Assembly: GCF_023015765.1 (NCBI RefSeq)
Contig: NZ_JALKAL010000001.1
Span: forward strand, 1-47,476
Direction of reading: 5' to 3'
DNA length: 47,476 nucleotides
DNA from: Ornithinimicrobium sp. F0845
GTDB taxonomy: Bacteria > Actinomycetota > Actinomycetes > Actinomycetales > Dermatophilaceae
The position numbers and the translations under genes were made by a program. How positions within the stretch are numbered: position 1 is the stretch's first letter; each line of letters begins with the position of its first letter. The notes under the pieces were generated by a model that did not search any database, was not told where the DNA came from, and worked only from the letters and a program-made list of their open reading frames with translations. Positions 1 through 47,476 of this stretch are shown here, piece by piece.

Positions 1-78
1 GTACGAACGTACCCACCGGCCAAGCCTACCCAGGGTTGTTAGTGACCACCCTGAGCCCCGAAGCTGCAGGTCAACGAG

Positions 79-859
79 TCACGACACGAAGAATCTTGAC
101 CGACCTAGCCAACTCAGGTCCGGCGTCAGGTCGAAGCGGTCCCGTCGCAACCCGAGCGCCTGGTGGTAGTCGGCGAACTTCATGTCTGCGACATGGCGGT
201 CGGTGTCGACCGGGACGGCCCACACCGCGGGGATGCCCTAAGAGTCGGCGGTAATAAGTCCATGCAGCGACGAACTCACAACCAAGTCAGCCGGCGCGAT
301 CTGACGGACCGCGCCTGTCACGCCCTGGTCGAAGCGGACCCGGCTCACGCCCGACCGTGCGACCAGGTCGTCGTAGCAGGACGCCCACACGGCGTGGTGG
401 CCATGAGCTACCGCAGCCATGGCCGGTGCGGCGAGGCCGGCGGACAAACTTGGAGACCAGCAGGCCCGGATCTCCCAGCGGCGTGTCATCGGTGAGTCCG
501 AGTAGGTCACGGGTGAGCGGGCCTCTTACTGCGAAGAAGTGTGCCTCAGGCATCGACCGGGGTGTTTCGTGCATCAGACCGGCGCCCCACACCGCTGCAG
601 AGACGCTCTCGGGGGCCATCTCAAGGATGCTGCCCACCCCGATGAGGTCGGCCTCGCTCGCGGGGCGTAGGAGCGGGACCATGCCGTGACGGGCCAGGAG
701 CCAAGGGGTCAGCGCGTCGCCGAAGTTCTTGTGACCGTCCCACCAGAACGCGCGCACGAGCCGCGGGCGTCGGCCGTCGCTGAAGGTTCTAACAGTTCCC
801 GCTACCAATCGCCCGATCTGACGCGAGCGACGCACAGTGACGTGGTTGTGAGCAGGCAT
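79..859 (-). pseudogene. Decayed polysaccharide pyruvyl transferase (paralogue of 4774-5706)
   Basis: The minus strand encodes a recognisable polysaccharide pyruvyl transferase (CsaB/PssM family, adds ketal pyruvate to glycans), but not as one reading frame. From a probable start at 859 the N-terminal part reads FWWDGHKNFGDALTPWLL and later GDPGLLVSKF. These match FWWVGHANFGDDLTRWLL and GDPGLLVARH in the intact paralogue at 4774-5706. A frameshift near 450-480 moves the homology into another frame, which carries VVSSSLHGLITADS. An in-frame TAG at 238-240 then replaces the expected Phe before GIPAVW, and the homology continues to a TGA at 79-81. With one frameshift plus one nonsense codon it is very unlikely to make a full product. 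It directly abuts another broken gene (860-1510). Confidence 0.8.
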
Positions 860-1510
860 CGCAACGGAGCCTATCCGCCTCGCGGCGCCGTCAACCTGGC
901 GGTGGGCCGCGGGGAACTCGCAGTAGCCGGTCCCCGACCCACTGGGGTCCGTCGCGGAGTACCAAACGCGGATGCGGCCAGCTTCTACGCGCAAGTACGG
1001 CCGGTACATCTTGTACGACTGCCACGTGTCAGGAATGGTGTGCATGACGGGCCGGTCTGCCACGGCCCAGTCAACACCGTTGATGGGGGCCGCGAGGGCG
1101 AAGGTGTCGTCGCCGCCGCCCCAACCCAGTTTCGCCGACGCCAACCAGCATGTGCCAGGTGTCGTCGTGGCAAGTGACCCCGATATGCCAGGGGTCTGCC
1201 CCGTTCCATCCCGTGATACGAGGTGAGCGGGACAGGCGTGAACGTCGCGGAGCTGAGGCCCAGGATCGTGGTGCGATACAGGATGACGTGACGCCACCGG
1301 GACCGTCCCGCGTCCCATATCTCGCCGTCGCCACGGTGGTTCTCCGAGACCCGTCTTGGGCGCGAGCCGGGCACCCGGTCGAACGGGCCACGCTCGACCC
1401 GCAGGACCGGGGGGTCGGTCTGCTGGCCGCTGAGGTCACCAGGGTGTCGCCTTGGATGAGCACCAGCCCATCGAAGCCGCCGTCGCGTAGCCACGGCACG
1501 TCGGCGGTAG
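860..1510 (-). pseudogene. Decayed beta-propeller / glycoside-hydrolase-like protein
   Basis: Three minus-strand frames together spell one protein-like sequence. VPWLRDGGFDGLVLIQGD lies near 1440-1510, YRTTILGLSSATFTPVPL near 1215-1290, WHIGVTCHDDTWHMLVG near 1150-1195, then WGGGDDTFALAAPINGVDW and YLRVEAGRIRVWYSATD in the frame running into the pyruvyl transferase remnant. The repeated aromatic motif WHIGV / WHMLVG / RVWYSA resembles the five-bladed propeller of GH32/GH43/GH130-like sugar proteins, which often occur in polysaccharide loci. At least two frameshifts (near 1195 and 1140, possibly one more near 1430) break it. The exact family and the original start are uncertain; the upstream end may overlap the divergent gene at 1521. 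Confidence 0.55.
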
Positions 1511-1520
1511 GCTCCGACCC

Positions 1521-2288
1521 ATGGGATGTGGTTCGACGACCTTCGTGATCGCGGTGCCGGATCAACGAGGCGTCGCCGATTGGGCCAAGGCCGTGCAATT
1601 GCTGCGCGAGACCACTGATTCGTGCGTCCGGCAGATCGGGCCACGTCCGATCGTGCTTGTAGCGGCAAGCCGGGGAGCAGCGCTGCCGCCGCTGCCGGGG
1701 GTTGAATTAGTAGAGATTGACCGCGAGTACCGCCCGCTGCCACCTATGTGGGATACGCCAAGGCAGGCGGCGATTCGTGCGGACAAGGGGGCCAGAATCG
1801 CGGCCGCACTCACCCAGGCTCAACCCTGTGGTCACGTGATGGTCGTTGACTGGGACGACCTTGTCTCTCCTCGAATAGCCAAGCACGTGGCGGAGAATCC
1901 GCACGCTAACGGATGGTTCGTAGAGTCTGGCCTCATATTCGATACGGGTCCGCTTGTCCTCACTGTTCCAGAGGGCATGAACAGGTTGTGTGGCACCACG
2001 CTAATAATCCGCTCTGACCTCATGAGCATCCCCACCACGCTCGACGCGGCTGACGATCAATGGGTGGCATCGATGTACGGCTCTCACATCCGGGCCCGTC
2101 AGATTCTGAGCGACAGCGGGAATCCACTGGAGCCGTTACCCTTTCACGGCGCGGCATATCGAGTGGGCACGGGGGTGAACGGATCATATAGGTCGAGTGT
2201 CATTCGGACTGCCCTGGAGATACTTCCCAGACGACGGATATTTCCGAGGCTGCGACCTCGTTTGCGGTTGGGTGAGTTCTCGGCATGA
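1521..2288 (+). CDS. Putative glycosyltransferase-like protein, GT-A fold
   Basis: 255 residues. The N-terminus FVIAVPDQRG is a first Rossmann-like strand. The segment CGHVMVVDWDDLVSPRIA (residues about 102-120) carries an acidic D-W-D-D cluster resembling the DxD metal/nucleotide-sugar site of GT-A glycosyltransferases. Later segments include GTTLIIRSDLM and an ADDQW motif that could be the acceptor-side acid. The C-terminal 25 residues are very basic (RRRIFPRLRPRLRL), consistent with membrane-surface association. It is the first gene of the plus-strand polysaccharide arm and is divergent from the decayed genes. There is no strong ribosome-binding site before ATG 1521. I do not recognise a named family, so the function rests on fold-like motifs and context. 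Confidence 0.7.
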   Translation: MGCGSTTFVIAVPDQRGVADWAKAVQLLRETTDSCVRQIGPRPIVLVAASRGAALPPLPGVELVEIDREYRPLPPMWDTPRQAAIRADKGARIAAALTQAQPCGHVMVVDWDDLVSPRIAKHVAENPHANGWFVESGLIFDTGPLVLTVPEGMNRLCGTTLIIRSDLMSIPTTLDAADDQWVASMYGSHIRARQILSDSGNPLEPLPFHGAAYRVGTGVNGSYRSSVIRTALEILPRRRIFPRLRPRLRLGEFSA

Positions 2289-2895
2289 CCCTCATGCTTT
2301 GTTGCACCTGAGGTGGCGAGGAGTCGGACGACGAGTGCGTCGAGGGTCTCTGGGACACGCCGTGGTCCGCAAGATGACACGCGGCCTTGGTCGAGTAGCG
2401 CACCAGCCCGCTGCTGATCTGTACCGTGGAGGGTCGCAGTTGTGTGCGGCGCGCGAGCACGAGACTAGACTGTCGCAGTGCTGCGGGGACGAAGATCTGC
2501 AGCGTGGTGGCCGCATGGTGTGGGTCAGCATCGTGCTCCAGCACCTGACCATGGCCTCGGTCTCCGAAAGGACTCGCGGTGAATCTGCCCCCTCGTAGCC
2601 TGCGTGGATCGGCCACGTTGACCGGGTGCACAACCACTGCACATCCCGGTCCCAGTGCTGCGGGCCTTTGCGTTGGGTGCTGGCTTGGGGATGGTGGCGC
2701 CTCTCTCCCTCCGTGGAAGCTGCGCGATTCCCATGTCGCACAAGAGGGGTCCGACGAGGTTGGCTACCTGGCGGTACGGTCTCGCGGGCGTGGCAAGAGG
2801 CTTGCGTACCCTGACAGGATGCTAGCCACAGGACCGTACAAGTGAGTTCTGTGACGCACATCGCACCCACCCACAAGTGAGGCACTTCAACTCCC
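2289..2895. other. Long gap without a convincing gene
   Basis: About 600 bases separate the glycosyltransferase-like gene from the ABC exporter. All six frames contain open stretches, but none has a credible start, ribosome-binding site or recognisable domain, and the codon pattern is not that of a gene. A plus-strand stretch near 2663-2840 (VGCWLGDGG...) faintly recalls a LAGLIDADG endonuclease motif, too weakly to call. The region may be a decayed gene or insertion remnant, and it must contain the promoter/leader of the exporter gene. Confidence 0.5.
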
Positions 2896-4695
2896 ATGAA
2901 TCTCGTCGAGACGGTCCGGGCAACGCGACGGATCCTGGATCGGCCGACCCAGCGCGCCCTGGTGTTGGCAACGATTGCGACAGTGATCATCGCACTATTC
3001 GACACGGTTGCGATTGCTCTTGTTCTCCCACTGGTTACCATTGCTTCTGGCGCGGAGGACACCTCTGGAGTGGGCTCGTGGGTCGCCAGCATGCTGGGTG
3101 ACCCAGACCCTCGCACCTTAGTCATCATCATGACTTCGGCTGTGGTGACGCTGTTCATTCTCAAGGACTTTGGCGCCATTGCCTACACCTGGTGGCTCAC
3201 TAGCTTCAAAGTTCTCAAGCGCGTCGAGCTCTCAACACGCCTACTCCAGCACTTTCTGCGTACGCCCTACACGCAAGTCTCCCGACGTAGTTCCGCGGAA
3301 CTTCTTCGGACCATGAATGACGCCGTCGTCCAGTTCTATAATACCACCGTCTTCGGGCTAATGACCCTTGTGTCTAACGTAGCAAGCCTCATTGCGATTG
3401 CGATCGCTTTGTTAGTGTCGGCGCCACTACCTAGTTTAGCGCTGGGTGCCTATTTCGCGGTTGCGACTTTCTTCTATCTGCATGTGATGAAGCCGCGCTC
3501 AATTCAAGCCGGCAAGGTGGCGGTTGAAGCCTCTTCAGCCGCCTACCGCACCGCGTTCGCCGCCTTGGGTGCCATTAAGGAGGCAAAACTTCGAGGGAGT
3601 CAGCCCTTCTTTGTCGAACGTTACCGCGAGGCCTCCCTCCGTGGTGCCTACGCCAGTCGCACTGCCGGCTTCATCTCTGCGATCCCCCGCTATCTGCTTG
3701 AGATCCTCTTCATCCTGGCTGTCGGTCTGCTCCTTCTGTCGAGCACTCTGCTCGCTGATGGGGCGGGCGAGGGGCTAGGCGTGCTGGCCCTCTTCGTGGC
3801 TGCAGGGTTGCGGGCGCTGCCCGCCGTGACGAGCCTGGTTGGCCAGGTCAGTAACGTGCGATTCGGCGCGGGTTTCGTCGACATCGTCTTGACGGAGGTT
3901 CAGGCGGAGCAACACCATGTGTTCATAGATGGAGACAACGAGTCGGCTCCAGTCAGCTTCGACAATGCGGTCGTCCTCGAGGGCGTCTCGTTCACCTACC
4001 CAGATGCGTCTGTGCCTGCCGTGTCTAGCTTGAATCTTGTCATCCCGCATGGCAGCAGCATCGCAATCGTGGGTAGCAGCGGAGCGGGTAAAACGACACT
4101 TGTTGACCTCATCTTGGGGCTGCACCGCCCGTCTGAGGGCCGGATCTCCATTGACGGTCAGGACATCGAGGACAATCTCACGGCCTGGCAGCGTGTGGTC
4201 GGCTACGTTCCCCAGGAGGTGTTCCTGCAGGAGGCCACCTTGGCGGAGAATGTGGCCTTTGACCAGACAGCCGATCAGATCGACCCGAGCAAGCTCTATA
4301 AAGCGATCGAGCGGGCCCAACTGGAGGACGTTGTCGCGTCTTTTGAAGAGGGACTGTGGGAACCCATTGGTGAGCGGGGCTCTCGACTGTCGGGCGGGCA
4401 GCGGCAGCGGATTGGGATTGCCCGCGCGATCTATCAGGAGCCTCACCTACTGGTCCTGGACGAGGCGACGTCCGCTCTTGACAACGAGACCGAGCACCGC
4501 GTGAGCGAGGCTATCCGTGAGCTCCATGGCGAACTCACCATGGTGATCGTTGCGCACAGGTTGTCAACGGTCCGTCACGTCGACACGGTTGTTCTAATGC
4601 ACGAAGGCCAGATCGAGGCGATCGGGACCTTTGAAGAGGTGAGACGCTTGAGCCCACGCTTCGCGCGGATGGTGCAATTTGGCTCGCTCAGCTGA
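2896..4695 (+). CDS. ABC exporter, fused membrane and ATPase domains (polysaccharide/lipid-linked glycan export)
   Basis: 599 residues with the half-transporter layout of the MsbA/PglK type. A six-helix membrane domain covers about residues 15-325; early helices include ALVLATIATVIIALFDTVAIALVLPLV. The nucleotide-binding domain follows. Walker A GSSGAGKTT is near 393-401, signature LSGGQRQR near 498, Walker B LLVLDEATSALD near 517 and the H-loop IVAHRLST near 550, so all ATPase motifs are intact. Such homodimeric exporters flip lipid-linked oligosaccharides or export lipids and peptides. Within a run of glycosyltransferases, a role as flippase/exporter of the glycan made here is the best inference. 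The Shine-Dalgarno is weak (GAGG about 14 nt upstream of ATG). Confidence 0.92.
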   Translation: MNLVETVRATRRILDRPTQRALVLATIATVIIALFDTVAIALVLPLVTIASGAEDTSGVGSWVASMLGDPDPRTLVIIMTSAVVTLFILKDFGAIAYTWWLTSFKVLKRVELSTRLLQHFLRTPYTQVSRRSSAELLRTMNDAVVQFYNTTVFGLMTLVSNVASLIAIAIALLVSAPLPSLALGAYFAVATFFYLHVMKPRSIQAGKVAVEASSAAYRTAFAALGAIKEAKLRGSQPFFVERYREASLRGAYASRTAGFISAIPRYLLEILFILAVGLLLLSSTLLADGAGEGLGVLALFVAAGLRALPAVTSLVGQVSNVRFGAGFVDIVLTEVQAEQHHVFIDGDNESAPVSFDNAVVLEGVSFTYPDASVPAVSSLNLVIPHGSSIAIVGSSGAGKTTLVDLILGLHRPSEGRISIDGQDIEDNLTAWQRVVGYVPQEVFLQEATLAENVAFDQTADQIDPSKLYKAIERAQLEDVVASFEEGLWEPIGERGSRLSGGQRQRIGIARAIYQEPHLLVLDEATSALDNETEHRVSEAIRELHGELTMVIVAHRLSTVRHVDTVVLMHEGQIEAIGTFEEVRRLSPRFARMVQFGSLS

Positions 4696-4773
4696 GCTCT
4701 ATCGGGCAAGTGAGCGCGATTTGCGGCAGCACTCAACTCGACAAGCAAGGGCGGCAACGGATAGGAGAATGTG

Positions 4774-5706
4774 ATGCACTACACGCATCCAATACGTCGG
4801 CGGGGACGCGCCATATCGCAGGTTGCGTCGGCCGCGATCGGAACGGACGTGCGCTGGGGGAGTCCGATCGTAGCGACATTCTGGTGGGTTGGACACGCGA
4901 ACTTTGGCGACGACCTCACGCGGTGGCTGCTTCCCCGCTATGGTGTCCTGCCGCTGCACAGGCCGAGCGCACAGGCGGAGCTCCTGGCCGTTGGAAGTAT
5001 CTTGGGACTCTGTGACTCGTCATACGAAGGCGCGGTCTGGGGGAGTGGCTTGCTGGTGGACCAGCAACACTCACTTCCGCGCGCGCGCATACTAGCCCTT
5101 CGAGGCGCGCTGACACAGGAGCGGGTTGGCGCCCCCGATGATGTCGTGTTGGGCGATCCCGGCCTTCTGGTGGCGCGCCATACACGGCGGCGTAAGAGGC
5201 GGTGGGACGTAGGCTTCGTGCCCCACGCGGGACATCGGCTGAACGAGGCCTTTATATCGGTCGCGAAGCGAGGTCGCTCCTTGACGAGGATTATAGATGT
5301 TCGTCGGCCAGCCCCAAGGGTGGTGGCCGACATCAGCGCGTGTGGCACGATTGTGACCACCTCGCTTCACGGACTCATTACCGCTGACTCCTTCGGAATT
5401 CCTGCTGTTTGGACTAGGCTGTCTCCGGACCTTCACGGCGGTGATTTCAAATTTCGGGACTATGAGTCCGCGGTCACCCCGGGATCGAGTCGATTCGTGG
5501 CATTTGACCCGAAAATGACTCCCGAGGACCTAGAGAATCTAGCTGGTACAGTCACTCGCGAGACGGTGCTATCCATTTGCGGAAAACTTGAAAAGTCAAT
5601 TGGAGAGTGGTCCGATACGCTAGGGGACCTTCCGCAGTTTCCCGGAGGGGTAGTGTCAGCCCTTACTGCCACGCGGCCCGGGCCCAATGTGAGCGGGCCA
5701 TCATGA
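4774..5706 (+). CDS. Polysaccharide pyruvyl transferase family protein
   Basis: About 310 residues of the CsaB/PssM pyruvyl transferase family, which moves pyruvate from phosphoenolpyruvate to a sugar of an exopolysaccharide or cell-wall glycan. Family features are the N-terminal FWWVGHANFGDDLTRWLL, the central AVWGSGLL and GDPGLL, and the C-terminal TTSLHGLITADSFGIP, whose S-L-H-G is the family hallmark. An AGGAG at 4763-4767 sits 6 nt before ATG 4774; a GTG at 4771 directly precedes it but is too close to the ribosome-binding site. Its stop overlaps the start of the following GT2 (ATGA). A decayed paralogue lies at 79-859, so this may be the only working copy in the locus. Confidence 0.9.
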   Translation: MHYTHPIRRRGRAISQVASAAIGTDVRWGSPIVATFWWVGHANFGDDLTRWLLPRYGVLPLHRPSAQAELLAVGSILGLCDSSYEGAVWGSGLLVDQQHSLPRARILALRGALTQERVGAPDDVVLGDPGLLVARHTRRRKRRWDVGFVPHAGHRLNEAFISVAKRGRSLTRIIDVRRPAPRVVADISACGTIVTTSLHGLITADSFGIPAVWTRLSPDLHGGDFKFRDYESAVTPGSSRFVAFDPKMTPEDLENLAGTVTRETVLSICGKLEKSIGEWSDTLGDLPQFPGGVVSALTATRPGPNVSGPS

Positions 5707-6701
5707 ACTCTGATATGCCAAGGACGCCTCGTTTCGAGCATGAGCTGCGTGATTTCAACGCTACGGTTTCCGAGCCCCAGAGTGGCGTGGTCGACGTGGT
5801 CTTGCCGACAAATCGCGGGGGACCTTACCTCGCTGCTGGCGTGGATTCATTGCGTTCTCAATCCTATTGCGACTGGCATCTGATTCTTGTAGACGATGGT
5901 TCCCCAGCCCCATCCGTGCTGCGTGGATTGACCTCCGGCATAGAGAACTGCACTCTGTTGCGCCAGGAAAATAGAGGGGTCTCCTCCGCAAGAAATACTG
6001 CCATTCGGGCTGGAAAGGGTGAGTTCGTGGCATTCTTGGACGACGACGACATCTGGCCCTCTAACAGGCTGAGCCTCCTCGTAGACGCTCTCCAAGCGTC
6101 CCCAAATGCTTCGGGAGTTTTCGGGAACGGTCGTTACGTTGACTCGAATGGAGTCCCGTTCGGAAGATGGGAAACAGAGGCTGCATCGCAGCAGAAGTTC
6201 CTGCGGCGAGAAACTCCGATCCCACGAATCGCTGCCCTTATGGTGCGCAGAACGGCGCTCGTACACGTGGGGCCTTTCAATGAGTGCATGAAGTTATCTG
6301 AAGATGACGAGATGATATTGAGATTGTTACGCCACGCGCCGATGATCCACGTGGATGCAGATGTTGTCGACTACCGCCGGCACTCTAGGAATGCCAGCTC
6401 GGCCACCTGGTGGGAACGTTACCAAGGTGGCCGGATGTCCGTAATGCTAAATCTTGAGTCAGCACGCCAGCTAGGGCCCAAGGAGCATGAGATATGGCTG
6501 CGCGAGTACCTCTCGCGGTTAGATCGCGCCACGGCGGGGGAGTCGCTGGGAAGAATTGTTTCGGATGCGCGCGAAAGGAGGTACCGAAGCGCGCTGTCGG
6601 ACTTCGTGAGTTCCCTGAAGATAAGTCCGCGTGGCTTTTTAGTAGGCGGCGGGCAGCGAGTCGCCGAAGCCGTGTCCAGGCGATTGGCGCGATCTGACTA
6701 A
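5703..6701 (+). CDS. Glycosyltransferase family 2
   Basis: 332 residues starting at an ATG that overlaps the previous stop by 4 bases; an open frame continues upstream but lies inside the pyruvyl transferase. GT2 motifs are visible: VVDVVLPTNRGGPYL, the nucleotide-binding LILVDDGSPAPS, the N-S-SARNTAIRAGKGE-type helix, and the DxD-like FLDDDDIW near residue 115. The later LSEDDEMILRLL fits the ED acceptor/base region. It would add one sugar during repeat-unit assembly at the inner membrane. Its codon use is more AT-rich than genes on the right side of the window (TTA and AGA appear), suggesting the locus was acquired horizontally. It is the last plus-strand gene before the convergent operon. 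Confidence 0.92.
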   Translation: MNSDMPRTPRFEHELRDFNATVSEPQSGVVDVVLPTNRGGPYLAAGVDSLRSQSYCDWHLILVDDGSPAPSVLRGLTSGIENCTLLRQENRGVSSARNTAIRAGKGEFVAFLDDDDIWPSNRLSLLVDALQASPNASGVFGNGRYVDSNGVPFGRWETEAASQQKFLRRETPIPRIAALMVRRTALVHVGPFNECMKLSEDDEMILRLLRHAPMIHVDADVVDYRRHSRNASSATWWERYQGGRMSVMLNLESARQLGPKEHEIWLREYLSRLDRATAGESLGRIVSDARERRYRSALSDFVSSLKISPRGFLVGGGQRVAEAVSRRLARSD

Positions 6702-6774
6702 GGCCGATCTCGCCAATCCATGGCGCGTGGTACAGGACGGGCATCGTACTCGATTATTTGGAGCTGAGATGGTC

Positions 6775-7764
6775 TCAGAGCCATTCGCGAAGACGCCATC
6801 GAATTGGTGGAGGGAGTATCAGCGAATACCTTATATACCTTGAAGGTATAATAGTTCGGGTTGCCCGGAACAGCGCGAGTGCGTCGGGCCATCGATGGGC
6901 CTTGATCTCTCCCCAGAGCCAGACGTTGGCCTCGCGTGCGTAATAGGTCGAATAGTTCTTGAGAGAATATCCTCGTGGGTGGCCAGCGTGCGACCATGCA
7001 AGTTCCCAGGCGCGGACTCGGTGCTGCCACCCAGACGGTCCGAGCTGCTTCGTCGATTGATTGCCGTGAACTCTGTAGAACATCCACCTGCCGGGAACTA
7101 GATGCCATTCCGTTTCGGTTGCGAGAAACACGAAGAGAAGCCAATCCTCCGCGGTCCGGAGGTCATCGGGAACCTTCGGGATATGGTCCAGAAGGCGACT
7201 GCGGAAGACGGTTGTTGAAGTAACGCCCAGGTTTCTCTTGAGCAATTGTTCAAGACTTTCACCATGGATGTCTAGGTAGTCGAAGTTGTTGAGGGGCCGA
7301 GCCATGGTGGCCTGCGCCTCGAGATCCTTCCTCTCCCCACTGGAGAATATCTCTGTTAAGAAGCCGTTCAATTCTGTGGGACCGTTAGGTATTGCGAACT
7401 GCCAAGATGCACTTCGCATGGCCTCGCAGTCCGGATTTGTTTCGAGGTATCGCGCGAAGGAGTCTTGTTTCTCGCTATGCCAGACGTCATCGTCATCTAG
7501 TAATGCGACCCAATCCGTTCTTACGGCGCGGAGTCCTTTGTTTCTACTTGCGGCTGCGCCGAGCGAGTGGGAATTCTCAATGATGTCCACGGACGGGTAA
7601 TGCTGCCGTATGAACCGTGCTGTGCCATCCGTATCACCGTCAATAACGACGATAACCTGAGATGGCTGGATGGTTTGCGCATATACACTTTCTAGTGCTA
7701 CATTTAGATATGTTTTGCGACTTCGCGTGGGGATTATGACGGCGTAGTTGAAATTTTTGGCCAT
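6775..7764 (-). CDS. Glycosyltransferase family 2
   Basis: 329 residues. YAVIIPTRSRKTYLNVALESVY opens the GT-A domain. VIVVIDGDTDG provides the first acidic site and VALLDDDDVWH (near residues 89-99) the DxD metal site. TAEDWLLFVFLA is the downstream acceptor-side ED motif. A clear AGGAGG lies 9 nt upstream of ATG 7764. This is the final gene of the minus-strand polysaccharide operon, 23 nt after the preceding GT2, and it is notably AT-rich near its start. Acceptor and donor sugars cannot be read from the sequence. Confidence 0.92.
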   Translation of the reverse strand: MAKNFNYAVIIPTRSRKTYLNVALESVYAQTIQPSQVIVVIDGDTDGTARFIRQHYPSVDIIENSHSLGAAASRNKGLRAVRTDWVALLDDDDVWHSEKQDSFARYLETNPDCEAMRSASWQFAIPNGPTELNGFLTEIFSSGERKDLEAQATMARPLNNFDYLDIHGESLEQLLKRNLGVTSTTVFRSRLLDHIPKVPDDLRTAEDWLLFVFLATETEWHLVPGRWMFYRVHGNQSTKQLGPSGWQHRVRAWELAWSHAGHPRGYSLKNYSTYYAREANVWLWGEIKAHRWPDALALFRATRTIIPSRYIRYSLILPPPIRWRLREWL

Positions 7765-7787
7765 GGATCTATACCTCCTGCAGTCTC

Positions 7788-8783
7788 TTACTCCTTGGTG
7801 GAGGCGGGTGCGTTGCCCGAATTATGAGAAGGACGATCTAGGTCATGAAGTAGCCTGAGTGCGACGGCGTGGCCGACTACTGCACCTGCGAGTGAGACTG
7901 CAGCTCGGGACAGGCCGTTGGCGGCACCTCGGTACCTATTGCGACTTCCACCGGGTTTAGAGGCTAGGGACAGGGCCGCATACCCAATATGGCCCGCAAC
8001 TTTGCGGGCAGCGGCTCGCGGGTTGGCCCGTGCGCGAGGGTCGTGCAGTCCAAGCGTCGTCAGCAACAGAACGGCGTGGTTGCGTGCTGCGTAGTACTCG
8101 TAGCGGCGATCGAATCGGTGGCCCTTTGCGTATGTGCCACCTACGTGCCTGACCACGGCGTCTGGCGTATAGGTGAGGCGGTACCCAGCGACCCGAGCCC
8201 TCAGTGCGATGTCGGATTCCTCCCTAAGACAGGTTCCTGGGTAAAAGTCCCGGATTCCTCCTAGCTCTTCAATGACATTGCGGCGCATAGACATGTTGGC
8301 GCCCAGCAGGTGGTCCACCTCGACGTCTCCGTCCGTCATAGCAGCGAAGTAGCCAGTCAGGGCTCCGTCAGCAAGCAATTTGCCCACTCGATCTCGGCCC
8401 TCGAACTCCTCGCCTGGTTGACCGTTTATCGTTCGGCCGCCCACCCCCGCCACCGTAGGGTCCGTGTAGCGGCTTATGAGCTGCTCCAGCCAATCAGGCC
8501 TAGGATAGGCGTCATCGTCAAGGAAGGCCACCACATCACCCGAGGTGCGCTCGATGCCAATGGCCCGAGATGTTGCCGTGGTCCCCCTGCCGTGCGGGCT
8601 ACGGACGTAGGTAACGGTCGGGAATGTCTCGACCAAAAGCGCGGTCTCGGTACCTGGCGACGCATCCACCACCACTACCTCGGCGGACTGCACAGATTGA
8701 GTCAAGACGTGCTCAAGGCACGTGCCGAGGTAGTCCGTTCGATTGTAGGTGGGGATGACGACACTCACTGTGGGGGAAGTCAT
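7788..8783 (-). CDS. Glycosyltransferase family 2, possibly membrane-associated
   Basis: 331 residues with a strong GT2 core: VSVVIPTYNRTDYL at the start, VVVVDASPG, then VVAFLDDDAYPRPDWL as the DxD region, and a CLREESDIALRARVAGY-type ED motif followed by VRHVGG. This pattern resembles rhamnosyl/mucin-like GT2 enzymes. The C-terminal 80 residues contain hydrophobic stretches (VAGHIGYAALSLASK, AVSLAGAVVGHAVALRLL) that may anchor it to the membrane. ATG 8783 overlaps the upstream stop by 4 nt, indicating translational coupling. Confidence 0.9.
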   Translation of the reverse strand: MTSPTVSVVIPTYNRTDYLGTCLEHVLTQSVQSAEVVVVDASPGTETALLVETFPTVTYVRSPHGRGTTATSRAIGIERTSGDVVAFLDDDAYPRPDWLEQLISRYTDPTVAGVGGRTINGQPGEEFEGRDRVGKLLADGALTGYFAAMTDGDVEVDHLLGANMSMRRNVIEELGGIRDFYPGTCLREESDIALRARVAGYRLTYTPDAVVRHVGGTYAKGHRFDRRYEYYAARNHAVLLLTTLGLHDPRARANPRAAARKVAGHIGYAALSLASKPGGSRNRYRGAANGLSRAAVSLAGAVVGHAVALRLLHDLDRPSHNSGNAPASTKE

Positions 8784-9841
8784 GAACTGGTCCTTCTGAC
8801 TCCTTGACGATGGCGTTCTCCCACCGCTCTGAGCGCGGAGTCTGTCGCTCGGAGGGCACGCTGGTCGGTGAACTCGGCAGAGCGGGATGTTGCCCAGGAA
8901 CTGAGCGTGGGTATCTTTGCAAGTGCGGCCGCCAGCGCTGACGCCAAGGCCGCCGGATCTCCTGGCGGGTACAGAAGCTCGGTCGGGGCTCCCCGCAAGA
9001 TCTCGACCGGGCCGCCATGGCCGGTCGCGACAACTGGCATCCCCGCCGCCAACCCTTGGACGATAACCTGACCGAACGGTTCCGGCGCTGTCGAACAGTG
9101 AACTAACACGTCATGCTCCGTCAGCAGGCCCGGCACGTCTTTGATGTGACCAACCATCGTGGCAGCTGGCTCAGCCTCGACAAGGGCGTAGAGGCTCTGG
9201 GCGTATCGGTCCTCGCCAAAGTGTGTGCCACCAGCGATGGTTAGGGTTGCCTCTATTCTGTGGCGGCGTACGTGAGTGAGTGCTCGAACAGCGATGTCTG
9301 GGGCCTTCCACGGTGAGAGTCGTCCCAGGAACAGGAGTCGTGCCGGAGTGTGCGGGGCTTTTCTTGGAGTGCGACCCAGCATGTCCTCGGTCACGCCGCA
9401 CATGGAGTGAACCACTTGAATCCGGTCCGGGGCGACGCTTAGAGCCTCTCGCACCGTGCCGGCGGTCCACGCAGAGTTGGCTATATAGTGACTCACCCGA
9501 CGCGCCGTGACGTGTTTGGTGAGGTGAAGCGCCAGGGGCGACATTGCACTGGTGGTCAGTCCGTCGCGGACCCAGTAGACGAGCCTCGACTTAGGGGGCG
9601 CAACGAGGGCAGTCAGGAATGCTGCGCGCATCGAGTTGGAGACGATAACCTCGCCCCCACGCAGCGCAGAGCGGAGTGCGAGGAGGTCCTGGGCGACAGA
9701 TACCTCAATATCTAGCCCGTCCCAAACGCCCCCGTGCTCCATTGTCACAAGGCGGACTGACTGCGTTGTCGCGTCCAGGTAGCGGCGGAGTGCCAGTTCC
9801 GCGCCTCCAGGCTTATTCGTGTGCGACACGAACGTAATCAT
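8780..9841 (-). CDS. Glycosyltransferase family 4 (GT-B)
   Basis: 353 residues. N-terminal GT-B half: HTNKPGGAELALRRYL, with the usual Gly-Gly-Ala-Glu nucleotide-loop. C-terminal half: RLLFLGRLSPWKAPDIAVRAL, the typical second Rossmann entry. APEPFGQVIVQGLAAGMPVVAT is the donor-sugar E(x7)E-like motif, with Gln in place of the second Glu, so the element is slightly atypical. Overlaps its neighbours by 4 nt on both sides within the operon. Likely cytosolic-face sugar transfer onto a lipid-linked acceptor. Confidence 0.9.
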   Translation of the reverse strand: MITFVSHTNKPGGAELALRRYLDATTQSVRLVTMEHGGVWDGLDIEVSVAQDLLALRSALRGGEVIVSNSMRAAFLTALVAPPKSRLVYWVRDGLTTSAMSPLALHLTKHVTARRVSHYIANSAWTAGTVREALSVAPDRIQVVHSMCGVTEDMLGRTPRKAPHTPARLLFLGRLSPWKAPDIAVRALTHVRRHRIEATLTIAGGTHFGEDRYAQSLYALVEAEPAATMVGHIKDVPGLLTEHDVLVHCSTAPEPFGQVIVQGLAAGMPVVATGHGGPVEILRGAPTELLYPPGDPAALASALAAALAKIPTLSSWATSRSAEFTDQRALRATDSALRAVGERHRQGVRRTSS

Positions 9842-10989
9842 GTTGGTTGCGATCCGTCACTTTCCCAAAGGCTGGCGATGACGCGGGACATTTGGCCCAC
9901 CCGTTGCGACCAGGATGGGATGTCGTCGGGAAGATCCCCGGACCAGGGAACCGGGGAGTTAATGGATGCCGCGACTTTCGCGGGAAAGTCCTCGGGATCC
10001 GCCGTCGTGACTAGGGGGTCAATCACTCTGATGAAGCCAGGTACAGGCGTTGCGACTACCGGCCGGCGAGCTGCCCGGTACTCATAGGCCTTGATGGGGT
10101 CAAGCGATGCCGTGAACTCGGTGAGTACATGCGGCACGATGAGGACATCAGCATGCTGCAGGTACGCTGGGACCGTCTCACTTGGGCGGGGACCCATCGT
10201 GACCACGCCAGTGGCATGTAGCGCTTCTACGTCCGAGGGGGGCAGTGGTGTCGGTCCGACCAGCGCCAGCCTTCCGCCAGTTCGCTCTTTGAGCGTGATC
10301 GCACTGCTTCGCAGCAAGTCCAGATCGACCCGGTCTCGGTGCGTCGTGCCCACGTAGAGCGCCAGGGGGCCACTCGGCAGGTCTGAAGGCCTTGGTCGCA
10401 ATGTGCGGTACAGCTCAAGATCAACCCCGTTCGGGATGAGCTGGACCTCGCGCTGCGCAGACTTGGTGCGCGCCATTGTGGGCGAGCAGACGACGACTTC
10501 GCCACAGCGCGCCAAGAGGTGTGCCTCTTGACGGCGTAGCCTAGCCAATTCACTGCTTGGGCGGTTTGCGAGAATCCAATCATCGGTGATGTCGTACAGC
10601 GCACGCCAGCCCGTCAGAGCGAGATGTTCGGCGCCTCCCGGGTCGTTTACCCACAGGATGGGGTTGGCCATCCCCAGGCGCTGGGCCGCAGTCACAACCC
10701 ATTGTGCGCGCCGGCGGTCACCTCGTGGGTCTAAGCGTCGAGGTAGGGACTTGCGAGGCCGCAGTGCCCATAACTCACCGTCTGCATCGGGAAGTTTAAT
10801 GCGTCGAAGGCCTGTCCCAGATAGACGAGGACGACGCTGTCTGCGCACCTCATGGAGCGCATCTACCGGCGGCTCCACGAAGAGCACGCGCCGGACACTA
10901 CCGTTGCGGAGCAACCCGGAGACGAGGTGTTGATTGCGTCTCCAGACCTCGTCCCACACCTCTAGCGAGATCACGACTAGGTCGGTCAT
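9838..10989 (-). CDS. Glycosyltransferase, GT-B fold (TuaH-like)
   Basis: 383 residues. The N-terminus LVVISLEVWDEVWRRNQHLV and the middle ILWVNDPGGAEHLA and ALYDITDDWI resemble the N-terminal half of GT-B enzymes such as TuaH of teichuronic acid synthesis. VQLIPNGVDLELY marks the interdomain linker and LALYVGTTHRDRVDLDLL the second domain. DPIKAYEYRAARRPVVATP stands where the E(x7)E donor site would be. It overlaps both neighbours by 4 nt. The donor and acceptor are unknown; the match to TuaH is by motif layout only. Confidence 0.85.
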   Translation of the reverse strand: MTDLVVISLEVWDEVWRRNQHLVSGLLRNGSVRRVLFVEPPVDALHEVRRQRRPRLSGTGLRRIKLPDADGELWALRPRKSLPRRLDPRGDRRRAQWVVTAAQRLGMANPILWVNDPGGAEHLALTGWRALYDITDDWILANRPSSELARLRRQEAHLLARCGEVVVCSPTMARTKSAQREVQLIPNGVDLELYRTLRPRPSDLPSGPLALYVGTTHRDRVDLDLLRSSAITLKERTGGRLALVGPTPLPPSDVEALHATGVVTMGPRPSETVPAYLQHADVLIVPHVLTEFTASLDPIKAYEYRAARRPVVATPVPGFIRVIDPLVTTADPEDFPAKVAASINSPVPWSGDLPDDIPSWSQRVGQMSRVIASLWESDGSQPT

Positions 10990-11987
10990 GCCAACACCTG
11001 CTGATACACGACCCTAGTTGCCTCGGCCTGCGCATGTGGAGTGAAACTCGTCTGCTGCACCTTGGCCAACTCGTCGCCATACCTGCCGCGGAGTTGGACG
11101 TCTCCACAGAGCCTGGCCAGCATTTTCGCTGCCTGCTCCGGTGCACCGGGGTCGAAGAGATGTGCGCTGGGGGCCATGCCAACTGTCTCAGGATGTGCTC
11201 CGGCGCGACTAGCTACGACGGGAAGCCCTTGTGCCATGGCCTCTAGGACACTCAGGCCGAGGCCCTCGATCTCGCACGGCGCGAGGAAGACAGATGCCGA
11301 TTGCATGAGTGCCGGAACGTCGTCGCGGAAGCCGAGAAAGGAAACTCGGTCCTGGACGCCTAACTGCTCCGCCAGGCCTCGCAGCGACGACAGTTCGGGC
11401 CCGCGACCCACTACTTCAAGGGTCCACTCCGCCGGAGCGGCCAGTGCAAAGGCTCGTAGGGCGATATCGGTGTTCTTTTCTGGCTGTAGACGCTGGACGA
11501 CGAGAACAACTGGTCGACGCACTGCTCTTGAACCATCGCTGGCCGGCACTCCGGGGTAGACGACAGTCGCCCTCCTCTCAATTCTCTGCGCGACATACTG
11601 GCTGACGGCGATCTGGGCACCTGTTCTCCGTCGAATGAGTATGCCTGCCAGTCGGCCGACTGGCGTTGCTCCACGCGGTCTCGCGAAATGACGCGTGACG
11701 ACGAGTGGTGCTGTCGTGGAGAGGCACACCGCCAACTCGCCTGCAGTCATGTGGGCGTGGACGATGTCTGGGCGAGTAGCACGACGGATACTCGCCGCGA
11801 CACCCCGAAGCGAATCCCCACTCAGAACTCCTATGCCATCATCGCCAAGCGCCCGCCTCATTGGGCCCACAGCACCACCTATCACGGTGACTTCGTCTCC
11901 GGCGCGTGCCTGTGCCGCGGCCAGAGTTGTGATGTGCCGTTCGACGCCAGAGAAGCCGTCTGACCGGACCACGTGGAGCACCTTCAC
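10986..11987 (-). CDS. Glycosyltransferase family 4
   Basis: 333 residues. It begins KVLHVVRSDGFSGVERHI, a classic GT4 first loop. PDIVHAHMTAGEL follows, then ATVVYPGVPASDG, the second-domain VVLVVQRLQPEKNTDIALRAF, and the donor site CEIEGLGLSVLEAMAQGLPVVAS with the full E(x7)E spacing. The family retains configuration at the anomeric carbon. Four-base overlaps with both neighbours place it in the middle of the operon. Confidence 0.93.
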   Translation of the reverse strand: MKVLHVVRSDGFSGVERHITTLAAAQARAGDEVTVIGGAVGPMRRALGDDGIGVLSGDSLRGVAASIRRATRPDIVHAHMTAGELAVCLSTTAPLVVTRHFARPRGATPVGRLAGILIRRRTGAQIAVSQYVAQRIERRATVVYPGVPASDGSRAVRRPVVLVVQRLQPEKNTDIALRAFALAAPAEWTLEVVGRGPELSSLRGLAEQLGVQDRVSFLGFRDDVPALMQSASVFLAPCEIEGLGLSVLEAMAQGLPVVASRAGAHPETVGMAPSAHLFDPGAPEQAAKMLARLCGDVQLRGRYGDELAKVQQTSFTPHAQAEATRVVYQQVLA

Positions 11988-13117
11988 CGAGAATGCACCT
12001 GCCGACTCTCCAGAGACAGGAACAGGTCAAGGTAGGTCTCAGCGACAAGGCCCCAGTTGAAGGCCTCGACGCGTGCTCTGGCAAGAGCCTGCACTTGCGC
12101 GCGGGGCAGACTGACGCGAGCGAGCGCGATAAGGCCATCCCGAACGCCACCTGCGGTACGTTCGACGATTCGCGAAACCTCGTCGTTCGCGAGGCTCTGG
12201 GGGATCGAGCCAACGGGGGTGGCTACCACCTGAAGTCCACTCGCGAGTGCTTCGAGAACCACCAAGGGGTTTGCCTCGTAGGCGCTCGGAAGCGCCAGAA
12301 TATCGCCGGCTGCGAGCGCAGATCGAGGGTCGGGGACCCTCCCCGCCCAATGCACCCGTCCACTGAGATCGGAACTGAGGCCTGCGCGGTAAGCGTGAAT
12401 CTGTCGCGGTGTCCCGCCGACGACTAGGATGTGGTGGTCGGGCAAGTCCTTGACTGCCTGCAGCAAGACGGGAAGTCCTTTGCGGTCGAACTCGTGGCCA
12501 ATGAAGACCACCACGCGACTACCCCGAGGGATACCCATGGCTTCTCGAGCTCGGTGGTGTTCCTCGTCGCTGACTGGTGCGAAGCGATCCAGGTGGACGC
12601 CGTTTGGGATCACGACTGCCTGATGGGCAGGGACCCCATATGTGTCTATGAGCGTTAAGCGATCAGCCTCACACAGGCTAACCACTGCACGGTGCGAACC
12701 CGACCGATAGCGGTAGGTATCCCGGGCTGCGGTAAAGAGGTGGAGGGGGTTTCGGGCCATCCGCCAAGCGAAGTGTCCTCGAGCCCGCATGGCGCTTGCG
12801 AGCAGACCGTGGTTGACGTAGATGTCCCCCGCTAGTGCATCGTTGTGACAGATCGTCACGGCCTCCAACGGCAATGTGCGGATGGTTCGCCGAGCTCGGG
12901 CCGTGCCGATTGTCGAGAACCAGGCGACCCGTGCGGCATGTCGAAACCGCCCGCGGAAACCTGGTGCTTGCTCAGCAAGGAACGCGCATCCCGCGTGCTC
13001 GGGGCCGAATCGTCGGACGTCGTGACCACGAGCCAGCCATTGCTCCTCGAGTGCGTGCGCCACTCCACCAACGCCAGTTCCTGGTGTGAACTCAGGGGAG
13101 ATCTGTAAGATGATCAT
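11984..13117 (-). CDS. Glycosyltransferase family 4
   Basis: 377 residues. LQISPEFTPGTGVGGVAHAL is the GT4 acceptor-side glycine loop. AVTICHNDALAGDIYVNHG and VVIPNGVHLDRF lead to the second domain (VVVFIGHEFDRKGLPVLL). SAYEANPLVVLEALASGLQVVAT gives the E(x7)E motif. The stretch YVNHGLLASAMRARGHFAWR is typical of GT4 enzymes near UDP-glucose:lipopolysaccharide transferases (WaaG-like), but that is a loose similarity. Coupled to the Wzy-like gene upstream and the GT4 downstream through 4-nt overlaps. Confidence 0.92.
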   Translation of the reverse strand: MIILQISPEFTPGTGVGGVAHALEEQWLARGHDVRRFGPEHAGCAFLAEQAPGFRGRFRHAARVAWFSTIGTARARRTIRTLPLEAVTICHNDALAGDIYVNHGLLASAMRARGHFAWRMARNPLHLFTAARDTYRYRSGSHRAVVSLCEADRLTLIDTYGVPAHQAVVIPNGVHLDRFAPVSDEEHHRAREAMGIPRGSRVVVFIGHEFDRKGLPVLLQAVKDLPDHHILVVGGTPRQIHAYRAGLSSDLSGRVHWAGRVPDPRSALAAGDILALPSAYEANPLVVLEALASGLQVVATPVGSIPQSLANDEVSRIVERTAGGVRDGLIALARVSLPRAQVQALARARVEAFNWGLVAETYLDLFLSLESRQVHSR

Positions 13118-14442
13118 GCAACTGACCCGATGCTCATCGTGGTCCCCGCGGACTTGTTGGTGGCGATTGGCGAGTTGGTTTCACGATGAGCCAGCGCTCC
13201 GATCGCTATACCAGAAACAACCAGCGGAACAGAGACCGTGATAGCGATCCAGAACAGGTCGAACTGGGACTGCACCAAGCGGGCGAGCACCAAGGCAAAT
13301 GCCACCGTGCCATAGTCAGGATCAAGACGCCACAAGACGACAAGCATCCCTCCGAAGAGCATCACAAATGCCGCAATTCCGACAATCCCGGTGCTAGCGA
13401 GTACCTCGAGGAACGCATTTGGCGGCTGGAATCGCTCCTCAGTGCGACCAGTCGTCCAGTATCGCAGTCCGTGGCCCAAAAGTGGGGAGCGCTCCCACAG
13501 TGCAATCGTGTCCCCGAACCAGTTCAACCGCTGGAACACCGAGTTGTGGACATTTCCCGAAGCAATCTGATCCCGGATCAGGGTGGCGACGAAATATCCC
13601 GTCGGAATGATTGCCAAAATAGCAAGGATGGATCGACGCTTCTCACCTGGCTTGCGGAAGGAGACCACCAGGAGTGCCACCCCCAGGGCGAGGAGTGCCT
13701 GGCGTGACTGCGACATGGCGATCCCAACTGCGAACAGCCAAAACGCACTCATCGCCCAACGTCCGGACCAACCCATCCACGTTGGGTGCGCATACGCAAG
13801 TATCGCCGCGAAGCACAAGAGAGTCCCGATGAAGTTCTTGTGCATCGACCATGGGTACTTGGGGTAAACCTCCGAGAAGTCGCCAGAAGCCCACTGTAGT
13901 GCACCTTCAGCTACGGTTGGGATTGCGAGAGCGACGCACGCCAGAAGGAAGAGCGTAAGGCCAATCTTTCCAAATCCAGCGCGGCCCACCGCCCAGCCGA
14001 CAATTAGCGCACCGCTGACCAATAGCCAGGCGTGGAACCACTCGACCACGTTCGCAAGGTAGGGGTTGGCGACTACCGTGAGAAGAGTGGCAGCCTGGTA
14101 GACGACATTGAGCCACAGCAGGTACCGCAATTCGCGGCTGAAAGGCTTGGGGGACAGGATCAAAGCTGGCCAGAAGACGAGGCCGAGCACGAAGTCGGAC
14201 ACGGTGAGGTCTACCCCGCCACCACCGACCCTAAGCACAACGACAAGCAGCGGCATTGCCGCTACCGGTAGGAGAGCAGGTTGTGCCACTGCGGCCCCGA
14301 AGACGAGCACGGCGAAAGCGCCGGCTAGCGCCATGGTCGGACGTTCGGGCACGATGTAGCCGATCCCCATTGCGAAGGTGGCCGCCCCAGCGAAAATGAG
14401 TACCAGGAGCACGCGGCGCAGGACTTCGTTCGTGGTGATCAT
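13114..14442 (-). CDS. O-antigen ligase / Wzy-type polymerase-like membrane protein
   Basis: 442 residues with about ten to twelve hydrophobic segments from VLLVLIFAGAATFAMGIGYIV onward. The large loop between late helices contains LGHGLRYW and NAFLEVLASTGIVGIAAFVM. This matches the HN-x-LE-type motif of Wzy_C/O-antigen ligase proteins. Such proteins polymerise lipid-linked repeat units or ligate glycans at the outer membrane face. In a Gram-positive actinobacterium the role would be polymerisation of an extracellular polysaccharide. It overlaps the fusion GT upstream and the GT4 downstream by 4 nt. Sequence drift in this family prevents naming the exact reaction. Confidence 0.85.
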   Translation of the reverse strand: MITTNEVLRRVLLVLIFAGAATFAMGIGYIVPERPTMALAGAFAVLVFGAAVAQPALLPVAAMPLLVVVLRVGGGGVDLTVSDFVLGLVFWPALILSPKPFSRELRYLLWLNVVYQAATLLTVVANPYLANVVEWFHAWLLVSGALIVGWAVGRAGFGKIGLTLFLLACVALAIPTVAEGALQWASGDFSEVYPKYPWSMHKNFIGTLLCFAAILAYAHPTWMGWSGRWAMSAFWLFAVGIAMSQSRQALLALGVALLVVSFRKPGEKRRSILAILAIIPTGYFVATLIRDQIASGNVHNSVFQRLNWFGDTIALWERSPLLGHGLRYWTTGRTEERFQPPNAFLEVLASTGIVGIAAFVMLFGGMLVVLWRLDPDYGTVAFALVLARLVQSQFDLFWIAITVSVPLVVSGIAIGALAHRETNSPIATNKSAGTTMSIGSVA

Positions 14443-16454
14443 GACGCGCGCCTAGGGAGGAGTCGCGGATCGCCCGCCGAATGCAACAAGTCTTCGACAT
14501 TGCGCGGCCCCAGCCTCAGAAGCCGCACACGGGCACAGGCATCGGCCTTGCGACGGTCTCGCAGCAATGCGCTACGAATCAGCGATCCGACGAACTGTGC
14601 TCCGCGTGCCACCTGCCACCCAGCAGCGCCATGATGCTTACGGAAGTACCGTTCCTGACCAGCATGAAAGTGTGCGCTCCGGCGCTCCGAGTCAATGCTG
14701 GTGCCCGCGCCGACGTGAATGGCGGGGACAGCGGCAACGGATGCGTGCCGCCAGCCCATGAGTGATGCCCGTCGCGCCCAGTCTGTCTCCTCCGCGTAGA
14801 GGAAGAAGTCCTCGTCGAAGCCGCCGACCTGGGCCAGTGCCTCGGCCCGCAGCATGAGGATCGACCCGATCACGTAGTCCTCGGACTTGTTGAGCCGGCC
14901 CAGGCCGATGGCCTCGATCCAGGAACCCAGTGGGGTTGGCCAAGGCCAGGAGACCCGGGCGGTCTTGCCGTCCTCATCGACCTGTGCAGGACCGACGCTC
15001 GCCAGGGCTGGAGCAGCCCGCAGAATGGTGTGCAAAGCGCGCGCGCCCTCCACGCTGATCCGTGCGTCGGGATTGAGCAGCAGCACGTCCGAGCCCGGCT
15101 GGAGGCGTCGCTCCAGCGCATAGTTGACCCCCGTGCCGAAACCGCCGTTGTGCCCCGGGTCCAGGTAGCGCACGCCGGCGGCCTCGCAAGTTTCCCGAAC
15201 GTCGGCGCGCGAAGAGTTGTCCACGACTGTCACGGTGAGCCCTGCAACTGATCCAAGCGCCTCGGCGAGGAGGTCGGGGGCACCGTAGGCCACAACGACC
15301 ACTTCGGGGTCCGTCTGCGTTGCCGATTCCACTGGCTCGTGAGTCACGATGCGGTAGAGCTGGTTGAACTGGTCCGCTACGGCTGGCCAGGCACACTCGC
15401 GTGCTCGATCGATCCCTCGTGTCCTTAGCGTGCTGTGCAACTCCTGGTCGGAACCGACCTGCACGAGTGCCGCGGCCATCGCGGCAGGATTCGCCTCGGG
15501 GACGAGCACACCCGCCTTGTCTACCAGGTGGGGCAGGGCTCCACTCTCGGAGGCGACCACGGGGACGCCACTCGCCATGGCCTCGACCACCACACGGCCG
15601 AACTGCTCCGCCCACCCTGGGGTAGTCAGGGACGGCACCGCGAGCACATCAAACCTGGCATAGACCGCTGGGAGGTCCTCCTGCGAGACACTGCCCAGCC
15701 AGGTCACCCGTCCAGCGAGGTCCGGTTCGGCGGCCCGCTGCCGCATCTCGACTTCCTGGGGGCCGCTCCCGGCTACGGTCAGCACCAAGTGCGGCTGACT
15801 GGCCACCGCCTCCAGGAGCACACCGACGCCCTTGTGGGAGGCCAGCCGTCCGACATACCCCACCTGCACCGGACTCTCAGGGGCCGGCCGCCGGGTGCTC
15901 ACGGTGAACTGGTCGAGATCCACGCCCAGCGGGATCACGCGGGGTTGACCAGGGAACCCCTTGCGCTGCGCGATGCGCCCCGCCTCCGTGTTGCACACTT
16001 GCAACCCCGCGGCGTGCCGAAGGGTCCACCGCTCGAACCACCGGAAGGGGATCGGGTAGCGCTTCTGGAGGTTCTGGGCGGAGTAGATGACGTAGGGTGC
16101 GCGGTTCTGTCGGAGCTTGCGGATCGCAAGGATCTCGGCGGTGGCTAGGGCGAAGGGTTCTTCATGGATGTCGATGACATCCCACTCCTCGCCCATTGCG
16201 CGCCAGATCGGGCGGGGGTCGTAGAGAAACAGCGCGGGGTGGCGACCGAGGGTCCGGACACCTTCGACTTGTTCGCCCGGTCCGGGGTCCAGTTGAACGT
16301 CACTGCCGCCCTCGTTCCAGCGCTGGGCGGAGAGAAGGTGCACTTCGTGACCCAGTCTCCGGAGCTCACGCTCCCGCTGGCGCCAAGCGTCCACGACGGC
16401 GCTGTGGAACACACGGAGGACCTTCACGCCAACAGGATACGGTCTCTTGACCAT
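14439..16454 (-). CDS. GT4-GT2 fusion glycosyltransferase
   Basis: 671 residues with two enzymes in one chain. Residues about 10-370 are a GT4: VLRVFHSAVVDAWRQRERELRRLGHEV, VRVIPLGVDLDQF-type linker, VQVGYVGRLASHKGVGVLLEA, and GWAEQFGRVVVEAMASGVPVVAS with a complete E(x7)E. Residues about 385-610 are a GT2: VVVVAYGAPDLLAEALGSV, VTVVDNSSRADV, DVLLLNPDARIS, and FDEDFFLYAEETDWARRA (ED site). An ATG at 16454 has GGAG 4 nt upstream and is chosen; a GTG at 16427 is an alternative without a ribosome-binding site. It heads the main GT operon, 33 nt after the gene at 16488-17120. A fusion implies two consecutive sugar additions by one protein. Confidence 0.9.
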   Translation of the reverse strand: MVKRPYPVGVKVLRVFHSAVVDAWRQRERELRRLGHEVHLLSAQRWNEGGSDVQLDPGPGEQVEGVRTLGRHPALFLYDPRPIWRAMGEEWDVIDIHEEPFALATAEILAIRKLRQNRAPYVIYSAQNLQKRYPIPFRWFERWTLRHAAGLQVCNTEAGRIAQRKGFPGQPRVIPLGVDLDQFTVSTRRPAPESPVQVGYVGRLASHKGVGVLLEAVASQPHLVLTVAGSGPQEVEMRQRAAEPDLAGRVTWLGSVSQEDLPAVYARFDVLAVPSLTTPGWAEQFGRVVVEAMASGVPVVASESGALPHLVDKAGVLVPEANPAAMAAALVQVGSDQELHSTLRTRGIDRARECAWPAVADQFNQLYRIVTHEPVESATQTDPEVVVVAYGAPDLLAEALGSVAGLTVTVVDNSSRADVRETCEAAGVRYLDPGHNGGFGTGVNYALERRLQPGSDVLLLNPDARISVEGARALHTILRAAPALASVGPAQVDEDGKTARVSWPWPTPLGSWIEAIGLGRLNKSEDYVIGSILMLRAEALAQVGGFDEDFFLYAEETDWARRASLMGWRHASVAAVPAIHVGAGTSIDSERRSAHFHAGQERYFRKHHGAAGWQVARGAQFVGSLIRSALLRDRRKADACARVRLLRLGPRNVEDLLHSAGDPRLLPRRAS

Positions 16455-16487
16455 TCGACTCCGCTCGCAAGGCGCTTTCGCCGCTGG

Positions 16488-17120
16488 TCAGAGGATCGTG
16501 CGCGTCAGTTCCACGGCAGACTCGGCGCCACCGAGCCCAACGTGCGCCACTCGGAGGCGTCCGGAGACCGCCAGGGTCAACTCACCTGGCGAGCCCATCA
16601 GGACGACTGCGCCCGCAACCGTCGGACGCTTCACGGCCTTGCGGCCATGGCCCCGTGCGACCAGCACCACGCCGCAGTCGAGCCTGGCCAGCATCAGCCG
16701 CGCATTCGTAGTCAACTGCCTCCACAACGTCGACTCAAGTTCCTGAGAGATGTCCCGCTGTGGCCCGACCCGTCCGTCGCCTCGCAGAACGTCCTCGTGA
16801 TGGATGAAGAACTCGGTGAGATTGACGAGGTGGTCGAGGGCAGGGATGCGAGCAGGGGACCAGGCCGGCGGCCCGTTCCGCACGAGGTGCACCAGTTCGT
16901 CCCACGGCCGGGTCGCATACTCGGCCATCCCGGCGTCAAGCTTGCCCTTCAGCGGGGGGATGATGCCGGCCATCGCGAGATCCGGGCGGGTATCTCGGAT
17001 CACCAGATGTGCGGCGAGCTCCGCGGACAACCAAGGGTCGCACAGGGTCGGGGCGGAGGGACCGACCCGCTCCAGGGTGTCGCAGAGCGCCTGGCGCTCC
17101 AAGCCGGCGAGGTGGGTCAT
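16488..17120 (-). CDS. TIGR03085-type / mycothiol-dependent maleylpyruvate isomerase-like protein
   Basis: 210 residues. The N-terminal four-helix-bundle DinB-like domain begins HLAGLERQALCDTLERVGPSAPTLCDPWLSAELAAHLVIRDTRP. FFIHHEDVLRG provides the paired His that line the metal site in this family (MDMPI_N / TIGR03085). The C-terminal half, GVVLVARGHGRKAVKRPTVAGAVVLMGSPGELTL, is the SCP2-like second domain. Many family members are of unknown function; some use mycothiol, the actinobacterial thiol. ATG 17120 is preferred over a longer open frame because it begins 5 nt after the def stop and matches the domain start. It may be co-transcribed with def. Confidence 0.82.
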   Translation of the reverse strand: MTHLAGLERQALCDTLERVGPSAPTLCDPWLSAELAAHLVIRDTRPDLAMAGIIPPLKGKLDAGMAEYATRPWDELVHLVRNGPPAWSPARIPALDHLVNLTEFFIHHEDVLRGDGRVGPQRDISQELESTLWRQLTTNARLMLARLDCGVVLVARGHGRKAVKRPTVAGAVVLMGSPGELTLAVSGRLRVAHVGLGGAESAVELTRTIL

Positions 17121-17125
17121 CGCGC

Positions 17126-17695
17126 TCAGACGTCCTCGGCCTTGATGGCGCTCGGGTCCCACTTGGTGACGCCGCGATCCGCCCACCCGCGGTCCTTCGC
17201 GGCCTCGCGCGCCTCACGCTTGACCGGGCCGATGAGCCGGTCGACGTAGAGCATCCCGTCAAGGTGGTCCGTCTCGTGCTGCAGACATCGGGCCAGGAGT
17301 CCCTTACCCTCAACGACGACCGCGTTCCCGTCCAGGTCGATGCCAGTGACGCGGGCTCGCGGATGGCGGGCGAGCGGGAAGTACTCTCCCGGCACGGACA
17401 GGCAACCCTCGCCATCCTCCTCCTCGTCCAGGGGGGCGGGCGAACCCAGCCGCTCGAGCACCGGGTTGATCACGACACCCTTCACGTTCTCCTCACCGGG
17501 CACCGGACAGTCATAGACGAAGATCCGCAGGCGCACCCCGACCTGGTTGGCTGCCAGGCCCACCCCGTCCGCAGCCTCCATCGTGTCGAACATGTCGGCC
17601 ACGAGCTCTCGGACCTCGTCGGTCACCTCGCGGACCTTCTTAGTCGGCTGGTGCAGGGCGCGGTGGCCGATGACGGTGATGTCTCGGACGGTCAC
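17126..17695 (-). CDS. def: Peptide deformylase
   Basis: 189 residues with all three family motifs: GVGLAANQVG (residues 44-53), EGCLSVPG (96-103, with the metal-ligand Cys) and QHETDH (139-144, metal-binding His and catalytic Glu). It removes the formyl group from the N-terminal methionine of new proteins, using Fe2+ in the cytosol. It starts at GTG 17695, with AGGAG about 8 nt upstream. The next gene begins 5 nt after its stop. A full-length, ordinary deformylase; the position beside polysaccharide genes is simply the edge of the locus. Confidence 0.97.
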   Translation of the reverse strand: MTVRDITVIGHRALHQPTKKVREVTDEVRELVADMFDTMEAADGVGLAANQVGVRLRIFVYDCPVPGEENVKGVVINPVLERLGSPAPLDEEEDGEGCLSVPGEYFPLARHPRARVTGIDLDGNAVVVEGKGLLARCLQHETDHLDGMLYVDRLIGPVKREAREAAKDRGWADRGVTKWDPSAIKAEDV

Positions 17696-17762
17696 GGGGT
17701 GGGCTCCTCGGGCGCAGGACGGCTGGTGTCGCTAGATCCTAAGCCGTCCAGCCGGGCGGGCC

Positions 17763-18461
17763 TCAGTCGTAGTAGGGGCGCGGAATGGGACCGGTGTCGT
17801 CCGGGTCGTGCCACAGGCCCACCGGGGCGTAGGTCGACTCGTCCTCGTGCGAGACCTCCCAGGCGGGCTCGTCCTGGTCCGCGTCGCTCTCGTCGTGGTC
17901 GTGCCGCTCCTCCTGGACGGGGAGATGCAGGTAGTCGTCCGGGTCGTGCCCCTCGGGGCCGAAGATCGTGTCGCAGATGAGGCGGTAGGTCTCGTCAGGC
18001 TCCGGGACCCAGTTGATCTCGCGCATGGCCTGGTCCTGGCCGGCCGACTCCATGATGAACTGGCCGTAGCCGAGCAACCGCCCCAGCGGGGAACGGGCGT
18101 AGTTCATGTCTGTCACCTTGCGCAGCGGCATCATCGCCACCTTGTGGGTGATCAGGCCGTAGGTCATGAGCAGCCGCTTGTCCGTGGCCACGAACCACTC
18201 GTTGCGCCACTCCAGCGCCTTCCACACCAGCCGCAGCACGAGCGCGAACAGCACCCACCACAGGAACAGGGGGAGTGCGGAGGCGTTGGGCGGGGAGTTG
18301 CTGGAGAACCACAGCGCCGCTGTGAGAGCAAGCAACGTCGTGCCGACCGGTTCGATCATGCGCCCCCAGTGGTGCCGGATCGCCACGATGACGCGCTCCT
18401 CGCGGAGGACGTAGCGGTCGAGGATGCGACTGTGCACGCGTGCGCGGCCCACCGGTCTCAC
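17763..18461 (-). CDS. bPH2 (bacterial PH) domain membrane protein
   Basis: 232 residues. After a basic N-terminus (RILDRYVLREERVIVAIRHHWGR) there are two membrane segments, PVGTTLLALTAALWFSSN and LPLFLWWVLFALVLRLVW. Then comes the bPH2 core: EWFVATDKRLLMTYGLITHKVAMMPLRKVTDM and LLGYGQFIMESAGQ. The last 50 residues are unusually rich in Asp, Glu and His (HDHDESDADQDEPAWEV) and are probably disordered. Function is unknown for most of this family. The GTG at 18461 is the longest start; an internal GTG eight codons later is possible. It lies 31 nt downstream of a small membrane protein on the same strand. Confidence 0.85.
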   Translation of the reverse strand: MRPVGRARVHSRILDRYVLREERVIVAIRHHWGRMIEPVGTTLLALTAALWFSSNSPPNASALPLFLWWVLFALVLRLVWKALEWRNEWFVATDKRLLMTYGLITHKVAMMPLRKVTDMNYARSPLGRLLGYGQFIMESAGQDQAMREINWVPEPDETYRLICDTIFGPEGHDPDDYLHLPVQEERHDHDESDADQDEPAWEVSHEDESTYAPVGLWHDPDDTGPIPRPYYD

Positions 18462-18492
18462 CGGTTCCCGGGGGCGCTGGGAGTGCCCATGG

Positions 18493-18660
18493 TCACTCGA
18501 TGAGGGATGAGAAGAAGCGACCGATGTTGCGGAAACCGGTGGCGATGATGTCCCAGACGGCCTGCACGATGTCCGCCGCCCGCTCGGGGCTGGTGATGAT
18601 CGCGTAGATGATGAACCCGAACAGCAGCCAACTCAGGATCTGCTTGATGTTCCTGGGCAT
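18493..18660 (-). CDS. Small membrane protein, unknown function
   Basis: 55 residues from ATG 18660, which has AGGAG 6-7 nt upstream (an upstream in-frame ATG at 18696 lacks a site). One hydrophobic segment, ILSWLLFGFIIYAIITS, is followed by an amphipathic helix (VQAVWDIIATGFRNIGRFFSSLI). I do not recognise a family. The ribosome-binding site and actinobacterial codon bias support it as a real gene, probably co-transcribed with the downstream bPH2 gene. Confidence 0.72.
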   Translation of the reverse strand: MPRNIKQILSWLLFGFIIYAIITSPERAADIVQAVWDIIATGFRNIGRFFSSLIE

Positions 18661-18784
18661 CTCGGACTCCTCGGGATGGGCATGCAGCGGCCACACGACC
18701 CCAGCATCATGACAGGCGGACTCGTCAGGTCGAGGGTGCCACGCCCGACGGTGCCGAATCGCATGTCGGCCGATCCACCTGCTG

Positions 18785-19933
18785 CTATGGCCGGTCGACG
18801 GAGCGGTAGATGGCCTCGTAGTCGTCGACGACCCGGTCCCAGGTGAAGCGCTTCACGCTCTCCAACCCGTTTGTGCTCAGTCGTGCGGCCAGGGAGGGCG
18901 AGCTGAGCACCTGGTCCATGGCGTTCGCCAGGGCACGGGCGTCCTGCGGGTCGACAAGAATGCCGTCCACCCCATCGGTCACGAATCCCGCGGGACCGCC
19001 CAGCGACGTCGCGATCAGCGGTGTGCCGCTCGCCCAGGCCTCTAGCGCCACAATCCCGAACGCCTCCCTGCGGCTGGGCATGACCACGAGGGCGGCGTTG
19101 GCCATGGCCTGCTGCGCATCTTCGGGCGACCGGGGGCCTAGAAGAGCGACGCGGTCCTGCAGGTCGAGTCGCCGCACCAGACGCTGCAATGCCTCTCTCT
19201 CGGGGCCGTCACCGACGACGTGGAGGCTTCTGACCTCCCTGGAGCGAGCAACGGCGTCGATGAGCAGGTCGAACCCTTTCACCTCAACGAGGCGGCCCAC
19301 TGCGACCACCTGCTTCAGCGTCGCGTCTGCCGGGCTTGTAATCGTTGTGTGCGTCGCGACCCGCACGCCATTAGGCACGACGCTGACGTCGCGCGCACCG
19401 TATGCTCCGCGGAGATCATCGGCGACTGCCTCAGAGCAGCCTGTGACGGCGTCGGCGTCACTGCAACCACGTCGGAGTTGCGCGCGCATCAGCGCAGACC
19501 GTCCGAACAGGTCGTTGGCATCCATGAAGGTCTCGCCATGAGCCGAGAGCACCCAGGGTGTGCGGGTGAGTGAGGCGACCACACGCGCATACGGCCCGTT
19601 GGGGCCGAAGCAGTGGACATGGATCACATCAGGCCTGAGTTGGCGAGCTGCTCTCAACCACCGCGCCAGCGCCAAGGGAGCGGTGAGAGCGAAACGCGCG
19701 AGATTGCTGGTCTTCCGTGCCGGCAGCGGGGTAGGGAGGTAGCGGACTCGGACCCCATCAACCCACTGCGCGCCTAGACGCTCACCACGGTCCACGGTCC
19801 AGACCTCGACGGTGTGCCCTCGGGAGGTGAGCTCGGCGGCCACCTGGCGGACGTGCTCTTCCACACCTCCGAGGTGTGGGTGATAGGAGCTGGACACGAG
19901 CGCTACTCGTCGCTGTTCTTCGCCTTCTGACAT
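18785..19933 (-). CDS. Glycosyltransferase family 4 (PimB/MshA-like layout)
   Basis: 382 residues. RRVALVSSSYHPHLGGVEEHV opens the GT4 N-domain. VIHVHCFGPNG, VSVVPNGVRVATH, QVVAVGRLVEVKGFDLLI and SRREAFGIVALEAWASGTPLIAT (E(x7)E donor site) follow in order. The start at ATG 19933 was chosen because the longer frame upstream overlaps the divergent gene and carries no homology. A 60-bp intergenic region separates it from the divergent GT at 19994, so the two probably share a regulatory region. Specific sugar unknown. Confidence 0.92.
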   Translation of the reverse strand: MSEGEEQRRVALVSSSYHPHLGGVEEHVRQVAAELTSRGHTVEVWTVDRGERLGAQWVDGVRVRYLPTPLPARKTSNLARFALTAPLALARWLRAARQLRPDVIHVHCFGPNGPYARVVASLTRTPWVLSAHGETFMDANDLFGRSALMRAQLRRGCSDADAVTGCSEAVADDLRGAYGARDVSVVPNGVRVATHTTITSPADATLKQVVAVGRLVEVKGFDLLIDAVARSREVRSLHVVGDGPEREALQRLVRRLDLQDRVALLGPRSPEDAQQAMANAALVVMPSRREAFGIVALEAWASGTPLIATSLGGPAGFVTDGVDGILVDPQDARALANAMDQVLSSPSLAARLSTNGLESVKRFTWDRVVDDYEAIYRSVDRP

Positions 19934-19993
19934 GCTCGCTCTCGATAGTTGCCGGTCGGAGATCCGTTGCGGAGCCTCCTGGGAGGAGTGCGC

Positions 19994-21049
19994 GTGGTGC
20001 CTGCATTGTCCATTGCCACGACCGCGGTCGAGACTCCTATGGGTGCGCAAGCCTACGAGCATGCCATCCGTTCCCGGGCACGCGCCGCACTCGAAAGCGC
20101 TCCGGAGCCGTGGGAGGTGCACGACGTGGTCGTACGCTCGCTGCGCTCGCCGCTGGCGGGGAACCGGCGGCTGCCCATGGGGTGGCTCTTCGGTGCCAGT
20201 CCGGCGGCCCGGCGGGCACTAGGGCGGCTGGTCTATCCGCGGGGCTCGGTCGTGCACCGAATGGACCTGCTCCTTCCGCCCCCGCCCGGCCCGGACGTCG
20301 TCACCCTGCACGACGTGGTGGCCTGGGAGTTCGACGACGAGTCGGACCCCGTGCGCGCCGCGCCGGAGGAGCTGCGCCGGGCCGACGCTGTCGTGTGCGT
20401 GTCAGCGTTCACTGCCCGGCGGGCGCAGGAGTTCCTGGGCGTGGTCGACCCGGTGGTCGTGCCAAACGGGGTGAGCCCGGACTACTTCGCCGCCGCCCCG
20501 CTCAGCCCGGAGGTGCTCGAGGGGCTGGGACTGCGATCGCCCTACCTGCTGTATGCCGGCGGGTCGGCGCGGCGGAAGAATCTCCCCGCGCTGGCGGAGG
20601 CCTGGCGGCACGTCGCCGACCGCCGGCCGGAATGGCAGCTCGCCCTGGCCGGACCGACGAACCCCGAGCGGCAGCAGCTCTTCGCCGACGCCCCCCGTGT
20701 CGTGCACCTCGGCCGGCTCGCCGACGAACTGATGGCGCCGCTCATGGCCGGAGCGGGTGCTGCCGTCGTGCCCTCGCTGTATGAGGGCTTCGGCCTGCCC
20801 GCGCTGGAGGCCATGGCCGCCCGGGTGCCGCTCGTGGCGAGCAACCGGAGCTCGCTGCCGGAGGTGGTCGCCGACGGCGGCACGCTGGTGGATCCGACGC
20901 CAGAGGCCCTCGCCGAAGGCCTCGAGTTCATCACTTCGGGAGACTCTGCGCTCGCGGCCATCACGAGTCGCGGTCGGGAGCGGGCCGAGCGGTTCACCTG
21001 GGAGCGCAGCGCTGACGGTCATGCGGCCGTTTGGCGGCACTTCGGATAA
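19994..21049 (+). CDS. Glycosyltransferase family 4 (mannosyltransferase-like)
   Basis: About 351 residues from GTG 19994, supported by GGAGGA at 19982-19987; the frame extends upstream to a TTG at 19949 without a ribosome-binding site. Features are VVTLHDVVAWEFDDES, the linker PVVVPNGVSPDYF, the second domain PYLLYAGGSARRKNLPALAEAW and the donor motif SLYEGFGLPALEAMAARVPLVAS (E(x7)E). The order matches WbdA/MtfB-like GT4 mannosyltransferases, though the donor is not certain. It is divergent from the minus-strand GT4 and convergent with the toxin remnant at 21132. Confidence 0.92.
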   Translation: MVPALSIATTAVETPMGAQAYEHAIRSRARAALESAPEPWEVHDVVVRSLRSPLAGNRRLPMGWLFGASPAARRALGRLVYPRGSVVHRMDLLLPPPPGPDVVTLHDVVAWEFDDESDPVRAAPEELRRADAVVCVSAFTARRAQEFLGVVDPVVVPNGVSPDYFAAAPLSPEVLEGLGLRSPYLLYAGGSARRKNLPALAEAWRHVADRRPEWQLALAGPTNPERQQLFADAPRVVHLGRLADELMAPLMAGAGAAVVPSLYEGFGLPALEAMAARVPLVASNRSSLPEVVADGGTLVDPTPEALAEGLEFITSGDSALAAITSRGRERAERFTWERSADGHAAVWRHFG

Positions 21050-21131
21050 CCGTTCCAGGCCACGAGGCGAGGCTTACTACTTCCCGCGAGCTCGGCATGC
21101 CAGGCGTCCACGCCCGGCCACTGACGGCGAC

Positions 21132-21909
21132 TCACGTTGGTGGAGGCGTGTGAGCCTTCACGAGAGCCGCGATGCGCGCATGGGGCCAGCGCTGCCGGCG
21201 GGCCAGGTTGGCTCCCAGGCTGCTCGGCGGAACCAGGTGTGTGTGGAGCGCCTTCAGCGCGTCCCTGGTCGTGGCTCGCGCAGGCCAGGCATCAGGATGG
21301 AGATCGAGGCTGTGCGCGACTTCGAAGAGCTTCCACAGGTCCAGTGCGTCACCGAGTTTGCGCCGGGCCTCGAAGGCATAGGCCTTCAGGACGATCGCTG
21401 GAATCACGTCGGGCACATCGAGGTTTGTGGTGAGCGTCGATCCATCTGTCAGGCGCACGGACAGATCAAGGGACGCAGCCGGAGTGCTCAGCCGAGGCGC
21501 AACCCTGGGATTGCGTCGACGACGAGTGCTCCCCAGGCCACGTTGGTTCCTATCTGCCTCCAACGGTCGGCACAAGCACGTCGATCACGCGTGCCTCGTC
21601 GCCGGCACCCTTCACGAACCTGTTGCCCTCAGTCTGGACGTAATCCAACTCGCCGAGTCCTTGGACGAGCCCGTCACTCGTCACGATGTGGTGGTCCATC
21701 CCCACATCCGCGTCAGCCGTCTGTCTCGGCGGCACGTCACCCGGAGACCCGTGCGCGGCGTGCAACATCGAGACGGCAAGGCCACCGACCAGGCGATAGT
21801 CCAGTCCCAGCCCAAGTGCCACGCTGGCGATGTCCGCGGACGTGAGATAGCCAGCATCCTCAGCGAGGCTGCCAGACGCCAGGTGCAGAGCCAGTTCCTT
21901 GCCCGTCAC
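21132..21909 (-). pseudogene. Frameshifted AbiEii-type nucleotidyltransferase toxin
   Basis: The first frame (from 21909) reads YRLVGGLAVSMLHAAHG and TADADVGMD, the GG-x-A...D-x-D nucleotidyltransferase site of AbiEii/AbiGii toxins, up to DEARVIDVLVP. Near 21550 the homology shifts to a second frame (TNVAWGALVVDAIPGLRL) and near 21490 to a third (STPAASLDLSV...IVLKAYAFEARRKLGDALDLWKLFEVAH, the family's conserved K-D-D/W helix), ending at 21132. Two indels within about 75 bases break it, so no full-length toxin is expected unless the sequence has errors. It begins with a 4-nt overlap on the antitoxin gene. Confidence 0.75.
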
Positions 21910-22982
21910 ACAGTGCTCCGGACCGCGTCGACAACCGCCGACTTCAGGCGCCTAGCGGACTCGTGCGAGTCGATGTCCCCCGACATCGTCAGATCCCAGA
22001 GGACCACGAGAGGATCGGCGAGTGGCGTCTCTTGCGGGCCTCGGCTGAGGCGCTTGATGATGGTCGCAGCGCTGCTCGACGGGGGGATCGCCTTGTCCTG
22101 GGTGACGACGACTTCAAGGGTCGCCTCGAGGGTCTGGCTGGGGACGAACTCGAGACGGCTGAGGTCTCGACCTGACCGTGTGTACACCAGGGCGCGCTGG
22201 GGGACGCTCCAGGGCGCCAGCATGTCGGCCGCAACAGCGCCCGATAGCCACGTGTCTGCGCCGAGGGCCTGGGCGGAGCTCCTCGCCTGGTCGACGATGC
22301 CATCCAGCCCGTACCAGTAGGTCGACATCCGCTTGCCCGGCCGGAACACGCCGAGCCAGTGGTCGATGAGATCCCCCGGCTCCGTGACCCGCCAGGTCAC
22401 GGGCTTGCGTCCGATCGGAGTCAGCCACGGCTCCTCAGCTAGGTCGGACAGGATGCCGGACACTCGAGCCTGACTGATGCCGGTTGCTTTGGTCAGGCCG
22501 ATCTGCGTCACGCTGCCTTGATAGAGCAGCTCTTGAAGGACGCGTCCGGTCGCAACTCCAGGGCGCCCAGCTCCATGTCGGGCCGTCGGTCGCGGGTTGT
22601 CGCTGCCCGCGTCTCGTAGGGTGAGCAGGCCGTCGTCGAATCGGATCTCGCCCCGGATCCCAGACTTCAGCGGGTGACGGCTGGCCCACGAGAAGCCGTG
22701 CCTCCGCAACCGGCTCACAGCATTATCGCTGAGCCTGTCCGCGGTGATGAGAAGGGTGCGCCCGTCCGGGGGGAATGTCGCTGCCAGCTGGTCCACGGTG
22801 GATGGCCGGAAGACGGTGTAGTGCTTGATCGCGGCACGCGTCGTCTGCACGGTGCCGTCTTGGGTGGTGGCCTGGATCTGTACGTCCGCAGTGCTGGTGT
22901 CCAACTGGAGCGTGGTCAAGGTGGCACCGGCCTCGTGCAGGGCATCCCAGAGCCATTGATCCGGCCGCGAGTCCGATATCAA
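21906..22982 (-). CDS. AbiEi-like antitoxin / winged-helix regulator
   Basis: 358 residues. The middle holds a helix-turn-helix, GSVTQIGLTKATGISQARVSGILSDLAEEPWL (about residues 155-186), followed by PVTWRVTEPGDLIDHWLGVF. The C-terminal half (TYWYGLDGIVDQ, ALGADTWLSGAVAADMLAPW, DPLVVLWDLTMSGD) matches the large C-terminal domain of AbiEi-family antitoxins, which bind DNA and repress their own operon. It starts at TTG 22982 and overlaps the toxin remnant by 4 nt, the usual AbiE gene order. The antitoxin is intact while its toxin is broken. Confidence 0.75.
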   Translation of the reverse strand: MISDSRPDQWLWDALHEAGATLTTLQLDTSTADVQIQATTQDGTVQTTRAAIKHYTVFRPSTVDQLAATFPPDGRTLLITADRLSDNAVSRLRRHGFSWASRHPLKSGIRGEIRFDDGLLTLRDAGSDNPRPTARHGAGRPGVATGRVLQELLYQGSVTQIGLTKATGISQARVSGILSDLAEEPWLTPIGRKPVTWRVTEPGDLIDHWLGVFRPGKRMSTYWYGLDGIVDQARSSAQALGADTWLSGAVAADMLAPWSVPQRALVYTRSGRDLSRLEFVPSQTLEATLEVVVTQDKAIPPSSSAATIIKRLSRGPQETPLADPLVVLWDLTMSGDIDSHESARRLKSAVVDAVRSTV

Positions 22983-22985
22983 TAT

Positions 22986-23014
22986 TTATCGCCCTTCACG
23001 AGAATTAGTGATAA
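22986..23014. promoter_or_regulatory. Candidate operator upstream of the AbiEi-like gene
   Basis: An inverted repeat TTATCGC (22986-22992) / GTGATAA (23008-23014) with a 15-nt spacer lies immediately upstream of the TTG start, within the most AT-rich stretch of this region. Six of seven positions are complementary. AbiEi proteins autoregulate by binding inverted repeats in their promoters, so this is a plausible site; binding itself is inferred. Confidence 0.4.
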
Positions 23015-23149
23015 GTCTGCCACAAGGCCGGTCGGAGTTGACAGCGCCGCACCGTTGGAGAGCGGCGCCTGAGGAGGGCACCTGGGAGCGTCATGCGCAG
23101 GTGTGGCGACGCTTCACCTGACCGCGTCGCCCGCGAGCCTCTTGCGAAA

Positions 23150-23176
23150 GGTAATGAATAAGTAAGAGGATGGTAA
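23150..23176 (+). promoter_or_regulatory. AT-rich promoter region with GGTAA direct repeat before the OmpR-type regulator
   Basis: Two GGTAA motifs start at 23150 and 23172, 22 bases (about two helical turns) apart, in an unusually AT-rich stretch about 70 nt upstream of the regulator gene. OmpR/PhoB-type winged-helix proteins often bind such direct repeats, so autoregulation is possible. A separate GCGCCGC/GCGGCGC hairpin lies at 23044-23068. Both are suggestive only. Confidence 0.25.
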
Positions 23177-23242
23177 AGACTTGTTCAAGGATCGAGGGAT
23201 GAATCCGCGACCCCCATCCCTGACAAGCAGTCAGGAGAACCC

Positions 23243-23914
23243 ATGCGCCCGATCGCGGTGCTCCCTGCCACGGCAGGCCACGTGACCGCCCAGGCGGTGT
23301 TCGAGGTGCTCGAGCAGGAGCGCCTGGACTACGACGTCGTGCCCACGGAGGAGTTCCTCCGGAGCCTGTCGACGGACCGGCCGTCGATGGTGGTCGCGCT
23401 CGTGCGCGGGCTGGACGTGCCCACCATTGAGCTCGTCCGCGCGCTGCACGACGTCCGCGCCCCGGTCTTCCTGGTGGCCGAGGAGCTGGGCGAGTCCGAC
23501 GAGGTGACGCTGCTCCACTCGGGGGTGTATGACGTGGCGCGGGCGAGCGTGTCCCCGCGCCTGATCGGCGCCAGGCTACAGGCGATGTACCACTACGTCC
23601 TCGAGGAGGAGCCGGCCCGCACGTCATACCAGTTCGGCAACGTCACCGTGCGTCCCGACCACCATCAGGTCCACGTCGACGACCGGGCTGTCCCGGTCAC
23701 CCGCACGGAGTTCCGGCTGCTGATGCTCCTGGTGCAGCAGCCCGACCGCGCCATGACCAAGGACCAGCTCGCCGACGGGCTCAGCGACTCCCGGCGGCTG
23801 GCGCCGCGCGCGGTGGGGAACCATGTGAGCCGCCTGCGCAACAAGATCATTGCCGCCGGCGGCCCACGCCTCATCGAGTCGGTCCGCGGCATCGGCTACC
23901 GGCTGCTTCCCTGA
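23243..23914 (+). CDS. OmpR-type winged-helix regulator with degenerate receiver domain
   Basis: 223 residues. The C-terminal 95 residues are a clear Trans_reg_C winged helix: VPVTRTEFRLLMLLVQQPDRAMTKDQLAD, RAVGNHVSRLRNKI and LIESVRGIGYRLLP. The N-terminal 118 residues resemble a receiver domain in length and strand pattern. The position of the phospho-accepting Asp reads SMVVALVRG, and the conserved Lys near the end (normally T-K-P) reads VARASVSP. Both phosphorylation residues therefore appear lost. No histidine kinase is adjacent, so it may respond to a ligand or to abundance. A clean AGGAG precedes ATG 23243. Target genes are unknown; the riboswitch-controlled transporter follows. Confidence 0.85.
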   Translation: MRPIAVLPATAGHVTAQAVFEVLEQERLDYDVVPTEEFLRSLSTDRPSMVVALVRGLDVPTIELVRALHDVRAPVFLVAEELGESDEVTLLHSGVYDVARASVSPRLIGARLQAMYHYVLEEEPARTSYQFGNVTVRPDHHQVHVDDRAVPVTRTEFRLLMLLVQQPDRAMTKDQLADGLSDSRRLAPRAVGNHVSRLRNKIIAAGGPRLIESVRGIGYRLLP

Positions 23915-23930
23915 GCCTCCGGCCCCGGGC

Positions 23931-23947
23931 CCACGGAAGCGCCGTGG
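23931..23947 (+). terminator. Hairpin after the regulator gene (possible terminator)
   Basis: CCACGG (23931-23936) and CCGTGG (23942-23947) form a 6-bp stem with a 5-nt loop, 17 nt after the regulator stop. There is no T-tract, so intrinsic termination is uncertain; in high-GC actinobacteria such hairpins are nonetheless often assigned this role. Confidence 0.3.
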
Positions 23948-23954
23948 CCCGCCC

Positions 23955-24175
23955 GCGGTGCTACCCTCGAAGCACTCCCACGACGCTGCAGGGGAAGCCG
24001 GTCAAACTCCGGCGCTGACCCGCAACCGTAGGCCACCGACCAGGTGGCGAGCCCGATCATCCCGCGGCCGAGTTGGACTCCACGACACCCGCCGAGGACT
24101 GCGGGCCGGAGTCCGGGCGCCGGCAGTTGCGGTGTCCGGCCGATCTGGTCCCGGTCAGAGACCAGGAGCCGCCCG
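23955..24175 (+). ncRNA. Cobalamin riboswitch
   Basis: The conserved core is present: GGGGAAGCCGGT (23991-24002), CTCCGGCGCTGACCCGC (24007-24023), then AACCGT and a B12-box-like GGCCACCGACC (24031-24041). Downstream, GGTCAGAGACC near 24152-24162 fits the closing element seen at the 3' end of these switches. It sits in the 280-nt leader of the ECF transporter genes and should repress them when adenosylcobalamin is plentiful. The exact stem boundaries are approximate. An open frame runs through it from a TTG at 24073, but that start would lie inside the RNA fold. Confidence 0.9.
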
Positions 24176-24198
24176 ATGCGTCACCGCAGGACGTCGGC

Positions 24199-25374
24199 GT
24201 GAGCGCGCCGGCCGCCTCGCCGCTGGCCGACCGGTGGTACGCCTACTTCCTGCCCCGGCCGCTGCACCCGGGCGCCTGGTGGGTCTGGGCGCTGGGTCTC
24301 GCCGTCGCCGCCAGCCGCACCACCAACCCGCTGATCCTCGGGCTCATCCTCGCCGTGGCCTGCATCGTCGTCGTCGCCCGCCGCGGTGACGCGCCGTGGG
24401 CAATGGCCTTCCGGCTCTACGTCTACGTCGGCATCTTCATCGTCGTGATGCGCGTGGCCTTCCGGATCGTCTTCGGCGGCGGCGCGGTCGGGCACGTGCT
24501 CTTCACCCTCCCCGAGGTCCCGCTGCCCGACTTCGTCACCGGCATCCGGCTGTTCGGCCCGGTCAGCGCCGAGTCTCTGCTCATCGGCTTCTACGACGGC
24601 CTGCGCCTGGCCACGATGATCATCTGCATCGGCGCCGCGAATGCGCTCGCCAACCCCAAGCGCCTCCTGAAGTCCGTCCCCAGTGCCCTGTATGACGTGG
24701 GGTCGGCCATCGTGGTCGCCCTCTCGGTCTTCCCTCAGCTGGCCGAGTCGGTGCTCCGGGTGCGGCGCGCCCGTCGCCTGCGCGGCGGCACCGGCAAGGG
24801 CCTCCGCGCGCTGCACGGGATCGCCGTCCCGGTCCTCGAGGACGCCCTGGACCGCTCGCTGCTGCTCGCCTCGGCGATGGACTCCCGCGGCTACGGGCGG
24901 GCCGCGCAGGTCACCCGCGGCGCCCGACTCTTCGCGGGGGCGTGCACCCTGCTGGGGCTGGTCGGCGTCTGCGTCGGCGTCTACGGGATGCTCGACGCCA
25001 CCACGCCGCCCTACCTCGGGCTGCCGCTGCTCCTGGTGGGGCTGCTCGCCGCCATCGGCGGGTTCGTGCTCACCGGGCGGCAGGTCCGGCGCACCCGCTA
25101 CCGCCCCGACCCGTGGCTGCTCGCCGAGACCGTCGTCGCCTGCTCCGGCCTGCTCGTCGGCGCGCTGATGTATCTCGCCGCCACCGTCGAGCCCGCCCTC
25201 CTCACCCCGTCGTTGAGCCCGCTGCAGTGGCCCCAGATCTCCCTGCCGCTCGTCGTGACGGTGCTCATCGGCGCGCTGCCCGCGGTCCTCGCCCCGCCCA
25301 CGCCGCTCACCGTCGAGGAGATCCGCTCAGCCGGCTCCCGGCATACTCCCGCCGTCGTGGAGGTGGCCCGATGA
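24199..25374 (+). CDS. ECF transporter T component (energy-coupling membrane subunit)
   Basis: 391 residues from GTG 24199 (AGGA 7 nt upstream), just after the riboswitch. Membrane segments include WWVWALGLAVAAS, NPLILGLILAVACIVVVA and VYVGIFIVVMRVAFRIVF. The cytoplasmic helices carry the EcfT coupling motifs RVRRARRLRG and SRGYGRAAQ (A-R-G type), which contact the ATPases. Three more hydrophobic segments follow (LFAGACTLLGLVGVCVGVYG and others), longer than a typical 250-residue EcfT, so the C-terminal third is an extension. It is translated with the double ATPase through an ATGA overlap. Confidence 0.88.
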   Translation: MSAPAASPLADRWYAYFLPRPLHPGAWWVWALGLAVAASRTTNPLILGLILAVACIVVVARRGDAPWAMAFRLYVYVGIFIVVMRVAFRIVFGGGAVGHVLFTLPEVPLPDFVTGIRLFGPVSAESLLIGFYDGLRLATMIICIGAANALANPKRLLKSVPSALYDVGSAIVVALSVFPQLAESVLRVRRARRLRGGTGKGLRALHGIAVPVLEDALDRSLLLASAMDSRGYGRAAQVTRGARLFAGACTLLGLVGVCVGVYGMLDATTPPYLGLPLLLVGLLAAIGGFVLTGRQVRRTRYRPDPWLLAETVVACSGLLVGALMYLAATVEPALLTPSLSPLQWPQISLPLVVTVLIGALPAVLAPPTPLTVEEIRSAGSRHTPAVVEVAR

Positions 25375-27014
25375 TCAGGTTCGAGGACGTCTCGGTGACC
25401 TACCGCGGCGCCGCGCGGCCCGCGCTGCGCGATGTCGACCTGGTGCTGCCCGAGGGGGAGCTGGTGCTCGTCGTCGGCCGCACCGGCGCCGGCAAGTCGA
25501 CCCTGCTGCGCGCCATCAACGGGCTCGTGCCGCACTTCACCGGCGGCCACCTCGAGGGCCGCGTCACCGTCAACGGCCTGGACACCCGCGACCACCCGCC
25601 CCGCGACCTCGCGCACGTCGTCGGCATGGTCGGACAGGACCCGCTCGCCGGTTTCGTGACCGACACGGTGGAGGAGGAGCTGGCCTACGGCATGGAGCAG
25701 CTGGCCGTCCCGCCGCAGGTCATGCGCAAGCGCGTGGAGGAGACCCTCGACCTGCTGGGCATCGCCGAGCTGCGCTCGCGCCCGCTGCGGACCCTGTCCG
25801 GCGGCCAGCAGCAGCGCGTCGCGATCGGGTCGGTGCTGACCATGGGCCCGCGCGTGCTCGTGCTCGACGAGCCCACCTCGGCTCTTGACCCGACCGCCGC
25901 CGAGGACGCCCTGGCCGCGATCACCCGCCTGGTGCACGATCTGGGGGTCACCGTGGTCGTCGCCGAGCACCGCATGGAGCGGGTCGTGCAGTATGCCGAT
26001 CGCCTCGTCCTCCTCCCCGGTGACGGCATCGTGGTGTCGGGTGATCCGGCGACGGTGCTCGCTCACTCGCCGGTCGCGCCGCCCGTGGTCGAGCTGGGCC
26101 GCGAGGCCGGGTGGTCGCCGCTGCCGCTGTCGGTCCGCGACGCGCGCCGCCGCGCCACTGCCCTGCGCGCCGAGCTGGTGGTGGCCGCGGGTGGGGGACG
26201 TGACACTGGTGCACCAGGTGCACCAGTGTCACGTCCCCCCGCAACGGCCCTGACCGCCAGCAAGGTCGTCGTGCGCTACGGGGACGTGGTGGCCGTCCGC
26301 GGCGTCGACCTGACCCTGCAGCACGGCTCGGTCACCGCCCTCATGGGCCGCAACGGCTCGGGCAAGTCCTCGCTGCTGTGGGCGCTGCAGGGCGCCGGGG
26401 CGCGCCAGTCCGGCTCGGTCACCGTGCAGGGCAAGGACCCGGGCAAGCTCCCCGCGCGCGCGGCCCGCGCCCTCGTCGGCCTGGTGCCGCAGTCGGCCTC
26501 GGACCTGCTCTACCTGGAGACGGTCGACGCCGAGTGTGCCGCCGCCGACCTGGAGTCCGGCAGCCCGACGGGTGCGTGCCGCGCGCTGCTGGACCGGATC
26601 GCACCCGGCATCGACGGGGACCGGCACCCGCGCGACCTGTCCGAGGGGCAGCGGCTGTCCCTCGTGCTCGCGGTCCAGCTGATCGCAGCGCCCGAGGTAC
26701 TCATGCTGGACGAGCCGACCCGGGGCCTGGACTACCGCGCCAAGGAGGAGCTGGCGCGGATCGTTGCCGAGCTCGCCGAGGCCGGCAAGGCCGTGGTCAT
26801 CGCCACCCACGACGTCGAGTTCGTCGCCGGCGCGGCCGGCCGGGTCGCCGTGATGGCCGAGGGTGAGATCGTCGCCGACGGCGACGCCGCCGCGGTGATC
26901 GGCGCCTCCCCGATGTTCGCGCCCCAGGTGGCCAAGGTCCTCGGTGCCCCGTGGCTCACCGTCGCCCAGGTGCGGGCGGCGCGTGACGGCATACTGCAGG
27001 AGAGCCGGCCGTGA
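25371..27014 (+). CDS. ECF transporter ATPase, two ABC domains fused, with in-frame palindromic insert
   Basis: 547 residues containing two ATP-binding domains equivalent to EcfA and EcfA'. Domain 1: Walker A GRTGAGKST (35-43), signature LSGGQQQR (near 142), Walker B VLVLDEPTSALD. Domain 2: Walker A GRNGSGKSS (near 325), an altered signature LSEGQRLS, and Walker B VLMLDEPTRGLD. They power uptake through the T component. The linker at about residues 275-290 (GGGRDTGAPGAPVSRPP) is encoded by a near-perfect palindrome (26193-26239) that also occurs at two other sites in the window, so the linker contains a mobile-like repeat. The start overlaps the T-component stop. Confidence 0.93.
   Translation: MIRFEDVSVTYRGAARPALRDVDLVLPEGELVLVVGRTGAGKSTLLRAINGLVPHFTGGHLEGRVTVNGLDTRDHPPRDLAHVVGMVGQDPLAGFVTDTVEEELAYGMEQLAVPPQVMRKRVEETLDLLGIAELRSRPLRTLSGGQQQRVAIGSVLTMGPRVLVLDEPTSALDPTAAEDALAAITRLVHDLGVTVVVAEHRMERVVQYADRLVLLPGDGIVVSGDPATVLAHSPVAPPVVELGREAGWSPLPLSVRDARRRATALRAELVVAAGGGRDTGAPGAPVSRPPATALTASKVVVRYGDVVAVRGVDLTLQHGSVTALMGRNGSGKSSLLWALQGAGARQSGSVTVQGKDPGKLPARAARALVGLVPQSASDLLYLETVDAECAAADLESGSPTGACRALLDRIAPGIDGDRHPRDLSEGQRLSLVLAVQLIAAPEVLMLDEPTRGLDYRAKEELARIVAELAEAGKAVVIATHDVEFVAGAAGRVAVMAEGEIVADGDAAAVIGASPMFAPQVAKVLGAPWLTVAQVRAARDGILQESRP
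26193..26239. repeat. Palindromic element copy 1, in frame inside the ECF ATPase gene
   Basis: Two 23-nt arms (26193-26215 and 26217-26239) are perfect reverse complements with one base between them; they include GGACGTGACACTGGTG. The whole 47-nt unit is read in frame as the linker between the two ABC domains. The same ends recur at 27879-27952 and 43657-43850. This copy has no internal 29-bp unit and is the minimal form. Confidence 0.95.
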
Positions 27015-28045
27015 GCGTCCTGGCCCTCAGGGGCCGCGCCCAGCGCTACCACCCGCCGCGCAGCGAGGCCATCCGCCTCAGACGCCGGTCCGGCCTGGCC
27101 ATCACCCTGGTGTCGCTGGCGGGGCTGGCGATGTTCGTCTGGCCGCTGTGGATCCCCGCCAGCCCCTCGGTCGTGCAGCACACCACCGACGCGCCGTTCC
27201 TCTTCATGGCCGTGCTGCCCTGCCTGATCCTGGTCGTCCTCGCCGAGGCCAGCGAGGGTGGCATGGACGCCAAGGCCCTGGCGATCCTCGGCGTCCTCTC
27301 CGCGGTCAACGCAGCGCTGCGACCGCTCGGGGCCGGCGTCGGCGGTCTCGAGCTCGTCTTCTTCGTGCTGGTGCTGGCCGGTCGGGTGTTCGGGCCCGGC
27401 TTCGGCTTCGTCCTGGGCTGCACCTCGATGTTCGCCTCCGCGCTGCTCACCGCCGGGGTCGGGCCGTGGCTGCCGTTCCAGATGCTGTGCGCGGCGTGGA
27501 TCGGGCTGGGCGCCGGGCTGCTCCCGCGGCGGGTCACCGGCAGGGCCGAGATCGCGATGCTCGCGGCGTATGGCGTGCTCGTCGCCTATCTCTTCGGCGC
27601 CCTGATGAACATGTGGTTCTGGCCGTTCGTCACCGGCGTCTCGGTCCCCGGCGCGGAGGGCTCCCTGGCCTATGTGGCCGGTGCCCCCGTGCTGGAGAAC
27701 CTGCACCGCTTCCTGGTGTTCACCCTGTTCACCTCGACGCTCGGCTGGGACACCCTGCGGGCCGTCACCAACGCGCTGCTCATCGTGATCCTTGGCCCGG
27801 CCCTCCTGGCGACGCTGCGCCGGGCGAGCAGACGGGCGTCGTTCGGGGTGCGCGGGACCTTTGGGAGCCGTGCTGTGCGGGGACGTGACACTGGTGCGCC
27901 ACACGCACCGGCCGAAACTCTGGAGCGCCAGGTGCACCAGTGTCACGTCCCCCCGCAGGGGCGGGTGGGCAGGCCGGTGTCAGCGGGGGACGGGGTCGAA
28001 AGCCCGGCGTCCGCCGCGGACGAGCCACTCGGCTCGGCGACCTAG
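27011..28045 (+). CDS. ECF transporter S component, probably cobalamin-related substrate
   Basis: 344 residues from a GTG overlapping the previous stop, with AGGAG 9 nt upstream. Six or so membrane helices occupy residues about 30-265 (SGLAITLVSLAGLAMFVWPLWI, LPCLILVVLAEASEGG, FVLVLAGRVFGPGFGFVLG, and others), the substrate-binding module of an ECF importer. The upstream B12 riboswitch suggests cobalamin or a precursor as ligand; this is inference from regulation. Residues beyond about 275 look like non-conserved sequence. They comprise a short dispersed repeat (near 27836) and a palindromic element (27879-27952) read as RGRDTGAPHAPAETLE. The C-terminal tail is therefore probably an addition to a normal 270-residue protein. 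A truncated second copy of this gene's 3' part is at 32431-32606. Confidence 0.85.
   Translation: MSVLALRGRAQRYHPPRSEAIRLRRRSGLAITLVSLAGLAMFVWPLWIPASPSVVQHTTDAPFLFMAVLPCLILVVLAEASEGGMDAKALAILGVLSAVNAALRPLGAGVGGLELVFFVLVLAGRVFGPGFGFVLGCTSMFASALLTAGVGPWLPFQMLCAAWIGLGAGLLPRRVTGRAEIAMLAAYGVLVAYLFGALMNMWFWPFVTGVSVPGAEGSLAYVAGAPVLENLHRFLVFTLFTSTLGWDTLRAVTNALLIVILGPALLATLRRASRRASFGVRGTFGSRAVRGRDTGAPHAPAETLERQVHQCHVPPQGRVGRPVSAGDGVESPASAADEPLGSAT
27879..27952. repeat. Palindromic element copy 2, inside the 3' end of the S-component gene
   Basis: The 19-nt arms 27879-27897 and 27934-27952 are perfect reverse complements (GGGGACGTGACACTGGTGC). The loop of 36 nt contains one ~29-nt unit beginning CTGGTGCGCCACACGC plus a partial unit. 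It is the one-unit form of the element at 26193 and 43657. It is read in frame, adding about 25 residues to the S component. Confidence 0.93.
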
Positions 28046-28126
28046 CAAAGTCCGTCGGCGGCTCCGTGCGGCCGCGGACGACCTCTACTCTCGCCTCGCA
28101 CCACTCGAGCCCGCCCGTGCCCCGCG

Positions 28127-29186
28127 TCACCCGACCTTGGCGACCGCCGCGGCCAGCTGCGGCTCGATGCCCTCAACAGCGAGTGCGATGGACTCCGGAG
28201 TCCCGGCCGCCAGGGCAACGTTGATCTCGTCGGTCTCCTCAAGGATGATCGCGCGGCCGTCCGAGGTCACGTCCAGGGAGTTGAGTGTCGCATCGCCCGT
28301 CAGCTCCTCCAGCGGCATGCCGATCGTGGTCAGCACCGCGACGTCGGCTTCGAAGGCTGTGACCTGCTCGGCCGCGACGGCGGCGAAGAAGCCACCCGGA
28401 GTGGCGAGCTCGGCCAGGGCCGGGTTCTGCACGAGGCCCAGCTCACCGAAGACGTCGAAGCGGGCGTCCCCGGCCACGTAGCCTCCGTAGGCGTCGCCGA
28501 ACTTCACGCCGTACACGAAGGTCGTCCCCTCGAAGTCGGGGTTGGCCTCAGCGGTCTCGCTGAGGACCTGATCGGTCTCGGCGATGGCCGCTGCGGCCTC
28601 CTCGTCCTTGCCGATCGCCTGGCCGATGATCTCGGTCTGGGTGCGCCAGTCGACCGCGAAGTCGGGGGCGTCCTCCGGGGCCGTGGCGACCGGGGCGATC
28701 TGCGAGAGCCGGTCGAAGACCTTGTCGTCGCTGGCGGCCCGCACGTTGAGGATCAGGTCGGGTTCAAGCAGCTCGATCTGCTCGTAGTTGTAACCCGTCC
28801 CCGTGTTCTGGATGACCGTGACCTCGGTGTCCCCCACCGAGTCCGTCGCCCACGGGCCCACCCCGTGGTTCTCCTCACCGTGCCCCTGCCAGTCGTAGAT
28901 CCCCACCGGCGTCAGGCCCAGCGACGCCGCGATCTCCCCGTCGGACCAGCCGAGGGCCACGACCTTGAAGGTGTCGCCGGCCTGGGTGACGTCCGTGGTG
29001 GGGCCGCGGTCGACCGTGCCGATGACGCCGGACCCGGCGTCGCCCCCGTCGGCGGTGGTGCCACCGTCGGCGCTGGTGCCCTCGTCAGCGGGGTTCGGCT
29101 CGTCCCCGTCGGACGAACCGCACCCGGTGAGGGGCGAGGCCGACGGTCAGGGCGATGGCGGTGATCAGGTGGCGCTGGGTTCGCAT
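28127..29186 (-). pseudogene. Iron-siderophore substrate-binding lipoprotein, frameshifted in the signal peptide
   Basis: The mature protein is intact in one frame (28127 to about 29130). It has an Asp/Gly-rich linker, then FKVVALGWSDGEIAASLGL, YNYEQIELLEPDLILNVRA (the siderophore-binding family's E-x-I-x-x-L-x-PDLI motif) and FGELGLVQNPALAEL. The signal peptide MRTQRHLITAIALTVGLA is encoded in another frame from ATG 29186. The lipobox L-T-G-C with Cys follows in the mature frame. An extra C in the CCCC run (GGGG at 29131-29134 on the plus strand) separates them. With one base removed it reads VGLALTGC. It would capture ferric siderophores outside the membrane. Either a real null mutation or a homopolymer sequencing error. 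Confidence 0.85.
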
Positions 29187-29289
29187 GGCGGCTTCCTTCG
29201 GAGTATGTCGGTGGGCTGGTGTGTCAGCGGGCTGGTTTCGGTGAGCAGGCGGTGGGCGGGGATGCACTTCAGCGGGTAGGGGTGTGGTC

Positions 29290-30158
29290 TCAGGTCGAGG
29301 CGCGTGCGGTGGCGGTGTCGCCGGGCCGGTCGACGCCCACGACCGCGTCCCGGGAGAGCGGGATGACCAGCGGGGTCCCGGACTCCGGGTCGTCCACGAC
29401 ACGGGTGCGCACCCCGAAGACCGCGCGGACCGTCTCCTCGGTCACCACCTCGCGCGGCGTGCCCTCGGCGACGATGGACCCGTTGCGCATGGCGATCAGG
29501 TGGGTGGCGTAGCGCGCGGCCTGGTTGAGGTCGTGCAGGACGGCGACGAGGGTCCGGCCCTCCCGGTTGAGTCGCGAGCACAGGTCGAGCACCTCGAGCT
29601 GGTGCGCCAGGTCGAGGTAGGTCGTGGGCTCGTCGAGCAGCAGGATCGGCGTCTCCTGGGCCAGGGCTGTGGCGATCCACACCCGCTGCCGCTGGCCTCC
29701 GGACAGTTCGTCCACGGGCCGGGTGGACAGCTCGACGAGCTGAGTCGCTTCGAGCGCCCGGCGGACCGCGGCCTCGTCCTTGTCGGTCCACTGGGTGAAC
29801 AACCGCTGGTAGGGGAAGCGGCCCCGGGAGACCAGGTCCACGACCGTGATCCCCTCCGGGGCCAGGGACTGCTGGGGGAGGAGCCCCAGCTCGCGGGCGA
29901 ACTCCTTGCCCCGGTAGGACTGCACGTCCTTGCCGTCCAGCAGCACGCTGCCGGCCGTCGGCTTGAGCAGGCGCGAGAGGCTGCGCAGCAGGGTCGACTT
30001 GCCGCAGGCGTTGGGGCCGACGATCACGGTGAAGGACCCGTCGGGATGGCCACGTCCAGGCCGGAGATCACCCTGCGCGCGTCGTAGCCGACGTCGAGGG
30101 ACTCTCCGTGCAGCCGTGAGGTGTGCGAACGAGGGGGTGGTGCGTCTGTCGCCGTCAC
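29290..30158 (-). pseudogene. Ferric-siderophore ABC transporter ATPase (FecE-type), frameshifted near the N-terminus
   Basis: From GTG 30158 the first ~38 residues (DAPPPRSHTSRLHGESLDVGYDARRV...LDVAIP) lie in one frame. The remainder, from DGSFTVIVGPNACGKSTLLRSLSRLL (Walker A) to LSGGQRQRVWIATAL (signature), ILLLDEPTTYLDLAHQLEVL (Walker B) and VLHDLNQAARYATHLIAM (H-loop), is in a second frame. The break is at about 30043-30046, where one missing base between VAIP and DGSF would restore continuity. The GTG overlaps the preceding permease stop. The domain order is that of FecE/FepC siderophore ATPases. Its effect depends on whether the indel is real. Confidence 0.85.
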
Positions 30159-31255
30159 GCGGCCACCTTTCGGGACTGGGCGATGAGCAGACCGAGCAGA
30201 TAGACGCCACCGAGCGCGGTGGTCACGACGCCGACCGGCAGCTGCACCGGCGCGAGCATCGTGCGGGCGAGGGCGTCGCTGACCACCAGGAGGGTGGCGC
30301 CCACCGCGGCCGTGGTGATGAGGGGGATGCCGGGGCTGCGGGTGATCCGCATGGCCACCTGCGGCGCGACGAGGGCGATGAACGCGATCGGCCCGGCCAC
30401 CGCCGTCGTCACGGCGACCAGCCCGACGCCCACGAGCAGCAGCAGGAACTGGGCCCGCCCGGTGTGCACGCCCCTGCTCTGCGCGGAGTCCTCGCCGAGC
30501 TCGAACATCCGCATGCTCGGGGTCAGCAGGGCCAGCGCAGGCAGGAGGACCACCAGGGAGAGGGCGACGGGGACGACATCGGCGAAGCGCAGCTCCCCGA
30601 AGATGCCCTGACCCCACGCCGCGGCAGTGGCCGCGTTCTCCACCCGTGCCCGCACCAGGAGGAAGCCGTTGAACGCGATGAGCATCGCGCTGATGCCGAT
30701 GCCCACGACGATCAGCCGGGTGCCGTTGATCCCGTCCTTCAAGGCCAGGAGGTAGACCGCGATCCCGGTGGCCAGTCCGCCGATGAGCGCGCCGAAGGTG
30801 GCGCCTCCGTAGCCGAGGCCAAGGACCAGCATCGCGACGAGCGCGCCGGTGTTGGCGCCGCTGGTGAAGCCGATGATGTCCGGGCTGCCCAGCGGGTTGC
30901 GCGTCAGGGTCTGGAAGATCGCGCCGCTGAGCCCGAGCGAGGCGCCGCCGAGGACGGCGACGAGGACCCGCGGCAGCCGTCCCTCCACGACGATGCGCTG
31001 GATGGCCTCGGACTCGGTCCCGGCGAAGGCGCCGGCCACCCGGTCCAGCGGGAGGTTCGCGCCCTCGACGGAGCCGACACCCAGGGACCATACGGAGACG
31101 GCGACCGTCACAAGGGCCAGCAGCCCGGTGATGACCAGGGTGCGCAGGTCGACCTTCAGCCGGGCGCGGCCACCGCCCAGGGCGACGAACCGGGTCCGCC
31201 GCGGCCAGATCGGGCGCTCGACGAGGGTGTCTGGGGCGGCGGTCTCGCTGCTCAC
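30155..31255 (-). CDS. Iron-siderophore ABC transporter permease (FecCD family)
   Basis: 366 residues, the only intact gene of this operon. About ten helices are present. The N-terminus carries a 45-residue charged tail. GRLPRVLVAVLGGASLGLSGAIFQTLTRNPLGSPDIIGFTSGANTG is the FecCD family's most conserved stretch (the N-P-L-x-x-P-D/S motif). VGLVAVTTAVAGPIAFIALVAPQVAMRI is the EAA-like coupling loop. It starts at GTG 31255, overlapping the stop of the first permease. With the first permease it would form the heterodimeric channel for ferric siderophores. Confidence 0.93.
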   Translation of the reverse strand: MSSETAAPDTLVERPIWPRRTRFVALGGGRARLKVDLRTLVITGLLALVTVAVSVWSLGVGSVEGANLPLDRVAGAFAGTESEAIQRIVVEGRLPRVLVAVLGGASLGLSGAIFQTLTRNPLGSPDIIGFTSGANTGALVAMLVLGLGYGGATFGALIGGLATGIAVYLLALKDGINGTRLIVVGIGISAMLIAFNGFLLVRARVENAATAAAWGQGIFGELRFADVVPVALSLVVLLPALALLTPSMRMFELGEDSAQSRGVHTGRAQFLLLLVGVGLVAVTTAVAGPIAFIALVAPQVAMRITRSPGIPLITTAAVGATLLVVSDALARTMLAPVQLPVGVVTTALGGVYLLGLLIAQSRKVAA

Positions 31256-32288
31256 AGCTCCTTCACCCCGCGCGTGCGGACCAGCTGGATGAGGACCGGA
31301 GCGCCGATGAAGGCGGTGATCATGCCGACCGGCAGCTCGGTCTCCAGCGCGACCCGCCCCACGATGTCGGCACCGAGGAAGAGGATCGGCGCAGCCAGTG
31401 CCGATGCCGGGAGGATCCAGCGCTGGTCGGGGCCGACCACGGAGCGGACCGCGTGTGGGATCATCAGGCCCAGGAAGGAGATCGGCCCTATCGCGGCGGT
31501 CCCCGCTCCGCAGAGCAGGGTGAGTGCCACGAAGCCGGCGGTGCGCACCGTGGTCACCGGGACACCGAGGGCGCGGGCCCGGTCGTCACCCAGGGCGAGG
31601 GCGTTGAGATAGCCGGTGAGCGCGAAGGCGATGAGCAGGCCCACCACGATGTAGGGCGCCGTGGTCAGGAAGAGCTCCATCCCGTGGTCCTTCTGGAGCG
31701 ACCCGACCGCCCAGCCACGGATCTTGTCGAACGTCTTGGGGTCGATCATCGTGATGCCGAAGGCCACCCCGGTGAACACGCAGCTCACGGCGACGCCGGT
31801 GAGCACCCCTTTCGCCGGACCGGCACCGCCCCGCCCGCGGGACCCCACGGCATACACGAGGAGTCCGGCCAGGAACGCCCCGCCCATCGCAAAGACCACG
31901 TTGCCGAAGGTCGTGGTGGCACCGAAGGTGGCGAAGCCCACGACCATGGCAAAGTAGGCGCCGGCGTTGACGCCCAGGATCCCGGGGTCGGCGAGCGGGT
32001 TGCGGGTGAGCGCCTGCATCAGCGCACCGGCGACCCCCATCGCCGCCCCGACGCTCAGCCCGAGATAGGTCCGGGGCAGCCGGGTGCTGCGGATGATCTG
32101 GCTGTTGGTCGACCCGTCGTCGTGCCAGAGCGCGGCCCACGTGTCAGAGAGCGGGATGTCCCCGCTGCCGACGAAGACCGAGAGCAGTGCGATGCCGGCC
32201 AGGACCGCGCCATCACCAGGAGCGCGACCGACCGCTGGGCGGTGCGGGACCGCTCGGCGGTGGTGCGTCCAGCGACGACAGCGACCAC
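31252..32288 (-). pseudogene. Iron-siderophore ABC transporter permease (FecCD family), frameshifted near the N-terminus
   Basis: The N-terminal region from GTG 32288 (VAVVAGRTTAERSRTAQRSVALLVMA) and the rest (VLAGIALLSVFVGSGDIPL...LPRTYLGLSVGAAMGVAGALMQALTRNPLADPGILGVNAGAYFAMV) are in different frames. One missing base near 32205-32212 would give LLVMAAVLAGIALLS and restore a full FecCD permease. The conserved NPLADPGILGVNAG is intact. It is the first gene of the operon, with the iron box 37-51 nt upstream of GTG 32288. As with its neighbours, the indel could be real decay or an error. Confidence 0.85.
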
Positions 32289-32324
32289 GGGTAACCTTTC
32301 TTGCCGCGCCGGGTGCGCAGCCAA

Positions 32325-32339
32325 GTTAGGTTACCTAAC
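32325..32339 (-). promoter_or_regulatory. Iron box (DtxR/IdeR-type operator)
   Basis: GTTAGGT-T-ACCTAAC at 32325-32339 is an almost perfect 7-1-7 palindrome matching the DtxR/IdeR core (TTAGGTTAGCCTAACCTAA consensus). It lies just upstream of the siderophore operon, so the operon should be shut off when Fe2+ is sufficient. The regulator itself is not in the window. Confidence 0.85.
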
Positions 32340-32361
32340 CAGACCAACCCATTCTTGGGGT

Positions 32362-32408
32362 AGTTTTGTACGCCTCCCACGTCTTCGTGGGGAAGTTTTG
32401 TACGCCTC
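32362..32408. repeat. 15-bp direct repeat flanking a perfect hairpin
   Basis: AGTTTTGTACGCCTC occurs at 32362-32376 and again at 32394-32408. Between them CCCACG-TCTT-CGTGGG (32376-32391) makes a 6-bp stem with a TCTT loop. The repeats are unusually T-rich for this genome. The arrangement sits at the junction between the siderophore operon and the S-component fragment. It could be a mobile-element footprint, a binding site pair or a small-RNA gene; function unknown. Confidence 0.8.
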
Positions 32409-32430
32409 ACGCCCCGTGGATTGTGCGCTC

Positions 32431-32606
32431 GTGCTGGGGAACCTGCACCGCTTCCTGGTGTTCACCCTGTTCACCTCGACCCCCTCGGCTGGGACATCCT
32501 GCGGGCCGACACCGACGCCATCCTGCTCCTCGCCCCCGCGCTCCTGGCGACACTGCGCCGGGCGAGCCGGCGGGCGTTGTTCGGGGTGCGCGCGACGTTC
32601 GGCGGA
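32431..32606 (+). pseudogene. Truncated duplicate of the 3' end of the ECF S-component gene
   Basis: This stretch matches 27689-27863 almost base for base at first (GTGCTGG-GAACCTGCACC, then CTTCCTGGTGTTCACCCTG), with a 2-nt insertion after CTCGAC and a few codons lost. After the insertion the frame LGWDILRADTDAILLLAPALLATLRRASRRALFGVRATFG matches the S-component helix LGWDTLRAVTNALLI...ALLATLRRASRRASFGVRGTFG. The 5' part of the gene is missing. This remnant of a second or duplicated ECF S gene is open in frame into the downstream FGE gene. Confidence 0.88.
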
Positions 32607-32672
32607 CGGTCCGGACGGCGGGGCGTTCGGACCCAAAGGCGTAGCCCACGCCGCGTCACCTACCGTGGCCTC

Positions 32673-33575
32673 ATGGCCGACGACATGGTGCACATCCAGG
32701 GCGGGACCCTGCTCATGGGGTCCGATGAGTTCTACCCCGACGAGCGACCCGTCCATGAGCGCACCGTGGCGTCCTTCGAGATCGACCGCTACGAGGTCAC
32801 CAACGAGGACTACGCACGCTTCGTCGAGGACACGGGATACTTGACTGTCGCCGAGCGGGAGCTGGACCCGGCCGACTTCCCGGGAGCTGACCCGGCGGAC
32901 CTGGTGCCCGGGGCGATGGTGTTCACGCCCACGCAGGGTCCGGTCGACCTGCGGAACTGGCGCCTGTGGTGGCGCTGGCAACCAGGCGCGTCCTGGTCGC
33001 ACCCTGCCGGCCCCGCCTCCTCGATCGAGGACCGTCTGCTGCACCCGGTCGTGCACGTCGCCTTCGAGGACGTCATGGCCTATGCCGAATGGGCCGGGAA
33101 GCGGCTGCCCACCGAGGAGGAGCACGAGTTTGCCGCGCGCGGGGGCCTCGTCGGTGCACGGTTCGCGTGGGGGCAGGAGATCTATCCCACAGGGAAGGCC
33201 GCGGCCAACACCTGGCTCGGGCGCTTCCCCTACGACAACCAGGGCGTCGGCGACGCAGCACCGGTCGGCTCCTACGAGCCCAACGGCTACGGGCTCTATG
33301 ACATGACCGGCAATGTGTGGGAGTGGACCAGCGACTACTACACGCCCCGGCACCTGCGGCCAGGTGACACACCGGTGGACACTGGCGAGCGGGCCAGCCT
33401 GCTGGCTGCAGCCAGTGCCGAGCAAGGTTTCCCGATACCGCGGCGCGTCCTGAAGGGCGGCTCGCACCTGTGCTCCCCGGACTATTGCCTGCGCTTCCGA
33501 CCGGCCGCGCGCTCGCCCCAGGCCGAGGACACCGGTATGTCGCACATCGGCTTTCGCTGCGCCCGCGACGCCTGA
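32673..33575 (+). CDS. Formylglycine-generating enzyme (sulfatase-modifying factor)
   Basis: 300 residues of the SUMF1/FGE family, which oxidises the Cys of a CxPxR motif to formylglycine to activate sulfatases. Family features are MVHIQGGTLLMGSDEFYPDERPVHERTV at the start, FEIDRYEVTNEDYARFV, VHVAFEDVMAYAEWAGKRLPTEEEHEFAARGG, PNGYGLYDMTGNVWEWTSDYY, and the catalytic GGSHLCSPDYCLRFRPAAR with both Cys (267 and 272). The Cys pair marks it as a true FGE and not a redox-dead homologue. ATG 32673 has no clear ribosome-binding site; the frame is open upstream through the S-component fragment. Its presumed substrate, a Cys-type sulfatase, starts 120 nt downstream. Confidence 0.93.
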   Translation: MADDMVHIQGGTLLMGSDEFYPDERPVHERTVASFEIDRYEVTNEDYARFVEDTGYLTVAERELDPADFPGADPADLVPGAMVFTPTQGPVDLRNWRLWWRWQPGASWSHPAGPASSIEDRLLHPVVHVAFEDVMAYAEWAGKRLPTEEEHEFAARGGLVGARFAWGQEIYPTGKAAANTWLGRFPYDNQGVGDAAPVGSYEPNGYGLYDMTGNVWEWTSDYYTPRHLRPGDTPVDTGERASLLAAASAEQGFPIPRRVLKGGSHLCSPDYCLRFRPAARSPQAEDTGMSHIGFRCARDA

Positions 33576-33584
33576 GCTCGACTC

Positions 33585-33601
33585 TCACCCGTACCGGGTG
33601 A
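33585..33601 (+). terminator. Hairpin between FGE and sulfatase genes
   Basis: TCACCCG (33585-33591), TAC loop, CGGGTGA (33595-33601): a 7-bp perfect stem 10 nt after the FGE stop. It lacks a T-run. It could be a weak terminator or an operator before the sulfatase promoter. Confidence 0.35.
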
Positions 33602-33695
33602 ATTGGCGGGTAGACTAACTCGGCGAATAGCCATAGGCCTGACGCGGCGATAGCTTCGTGAGGACGCTGTCGGTGACACACGGGAGGCCCGCACC

Positions 33696-36017
33696 ATGAG
33701 CAAGGAATTCGCCGGGAAGATCGCGCTGGACGTCCGCGACTCGGTGCCCGACTGGGGGCCGTACGAGCTGCCTCGCGCACCAGAGGGGGCGCCGAACGTG
33801 TTGGTCGTCCTCTTCGACGACACCGGGATGGCCGCGTGGTCACCCTACGGCGGGCGGATCAACATGCCCACGCTCGACCGGCTGGCTGAGAACGGCCTGA
33901 CCTATACCCAGTGGCACACCACCGCGTTGTGCTCGCCCACGCGATCGTGCCTGCTGACCGGTCGCGACCACACCACCAACCGCATCGCCTCGATCATGGA
34001 GACGACGAGCGGATTCCCTGGCAACTCCGGCCGGATCCCGGACGAGTGCGCGAGCATGGGCCACATCCTGCAGGACAACGGCTACAGCACCTACTGGATC
34101 GGTAAGGACCACAACGTCCCCGAGGAGGACATCGCGGCGGGCGGGAGCCGGTCGCGGTGGCCACTCCAGATGGGCTTCGACCGCTTCTACGGGTTCCTGG
34201 GCGGCGAGACGAACAACTGGTATCCAGACCTGGTCGAGGACAACCACTTCATCGAGCAGCCCTACGCGCCCCAGGACGGCTACCACCTGTCCAAGGATCT
34301 GGCCGACCAGGCGATCAAGATGTTGCGGGACCAGCAGGCCACCAACCCCTCCAAGCCGTGGTACATGTGGTTCTGCCCAGGCGCCAACCACGCCCCCCAC
34401 CACAGCCCCAGGGAGTATGCCGAGAAGTACCGTGGCGTCTTTGACGACGGGTACGACGCCTACCGGGGGTGGGTCCTGGAGCGGATGATCGCCAAGGGCA
34501 TCCTGCCGGAGGGCACCGAGCTGACGCCGTTCAATCCGATCCCGGGGGATCAGCAGAACCCGATTGACCACGTGAAGCCGTGGGAGGAGCTGAACGACGA
34601 CGAAAAGCGGCTGTTCTCACGCATGGCTGAGGTCTTCGCGGGCTTCTCCGAGTACACGGATGCCCAGATCGGGCGCGTCATCGACTACCTCGAGGAGACG
34701 GGGCAGCTTGAGAACACCGTCGTGTTCTACTGCGCCGACAACGGTGCCTCCGGCGAGGGCACGGAGAGTGGCTCGGTCAACGAGAACAAGTACTTCAACA
34801 ACTATCCGGACGATCTCGCCGAGAACATGACGATGCTCGACAAGCTCGGCACGCCCGACACCTACAACCACTATCCGACCGGGTGGGCCGCCGCCTTCAG
34901 CACGCCATACCAGATGTTCAAGCGCTATGCGCAGTATGCCGGCGGCACCTGCGACCCGTTGGTGATCCACTGGCCCAAGGGCATCCGTGCGCGGGGCGAG
35001 GTCCGGCACCAGTATCACCACGTGACCGACATCGTGCCGACCATCCTCGACATCATCGGCCTGGAGATGCCCGGTGTGTACCGTGGCGTGGAGCAGGTGC
35101 CGCTGCCCGGTGTGTCGATGCGCTACACCTTCGACGAGGCCGACGCACCGACGCAGAAGAAGCGGCAGTACTACACGATCGGTGGCACCCGTGGCATCTG
35201 GCAGGACGGGTGGAAGGCCGCCGCCACCCACGCTCCGCTGAATGGCAAGGGCAACTTCGACCAGGACGCCTGGGAGCTGTATCACGTCGATGAGGACCGC
35301 TCGGAGTCTCGAGACCTCGCCGCCGAGCACCCCGACAAGGTAAAGGAGTTGGTGGACGCCTGGTTCGAGGAGGCGCACAAGCACCACGGCCTTCCAATGG
35401 ACGATCGGTCGGTCATGGAGATGTTGACCACGCCGCGACCGCAGGCCGAGCCCGCCCGCGACCGCTACATCTACTATCCGGACAGCAGCCCCGTGCCCGA
35501 GGGCGTCGCGGTCAACATCCGGGGCCGGTCCTTCAAGATCGTCGCCGACGTTGAGCTCGAAGAGGGCGCCGAGGGCGTGCTCTTCGCACACGGGTCACGC
35601 TTTGGCGGGCACACGCTCTTCATTCAGGACAACAAGCTGCACTATGTCTACAACTTCCTCGGCATCCCGCCGGAGCAGAAGCTCGTCTCAGGAGAGTTGA
35701 CACCCGGGAAGCACGTGCTCGGGATGGAGTTCATCCGCGAGGGGGCCGGCGAGCACAAGGAGTCGGTCGGGACCTGCAAGCTCTATGTCGATGACGAGCA
35801 GGTCGACGAGGGGCCGATGCGCGCCCAGGTCGGGAAATTCACCCTGTGCGGCGACGGGCTGTGTGTCGGCTTCGACAGCGCGGACACGGTGAGCCGCCAA
35901 TACACCAACCCCTTCCCCTTCACCGGCGGAACGCTGCTCGGCGTTGCTGTTGATGTGAGTCAGGAGCAGTATCTCGACCTGGAGATGGAGGCGCAGGCCG
36001 CCCTGGCTCGCGAGTAG
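33696..36017 (+). CDS. Arylsulfatase (Cys-type, S1 family)
   Basis: 773 residues. VLVVLFDDTGMAAWSPYGG gives the paired Asp metal ligands. ALCSPTRSCLLTGR (residues 78-90) is the sulfatase signature with Cys79 as the future formylglycine and Arg83 at the active site. Metal-site HTTALCS and GKDH follow, with HH at ANHAPHHSPREY and an ENTVVFYCADNGASGEG segment supplying the C-terminal Asp-Asn ligands. A long C-terminal domain (after about 590) is beta-rich. It hydrolyses sulfate esters; no signal peptide is evident, so it may be cytoplasmic. GGGAGG precedes ATG 33696. The adjacent FGE would activate it. Confidence 0.95.
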   Translation: MSKEFAGKIALDVRDSVPDWGPYELPRAPEGAPNVLVVLFDDTGMAAWSPYGGRINMPTLDRLAENGLTYTQWHTTALCSPTRSCLLTGRDHTTNRIASIMETTSGFPGNSGRIPDECASMGHILQDNGYSTYWIGKDHNVPEEDIAAGGSRSRWPLQMGFDRFYGFLGGETNNWYPDLVEDNHFIEQPYAPQDGYHLSKDLADQAIKMLRDQQATNPSKPWYMWFCPGANHAPHHSPREYAEKYRGVFDDGYDAYRGWVLERMIAKGILPEGTELTPFNPIPGDQQNPIDHVKPWEELNDDEKRLFSRMAEVFAGFSEYTDAQIGRVIDYLEETGQLENTVVFYCADNGASGEGTESGSVNENKYFNNYPDDLAENMTMLDKLGTPDTYNHYPTGWAAAFSTPYQMFKRYAQYAGGTCDPLVIHWPKGIRARGEVRHQYHHVTDIVPTILDIIGLEMPGVYRGVEQVPLPGVSMRYTFDEADAPTQKKRQYYTIGGTRGIWQDGWKAAATHAPLNGKGNFDQDAWELYHVDEDRSESRDLAAEHPDKVKELVDAWFEEAHKHHGLPMDDRSVMEMLTTPRPQAEPARDRYIYYPDSSPVPEGVAVNIRGRSFKIVADVELEEGAEGVLFAHGSRFGGHTLFIQDNKLHYVYNFLGIPPEQKLVSGELTPGKHVLGMEFIREGAGEHKESVGTCKLYVDDEQVDEGPMRAQVGKFTLCGDGLCVGFDSADTVSRQYTNPFPFTGGTLLGVAVDVSQEQYLDLEMEAQAALARE

Positions 36018-36030
36018 TCCACCAGCCTCG

Positions 36031-36060
36031 GCGTCGTTCGGGGCACGCGGGACGTGTGGA
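36031..36060. repeat. Short dispersed repeat (third copy)
   Basis: GCGTCGTTCGGGG (CA) CGCGGGAC at 36031-36052 is nearly identical to 27836-27857 (where TG replaces CA) and related to 32576-32597. The first two copies are in the 3' end of the S-component gene and its fragment; this one is alone, in the leader of the STAND-like gene. Nothing else in this 195-nt intergenic stretch stands out. Confidence 0.55.
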
Positions 36061-36211
36061 CGACGGCCTGTCAAGGGCTTCCCGTCAGTCGCGCGAGGTT
36101 CCGTCGACGGCCTGACGTGAGGAGCGCGGCGGCATCCTGGCACCGGCTACGATCCGACGGACAAGCGGGCCATCCTCGGAGCGTCGATGACCCGAGACCG
36201 GAGGGTGAGCA

Positions 36212-39200
36212 GTGCATACTGAGACCAGGTCGCTCGAGCCGGTGTTCGTCGGTGAGCACCGCCAGTTGCTCGTTGAAGGGCTCGTGGCCGCCTTCGATCA
36301 GGTCAATGCGAGCAGCCAACCGCTCTGGGTGGCGCTGGAGGCGCCGTCCGGGTGGGGCAAGACCCGGGTCGCCCGAGAGTTCTATGCCCAACTGGCTGCC
36401 CGCCGGCAGCACACCCCTCCCTACTGGCCGCCGACCATACTCGGCAGCCGGCCCGACCTCGCCGTCGACGATGTGTCGGCACGGCGCAAGCGGGTCTACC
36501 CTCACGTCCGCCACGTGCCCAACAGCCTCCCGGCGTACCTCTGGTGGGGGATTGCGGCGTCCGTGCGCAACGGCATCCCCACCTTCGCGCTGGCCGAGGA
36601 CATCGGGCAGCTCGAGGCGCACGCGCCCTACCTTGACGACGCGTGGGCGCGGCTGGCGCGGTGGTCCGAGCGGCACGGTGACTGGTGGCGACAGCCGCTG
36701 TCCGCCGTCGGTCAGGAGACCGTCAGTGAGCTGTCCGGGCGGATCGTCGAGTCGCTCGCCGGGTTCGCCGTCCCCGGGCTCGGACTCGTCGGGACGGCGT
36801 TGGGAGCGTTGAGATCGGCTCGTGCCGATGCGCGGGAGCGGCGCGACCGGCTCAGTGGCGCCGAGGAAATCACGGCGGCCACCTACGACATCGTCGACGA
36901 GGCCTGTGACCTGCTGACCCGGCTCGGGCGACCTGGCCTGCCGGTCGTGCTCTTCGTCGAGGACCTGCATGCCGCCGATGACGTGCTGGCCGAGCTGCTG
37001 GAGCGCTTGGTGGTTTCCGCCGCCGCGGTGCTCATCGTGACGACGGCCTGGCCAGGTCACGTGGCGGGCCGGCCACGGGTCCTCGCAGCGCTGGCGCGTG
37101 ATCCCTCGCGCGTCATCCGTGTCGATCACGAGACGACGGCTGCCGCGGCGCCCTTCCCCCCTGGCGCCTCCCTCGGGCCGCTTGGCACGGCGGAGCTCGG
37201 GGCGATCATCCGGCACTACTATCCCGCGGCCGAGGCTGCCACGGTGGGCATGCTCGTCGAGCGGTATCGCAACCCACTGGCGATCGAGTTGTTCTGTCTC
37301 CTCGACCGCTACCGCACGCGCTTTGCGGCCGGCGACCTACGGCTGCCACGCAGTGAGGTGGACCGACTGCCCGAGACCGTGCGCGACCTCTATCGCCACC
37401 TGTGGCGCGAGCTTCCCGAGGCCTCTCGGCGCGGGCTCACCCTGGCCGGCCTGGCGATCCCCACGAACAGGGGTGGCGCACTGCTGGCCGATCCCGTGTG
37501 GCACAACCCGCTCGTCCTCGAGGCCGTGGCCGTCCTCGGCACGGGCGCTGCGTCCGAGGAGGTCAGCGCAGCGCTGACGTCGTCACCAGCCACGAGGGCG
37601 TGGGCGCGGCCTCTCGGAGCAAGCCTGCGCCAGTTCCACGAGGACGACCAGTGGCGGGTCGCGGTGGCTGACGACGAGTTCTTCTGGGAGTCCGATCGTG
37701 ACGCCTTCCTCACCGCGCTCGCCGAGGCGCTGACGGCGGCGACCGAGCACGCCCGGTGGGATACACCCGAGGACCGTGCCCATGCCGCCCAGCTCGCAAT
37801 CGGCCTCCGCGGACGTGGGCTGCTGGCCGACGATGCCCTGGCCAGGGCGGTGCAGGGGGCCGTCGATGACCTCTGGGCGAGCCCACGTGAGCTGCCCTCC
37901 ATCGTGCGTCTCACGGCTGCGGCTCTGGAGCACCTGGACGCCACCGCCCCGGCGGCGCTGGTCCTCCGTCGTGCCCACGCCTGCGCCCGCGACGACCTCG
38001 GTGAGCACCGGGACGCCGCTGATCTGCTCCACACCCTGCTGGCCGACTGTGCGCACGTGCACGGGGAGAGCCACCCGACAACGCTCAACGTGCGCAACCG
38101 TCTGGCGAACGCCACCCGGTCCGCTGGGCGGCCCGAGGAGGCGCTGCTCATCTATCAGGGAAACCTGACCGACCAGCTTCGGGTGCTCGGCGAGGACCAT
38201 CGCGCCGTGCGCACCACCCGGAACAACCTGGCCAACGCCTACCTCGAGGTCGGTCGTGTCGACGACGCCTTGCCATTGCTCGAGGACGCGGTCGAAGCAT
38301 CGACGCGCGCTGACGGACCACTCGATGTGTACACGCTCCAACTGCGCAACAACCTCGCCGCCGCCTACGGCCGCGCGGGCCGCGACGAGGACGAGCTCAC
38401 TCTGCTCGAGGCCACCGTCGATGACATGACAGTGGGGCTCGGCGCCAAACACCCCTCCCTGCTCAACGCACGCCTCAACCTCGCGAGCGCGTATGGCGAT
38501 CGTGATCAGGTCGGCGTCGCGATCCGGCGGCTGGAGGAGCTCGTCCCCGATCTTGAGCAATTTCTCGGTGACCGGCATCCCACCACCTTCAAGGCACGCA
38601 ACGTGCTCGGCGGGATGTATCGAGCGGACGACCGCGTCGAGGAGGCACTCGATCTGCACTCCCGGTTGTATGACGCCACGGTGGAGACCTTCGGGCTGGA
38701 GCACCCGCTGGCGGCGGTCATGCTGAACGACCTCGCGATCACCCAGTTCACCGCCGGTGATCACGACCAGGCTCTCGCACTCTTCGAGCGGTGCCTTGAC
38801 GATCGGCGTAAACTGCTCGGCACCGATCATCCGGACAGCCTCACCACGGAGTCCAACCTGGCGCGCACGCTGATCGCCATGGGACACACCGAGAGGGCCC
38901 TCGGTCTCCTCGAGCCCCTGCTGACCCGCATGGCTGCGGTCCACGGCCCCGACTCCTCGCGGCTGCTGGACCTACGCGAGCACGCCGCACTCGCCTACGA
39001 CAGCGCCGGACGCGCGGACGACGCACGGCGGCAGGCGGCCGAGCTGGTCAGGGCCCGCGCACGCGTGCAGGGCGCGCTCCATCCCGACACCGTCGTCGCC
39101 CTCGACTGGCTGCTAAACCATCTCGTCGCCGGCTCCGATCTCGAGGAGCTCGTGAGCTGGCGCGCCTGGCATGTCGAGCGGGTCGGGGAGGCGTATGGCG

Positions 39201-39805
39201 TCACAGCCCGGGAGACGATCACCGCGCGCCAGGAGCTTGCCTACGCGCACCAGCTCGCCGGTGCTCAGGAGGAGGCGACAGCCTATGCCGAGCAGACCCT
39301 CGCCCTGTGCCTCGACGCACTCGGGGCCGACGACGAGCAGACCCTGGTCAGTCGCAATCTCCTGGCCAACACCCTTTTCGGAGCGCAGCAGTATGCGCGC
39401 GCCGGTGCTCTCTACGCCCTCAATCTCGAGGAGTGGCGGCGGGTGGCCGGTGAAGATGCGTCGGGAACGCTCGCAGCCATGCACAACCTGGCGCTCTGCC
39501 GTGAGCACGAGGATGACCGGGCTGCCGCACGGCGGGGCTATTCGGCTGCCGCCGAGGGACGAGCCCGGGTGCTCGGCGAGGACGACCCTGACACGCTCGC
39601 CTCGCGCGTGGGCGCCGCATCAGTGCTCGCCGATTCGCGGCAGACGGTCGCCGAGCTTGAGCCAGTGCTCGCCCGCGCTGTCGAGATCCTCGGCTCGACG
39701 CACGAGACGACCCGCTGGGCGCGCCGTCGCCTGATCGCCGCCTACCGCGACCTCGACGAGGACGAACGCGCGACAGCTCTCGAGACGGCTGATGCCGGGT
39801 CGTGA
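36212..39805 (+). CDS. STAND-like P-loop NTPase with TPR repeats
   Basis: 1197 residues. The P-loop APSGWGKTR (44-52) and a Walker B-like VVLFVEDLHAADD (near 244-256, with the D/E-D-x-H-x-A-x-D found in many STAND/AfsR-like AAA domains) form an N-terminal NTPase of about 350 residues. A helical segment follows (350-580). From about 590 to the end there is a long array of TPR-like helical hairpins with kinesin-light-chain-type consensus (for example HPTTLNVRNRLANA, HPDSLTTESNLARTLIAMG, TLVSRNLLANTL). Such NTPase-TPR proteins act as ligand-sensing switches, and some defend against phages. No effector domain is obvious at either end. The start is GTG 36212 with GGAGG 7 nt upstream. Confidence 0.85.
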   Translation: MHTETRSLEPVFVGEHRQLLVEGLVAAFDQVNASSQPLWVALEAPSGWGKTRVAREFYAQLAARRQHTPPYWPPTILGSRPDLAVDDVSARRKRVYPHVRHVPNSLPAYLWWGIAASVRNGIPTFALAEDIGQLEAHAPYLDDAWARLARWSERHGDWWRQPLSAVGQETVSELSGRIVESLAGFAVPGLGLVGTALGALRSARADARERRDRLSGAEEITAATYDIVDEACDLLTRLGRPGLPVVLFVEDLHAADDVLAELLERLVVSAAAVLIVTTAWPGHVAGRPRVLAALARDPSRVIRVDHETTAAAAPFPPGASLGPLGTAELGAIIRHYYPAAEAATVGMLVERYRNPLAIELFCLLDRYRTRFAAGDLRLPRSEVDRLPETVRDLYRHLWRELPEASRRGLTLAGLAIPTNRGGALLADPVWHNPLVLEAVAVLGTGAASEEVSAALTSSPATRAWARPLGASLRQFHEDDQWRVAVADDEFFWESDRDAFLTALAEALTAATEHARWDTPEDRAHAAQLAIGLRGRGLLADDALARAVQGAVDDLWASPRELPSIVRLTAAALEHLDATAPAALVLRRAHACARDDLGEHRDAADLLHTLLADCAHVHGESHPTTLNVRNRLANATRSAGRPEEALLIYQGNLTDQLRVLGEDHRAVRTTRNNLANAYLEVGRVDDALPLLEDAVEASTRADGPLDVYTLQLRNNLAAAYGRAGRDEDELTLLEATVDDMTVGLGAKHPSLLNARLNLASAYGDRDQVGVAIRRLEELVPDLEQFLGDRHPTTFKARNVLGGMYRADDRVEEALDLHSRLYDATVETFGLEHPLAAVMLNDLAITQFTAGDHDQALALFERCLDDRRKLLGTDHPDSLTTESNLARTLIAMGHTERALGLLEPLLTRMAAVHGPDSSRLLDLREHAALAYDSAGRADDARRQAAELVRARARVQGALHPDTVVALDWLLNHLVAGSDLEELVSWRAWHVERVGEAYGVTARETITARQELAYAHQLAGAQEEATAYAEQTLALCLDALGADDEQTLVSRNLLANTLFGAQQYARAGALYALNLEEWRRVAGEDASGTLAAMHNLALCREHEDDRAAARRGYSAAAEGRARVLGEDDPDTLASRVGAASVLADSRQTVAELEPVLARAVEILGSTHETTRWARRRLIAAYRDLDEDERATALETADAGS

Positions 39806-39862
39806 GGGCCGATCAGTCTCGTGCGAGGCGTGGGCGCTGCCAACAACGTCGTCTCGTGAGGG

Positions 39863-40738
39863 CTACTTAGACTGGTTGGCGAGCACCTCGTGCAGCCGCA
39901 CCGCGAACGCCTTCGCCTGGCCGGGCCACGGGTCGTTCTCGCCGGCGAAGCCGCCGTGGTGGCTCGGGAACTCCACCGCCTCCTGGCCGAGCAGGGCGGC
40001 GACTGACTTGGCTGCACGACCCATCATCACGTCCGCCGACTCCTCGCCGTGCGCCAGCACGATGCGGGTGGGTGCGGCCTGCAGGGCGGCCACGTCGGGG
40101 CGGTAGGAGGTGATCGCCTCGGACCGGTCGGACATCAGCGGGTCGTCGCGCGACCCGTCGTCCTCGGTCGGCAGCCCGAACTGTGCCGGGTCGGGCGCGG
40201 GCTGGGCGAAGTAGGCATCGGTGAACTCGCCCTGCCACGAGCTCATCGCTATGAAGCCCGCCATGCCGGCGCCCCACCCCCTGTCCCGGTAGGCCTGCTG
40301 GAACGCCACCGTCGCGCGCCGGGTGGCCTCCGCGTCGGGCAGGACGTCGACCAGCGGCGGCTCGTGCGCCACGAGGGTCCGCACGTCGTCGGAGTATGCC
40401 GTCACGAGCGCGAGCGCTGTCACCGCGCCCCCGCTGCTGGCAAAGAGGTCGACGGGGCCGCCGACGGCCTCGATCACGGCGTGCACGTCGCCGCCCTGGA
40501 TCTCGGGGTCGTTGCCGACCTGACCGTCGGACCTGGTGCTCCGCCCCATGCCCCGAGGGTCGTAGGTGACGACCGTGCGGTCGGGGAACTCGGCCGCCAG
40601 TGCGGCGAAGCCGCTGGCGTCCATCGGCTGGCCGATCATCAGCAGCGGCGGCTGACCGTCCGCGGTCGGGAGCGGGCCGTGCACGTCATACGTGACCTCA
40701 GCCCCGTCGGTGGCAATGGTGTGCGTCGTTGTCGTCAT
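39863..40738 (-). CDS. Alpha/beta hydrolase
   Basis: 291 residues. After a short N-terminal segment (THTIATDGAEVTYDVHG), LLMIGQPMDASGF holds the oxyanion region. VVTYDPRGMGRSTRS is the conserved post-strand loop. DLFASSGGAVTALAL has the nucleophile Ser in an S-x-S-G-G elbow. APTRIVLAHGEESAD and FPSHHGGFAGEND likely carry the catalytic Asp/Glu and His. Substrate unknown; the pattern fits esterases or haloperoxidase-type hydrolases. It is divergent from the sigma factor gene. Confidence 0.9.
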   Translation of the reverse strand: MTTTTHTIATDGAEVTYDVHGPLPTADGQPPLLMIGQPMDASGFAALAAEFPDRTVVTYDPRGMGRSTRSDGQVGNDPEIQGGDVHAVIEAVGGPVDLFASSGGAVTALALVTAYSDDVRTLVAHEPPLVDVLPDAEATRRATVAFQQAYRDRGWGAGMAGFIAMSSWQGEFTDAYFAQPAPDPAQFGLPTEDDGSRDDPLMSDRSEAITSYRPDVAALQAAPTRIVLAHGEESADVMMGRAAKSVAALLGQEAVEFPSHHGGFAGENDPWPGQAKAFAVRLHEVLANQSK

Positions 40739-40773
40739 GATCTGTCGACCCTACGGACCATCGGAACTCATCG

Positions 40774-40789
40774 CCCCCAGAATTGGGGG
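40774..40789. promoter_or_regulatory. Hairpin in the divergent promoter region of the hydrolase and sigma factor
   Basis: CCCCCA (40774-40779) and TGGGGG (40784-40789) form a 6-bp inverted repeat around GAAT, midway between the two divergent start codons (40738 and 40823). It could be an operator shared by both genes; unproven. Confidence 0.35.
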
Positions 40790-40822
40790 GAACCAGAATC
40801 CCGTCAGAAGGGTGTAGTTGAC

Positions 40823-41317
40823 ATGGGACTGGACCCGGACGTTGGCCTGGCCGACTACTACCCGCTGGCGTTCCGGCGACTCGTCGGGACGCTGCGGGTG
40901 ATGGGTGTGCCCGGCGCCGACGCGAGCGAGGTCGCGCAGGAGGCGTTCGTCCGGCTGATCCCGCGATGGGACCAGATCCGCACCTACGACAGCCCGGACG
41001 GGTGGCTCCGCACCGTCGCGTGGCGGATCTGGCTCAACCGCCGCCGCAAGGACCGTCGCACGTTGGTCCTTGACGACCTGCCCGAGCCGCCGCACCCGGA
41101 GGGCGTGAGCGACACCGAGCGGCTCAGCCTGCTGCAGGCGCTCAAGGACCTGCCGGCGGGTCACCGCGAGGTCGTCGTCCTGCACTACCTGCACGACCTG
41201 CCCGTCGCGCGCATCGCCACCGAGCTCGACGTCGCCCAGGGTACGGTCAAGTCCCGCCTCTCCCGCGCCAGGTCCACCCTGGCCGCCGCACTCACCCTGG
41301 AGGTCGACGATGTCTGA
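40823..41317 (+). CDS. ECF-type RNA polymerase sigma factor
   Basis: 164 residues from ATG 40823. Region 2 reads ADASEVAQEAFVRLIPRWDQIRTYDSPDGWLRTVAWRIWLNRRRK, including the core-binding and -10-contacting helices. Region 4 reads LLQALKDLPAGHREVVVLHYLHDLPVARIATELDVAQGTVKSRLSRARSTL, with the helix-turn-helix that contacts the -35 box. This is the compact sigma-70 ECF design. A longer open frame upstream has no ribosome-binding site and overlaps the divergent gene. The next gene overlaps its stop by 8 nt and is a candidate membrane regulator. Confidence 0.93.
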   Translation: MGLDPDVGLADYYPLAFRRLVGTLRVMGVPGADASEVAQEAFVRLIPRWDQIRTYDSPDGWLRTVAWRIWLNRRRKDRRTLVLDDLPEPPHPEGVSDTERLSLLQALKDLPAGHREVVVLHYLHDLPVARIATELDVAQGTVKSRLSRARSTLAAALTLEVDDV

Positions 41318-42356
41318 GCGCGACCACATCCCTGAGCCGGTTCACGAGGCCAGGCTGGCCACGCTCCTGCGGGAGGAGGCCGCCCGGGCGAGCGACGGCA
41401 TACTGCCTCCGCCGCTGGAGGAACTCCAGAGCCGAGGCATCTCCCGGCGTCGGCGTCCGTGGCTGGTCGGCGCAGCAGCCCTTGCCGCGGCCGCGGTGAT
41501 CGGTGCCGTCGTCTGGGCGAACCTGCCCTCCACCGACGGGCAGGTCGGTCCGGCCGGCGAGTTCGTGCCACCCGCCGACGGTCCGATCGCCGACACGTTC
41601 GAGGTGCCCACCTTCGACTGGGACGAGTCCGGCGGCGACGGGGCGCTGGTCGCCGGAGCCCTCGCGTTCACCGACGCCGGCTGCCCGTTGCTGGTCTTCG
41701 GGGAGAGCGCGACCCCGCTGTTCTTCCCGAACGCGACCGGGGTCACGTACGACAACGGGGTGCGGGGGGTCGTCGACGCGCAGGGTCGTGTCTACGCCAC
41801 CGAGGGGCAGCCGATGGAGTATGCCGGGGGCTGGGCCGAGCCGATGACCGGCGAGCTCGCGCAGGCCTGGGACAGCCTGTGCGCTGACACCCCGGCGCGG
41901 GACGCGGTGTACGTCAACGACATCGCCGCGATCGATCCGCTGGCAGAGTCTCCCGAGGTGCCGGGCGACTTGCCCACGGTGCCCACCACCCGGGAGGAGG
42001 CCGGCTGGTTCGACGTGCCGACCTACGCCTTCGACCCGGACGGCCCGCGCGAGGACGCGCTGATCGAGGGCACGGTGGAGTTCACCGACGAGGGCTGCCC
42101 CGTCGTGGAGACGGACGGGGTGCGGACGGGGCTGATCTTCCCCAACGCCGAGGGCTTCCAGGCGCCCGGCACCGACGACCCACGCCTGGTCTACTCCGTC
42201 TTTGGGGACGGCTCCTCGGCGGCCATGGCCCAGGAGGGTGAGCCGGTCTCCTGGGGCGGTGGCGGTGGGCCGGCCGACGACGAGCGCTGGACGTCGGTGT
42301 GTCAGGAGTCCCCGGTCGACGCGGTCTTCATCGTCCAGGACACGCCCTTCGACTGA
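41310..42356 (+). CDS. Membrane protein with two duplicated extracellular domains, candidate anti-sigma factor
   Basis: 348 residues. The N-terminal 50 residues are cytosolic and acidic/basic (EARLATLLREEAARASDGIL), followed by one membrane segment (about 51-71). Two related extracellular domains of about 110 residues follow (96-205 and 233-345). Each starts with a F(E/D)VPT motif, has a GCP (Cys125, Cys263) and ends in LC/VC (Cys191, Cys331), suggesting a disulfide in each. The gene overlaps the sigma factor by 8 nt, and GGAGG precedes ATG 41310. This is the position and topology of an anti-sigma factor, although the cytosolic part has no recognised anti-sigma motif. Confidence 0.7.
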   Translation: MSERDHIPEPVHEARLATLLREEAARASDGILPPPLEELQSRGISRRRRPWLVGAAALAAAAVIGAVVWANLPSTDGQVGPAGEFVPPADGPIADTFEVPTFDWDESGGDGALVAGALAFTDAGCPLLVFGESATPLFFPNATGVTYDNGVRGVVDAQGRVYATEGQPMEYAGGWAEPMTGELAQAWDSLCADTPARDAVYVNDIAAIDPLAESPEVPGDLPTVPTTREEAGWFDVPTYAFDPDGPREDALIEGTVEFTDEGCPVVETDGVRTGLIFPNAEGFQAPGTDDPRLVYSVFGDGSSAAMAQEGEPVSWGGGGGPADDERWTSVCQESPVDAVFIVQDTPFD

Positions 42357-42404
42357 CCGCGACCCGCTGGGGGCTGCGACACTCTCCCTGAGAGAGGGGG
42401 CGGC

Positions 42405-43601
42405 ATGGAGGACGTCGTCGTCATCGGTGCGGGCATCGTGGGTCTGGCCACCGCCCGGGCGCTGCTGCGCGCCCGCCCCGGCCTGTCCGTGACCGTCCTC
42501 GACAAGGCGGACGACGTCGCCACCGCCCAGACCGGTCACAACTCGGGCGTCATCCACGCCGGCATCTACTACGCCCCCGGCTCGCTCAAGGCGAGGCTGT
42601 GCCGCGCGGGGGAGGCTGCGACGAAGGCCTTCTGCGACGAGCACGGCATCTCGTATGCCGTGCCCGGCAAGTTGGTCGTCGCCACCGAAGAGCCCGAGGT
42701 CGTGCGGCTGCGCGCGCTGGGCGAGCGGGCGGCGCAGAACGGGATCGAGCTCGAGTCGGTCGACGGGGCCAGGCTGCGTGCGCTGGAGCCGAACGTCCGG
42801 GGCCTGGAGGCGCTGCTGTCCCCGGCGACCGGGATCGTGGACTTCCGCGAGGTCGCCCGCGCCATGGCTGCCGAACTGGTGGCGTCGGGTGTGCGGGTCG
42901 TCACCCGGGCGGCCGTGCGGTCCATCGCCGAGGACGGCACGGGCGTGCACCTGGAGTCCGACACCGGGGAGTTGCGAGCCCGCGCGCTGGTCGCCTGCGC
43001 CGGACTGCAGGCCGACCGGGTCGCCCGGATGGGCGGGCTCGACGTGAGGTTCCGGATCGTGCCCTTCCGCGGGGAGTACTACCAGCTGCCCGCCGCCAAG
43101 AACGATCTCGTGACGCGGCTCATCTATCCGGTGCCCGACCCGGAGCTGCCCTTCCTCGGGGTGCACCTCTCGCCCACGATCGACGGCCGCGTGACGGTCG
43201 GCCCCAACGCGGTCCTCGGCCTGTCCCGGGAGGGCTATCCCAGGGGAGCTGTCCGCCTGCGGGACGTGGCGTCATACTCGCTGTTCCCGGGGATGTGGCG
43301 GTTCGGGCGAGGCAACCTGCGGACCGGGCTGTCGGAGGCGCGCGACTCGGTCTTCCGGTCGGGCTACCTGCGGCAGGTGCAGAAGTACGCCCCGTCGCTC
43401 ACGGTCGAGGACCTGCTGCCCTATCCGGCCGGGATCCGTGCGCAGGCGATCACTCGCACCGGGCGGCCCGTGGAGGACTTCCTGCTGCGGCACACCGCCC
43501 GCCAGGTCCACGTGTGCAACGCACCCTCCCCGGCGGCGACTTCGGCGATCCCGATCGGCGAGCGGGTCGGTCGGTCCGTCCTGGGTGTGCTCGACCGGTG
43601 A
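42405..43601 (+). CDS. lhgO: L-2-hydroxyglutarate oxidase
   Basis: 398 residues of the DAO superfamily. VVVIGAGIVGLATARALL (FAD dinucleotide motif) is near residues 4-21, and QTGHNSGVIHAGIYYAPGSLKARLCRAGEAA is the hallmark of LhgO. VVPFRGEYYQLP-type and PVPDPELPFLGVHL segments and a VCNAPSPAATSAIPIGERV C-terminus match the family. It oxidises L-2-hydroxyglutarate to 2-oxoglutarate, feeding electrons to the respiratory chain. The G-rich tract GAGAGGGGGCGGC precedes the ATG. It ends next to the expanded palindromic element, 55 nt downstream. Confidence 0.9.
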   Translation: MEDVVVIGAGIVGLATARALLRARPGLSVTVLDKADDVATAQTGHNSGVIHAGIYYAPGSLKARLCRAGEAATKAFCDEHGISYAVPGKLVVATEEPEVVRLRALGERAAQNGIELESVDGARLRALEPNVRGLEALLSPATGIVDFREVARAMAAELVASGVRVVTRAAVRSIAEDGTGVHLESDTGELRARALVACAGLQADRVARMGGLDVRFRIVPFRGEYYQLPAAKNDLVTRLIYPVPDPELPFLGVHLSPTIDGRVTVGPNAVLGLSREGYPRGAVRLRDVASYSLFPGMWRFGRGNLRTGLSEARDSVFRSGYLRQVQKYAPSLTVEDLLPYPAGIRAQAITRTGRPVEDFLLRHTARQVHVCNAPSPAATSAIPIGERVGRSVLGVLDR

Positions 43602-43656
43602 GCGGGCCGGAGGCTCGCGGCGGAGGTGACCCCAGCGGTGGGCGTCAGGCAGGGTC

Positions 43657-43850
43657 CTCGGAGACGTGACACTGGTGCACGACACGCACCAGTCCAGGGC
43701 TGGTGCACGCCACGCGCCAGGCCAAAACCTGGTGCACGCCACGCGCCGGCCCAAGACCTGGTGCACGCCACGCACCAGCCCAAGACCTGGTGCATGACAG
43801 ACGCCAGCCCGGGGCTGGTGCATCAGGGACACCAATGTCACGTCTCCGAG
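43657..43850. repeat. Palindromic element copy 3 with expanded internal ~29-bp array
   Basis: The ends 43657-43677 and 43830-43850 are reverse complements at 20 of 21 bases (CTCGGAGACGTGACACTGG...). Between them a ~29-bp unit with consensus start CTGGTGCACGCCACGC recurs five times (starts 43672, 43700, 43729, 43758, 43787; lengths 28-29) plus a partial sixth at 43815. It is the same element as 26193-26239 and 27879-27952 with its core amplified. It lies between two convergent genes. Confidence 0.93.
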
Positions 43851-43856
43851 AGGTGG

Positions 43857-43974
43857 CCACCCGGGCAGTGCTCACGCACGCAACAACCCGAGGCGGCCAT
43901 CCGGGCAGTGCTCACGCACGCAATAACGAGACGTCCACCCGGGCAGTGCTTACGTACGCAACAAGCCCGAGGCG
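43857..43974. repeat. Tandem triplication of the 3' end of the aminotransferase gene
   Basis: Three direct repeats, 43857-43896, 43897-43934 and 43935-43974 (38-40 bp each), share CC(A/-)CCGGGCAGTGCTCACGCACGC-type sequence. Unit 3 contains the stop codon and final codons (LDASGLLRT) of the aminotransferase gene ending at 43950; the other two units are copies of that tail placed after the stop. Units begin 6 nt after the palindromic element. Confidence 0.85.
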
Positions 43975-45110
43975 TCCAACCGGTCGAGCGCCTCGTCGAT
44001 CTCCCCGGTGCCGCCGGCGAAGCTGAGCCGCACCCACTGGTGGCCGTGCACGGTGTCGAAGTCGACGCCCGGCGTCAGCGCCACCCCGGTCGCGGCCAGC
44101 ACGTCCTGGCACCACCGCAGCGAGTCGTCGGTCAGGTGCGAGATGTCGCACCAGGCGTAGAACGCGCCGTCCGGGGGAGCGAACGAGGTGAGCCCCAGCT
44201 CGGGCAGACGGCGCAGCAGCAGGTCCCGGTTCTCGGCATACCGCGCGACGTGGCCGTCCAGCTCCCGCTGGGCCTCGGGGGTGAAGGCGGCCAGCGCGGC
44301 GTGCTGGGAGATCGCCGGCGGGCAGATGTTGAGGTTCCCGGTCAGCACCTCCATCGGCCGACGCAGCGCCTCGGGCACGATCGCCCAGCCAAGGCGCCAG
44401 CCGGTCATCGAGAAGTACTTGCTGACCGAGCCCACCACGACCGACTCGCGGCTGGTCTGCCAGGCGCTCGCGACCGGCCGGCCGTAGGTCACGCCGTGAT
44501 AGATCTCGTCGCTGATCAGCAGGCAGCCGGCCTCCTCGCACCAGCGGGCGATCGCCGCGAGCTCGTCGGCGTCGATCACCGTGCCGGTCGGGTTGGCCGG
44601 GCTGGCCACGATCAATCCCTTCGGCGGCTCCGGCAGGGCTTCCAGCATGGCCACGGTCGGCTGGTAGCGCGTCTCCGGGCCGCAGTCGAGCTCGAGCACC
44701 TCGCAGCCGAGGGCGGCCAGCGTGTTCCGGTATGCCGGATAACCCGGCCGTGTCATGGCCACCCGGTCACCAGCCTCGAAGGCCGCCAGGAACAGTGTCG
44801 TGAACGCGCCGGAGCTGCCGGTCATGACGATCACGTCAGCGGGGTCGACGTCCACGGCATATGAGTCCCGGTGGTGCTCGGCGATGGCCTGCCGGAGGGG
44901 CAGTATGCCGGTCGCCTCGGTGTAGCCGAGCACCTCACCCTGGAGGGCACTCACCGCCGCCTCGCGGACCGCCCGGGGTGCCGGCGTGGACGGCTGCCCC
45001 GCGCACAGGAAGATCGCGTCACCGTGCGTGCGCTCCCGCTCGGCCGCGGCCGCGAGCACCTCCATCACGTGGAACGGCTCGACGTTGCTGCGGCTGGACG
45101 CGGTCACCAT
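43950..45110 (-). CDS. Pyridoxal-phosphate-dependent aminotransferase (class I/II)
   Basis: 386 residues. PLP motifs: VIVMTGSSGAFTTLF (phosphate-loop helix), RPGYPAYRNTLAALGCEVL, GLIVASPANPTGTVI with the conserved Asn, LLISDEIYHGVTYG with the ring-Asp, and GSVSKYFSMTGWRLGW with the cofactor Lys231. The final Arg region, HQWVRLSFAGG, is present. Amino-donor specificity is not readable; it resembles MalY/aspartate-type enzymes of fold I. It starts at ATG 45110, 67 nt after the upp stop. The last codons lie in a tandem-repeat unit. Confidence 0.92.
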   Translation of the reverse strand: MVTASSRSNVEPFHVMEVLAAAAERERTHGDAIFLCAGQPSTPAPRAVREAAVSALQGEVLGYTEATGILPLRQAIAEHHRDSYAVDVDPADVIVMTGSSGAFTTLFLAAFEAGDRVAMTRPGYPAYRNTLAALGCEVLELDCGPETRYQPTVAMLEALPEPPKGLIVASPANPTGTVIDADELAAIARWCEEAGCLLISDEIYHGVTYGRPVASAWQTSRESVVVGSVSKYFSMTGWRLGWAIVPEALRRPMEVLTGNLNICPPAISQHAALAAFTPEAQRELDGHVARYAENRDLLLRRLPELGLTSFAPPDGAFYAWCDISHLTDDSLRWCQDVLAATGVALTPGVDFDTVHGHQWVRLSFAGGTGEIDEALDRLDASGLLRT

Positions 45111-45177
45111 GCAGGCAACCTATCCGGCCGTGCGTGTGGCCCGGGTGGGGGACGGTGGACGCCCCGTGCCCGCCTGC

Positions 45178-45816
45178 TCAGATCACTCCGTAGAGCCGAT
45201 CGCCCGCGTCGCCGAGACCGGGCACGATGTAGCCGTGCTCGTTGAGCCGCTCGTCGATGGCGCCGGTGACGAGCGTGACCGGCGGCTCCAGATCCTTCAG
45301 CTCCTCCTCCAGCAGCGCGATGCCCTCTGGGGCGCTGAGGAGCGTGATGGCGGTGATGTCGTGGGCGCCCCGCTCGGCCAGGAAGTGGACCGCCGCAGCG
45401 AGGGTGCCGCCGGTCGCGAGCATCGGGTCCAGGGCGTAGCACTGCCGGTTCGACAGGTCGTCCGGCAGCCGGTTGGCGTAGGTGTGCGCCTCGAGGGTCT
45501 CCTCGTTGCGGACCATGCCCAGGAAGCCGACCTCGGCGGTGGGCAGCATCCGCATCATCCCGTCGAGCATCCCGAGCCCGGCCCGCAGGATCGGCACCAC
45601 GAGCGGCTTGGGCGTCGACAGGTGGATGCCCGTCGTCGGGGCGACGGGGGTCTCGATCTCGAACGGGCTGACCCGCACCTCGCGCGTCGCCTCGTAGGCC
45701 AGGAGTGTGACCAGCTCATCGGCCAGCCGACGGAAGGTCGGGGTGTCGGTCCGCTTGTCGCGCAGGTAGGTGAGTTTGTGGGCGATCAGCGGGTGGTCGG
45801 CAACGTGGACGCGCAT
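45178..45816 (-). CDS. upp: Uracil phosphoribosyltransferase
   Basis: 212 residues, the normal length for Upp. [30 protein letters not shown] opens the family. [27 protein letters not shown] (residues 130-143, PRPP-binding loop) and [11 protein letters not shown] at the end are diagnostic. It converts uracil and PRPP to UMP for pyrimidine salvage. It starts at ATG 45816 and is divergent from the hydrolase gene at 45972. Confidence 0.97.
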
Positions 45817-45971
45817 ACTGCGAACCTACCTGCTGGGCCTGGCTGCGACGACCCCCTCGGGCGGGGACCGCTCAGTTTCGTCCGGCGTCCTGGTCGGTCC
45901 GGGTGCCGAAAAGAAATCGGCCGGACCGGCAGCCGCCTGGCAGGCTGGACCCGAGGACGTGAGGAGGAACC

Positions 45972-46829
45972 ATGACGACATCAGCGGAAACCACCGGCAC
46001 AGCACCCATCGAGACTGGCTACGCACCGGTCAACGGGCTGCAGATGTACTACGAGCTGCACGGCCCCGACACCGGCACCCCACTGCTCCTGCTCCACGGC
46101 GGCCTGTTCAACATCGACCTGCAGTTCGGGCCGCTGCTGCCCGGCCTGAGCGAGGGCCGGCGCGTCATCGCGACCGACTTCCAGGGTCACGGGCGCACCA
46201 ACGACGCCGACCGGCTCCTGACGACTGCCGGCCTGACCGCCGACGTGGTCGCCCTGCTGGAGCACCTGGGGGTGGGCGAGGTCGACGTCTTCGGTTACAG
46301 CGTCGGCGGTGCCGTCGCGCTGCAGCTGAGCATCGAGCACCCGGAGCTGATCCGGCGGGCCATCATCTCCTCGGTCTCCTTCGACCCCTCCGGCAACCGC
46401 GGCTCGGAGAACGCCGAGGCCGTCGCGGAGATGACGGTCGACATGATTGCGGGGACCCCGATGGAGGCCGACTATCTCGCCAAGTCGCCCCACCCCGACA
46501 AGTTGCAGACGCTGCTGGACAAGCTCGGCTCCTACGGCGCGGGCGAGGACGGCTGGTCCGAGGACGCGATCCGGGGCATCACTGCGTCGACCCTGTTCAC
46601 GGTGGGCGACTCCGACATGGTTCGTCTCGAGCACGCGATCCGGTTCCTGCAGCTGCGCGGCGGTGATGTCAACGGCGACTTCGAGGGCGTCCCGTCCTCG
46701 CAGCTGGCGGTGCTGCCGGGCACGACCCACTTCGGCGGCCTGGCGAACCCTTCCCTCGTCCTGGAGATCGTGCGCCCCTTCCTCGACGCGGCGGCGTCGC
46801 AGGCCTGGGACACGGAGGGCACCGGGTGA
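45972..46829 (+). CDS. Alpha/beta hydrolase
   Basis: 285 residues. LLLLHGGLFNIDLQF provides the oxyanion region, VIATDFQGHGRTNDADRL the family loop, and VDVFGYSVGGAVALQLS the nucleophile Ser (G-x-S-x-G). VLPGTTHFGGLANP gives the catalytic His, and VGDSDMV the probable Asp. This is the haloperoxidase/haloalkane-dehalogenase-like set. AGGAGG lies 4 nt before ATG 45972. It overlaps the next gene by 4 nt, so it is co-translated with tadA. Substrate unknown. Confidence 0.9.
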   Translation: MTTSAETTGTAPIETGYAPVNGLQMYYELHGPDTGTPLLLLHGGLFNIDLQFGPLLPGLSEGRRVIATDFQGHGRTNDADRLLTTAGLTADVVALLEHLGVGEVDVFGYSVGGAVALQLSIEHPELIRRAIISSVSFDPSGNRGSENAEAVAEMTVDMIAGTPMEADYLAKSPHPDKLQTLLDKLGSYGAGEDGWSEDAIRGITASTLFTVGDSDMVRLEHAIRFLQLRGGDVNGDFEGVPSSQLAVLPGTTHFGGLANPSLVLEIVRPFLDAAASQAWDTEGTG

Positions 46830-47308
46830 GGGAGGTGCCCGTCTGGGGTGCGGGGGAGTATGCCGTGTGGATGCGGGAGGCCCTCGACCTCGCCGCCGGT
46901 GCCGAGCAGGGCGGGGACGTGCCGATCGGGGCGCTCGTCATGTCTCCCGACGGCGTGGTCGTCGGTCGCGGGTTCAACGTGCGCGAGGTGCTGCACGACC
47001 CGACCGGCCACGCCGAGGTGGTGGCGCTGCGCGAGGCCGGGGCGGCCCTGGGCCGGTGGCGCCTGGAGGACTGCACGCTCGTCGCGACGCTGGAGCCGTG
47101 CGCGATGTGCGCCGGTGCCGCGGTGCTCGCGCGGGTGTCCCGGATCGTCTTCGGCGCCTGGGACCCGAAGGCCGGGGCCTGCGGCTCGGTGTGGGATCTG
47201 CCGCGCGACCGCAGGGCGCTGCACCGCCCGGAAGTGGTCGGCGGGGTGCTCGAGACCGAGTGCGCCGCGGCCCTCGTCGATTTCTTCGGCCCCCACCGCC
47301 TCGGGTAA
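46826..47308 (+). CDS. tadA: tRNA-specific adenosine deaminase
   Basis: 160 residues. The zinc site is HAEVVALREA (residues 62-71) and PCAMCAGAAV (91-100), with Glu64 as the proton shuttle. NVREVLHDPTGHAE and FGAWDPKAGACGS also fit TadA over other cytidine deaminase-like proteins. It converts A34 to inosine in tRNA-Arg(ACG). Starts at GTG 46826, overlapping the hydrolase gene; the tRNA-Ser gene begins 11 nt after its stop. Confidence 0.95.
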   Translation: MREVPVWGAGEYAVWMREALDLAAGAEQGGDVPIGALVMSPDGVVVGRGFNVREVLHDPTGHAEVVALREAGAALGRWRLEDCTLVATLEPCAMCAGAAVLARVSRIVFGAWDPKAGACGSVWDLPRDRRALHRPEVVGGVLETECAAALVDFFGPHRLG

Positions 47309-47318
47309 CCTGCCTGGC

Positions 47319-47408
47319 GGTGGCGTGTCCGAGCGGCCTAAGGAGCACGCCTCGAAAGCGTGTGAGGGCGCAAGTCCTCCGTGGGTTCAAATCCCACCGC
47401 CACCGCCA
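47319..47408 (+). tRNA. tRNA-Ser (anticodon CGA)
   Basis: Acceptor stem GGTGGCG (47319-47325) pairs with CGCCACC (47398-47404), followed by discriminator G and an encoded CCA (47406-47408). The anticodon loop CTCGAAA gives CGA at 47353-47355, reading UCG codons. It has the long variable arm of a serine tRNA and the T-arm GTGGGTTCAAATCCCAC. Complete and unremarkable. Confidence 0.97.
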
Positions 47409-47414
47409 GTTGTC

Positions 47415-47452
47415 CTGAGTCGCGACACCGTCCACACGGTGTCGCGACTCAG
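47415..47452 (+). terminator. Perfect 17-bp hairpin after tRNA-Ser
   Basis: CTGAGTCGCGACACCGT (47415-47431), loop CCAC, ACGGTGTCGCGACTCAG (47436-47452): a 17-bp perfect stem 6 nt after the tRNA. No T-tract follows, so termination is plausible but not certain. It may also be an inverted repeat of mobile origin, since tRNA-Ser 3' ends are common integration sites. Confidence 0.7.
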
Positions 47453-47476
47453 CTGTGTGCGGGGGCGACTGCCGGC

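Follow-up and report, generated by a model that had tools for sequence, protein, structure and literature searches.

The Rickettsia palindromic elements are palindromes that lie in frame within protein genes, and the REP/BIME sequences, which go with RAYT transposases, are dispersed palindromes that are often extragenic. Repeats of the BOX type are best known from streptococci, where it is argued whether they are parasitic or serve a purpose at gene ends. The pneumococcal BOX element (boxA-boxBn-boxC) has two end modules flanking a variable tandem array, is enriched between convergent genes and occasionally supplies a stop codon (PMC3049150). The SPRITE repeats of Streptococcus pneumoniae are terminator-like palindromes enriched near convergent 3' ends (PMC3049150). 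Clusters of hairpins near stop codons act as terminators, for which a poly-U tract is not necessary according to a section heading of the source (PMC8355165), and the palindromic repeats that related fungal mitochondrial genomes either have or lack are proposed to be mobile (PMC7218506). Self-similar, countable arrays in a high-GC actinobacterial genus, as described below, offer an independent comparative test of the parasite-or-useful question, and sister species with different repeat families at the same gene ends form part of that test.

The window, i.e., the whole stretch of 47,476 nucleotides of Ornithinimicrobium sp. F0845 that was analyzed (contig NZ_JALKAL010000001.1, positions 1 to 47,476), contains three palindromic elements at the places given in the initial annotation. 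Their extents were refined using the element boundary over 52 copies (see below), beyond which complementarity of the flanks is at background level. Copy 1 (26194-26238) is a zero-unit element with one near-perfect hairpin and is read in frame, within the linker that connects the two ATPase domains of an ECF-type ATPase, a protein with two ABC_tran stretches (PF00005) encoded at 25371-27014 on the + strand. Copy 2 (27879-27952), a one-unit element, lies in the open frame that encodes the C-terminal tail of an ECF transporter S component (27011-28045, + strand; PF12822 with E 7.7e-8, and PF07155), and the next gene is convergent. The claim that both copies are situated in open frames of these two proteins was thus confirmed, as was the convergent setting of copy 3 (43660-43847), a five-unit element with six mini-hairpins within an outer stem. 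A FAD-dependent oxidoreductase gene (42405-43601, + strand; PF01266) ends 5' of copy 3, and an aminotransferase gene (43950-45110, - strand; PF00155) ends on its other side. The internal tandem array of copy 3 was delimited on the + strand using Tandem Repeats Finder (43672-43810, period 29, 29-nt unit x 4.8 copies). The sequence GACGTGACACTGGTG occurs at element ends in the window five times exactly and once with one mismatch. With up to three mismatches it has nine matches in the window against 2.74 expected, a number reached in 0 of 100 shuffles. Fold z-scores were -9.4 for copy 1, -8.5 for copy 2, and -10.5 and -10.7 for the two strands of copy 3.

For the search of the host genome (4.2 Mb, 59 contigs) the 13-mer end CGTGACAYYGGTG was used, which gave 27 exact matches against one when the pattern was reversed. 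Among the 31 genus genomes the excess of end matches was clear in G000, G002, G006, G007, G017, G018, and G024 and slight elsewhere. Pairing of left and right ends over 287 kb of fetched loci yielded 53 candidates (none in the same sequence reversed), and after removal of a spurious candidate at window position 28817 the remaining 52 paired copies, 14 of them in the host, were characterized in 9 of the 31 genomes. These 52 copies are no census, because the loci were fetched for their end matches, and truncated or unpaired copies were left out (e.g., G000 C23:205431, G024 C481, and G017 C2:191). As had been supposed, the three elements of the window belong to a dispersed family, its ends palindromic and its internal array variable, which proved larger than first noted; the proposed tabulation of copies in the host and its relatives by unit number gave n = 0-8 over the 52 copies. 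A strict exact zero-unit pattern was found in 4 of 186 genomes of the bacterial family, all from this genus (1 of 53 genera); since this pattern misses five of the nine element-bearing genomes, the lack of matches outside the genus means less than it might seem to. A scan of GTDB contigs for exact zero- and one-unit forms, which may omit near relatives, returned one metagenome-assembled genome (Actinomycetales bacterium AS06rmzACSIP_198, identical to G024). In these searches the family is found in one actinobacterial genus only. Two IMG/VR matches, considered for a viral origin, were by eye other repeats (GTGACACTG/GTGACATTG). Rfam 15 gave no RNA family match beyond one tRNA for four element loci at E up to 0.5. 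No description of the family was found in the open-access PMC literature, and the PMC papers containing one of four 12-mers were, among the matches listed, unrelated by title.

Over the 52 copies the end sequence of both arms is GGRGACGTGACAYYGGTG, and the consensus of the 104 arms reads GGRGA, CGTGACA, Y, Y, and GGTG. The element boundary is GGRGA|CGTGACA, and complementarity of the flanks is at background level from the sixth base out; GGRGA is conserved over the 104 arms even though it lay outside the search pattern. Element lengths are quantized, with 0-8 internal mini-hairpin units of about 29-30 nt each: 17 copies have no unit, and n = 1 to 8 is represented by 6, 6, 9, 8, 3, 1, 1, and 1 copies, respectively. 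The best length period over the 52 copies was 29.0, and 0 of 2000 random length sets were equally periodic. One unit is made of inner arm, loop, inner arm, and spacer, so that n units give n+1 mini-hairpins (TGGTGC-loop-GCACCA) inside one outer stem, whereas the zero-unit element is a single hairpin. This anatomy bears out the earlier suggestion that the internal unit is built from the element's own inner arm. No clean compensatory change was seen, since the two inner-arm types mix. The terminal inverted repeats and the tight fold are shared with MITEs; the G+C content of the elements (0.643) is lower than that of the loci (0.710) yet still GC-rich, where MITEs are AT-rich relative to the genome.

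Linkage sorts the 52 copies into nine groups and leaves 23 singletons. In seven of the nine linked groups the species differ in unit number, several links resting on one flank; examples are 0 vs. 4, 1 vs. 4, and 6 vs. 3 vs. 2, and at the window copy 2 site n is 1, 1, 2, 3, and 4 across genomes. Unit identity is 0.81 within an array, 0.67 between arrays of one genome, and 0.63 between genomes. Since n varies at linked sites and units are most alike within an array, arrays change in place, for which slippage or unequal recombination would be the simplest route. The idea that the elements grow by amplifying their internal repeat was therefore upheld as far as change in place is concerned; its direction was not, as amplification needs a spacer, which zero-unit copies lack, and these may equally be collapsed arrays.

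The elements lie mainly at gene 3' ends. Among those outside called genes, 39 of 49 have a facing 3' end no farther than 110 nt away (36.7% for random intergenic positions) and 7 of 49 are near a facing 5' end (47.2%). Counted by independent site, the figure for facing 3' ends is 28 of 32 (p 4e-9); one seven-genome group, joined by a shared HTH neighbor, spans two loci and would make 33 sites if split. These position counts relied on a simple home-made GC3 gene caller that missed genes; tRNA genes were ignored, and no fewer than two copies inside genes (window 26199 and G000 C56:45928) were miscounted as intergenic. Convergent context is modestly enriched (21 of 49 elements vs. 21 of 85 gaps, one-sided p 0.024). 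The element itself supplies the stop codon of its neighbor, the TGA of CGTGACA, in six copies at five sites. As in hairpin-cluster terminators, 38 of the 52 elements have a facing stop codon at most 80 nt away. The U-tract of a classical intrinsic terminator was not seen (TTTT in 0 of 104 flanks), which carries little weight because only 2 of 2000 random windows have TTTT. An RNA role is suggested by the position of the elements. The strand-specific signals were mixed: sense-strand G.U vs. A.C at inner pairs was 39 vs. 10 in 27 elements and 25 vs. 24 in the other 25, and the bias by element gave p 0.0055 in a sign-flip test and 0.095 in a sign test. Fold energy of the RNA strand gave p 0.04 (0.068 without ortholog duplicates), with an opposite trend in the 13 elements between two facing genes.

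Occupied and empty orthologous sites, whose comparison had been proposed, are both seen at an aminotransferase gene (PF00155 in G006), which carries the element in G000 (C56:45.9 kb) and G006 and is empty in nine aligned relatives (G002, G005, G007, G009, G010, G018, G022, G027, and G001). Thirteen genomes were searched for this site, G017 and G024 giving no match and G011 matching in two pieces that were left unaligned. The distance between the same anchors is 80 nt in G000, 41 nt in G002 and G007, and 38 nt in G005; the 39-nt gain over G002 keeps the reading frame, and the host frame runs open through the element. There is further sequence on one side of the G006 site, and the pattern calls for loss or repeated use, G006 not being the nearest relative. 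At intergenic sites the comparison is less clear-cut, as the entire spacer differs between species. Judged by eye, the site shared by G007 and G017 holds a different repeat family in G024 and G000 and a third one in G006 and G010, and no family was seen there in G002 and G005. The site of window copy 2 is occupied in G002, G005, G007 (displaced by about 80 nt), and G017, and that of copy 1 holds another repeat family, identified by eye, in G005, G007, G017, and G024. The target-site duplications anticipated at such loci were not found (best z 2.31 for 64 combinations of offset and length, without an exact excess). Likewise, an autonomous element with matching ends was not detected in five genomes (no end pair 0.6-4 kb apart using 11-mer matches), and the Y1 (RAYT) transposase profile PF01797 had no match in the host while being positive in 5 of 14 control genomes. 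Local spread, which the 1.7 kb between copies 1 and 2 had been taken to imply, is not supported: the outward flank they share, 10 nt, does not stand out, being second among 364 host arm pairs to one of 11 nt shared by copies on different contigs. We infer that the elements have moved.

Compared with the Rickettsia palindromic elements, with which the family shares in-frame palindromes in protein genes, its in-gene copies are a minority and its core is a countable array. With REP/BIME it shares dispersed, often extragenic palindromes; it is differently built and its host lacks a Y1 transposase. The initial annotation held that the elements fit no standard description, which is not supported in view of the boxA-boxBn-boxC architecture of BOX (PMC3049150). 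Features in common with BOX of S. pneumoniae and S. suis are end modules around a variable array, strong secondary structure, convergent enrichment, copies that vary in size at one site, reading frames open across the element, supplied stop codons, and confinement to few species (PMC3049150). Unlike BOX, the two ends of the actinobacterial family are the same sequence inverted, its unit reuses the inner arm of the end, and its high-GC host belongs to another phylum; BOX is also reported to cause target-site duplications. The best reading of this likeness, which concerns architecture and not an alignment of sequences, is that the family is BOX-like and, as far as known, unrelated to BOX in sequence. 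The SPRITE repeats are similar as terminator-like palindromes near convergent gene 3' ends and differ in having a single, non-modular stem with a T-rich tract. The fungal mitochondrial palindromes share presence/absence between relatives but are organellar and from an unrelated host.

On balance, and with modest confidence, we regard the family as non-autonomous, dispersed, palindromic BOX-like repeats whose unit number changes in place and whose copies most likely serve as bidirectional terminators and/or 3'-end stabilizers. Two like inverted end modules close an outer stem around n+1 mini-hairpins joined by short spacers, n (0-8) changes in place, presumably through slippage or unequal recombination, and a trans-acting enzyme may move the elements. 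Copies are retained mostly a short way beyond gene 3' ends, where the hairpins, once transcribed, most likely act as terminators in both directions and/or stabilize the 3' end. The host appears to tolerate the elements and probably uses them to terminate transcription in both directions, and they may provide new bidirectional terminator parts. That they are instead purely selfish parasites of the BOX/MITE type without host function, gene ends merely tolerating their insertion, is a possible though rather improbable alternative. The near-invariant ACGTGACA arms look like enzyme recognition, in-frame copies are present in at least three host genes, the distribution is restricted, and the BOX authors themselves read BOX in this way (PMC3049150); however, neither a duplication (target-site test) nor a partner (five genomes; host Y1 search) was found, and other hairpin and tandem-repeat families at the same gene ends in sister species suggest that hairpins are useful there. 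The missing duplication and the replacement of whole spacers between species in place of clean insertions would also suit terminator modules of the host that recombination or gene conversion has copied from one gene end to another and that never transposed. We consider this unlikely, as the aminotransferase site is a discrete in-frame gain within a gene and the end sequence is conserved beyond the needs of pairing. Chance or one ancient local duplication in the window, for which nothing speaks beyond the proximity of copies 1 and 2, is refuted by the copy number in host and genus and has a negligible probability.

The preferred reading of BOX-like terminators has further to be weighed against the view that the elements are operator arrays, their arms bound by a small XRE-like HTH protein. 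In seven genomes the element lies upstream of the gene for this protein, at two loci: the tRNA-Gly(CCC)/dcd region (G000, G002, G006, G007, and G017), where G000 was placed by its tRNA-Gly, with a membrane-protein frame in between, and the G005 stretches examined were without dcd; and after adenosine deaminase (G011 and G018). The end of the element core is 80-138 nt from the HTH start codon in the four genomes with an assigned start, and the HTH gene is absent at the tRNA-Gly locus of G009, G010, G011, G018, and G022, which would fit such a pairing. Nevertheless we judge this view very unlikely: similarity to HTH profiles is weak and below curated cut-offs, the host copy is frameshifted, the remaining elements are at 3' ends and not at promoters, and these loci came to light via the elements, HTH genes without an element lying outside the sample. 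The structure model of the protein is poor (mean pLDDT 48.6) and confident only around residues 41-80, and a search for plasmid-borne relatives gave no match at E 0.01. It is also a speculative and quite doubtful proposition that gene 3' ends in this genus are a niche colonized in turn by unrelated mini-hairpin array families of about 29-32 nt, which would replace each other between species as interchangeable terminators, with the present family maintained by a dedicated arm-recognizing HTH protein that has the element upstream of its own gene. In favor of the operator view, a DnaA-box-like TCCACAG (TTCACAG in G002) follows the element in all seven genomes; of 90 other element flanks, 2 contain TCCACAG.

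A second tandem-repeat family, distinct from the BOX-like palindromic elements with internal mini-hairpin units (family 1), was identified by its units of ~32 nt and the unit start (G/C)ACCGAGCGC at loci L178-L187 and L144, and in the linker between the two ATPase domains of the ECF-type ATPase gene at L069, L072, L073, and L075. Among genomes of the host's genus the 13-mer of this family was matched 89 times in G024, 60 in G007, 32 in G000, 22 in G005, 18 in G010, 11 in G018, and 9 in G006, and the reversed control gave just 1-5 matches per genome. Several arrays were located after stop codons in the sense orientation, for example at L179, where they are arranged head-to-head between convergent genes.

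A third tandem repeat (window 43850-43983; period 38-40, ~3 copies) immediately adjoins copy 3, the five-unit family-1 element. By eye, a further repeat type with units resembling AAACCGCTA(T/C)GAAAAT was recognized (L207, L208, L036), which lies at a gene end in G006 and, in degenerate form, in G010, and adjoins a family-1 end in G024. Visual inspection also revealed unrelated plain hairpins in place of the element at the C34:28.6 kb site in the relatives G018 and G011 (L151, L152). Two viral contigs (L065, L066) carry clustered, iteron-like GTGACACTG/GTGACATTG repeats in direct and inverted orientation, which by eye are unrelated to family 1.

A predicted XRE-like HTH gene is located 3' of a family-1 element in seven genomes at two loci (tRNA-Gly/dcd and adenosine deaminase), with a DnaA-box-like motif between element and gene (L107, L117, L168, L171, L100, L116, L176).
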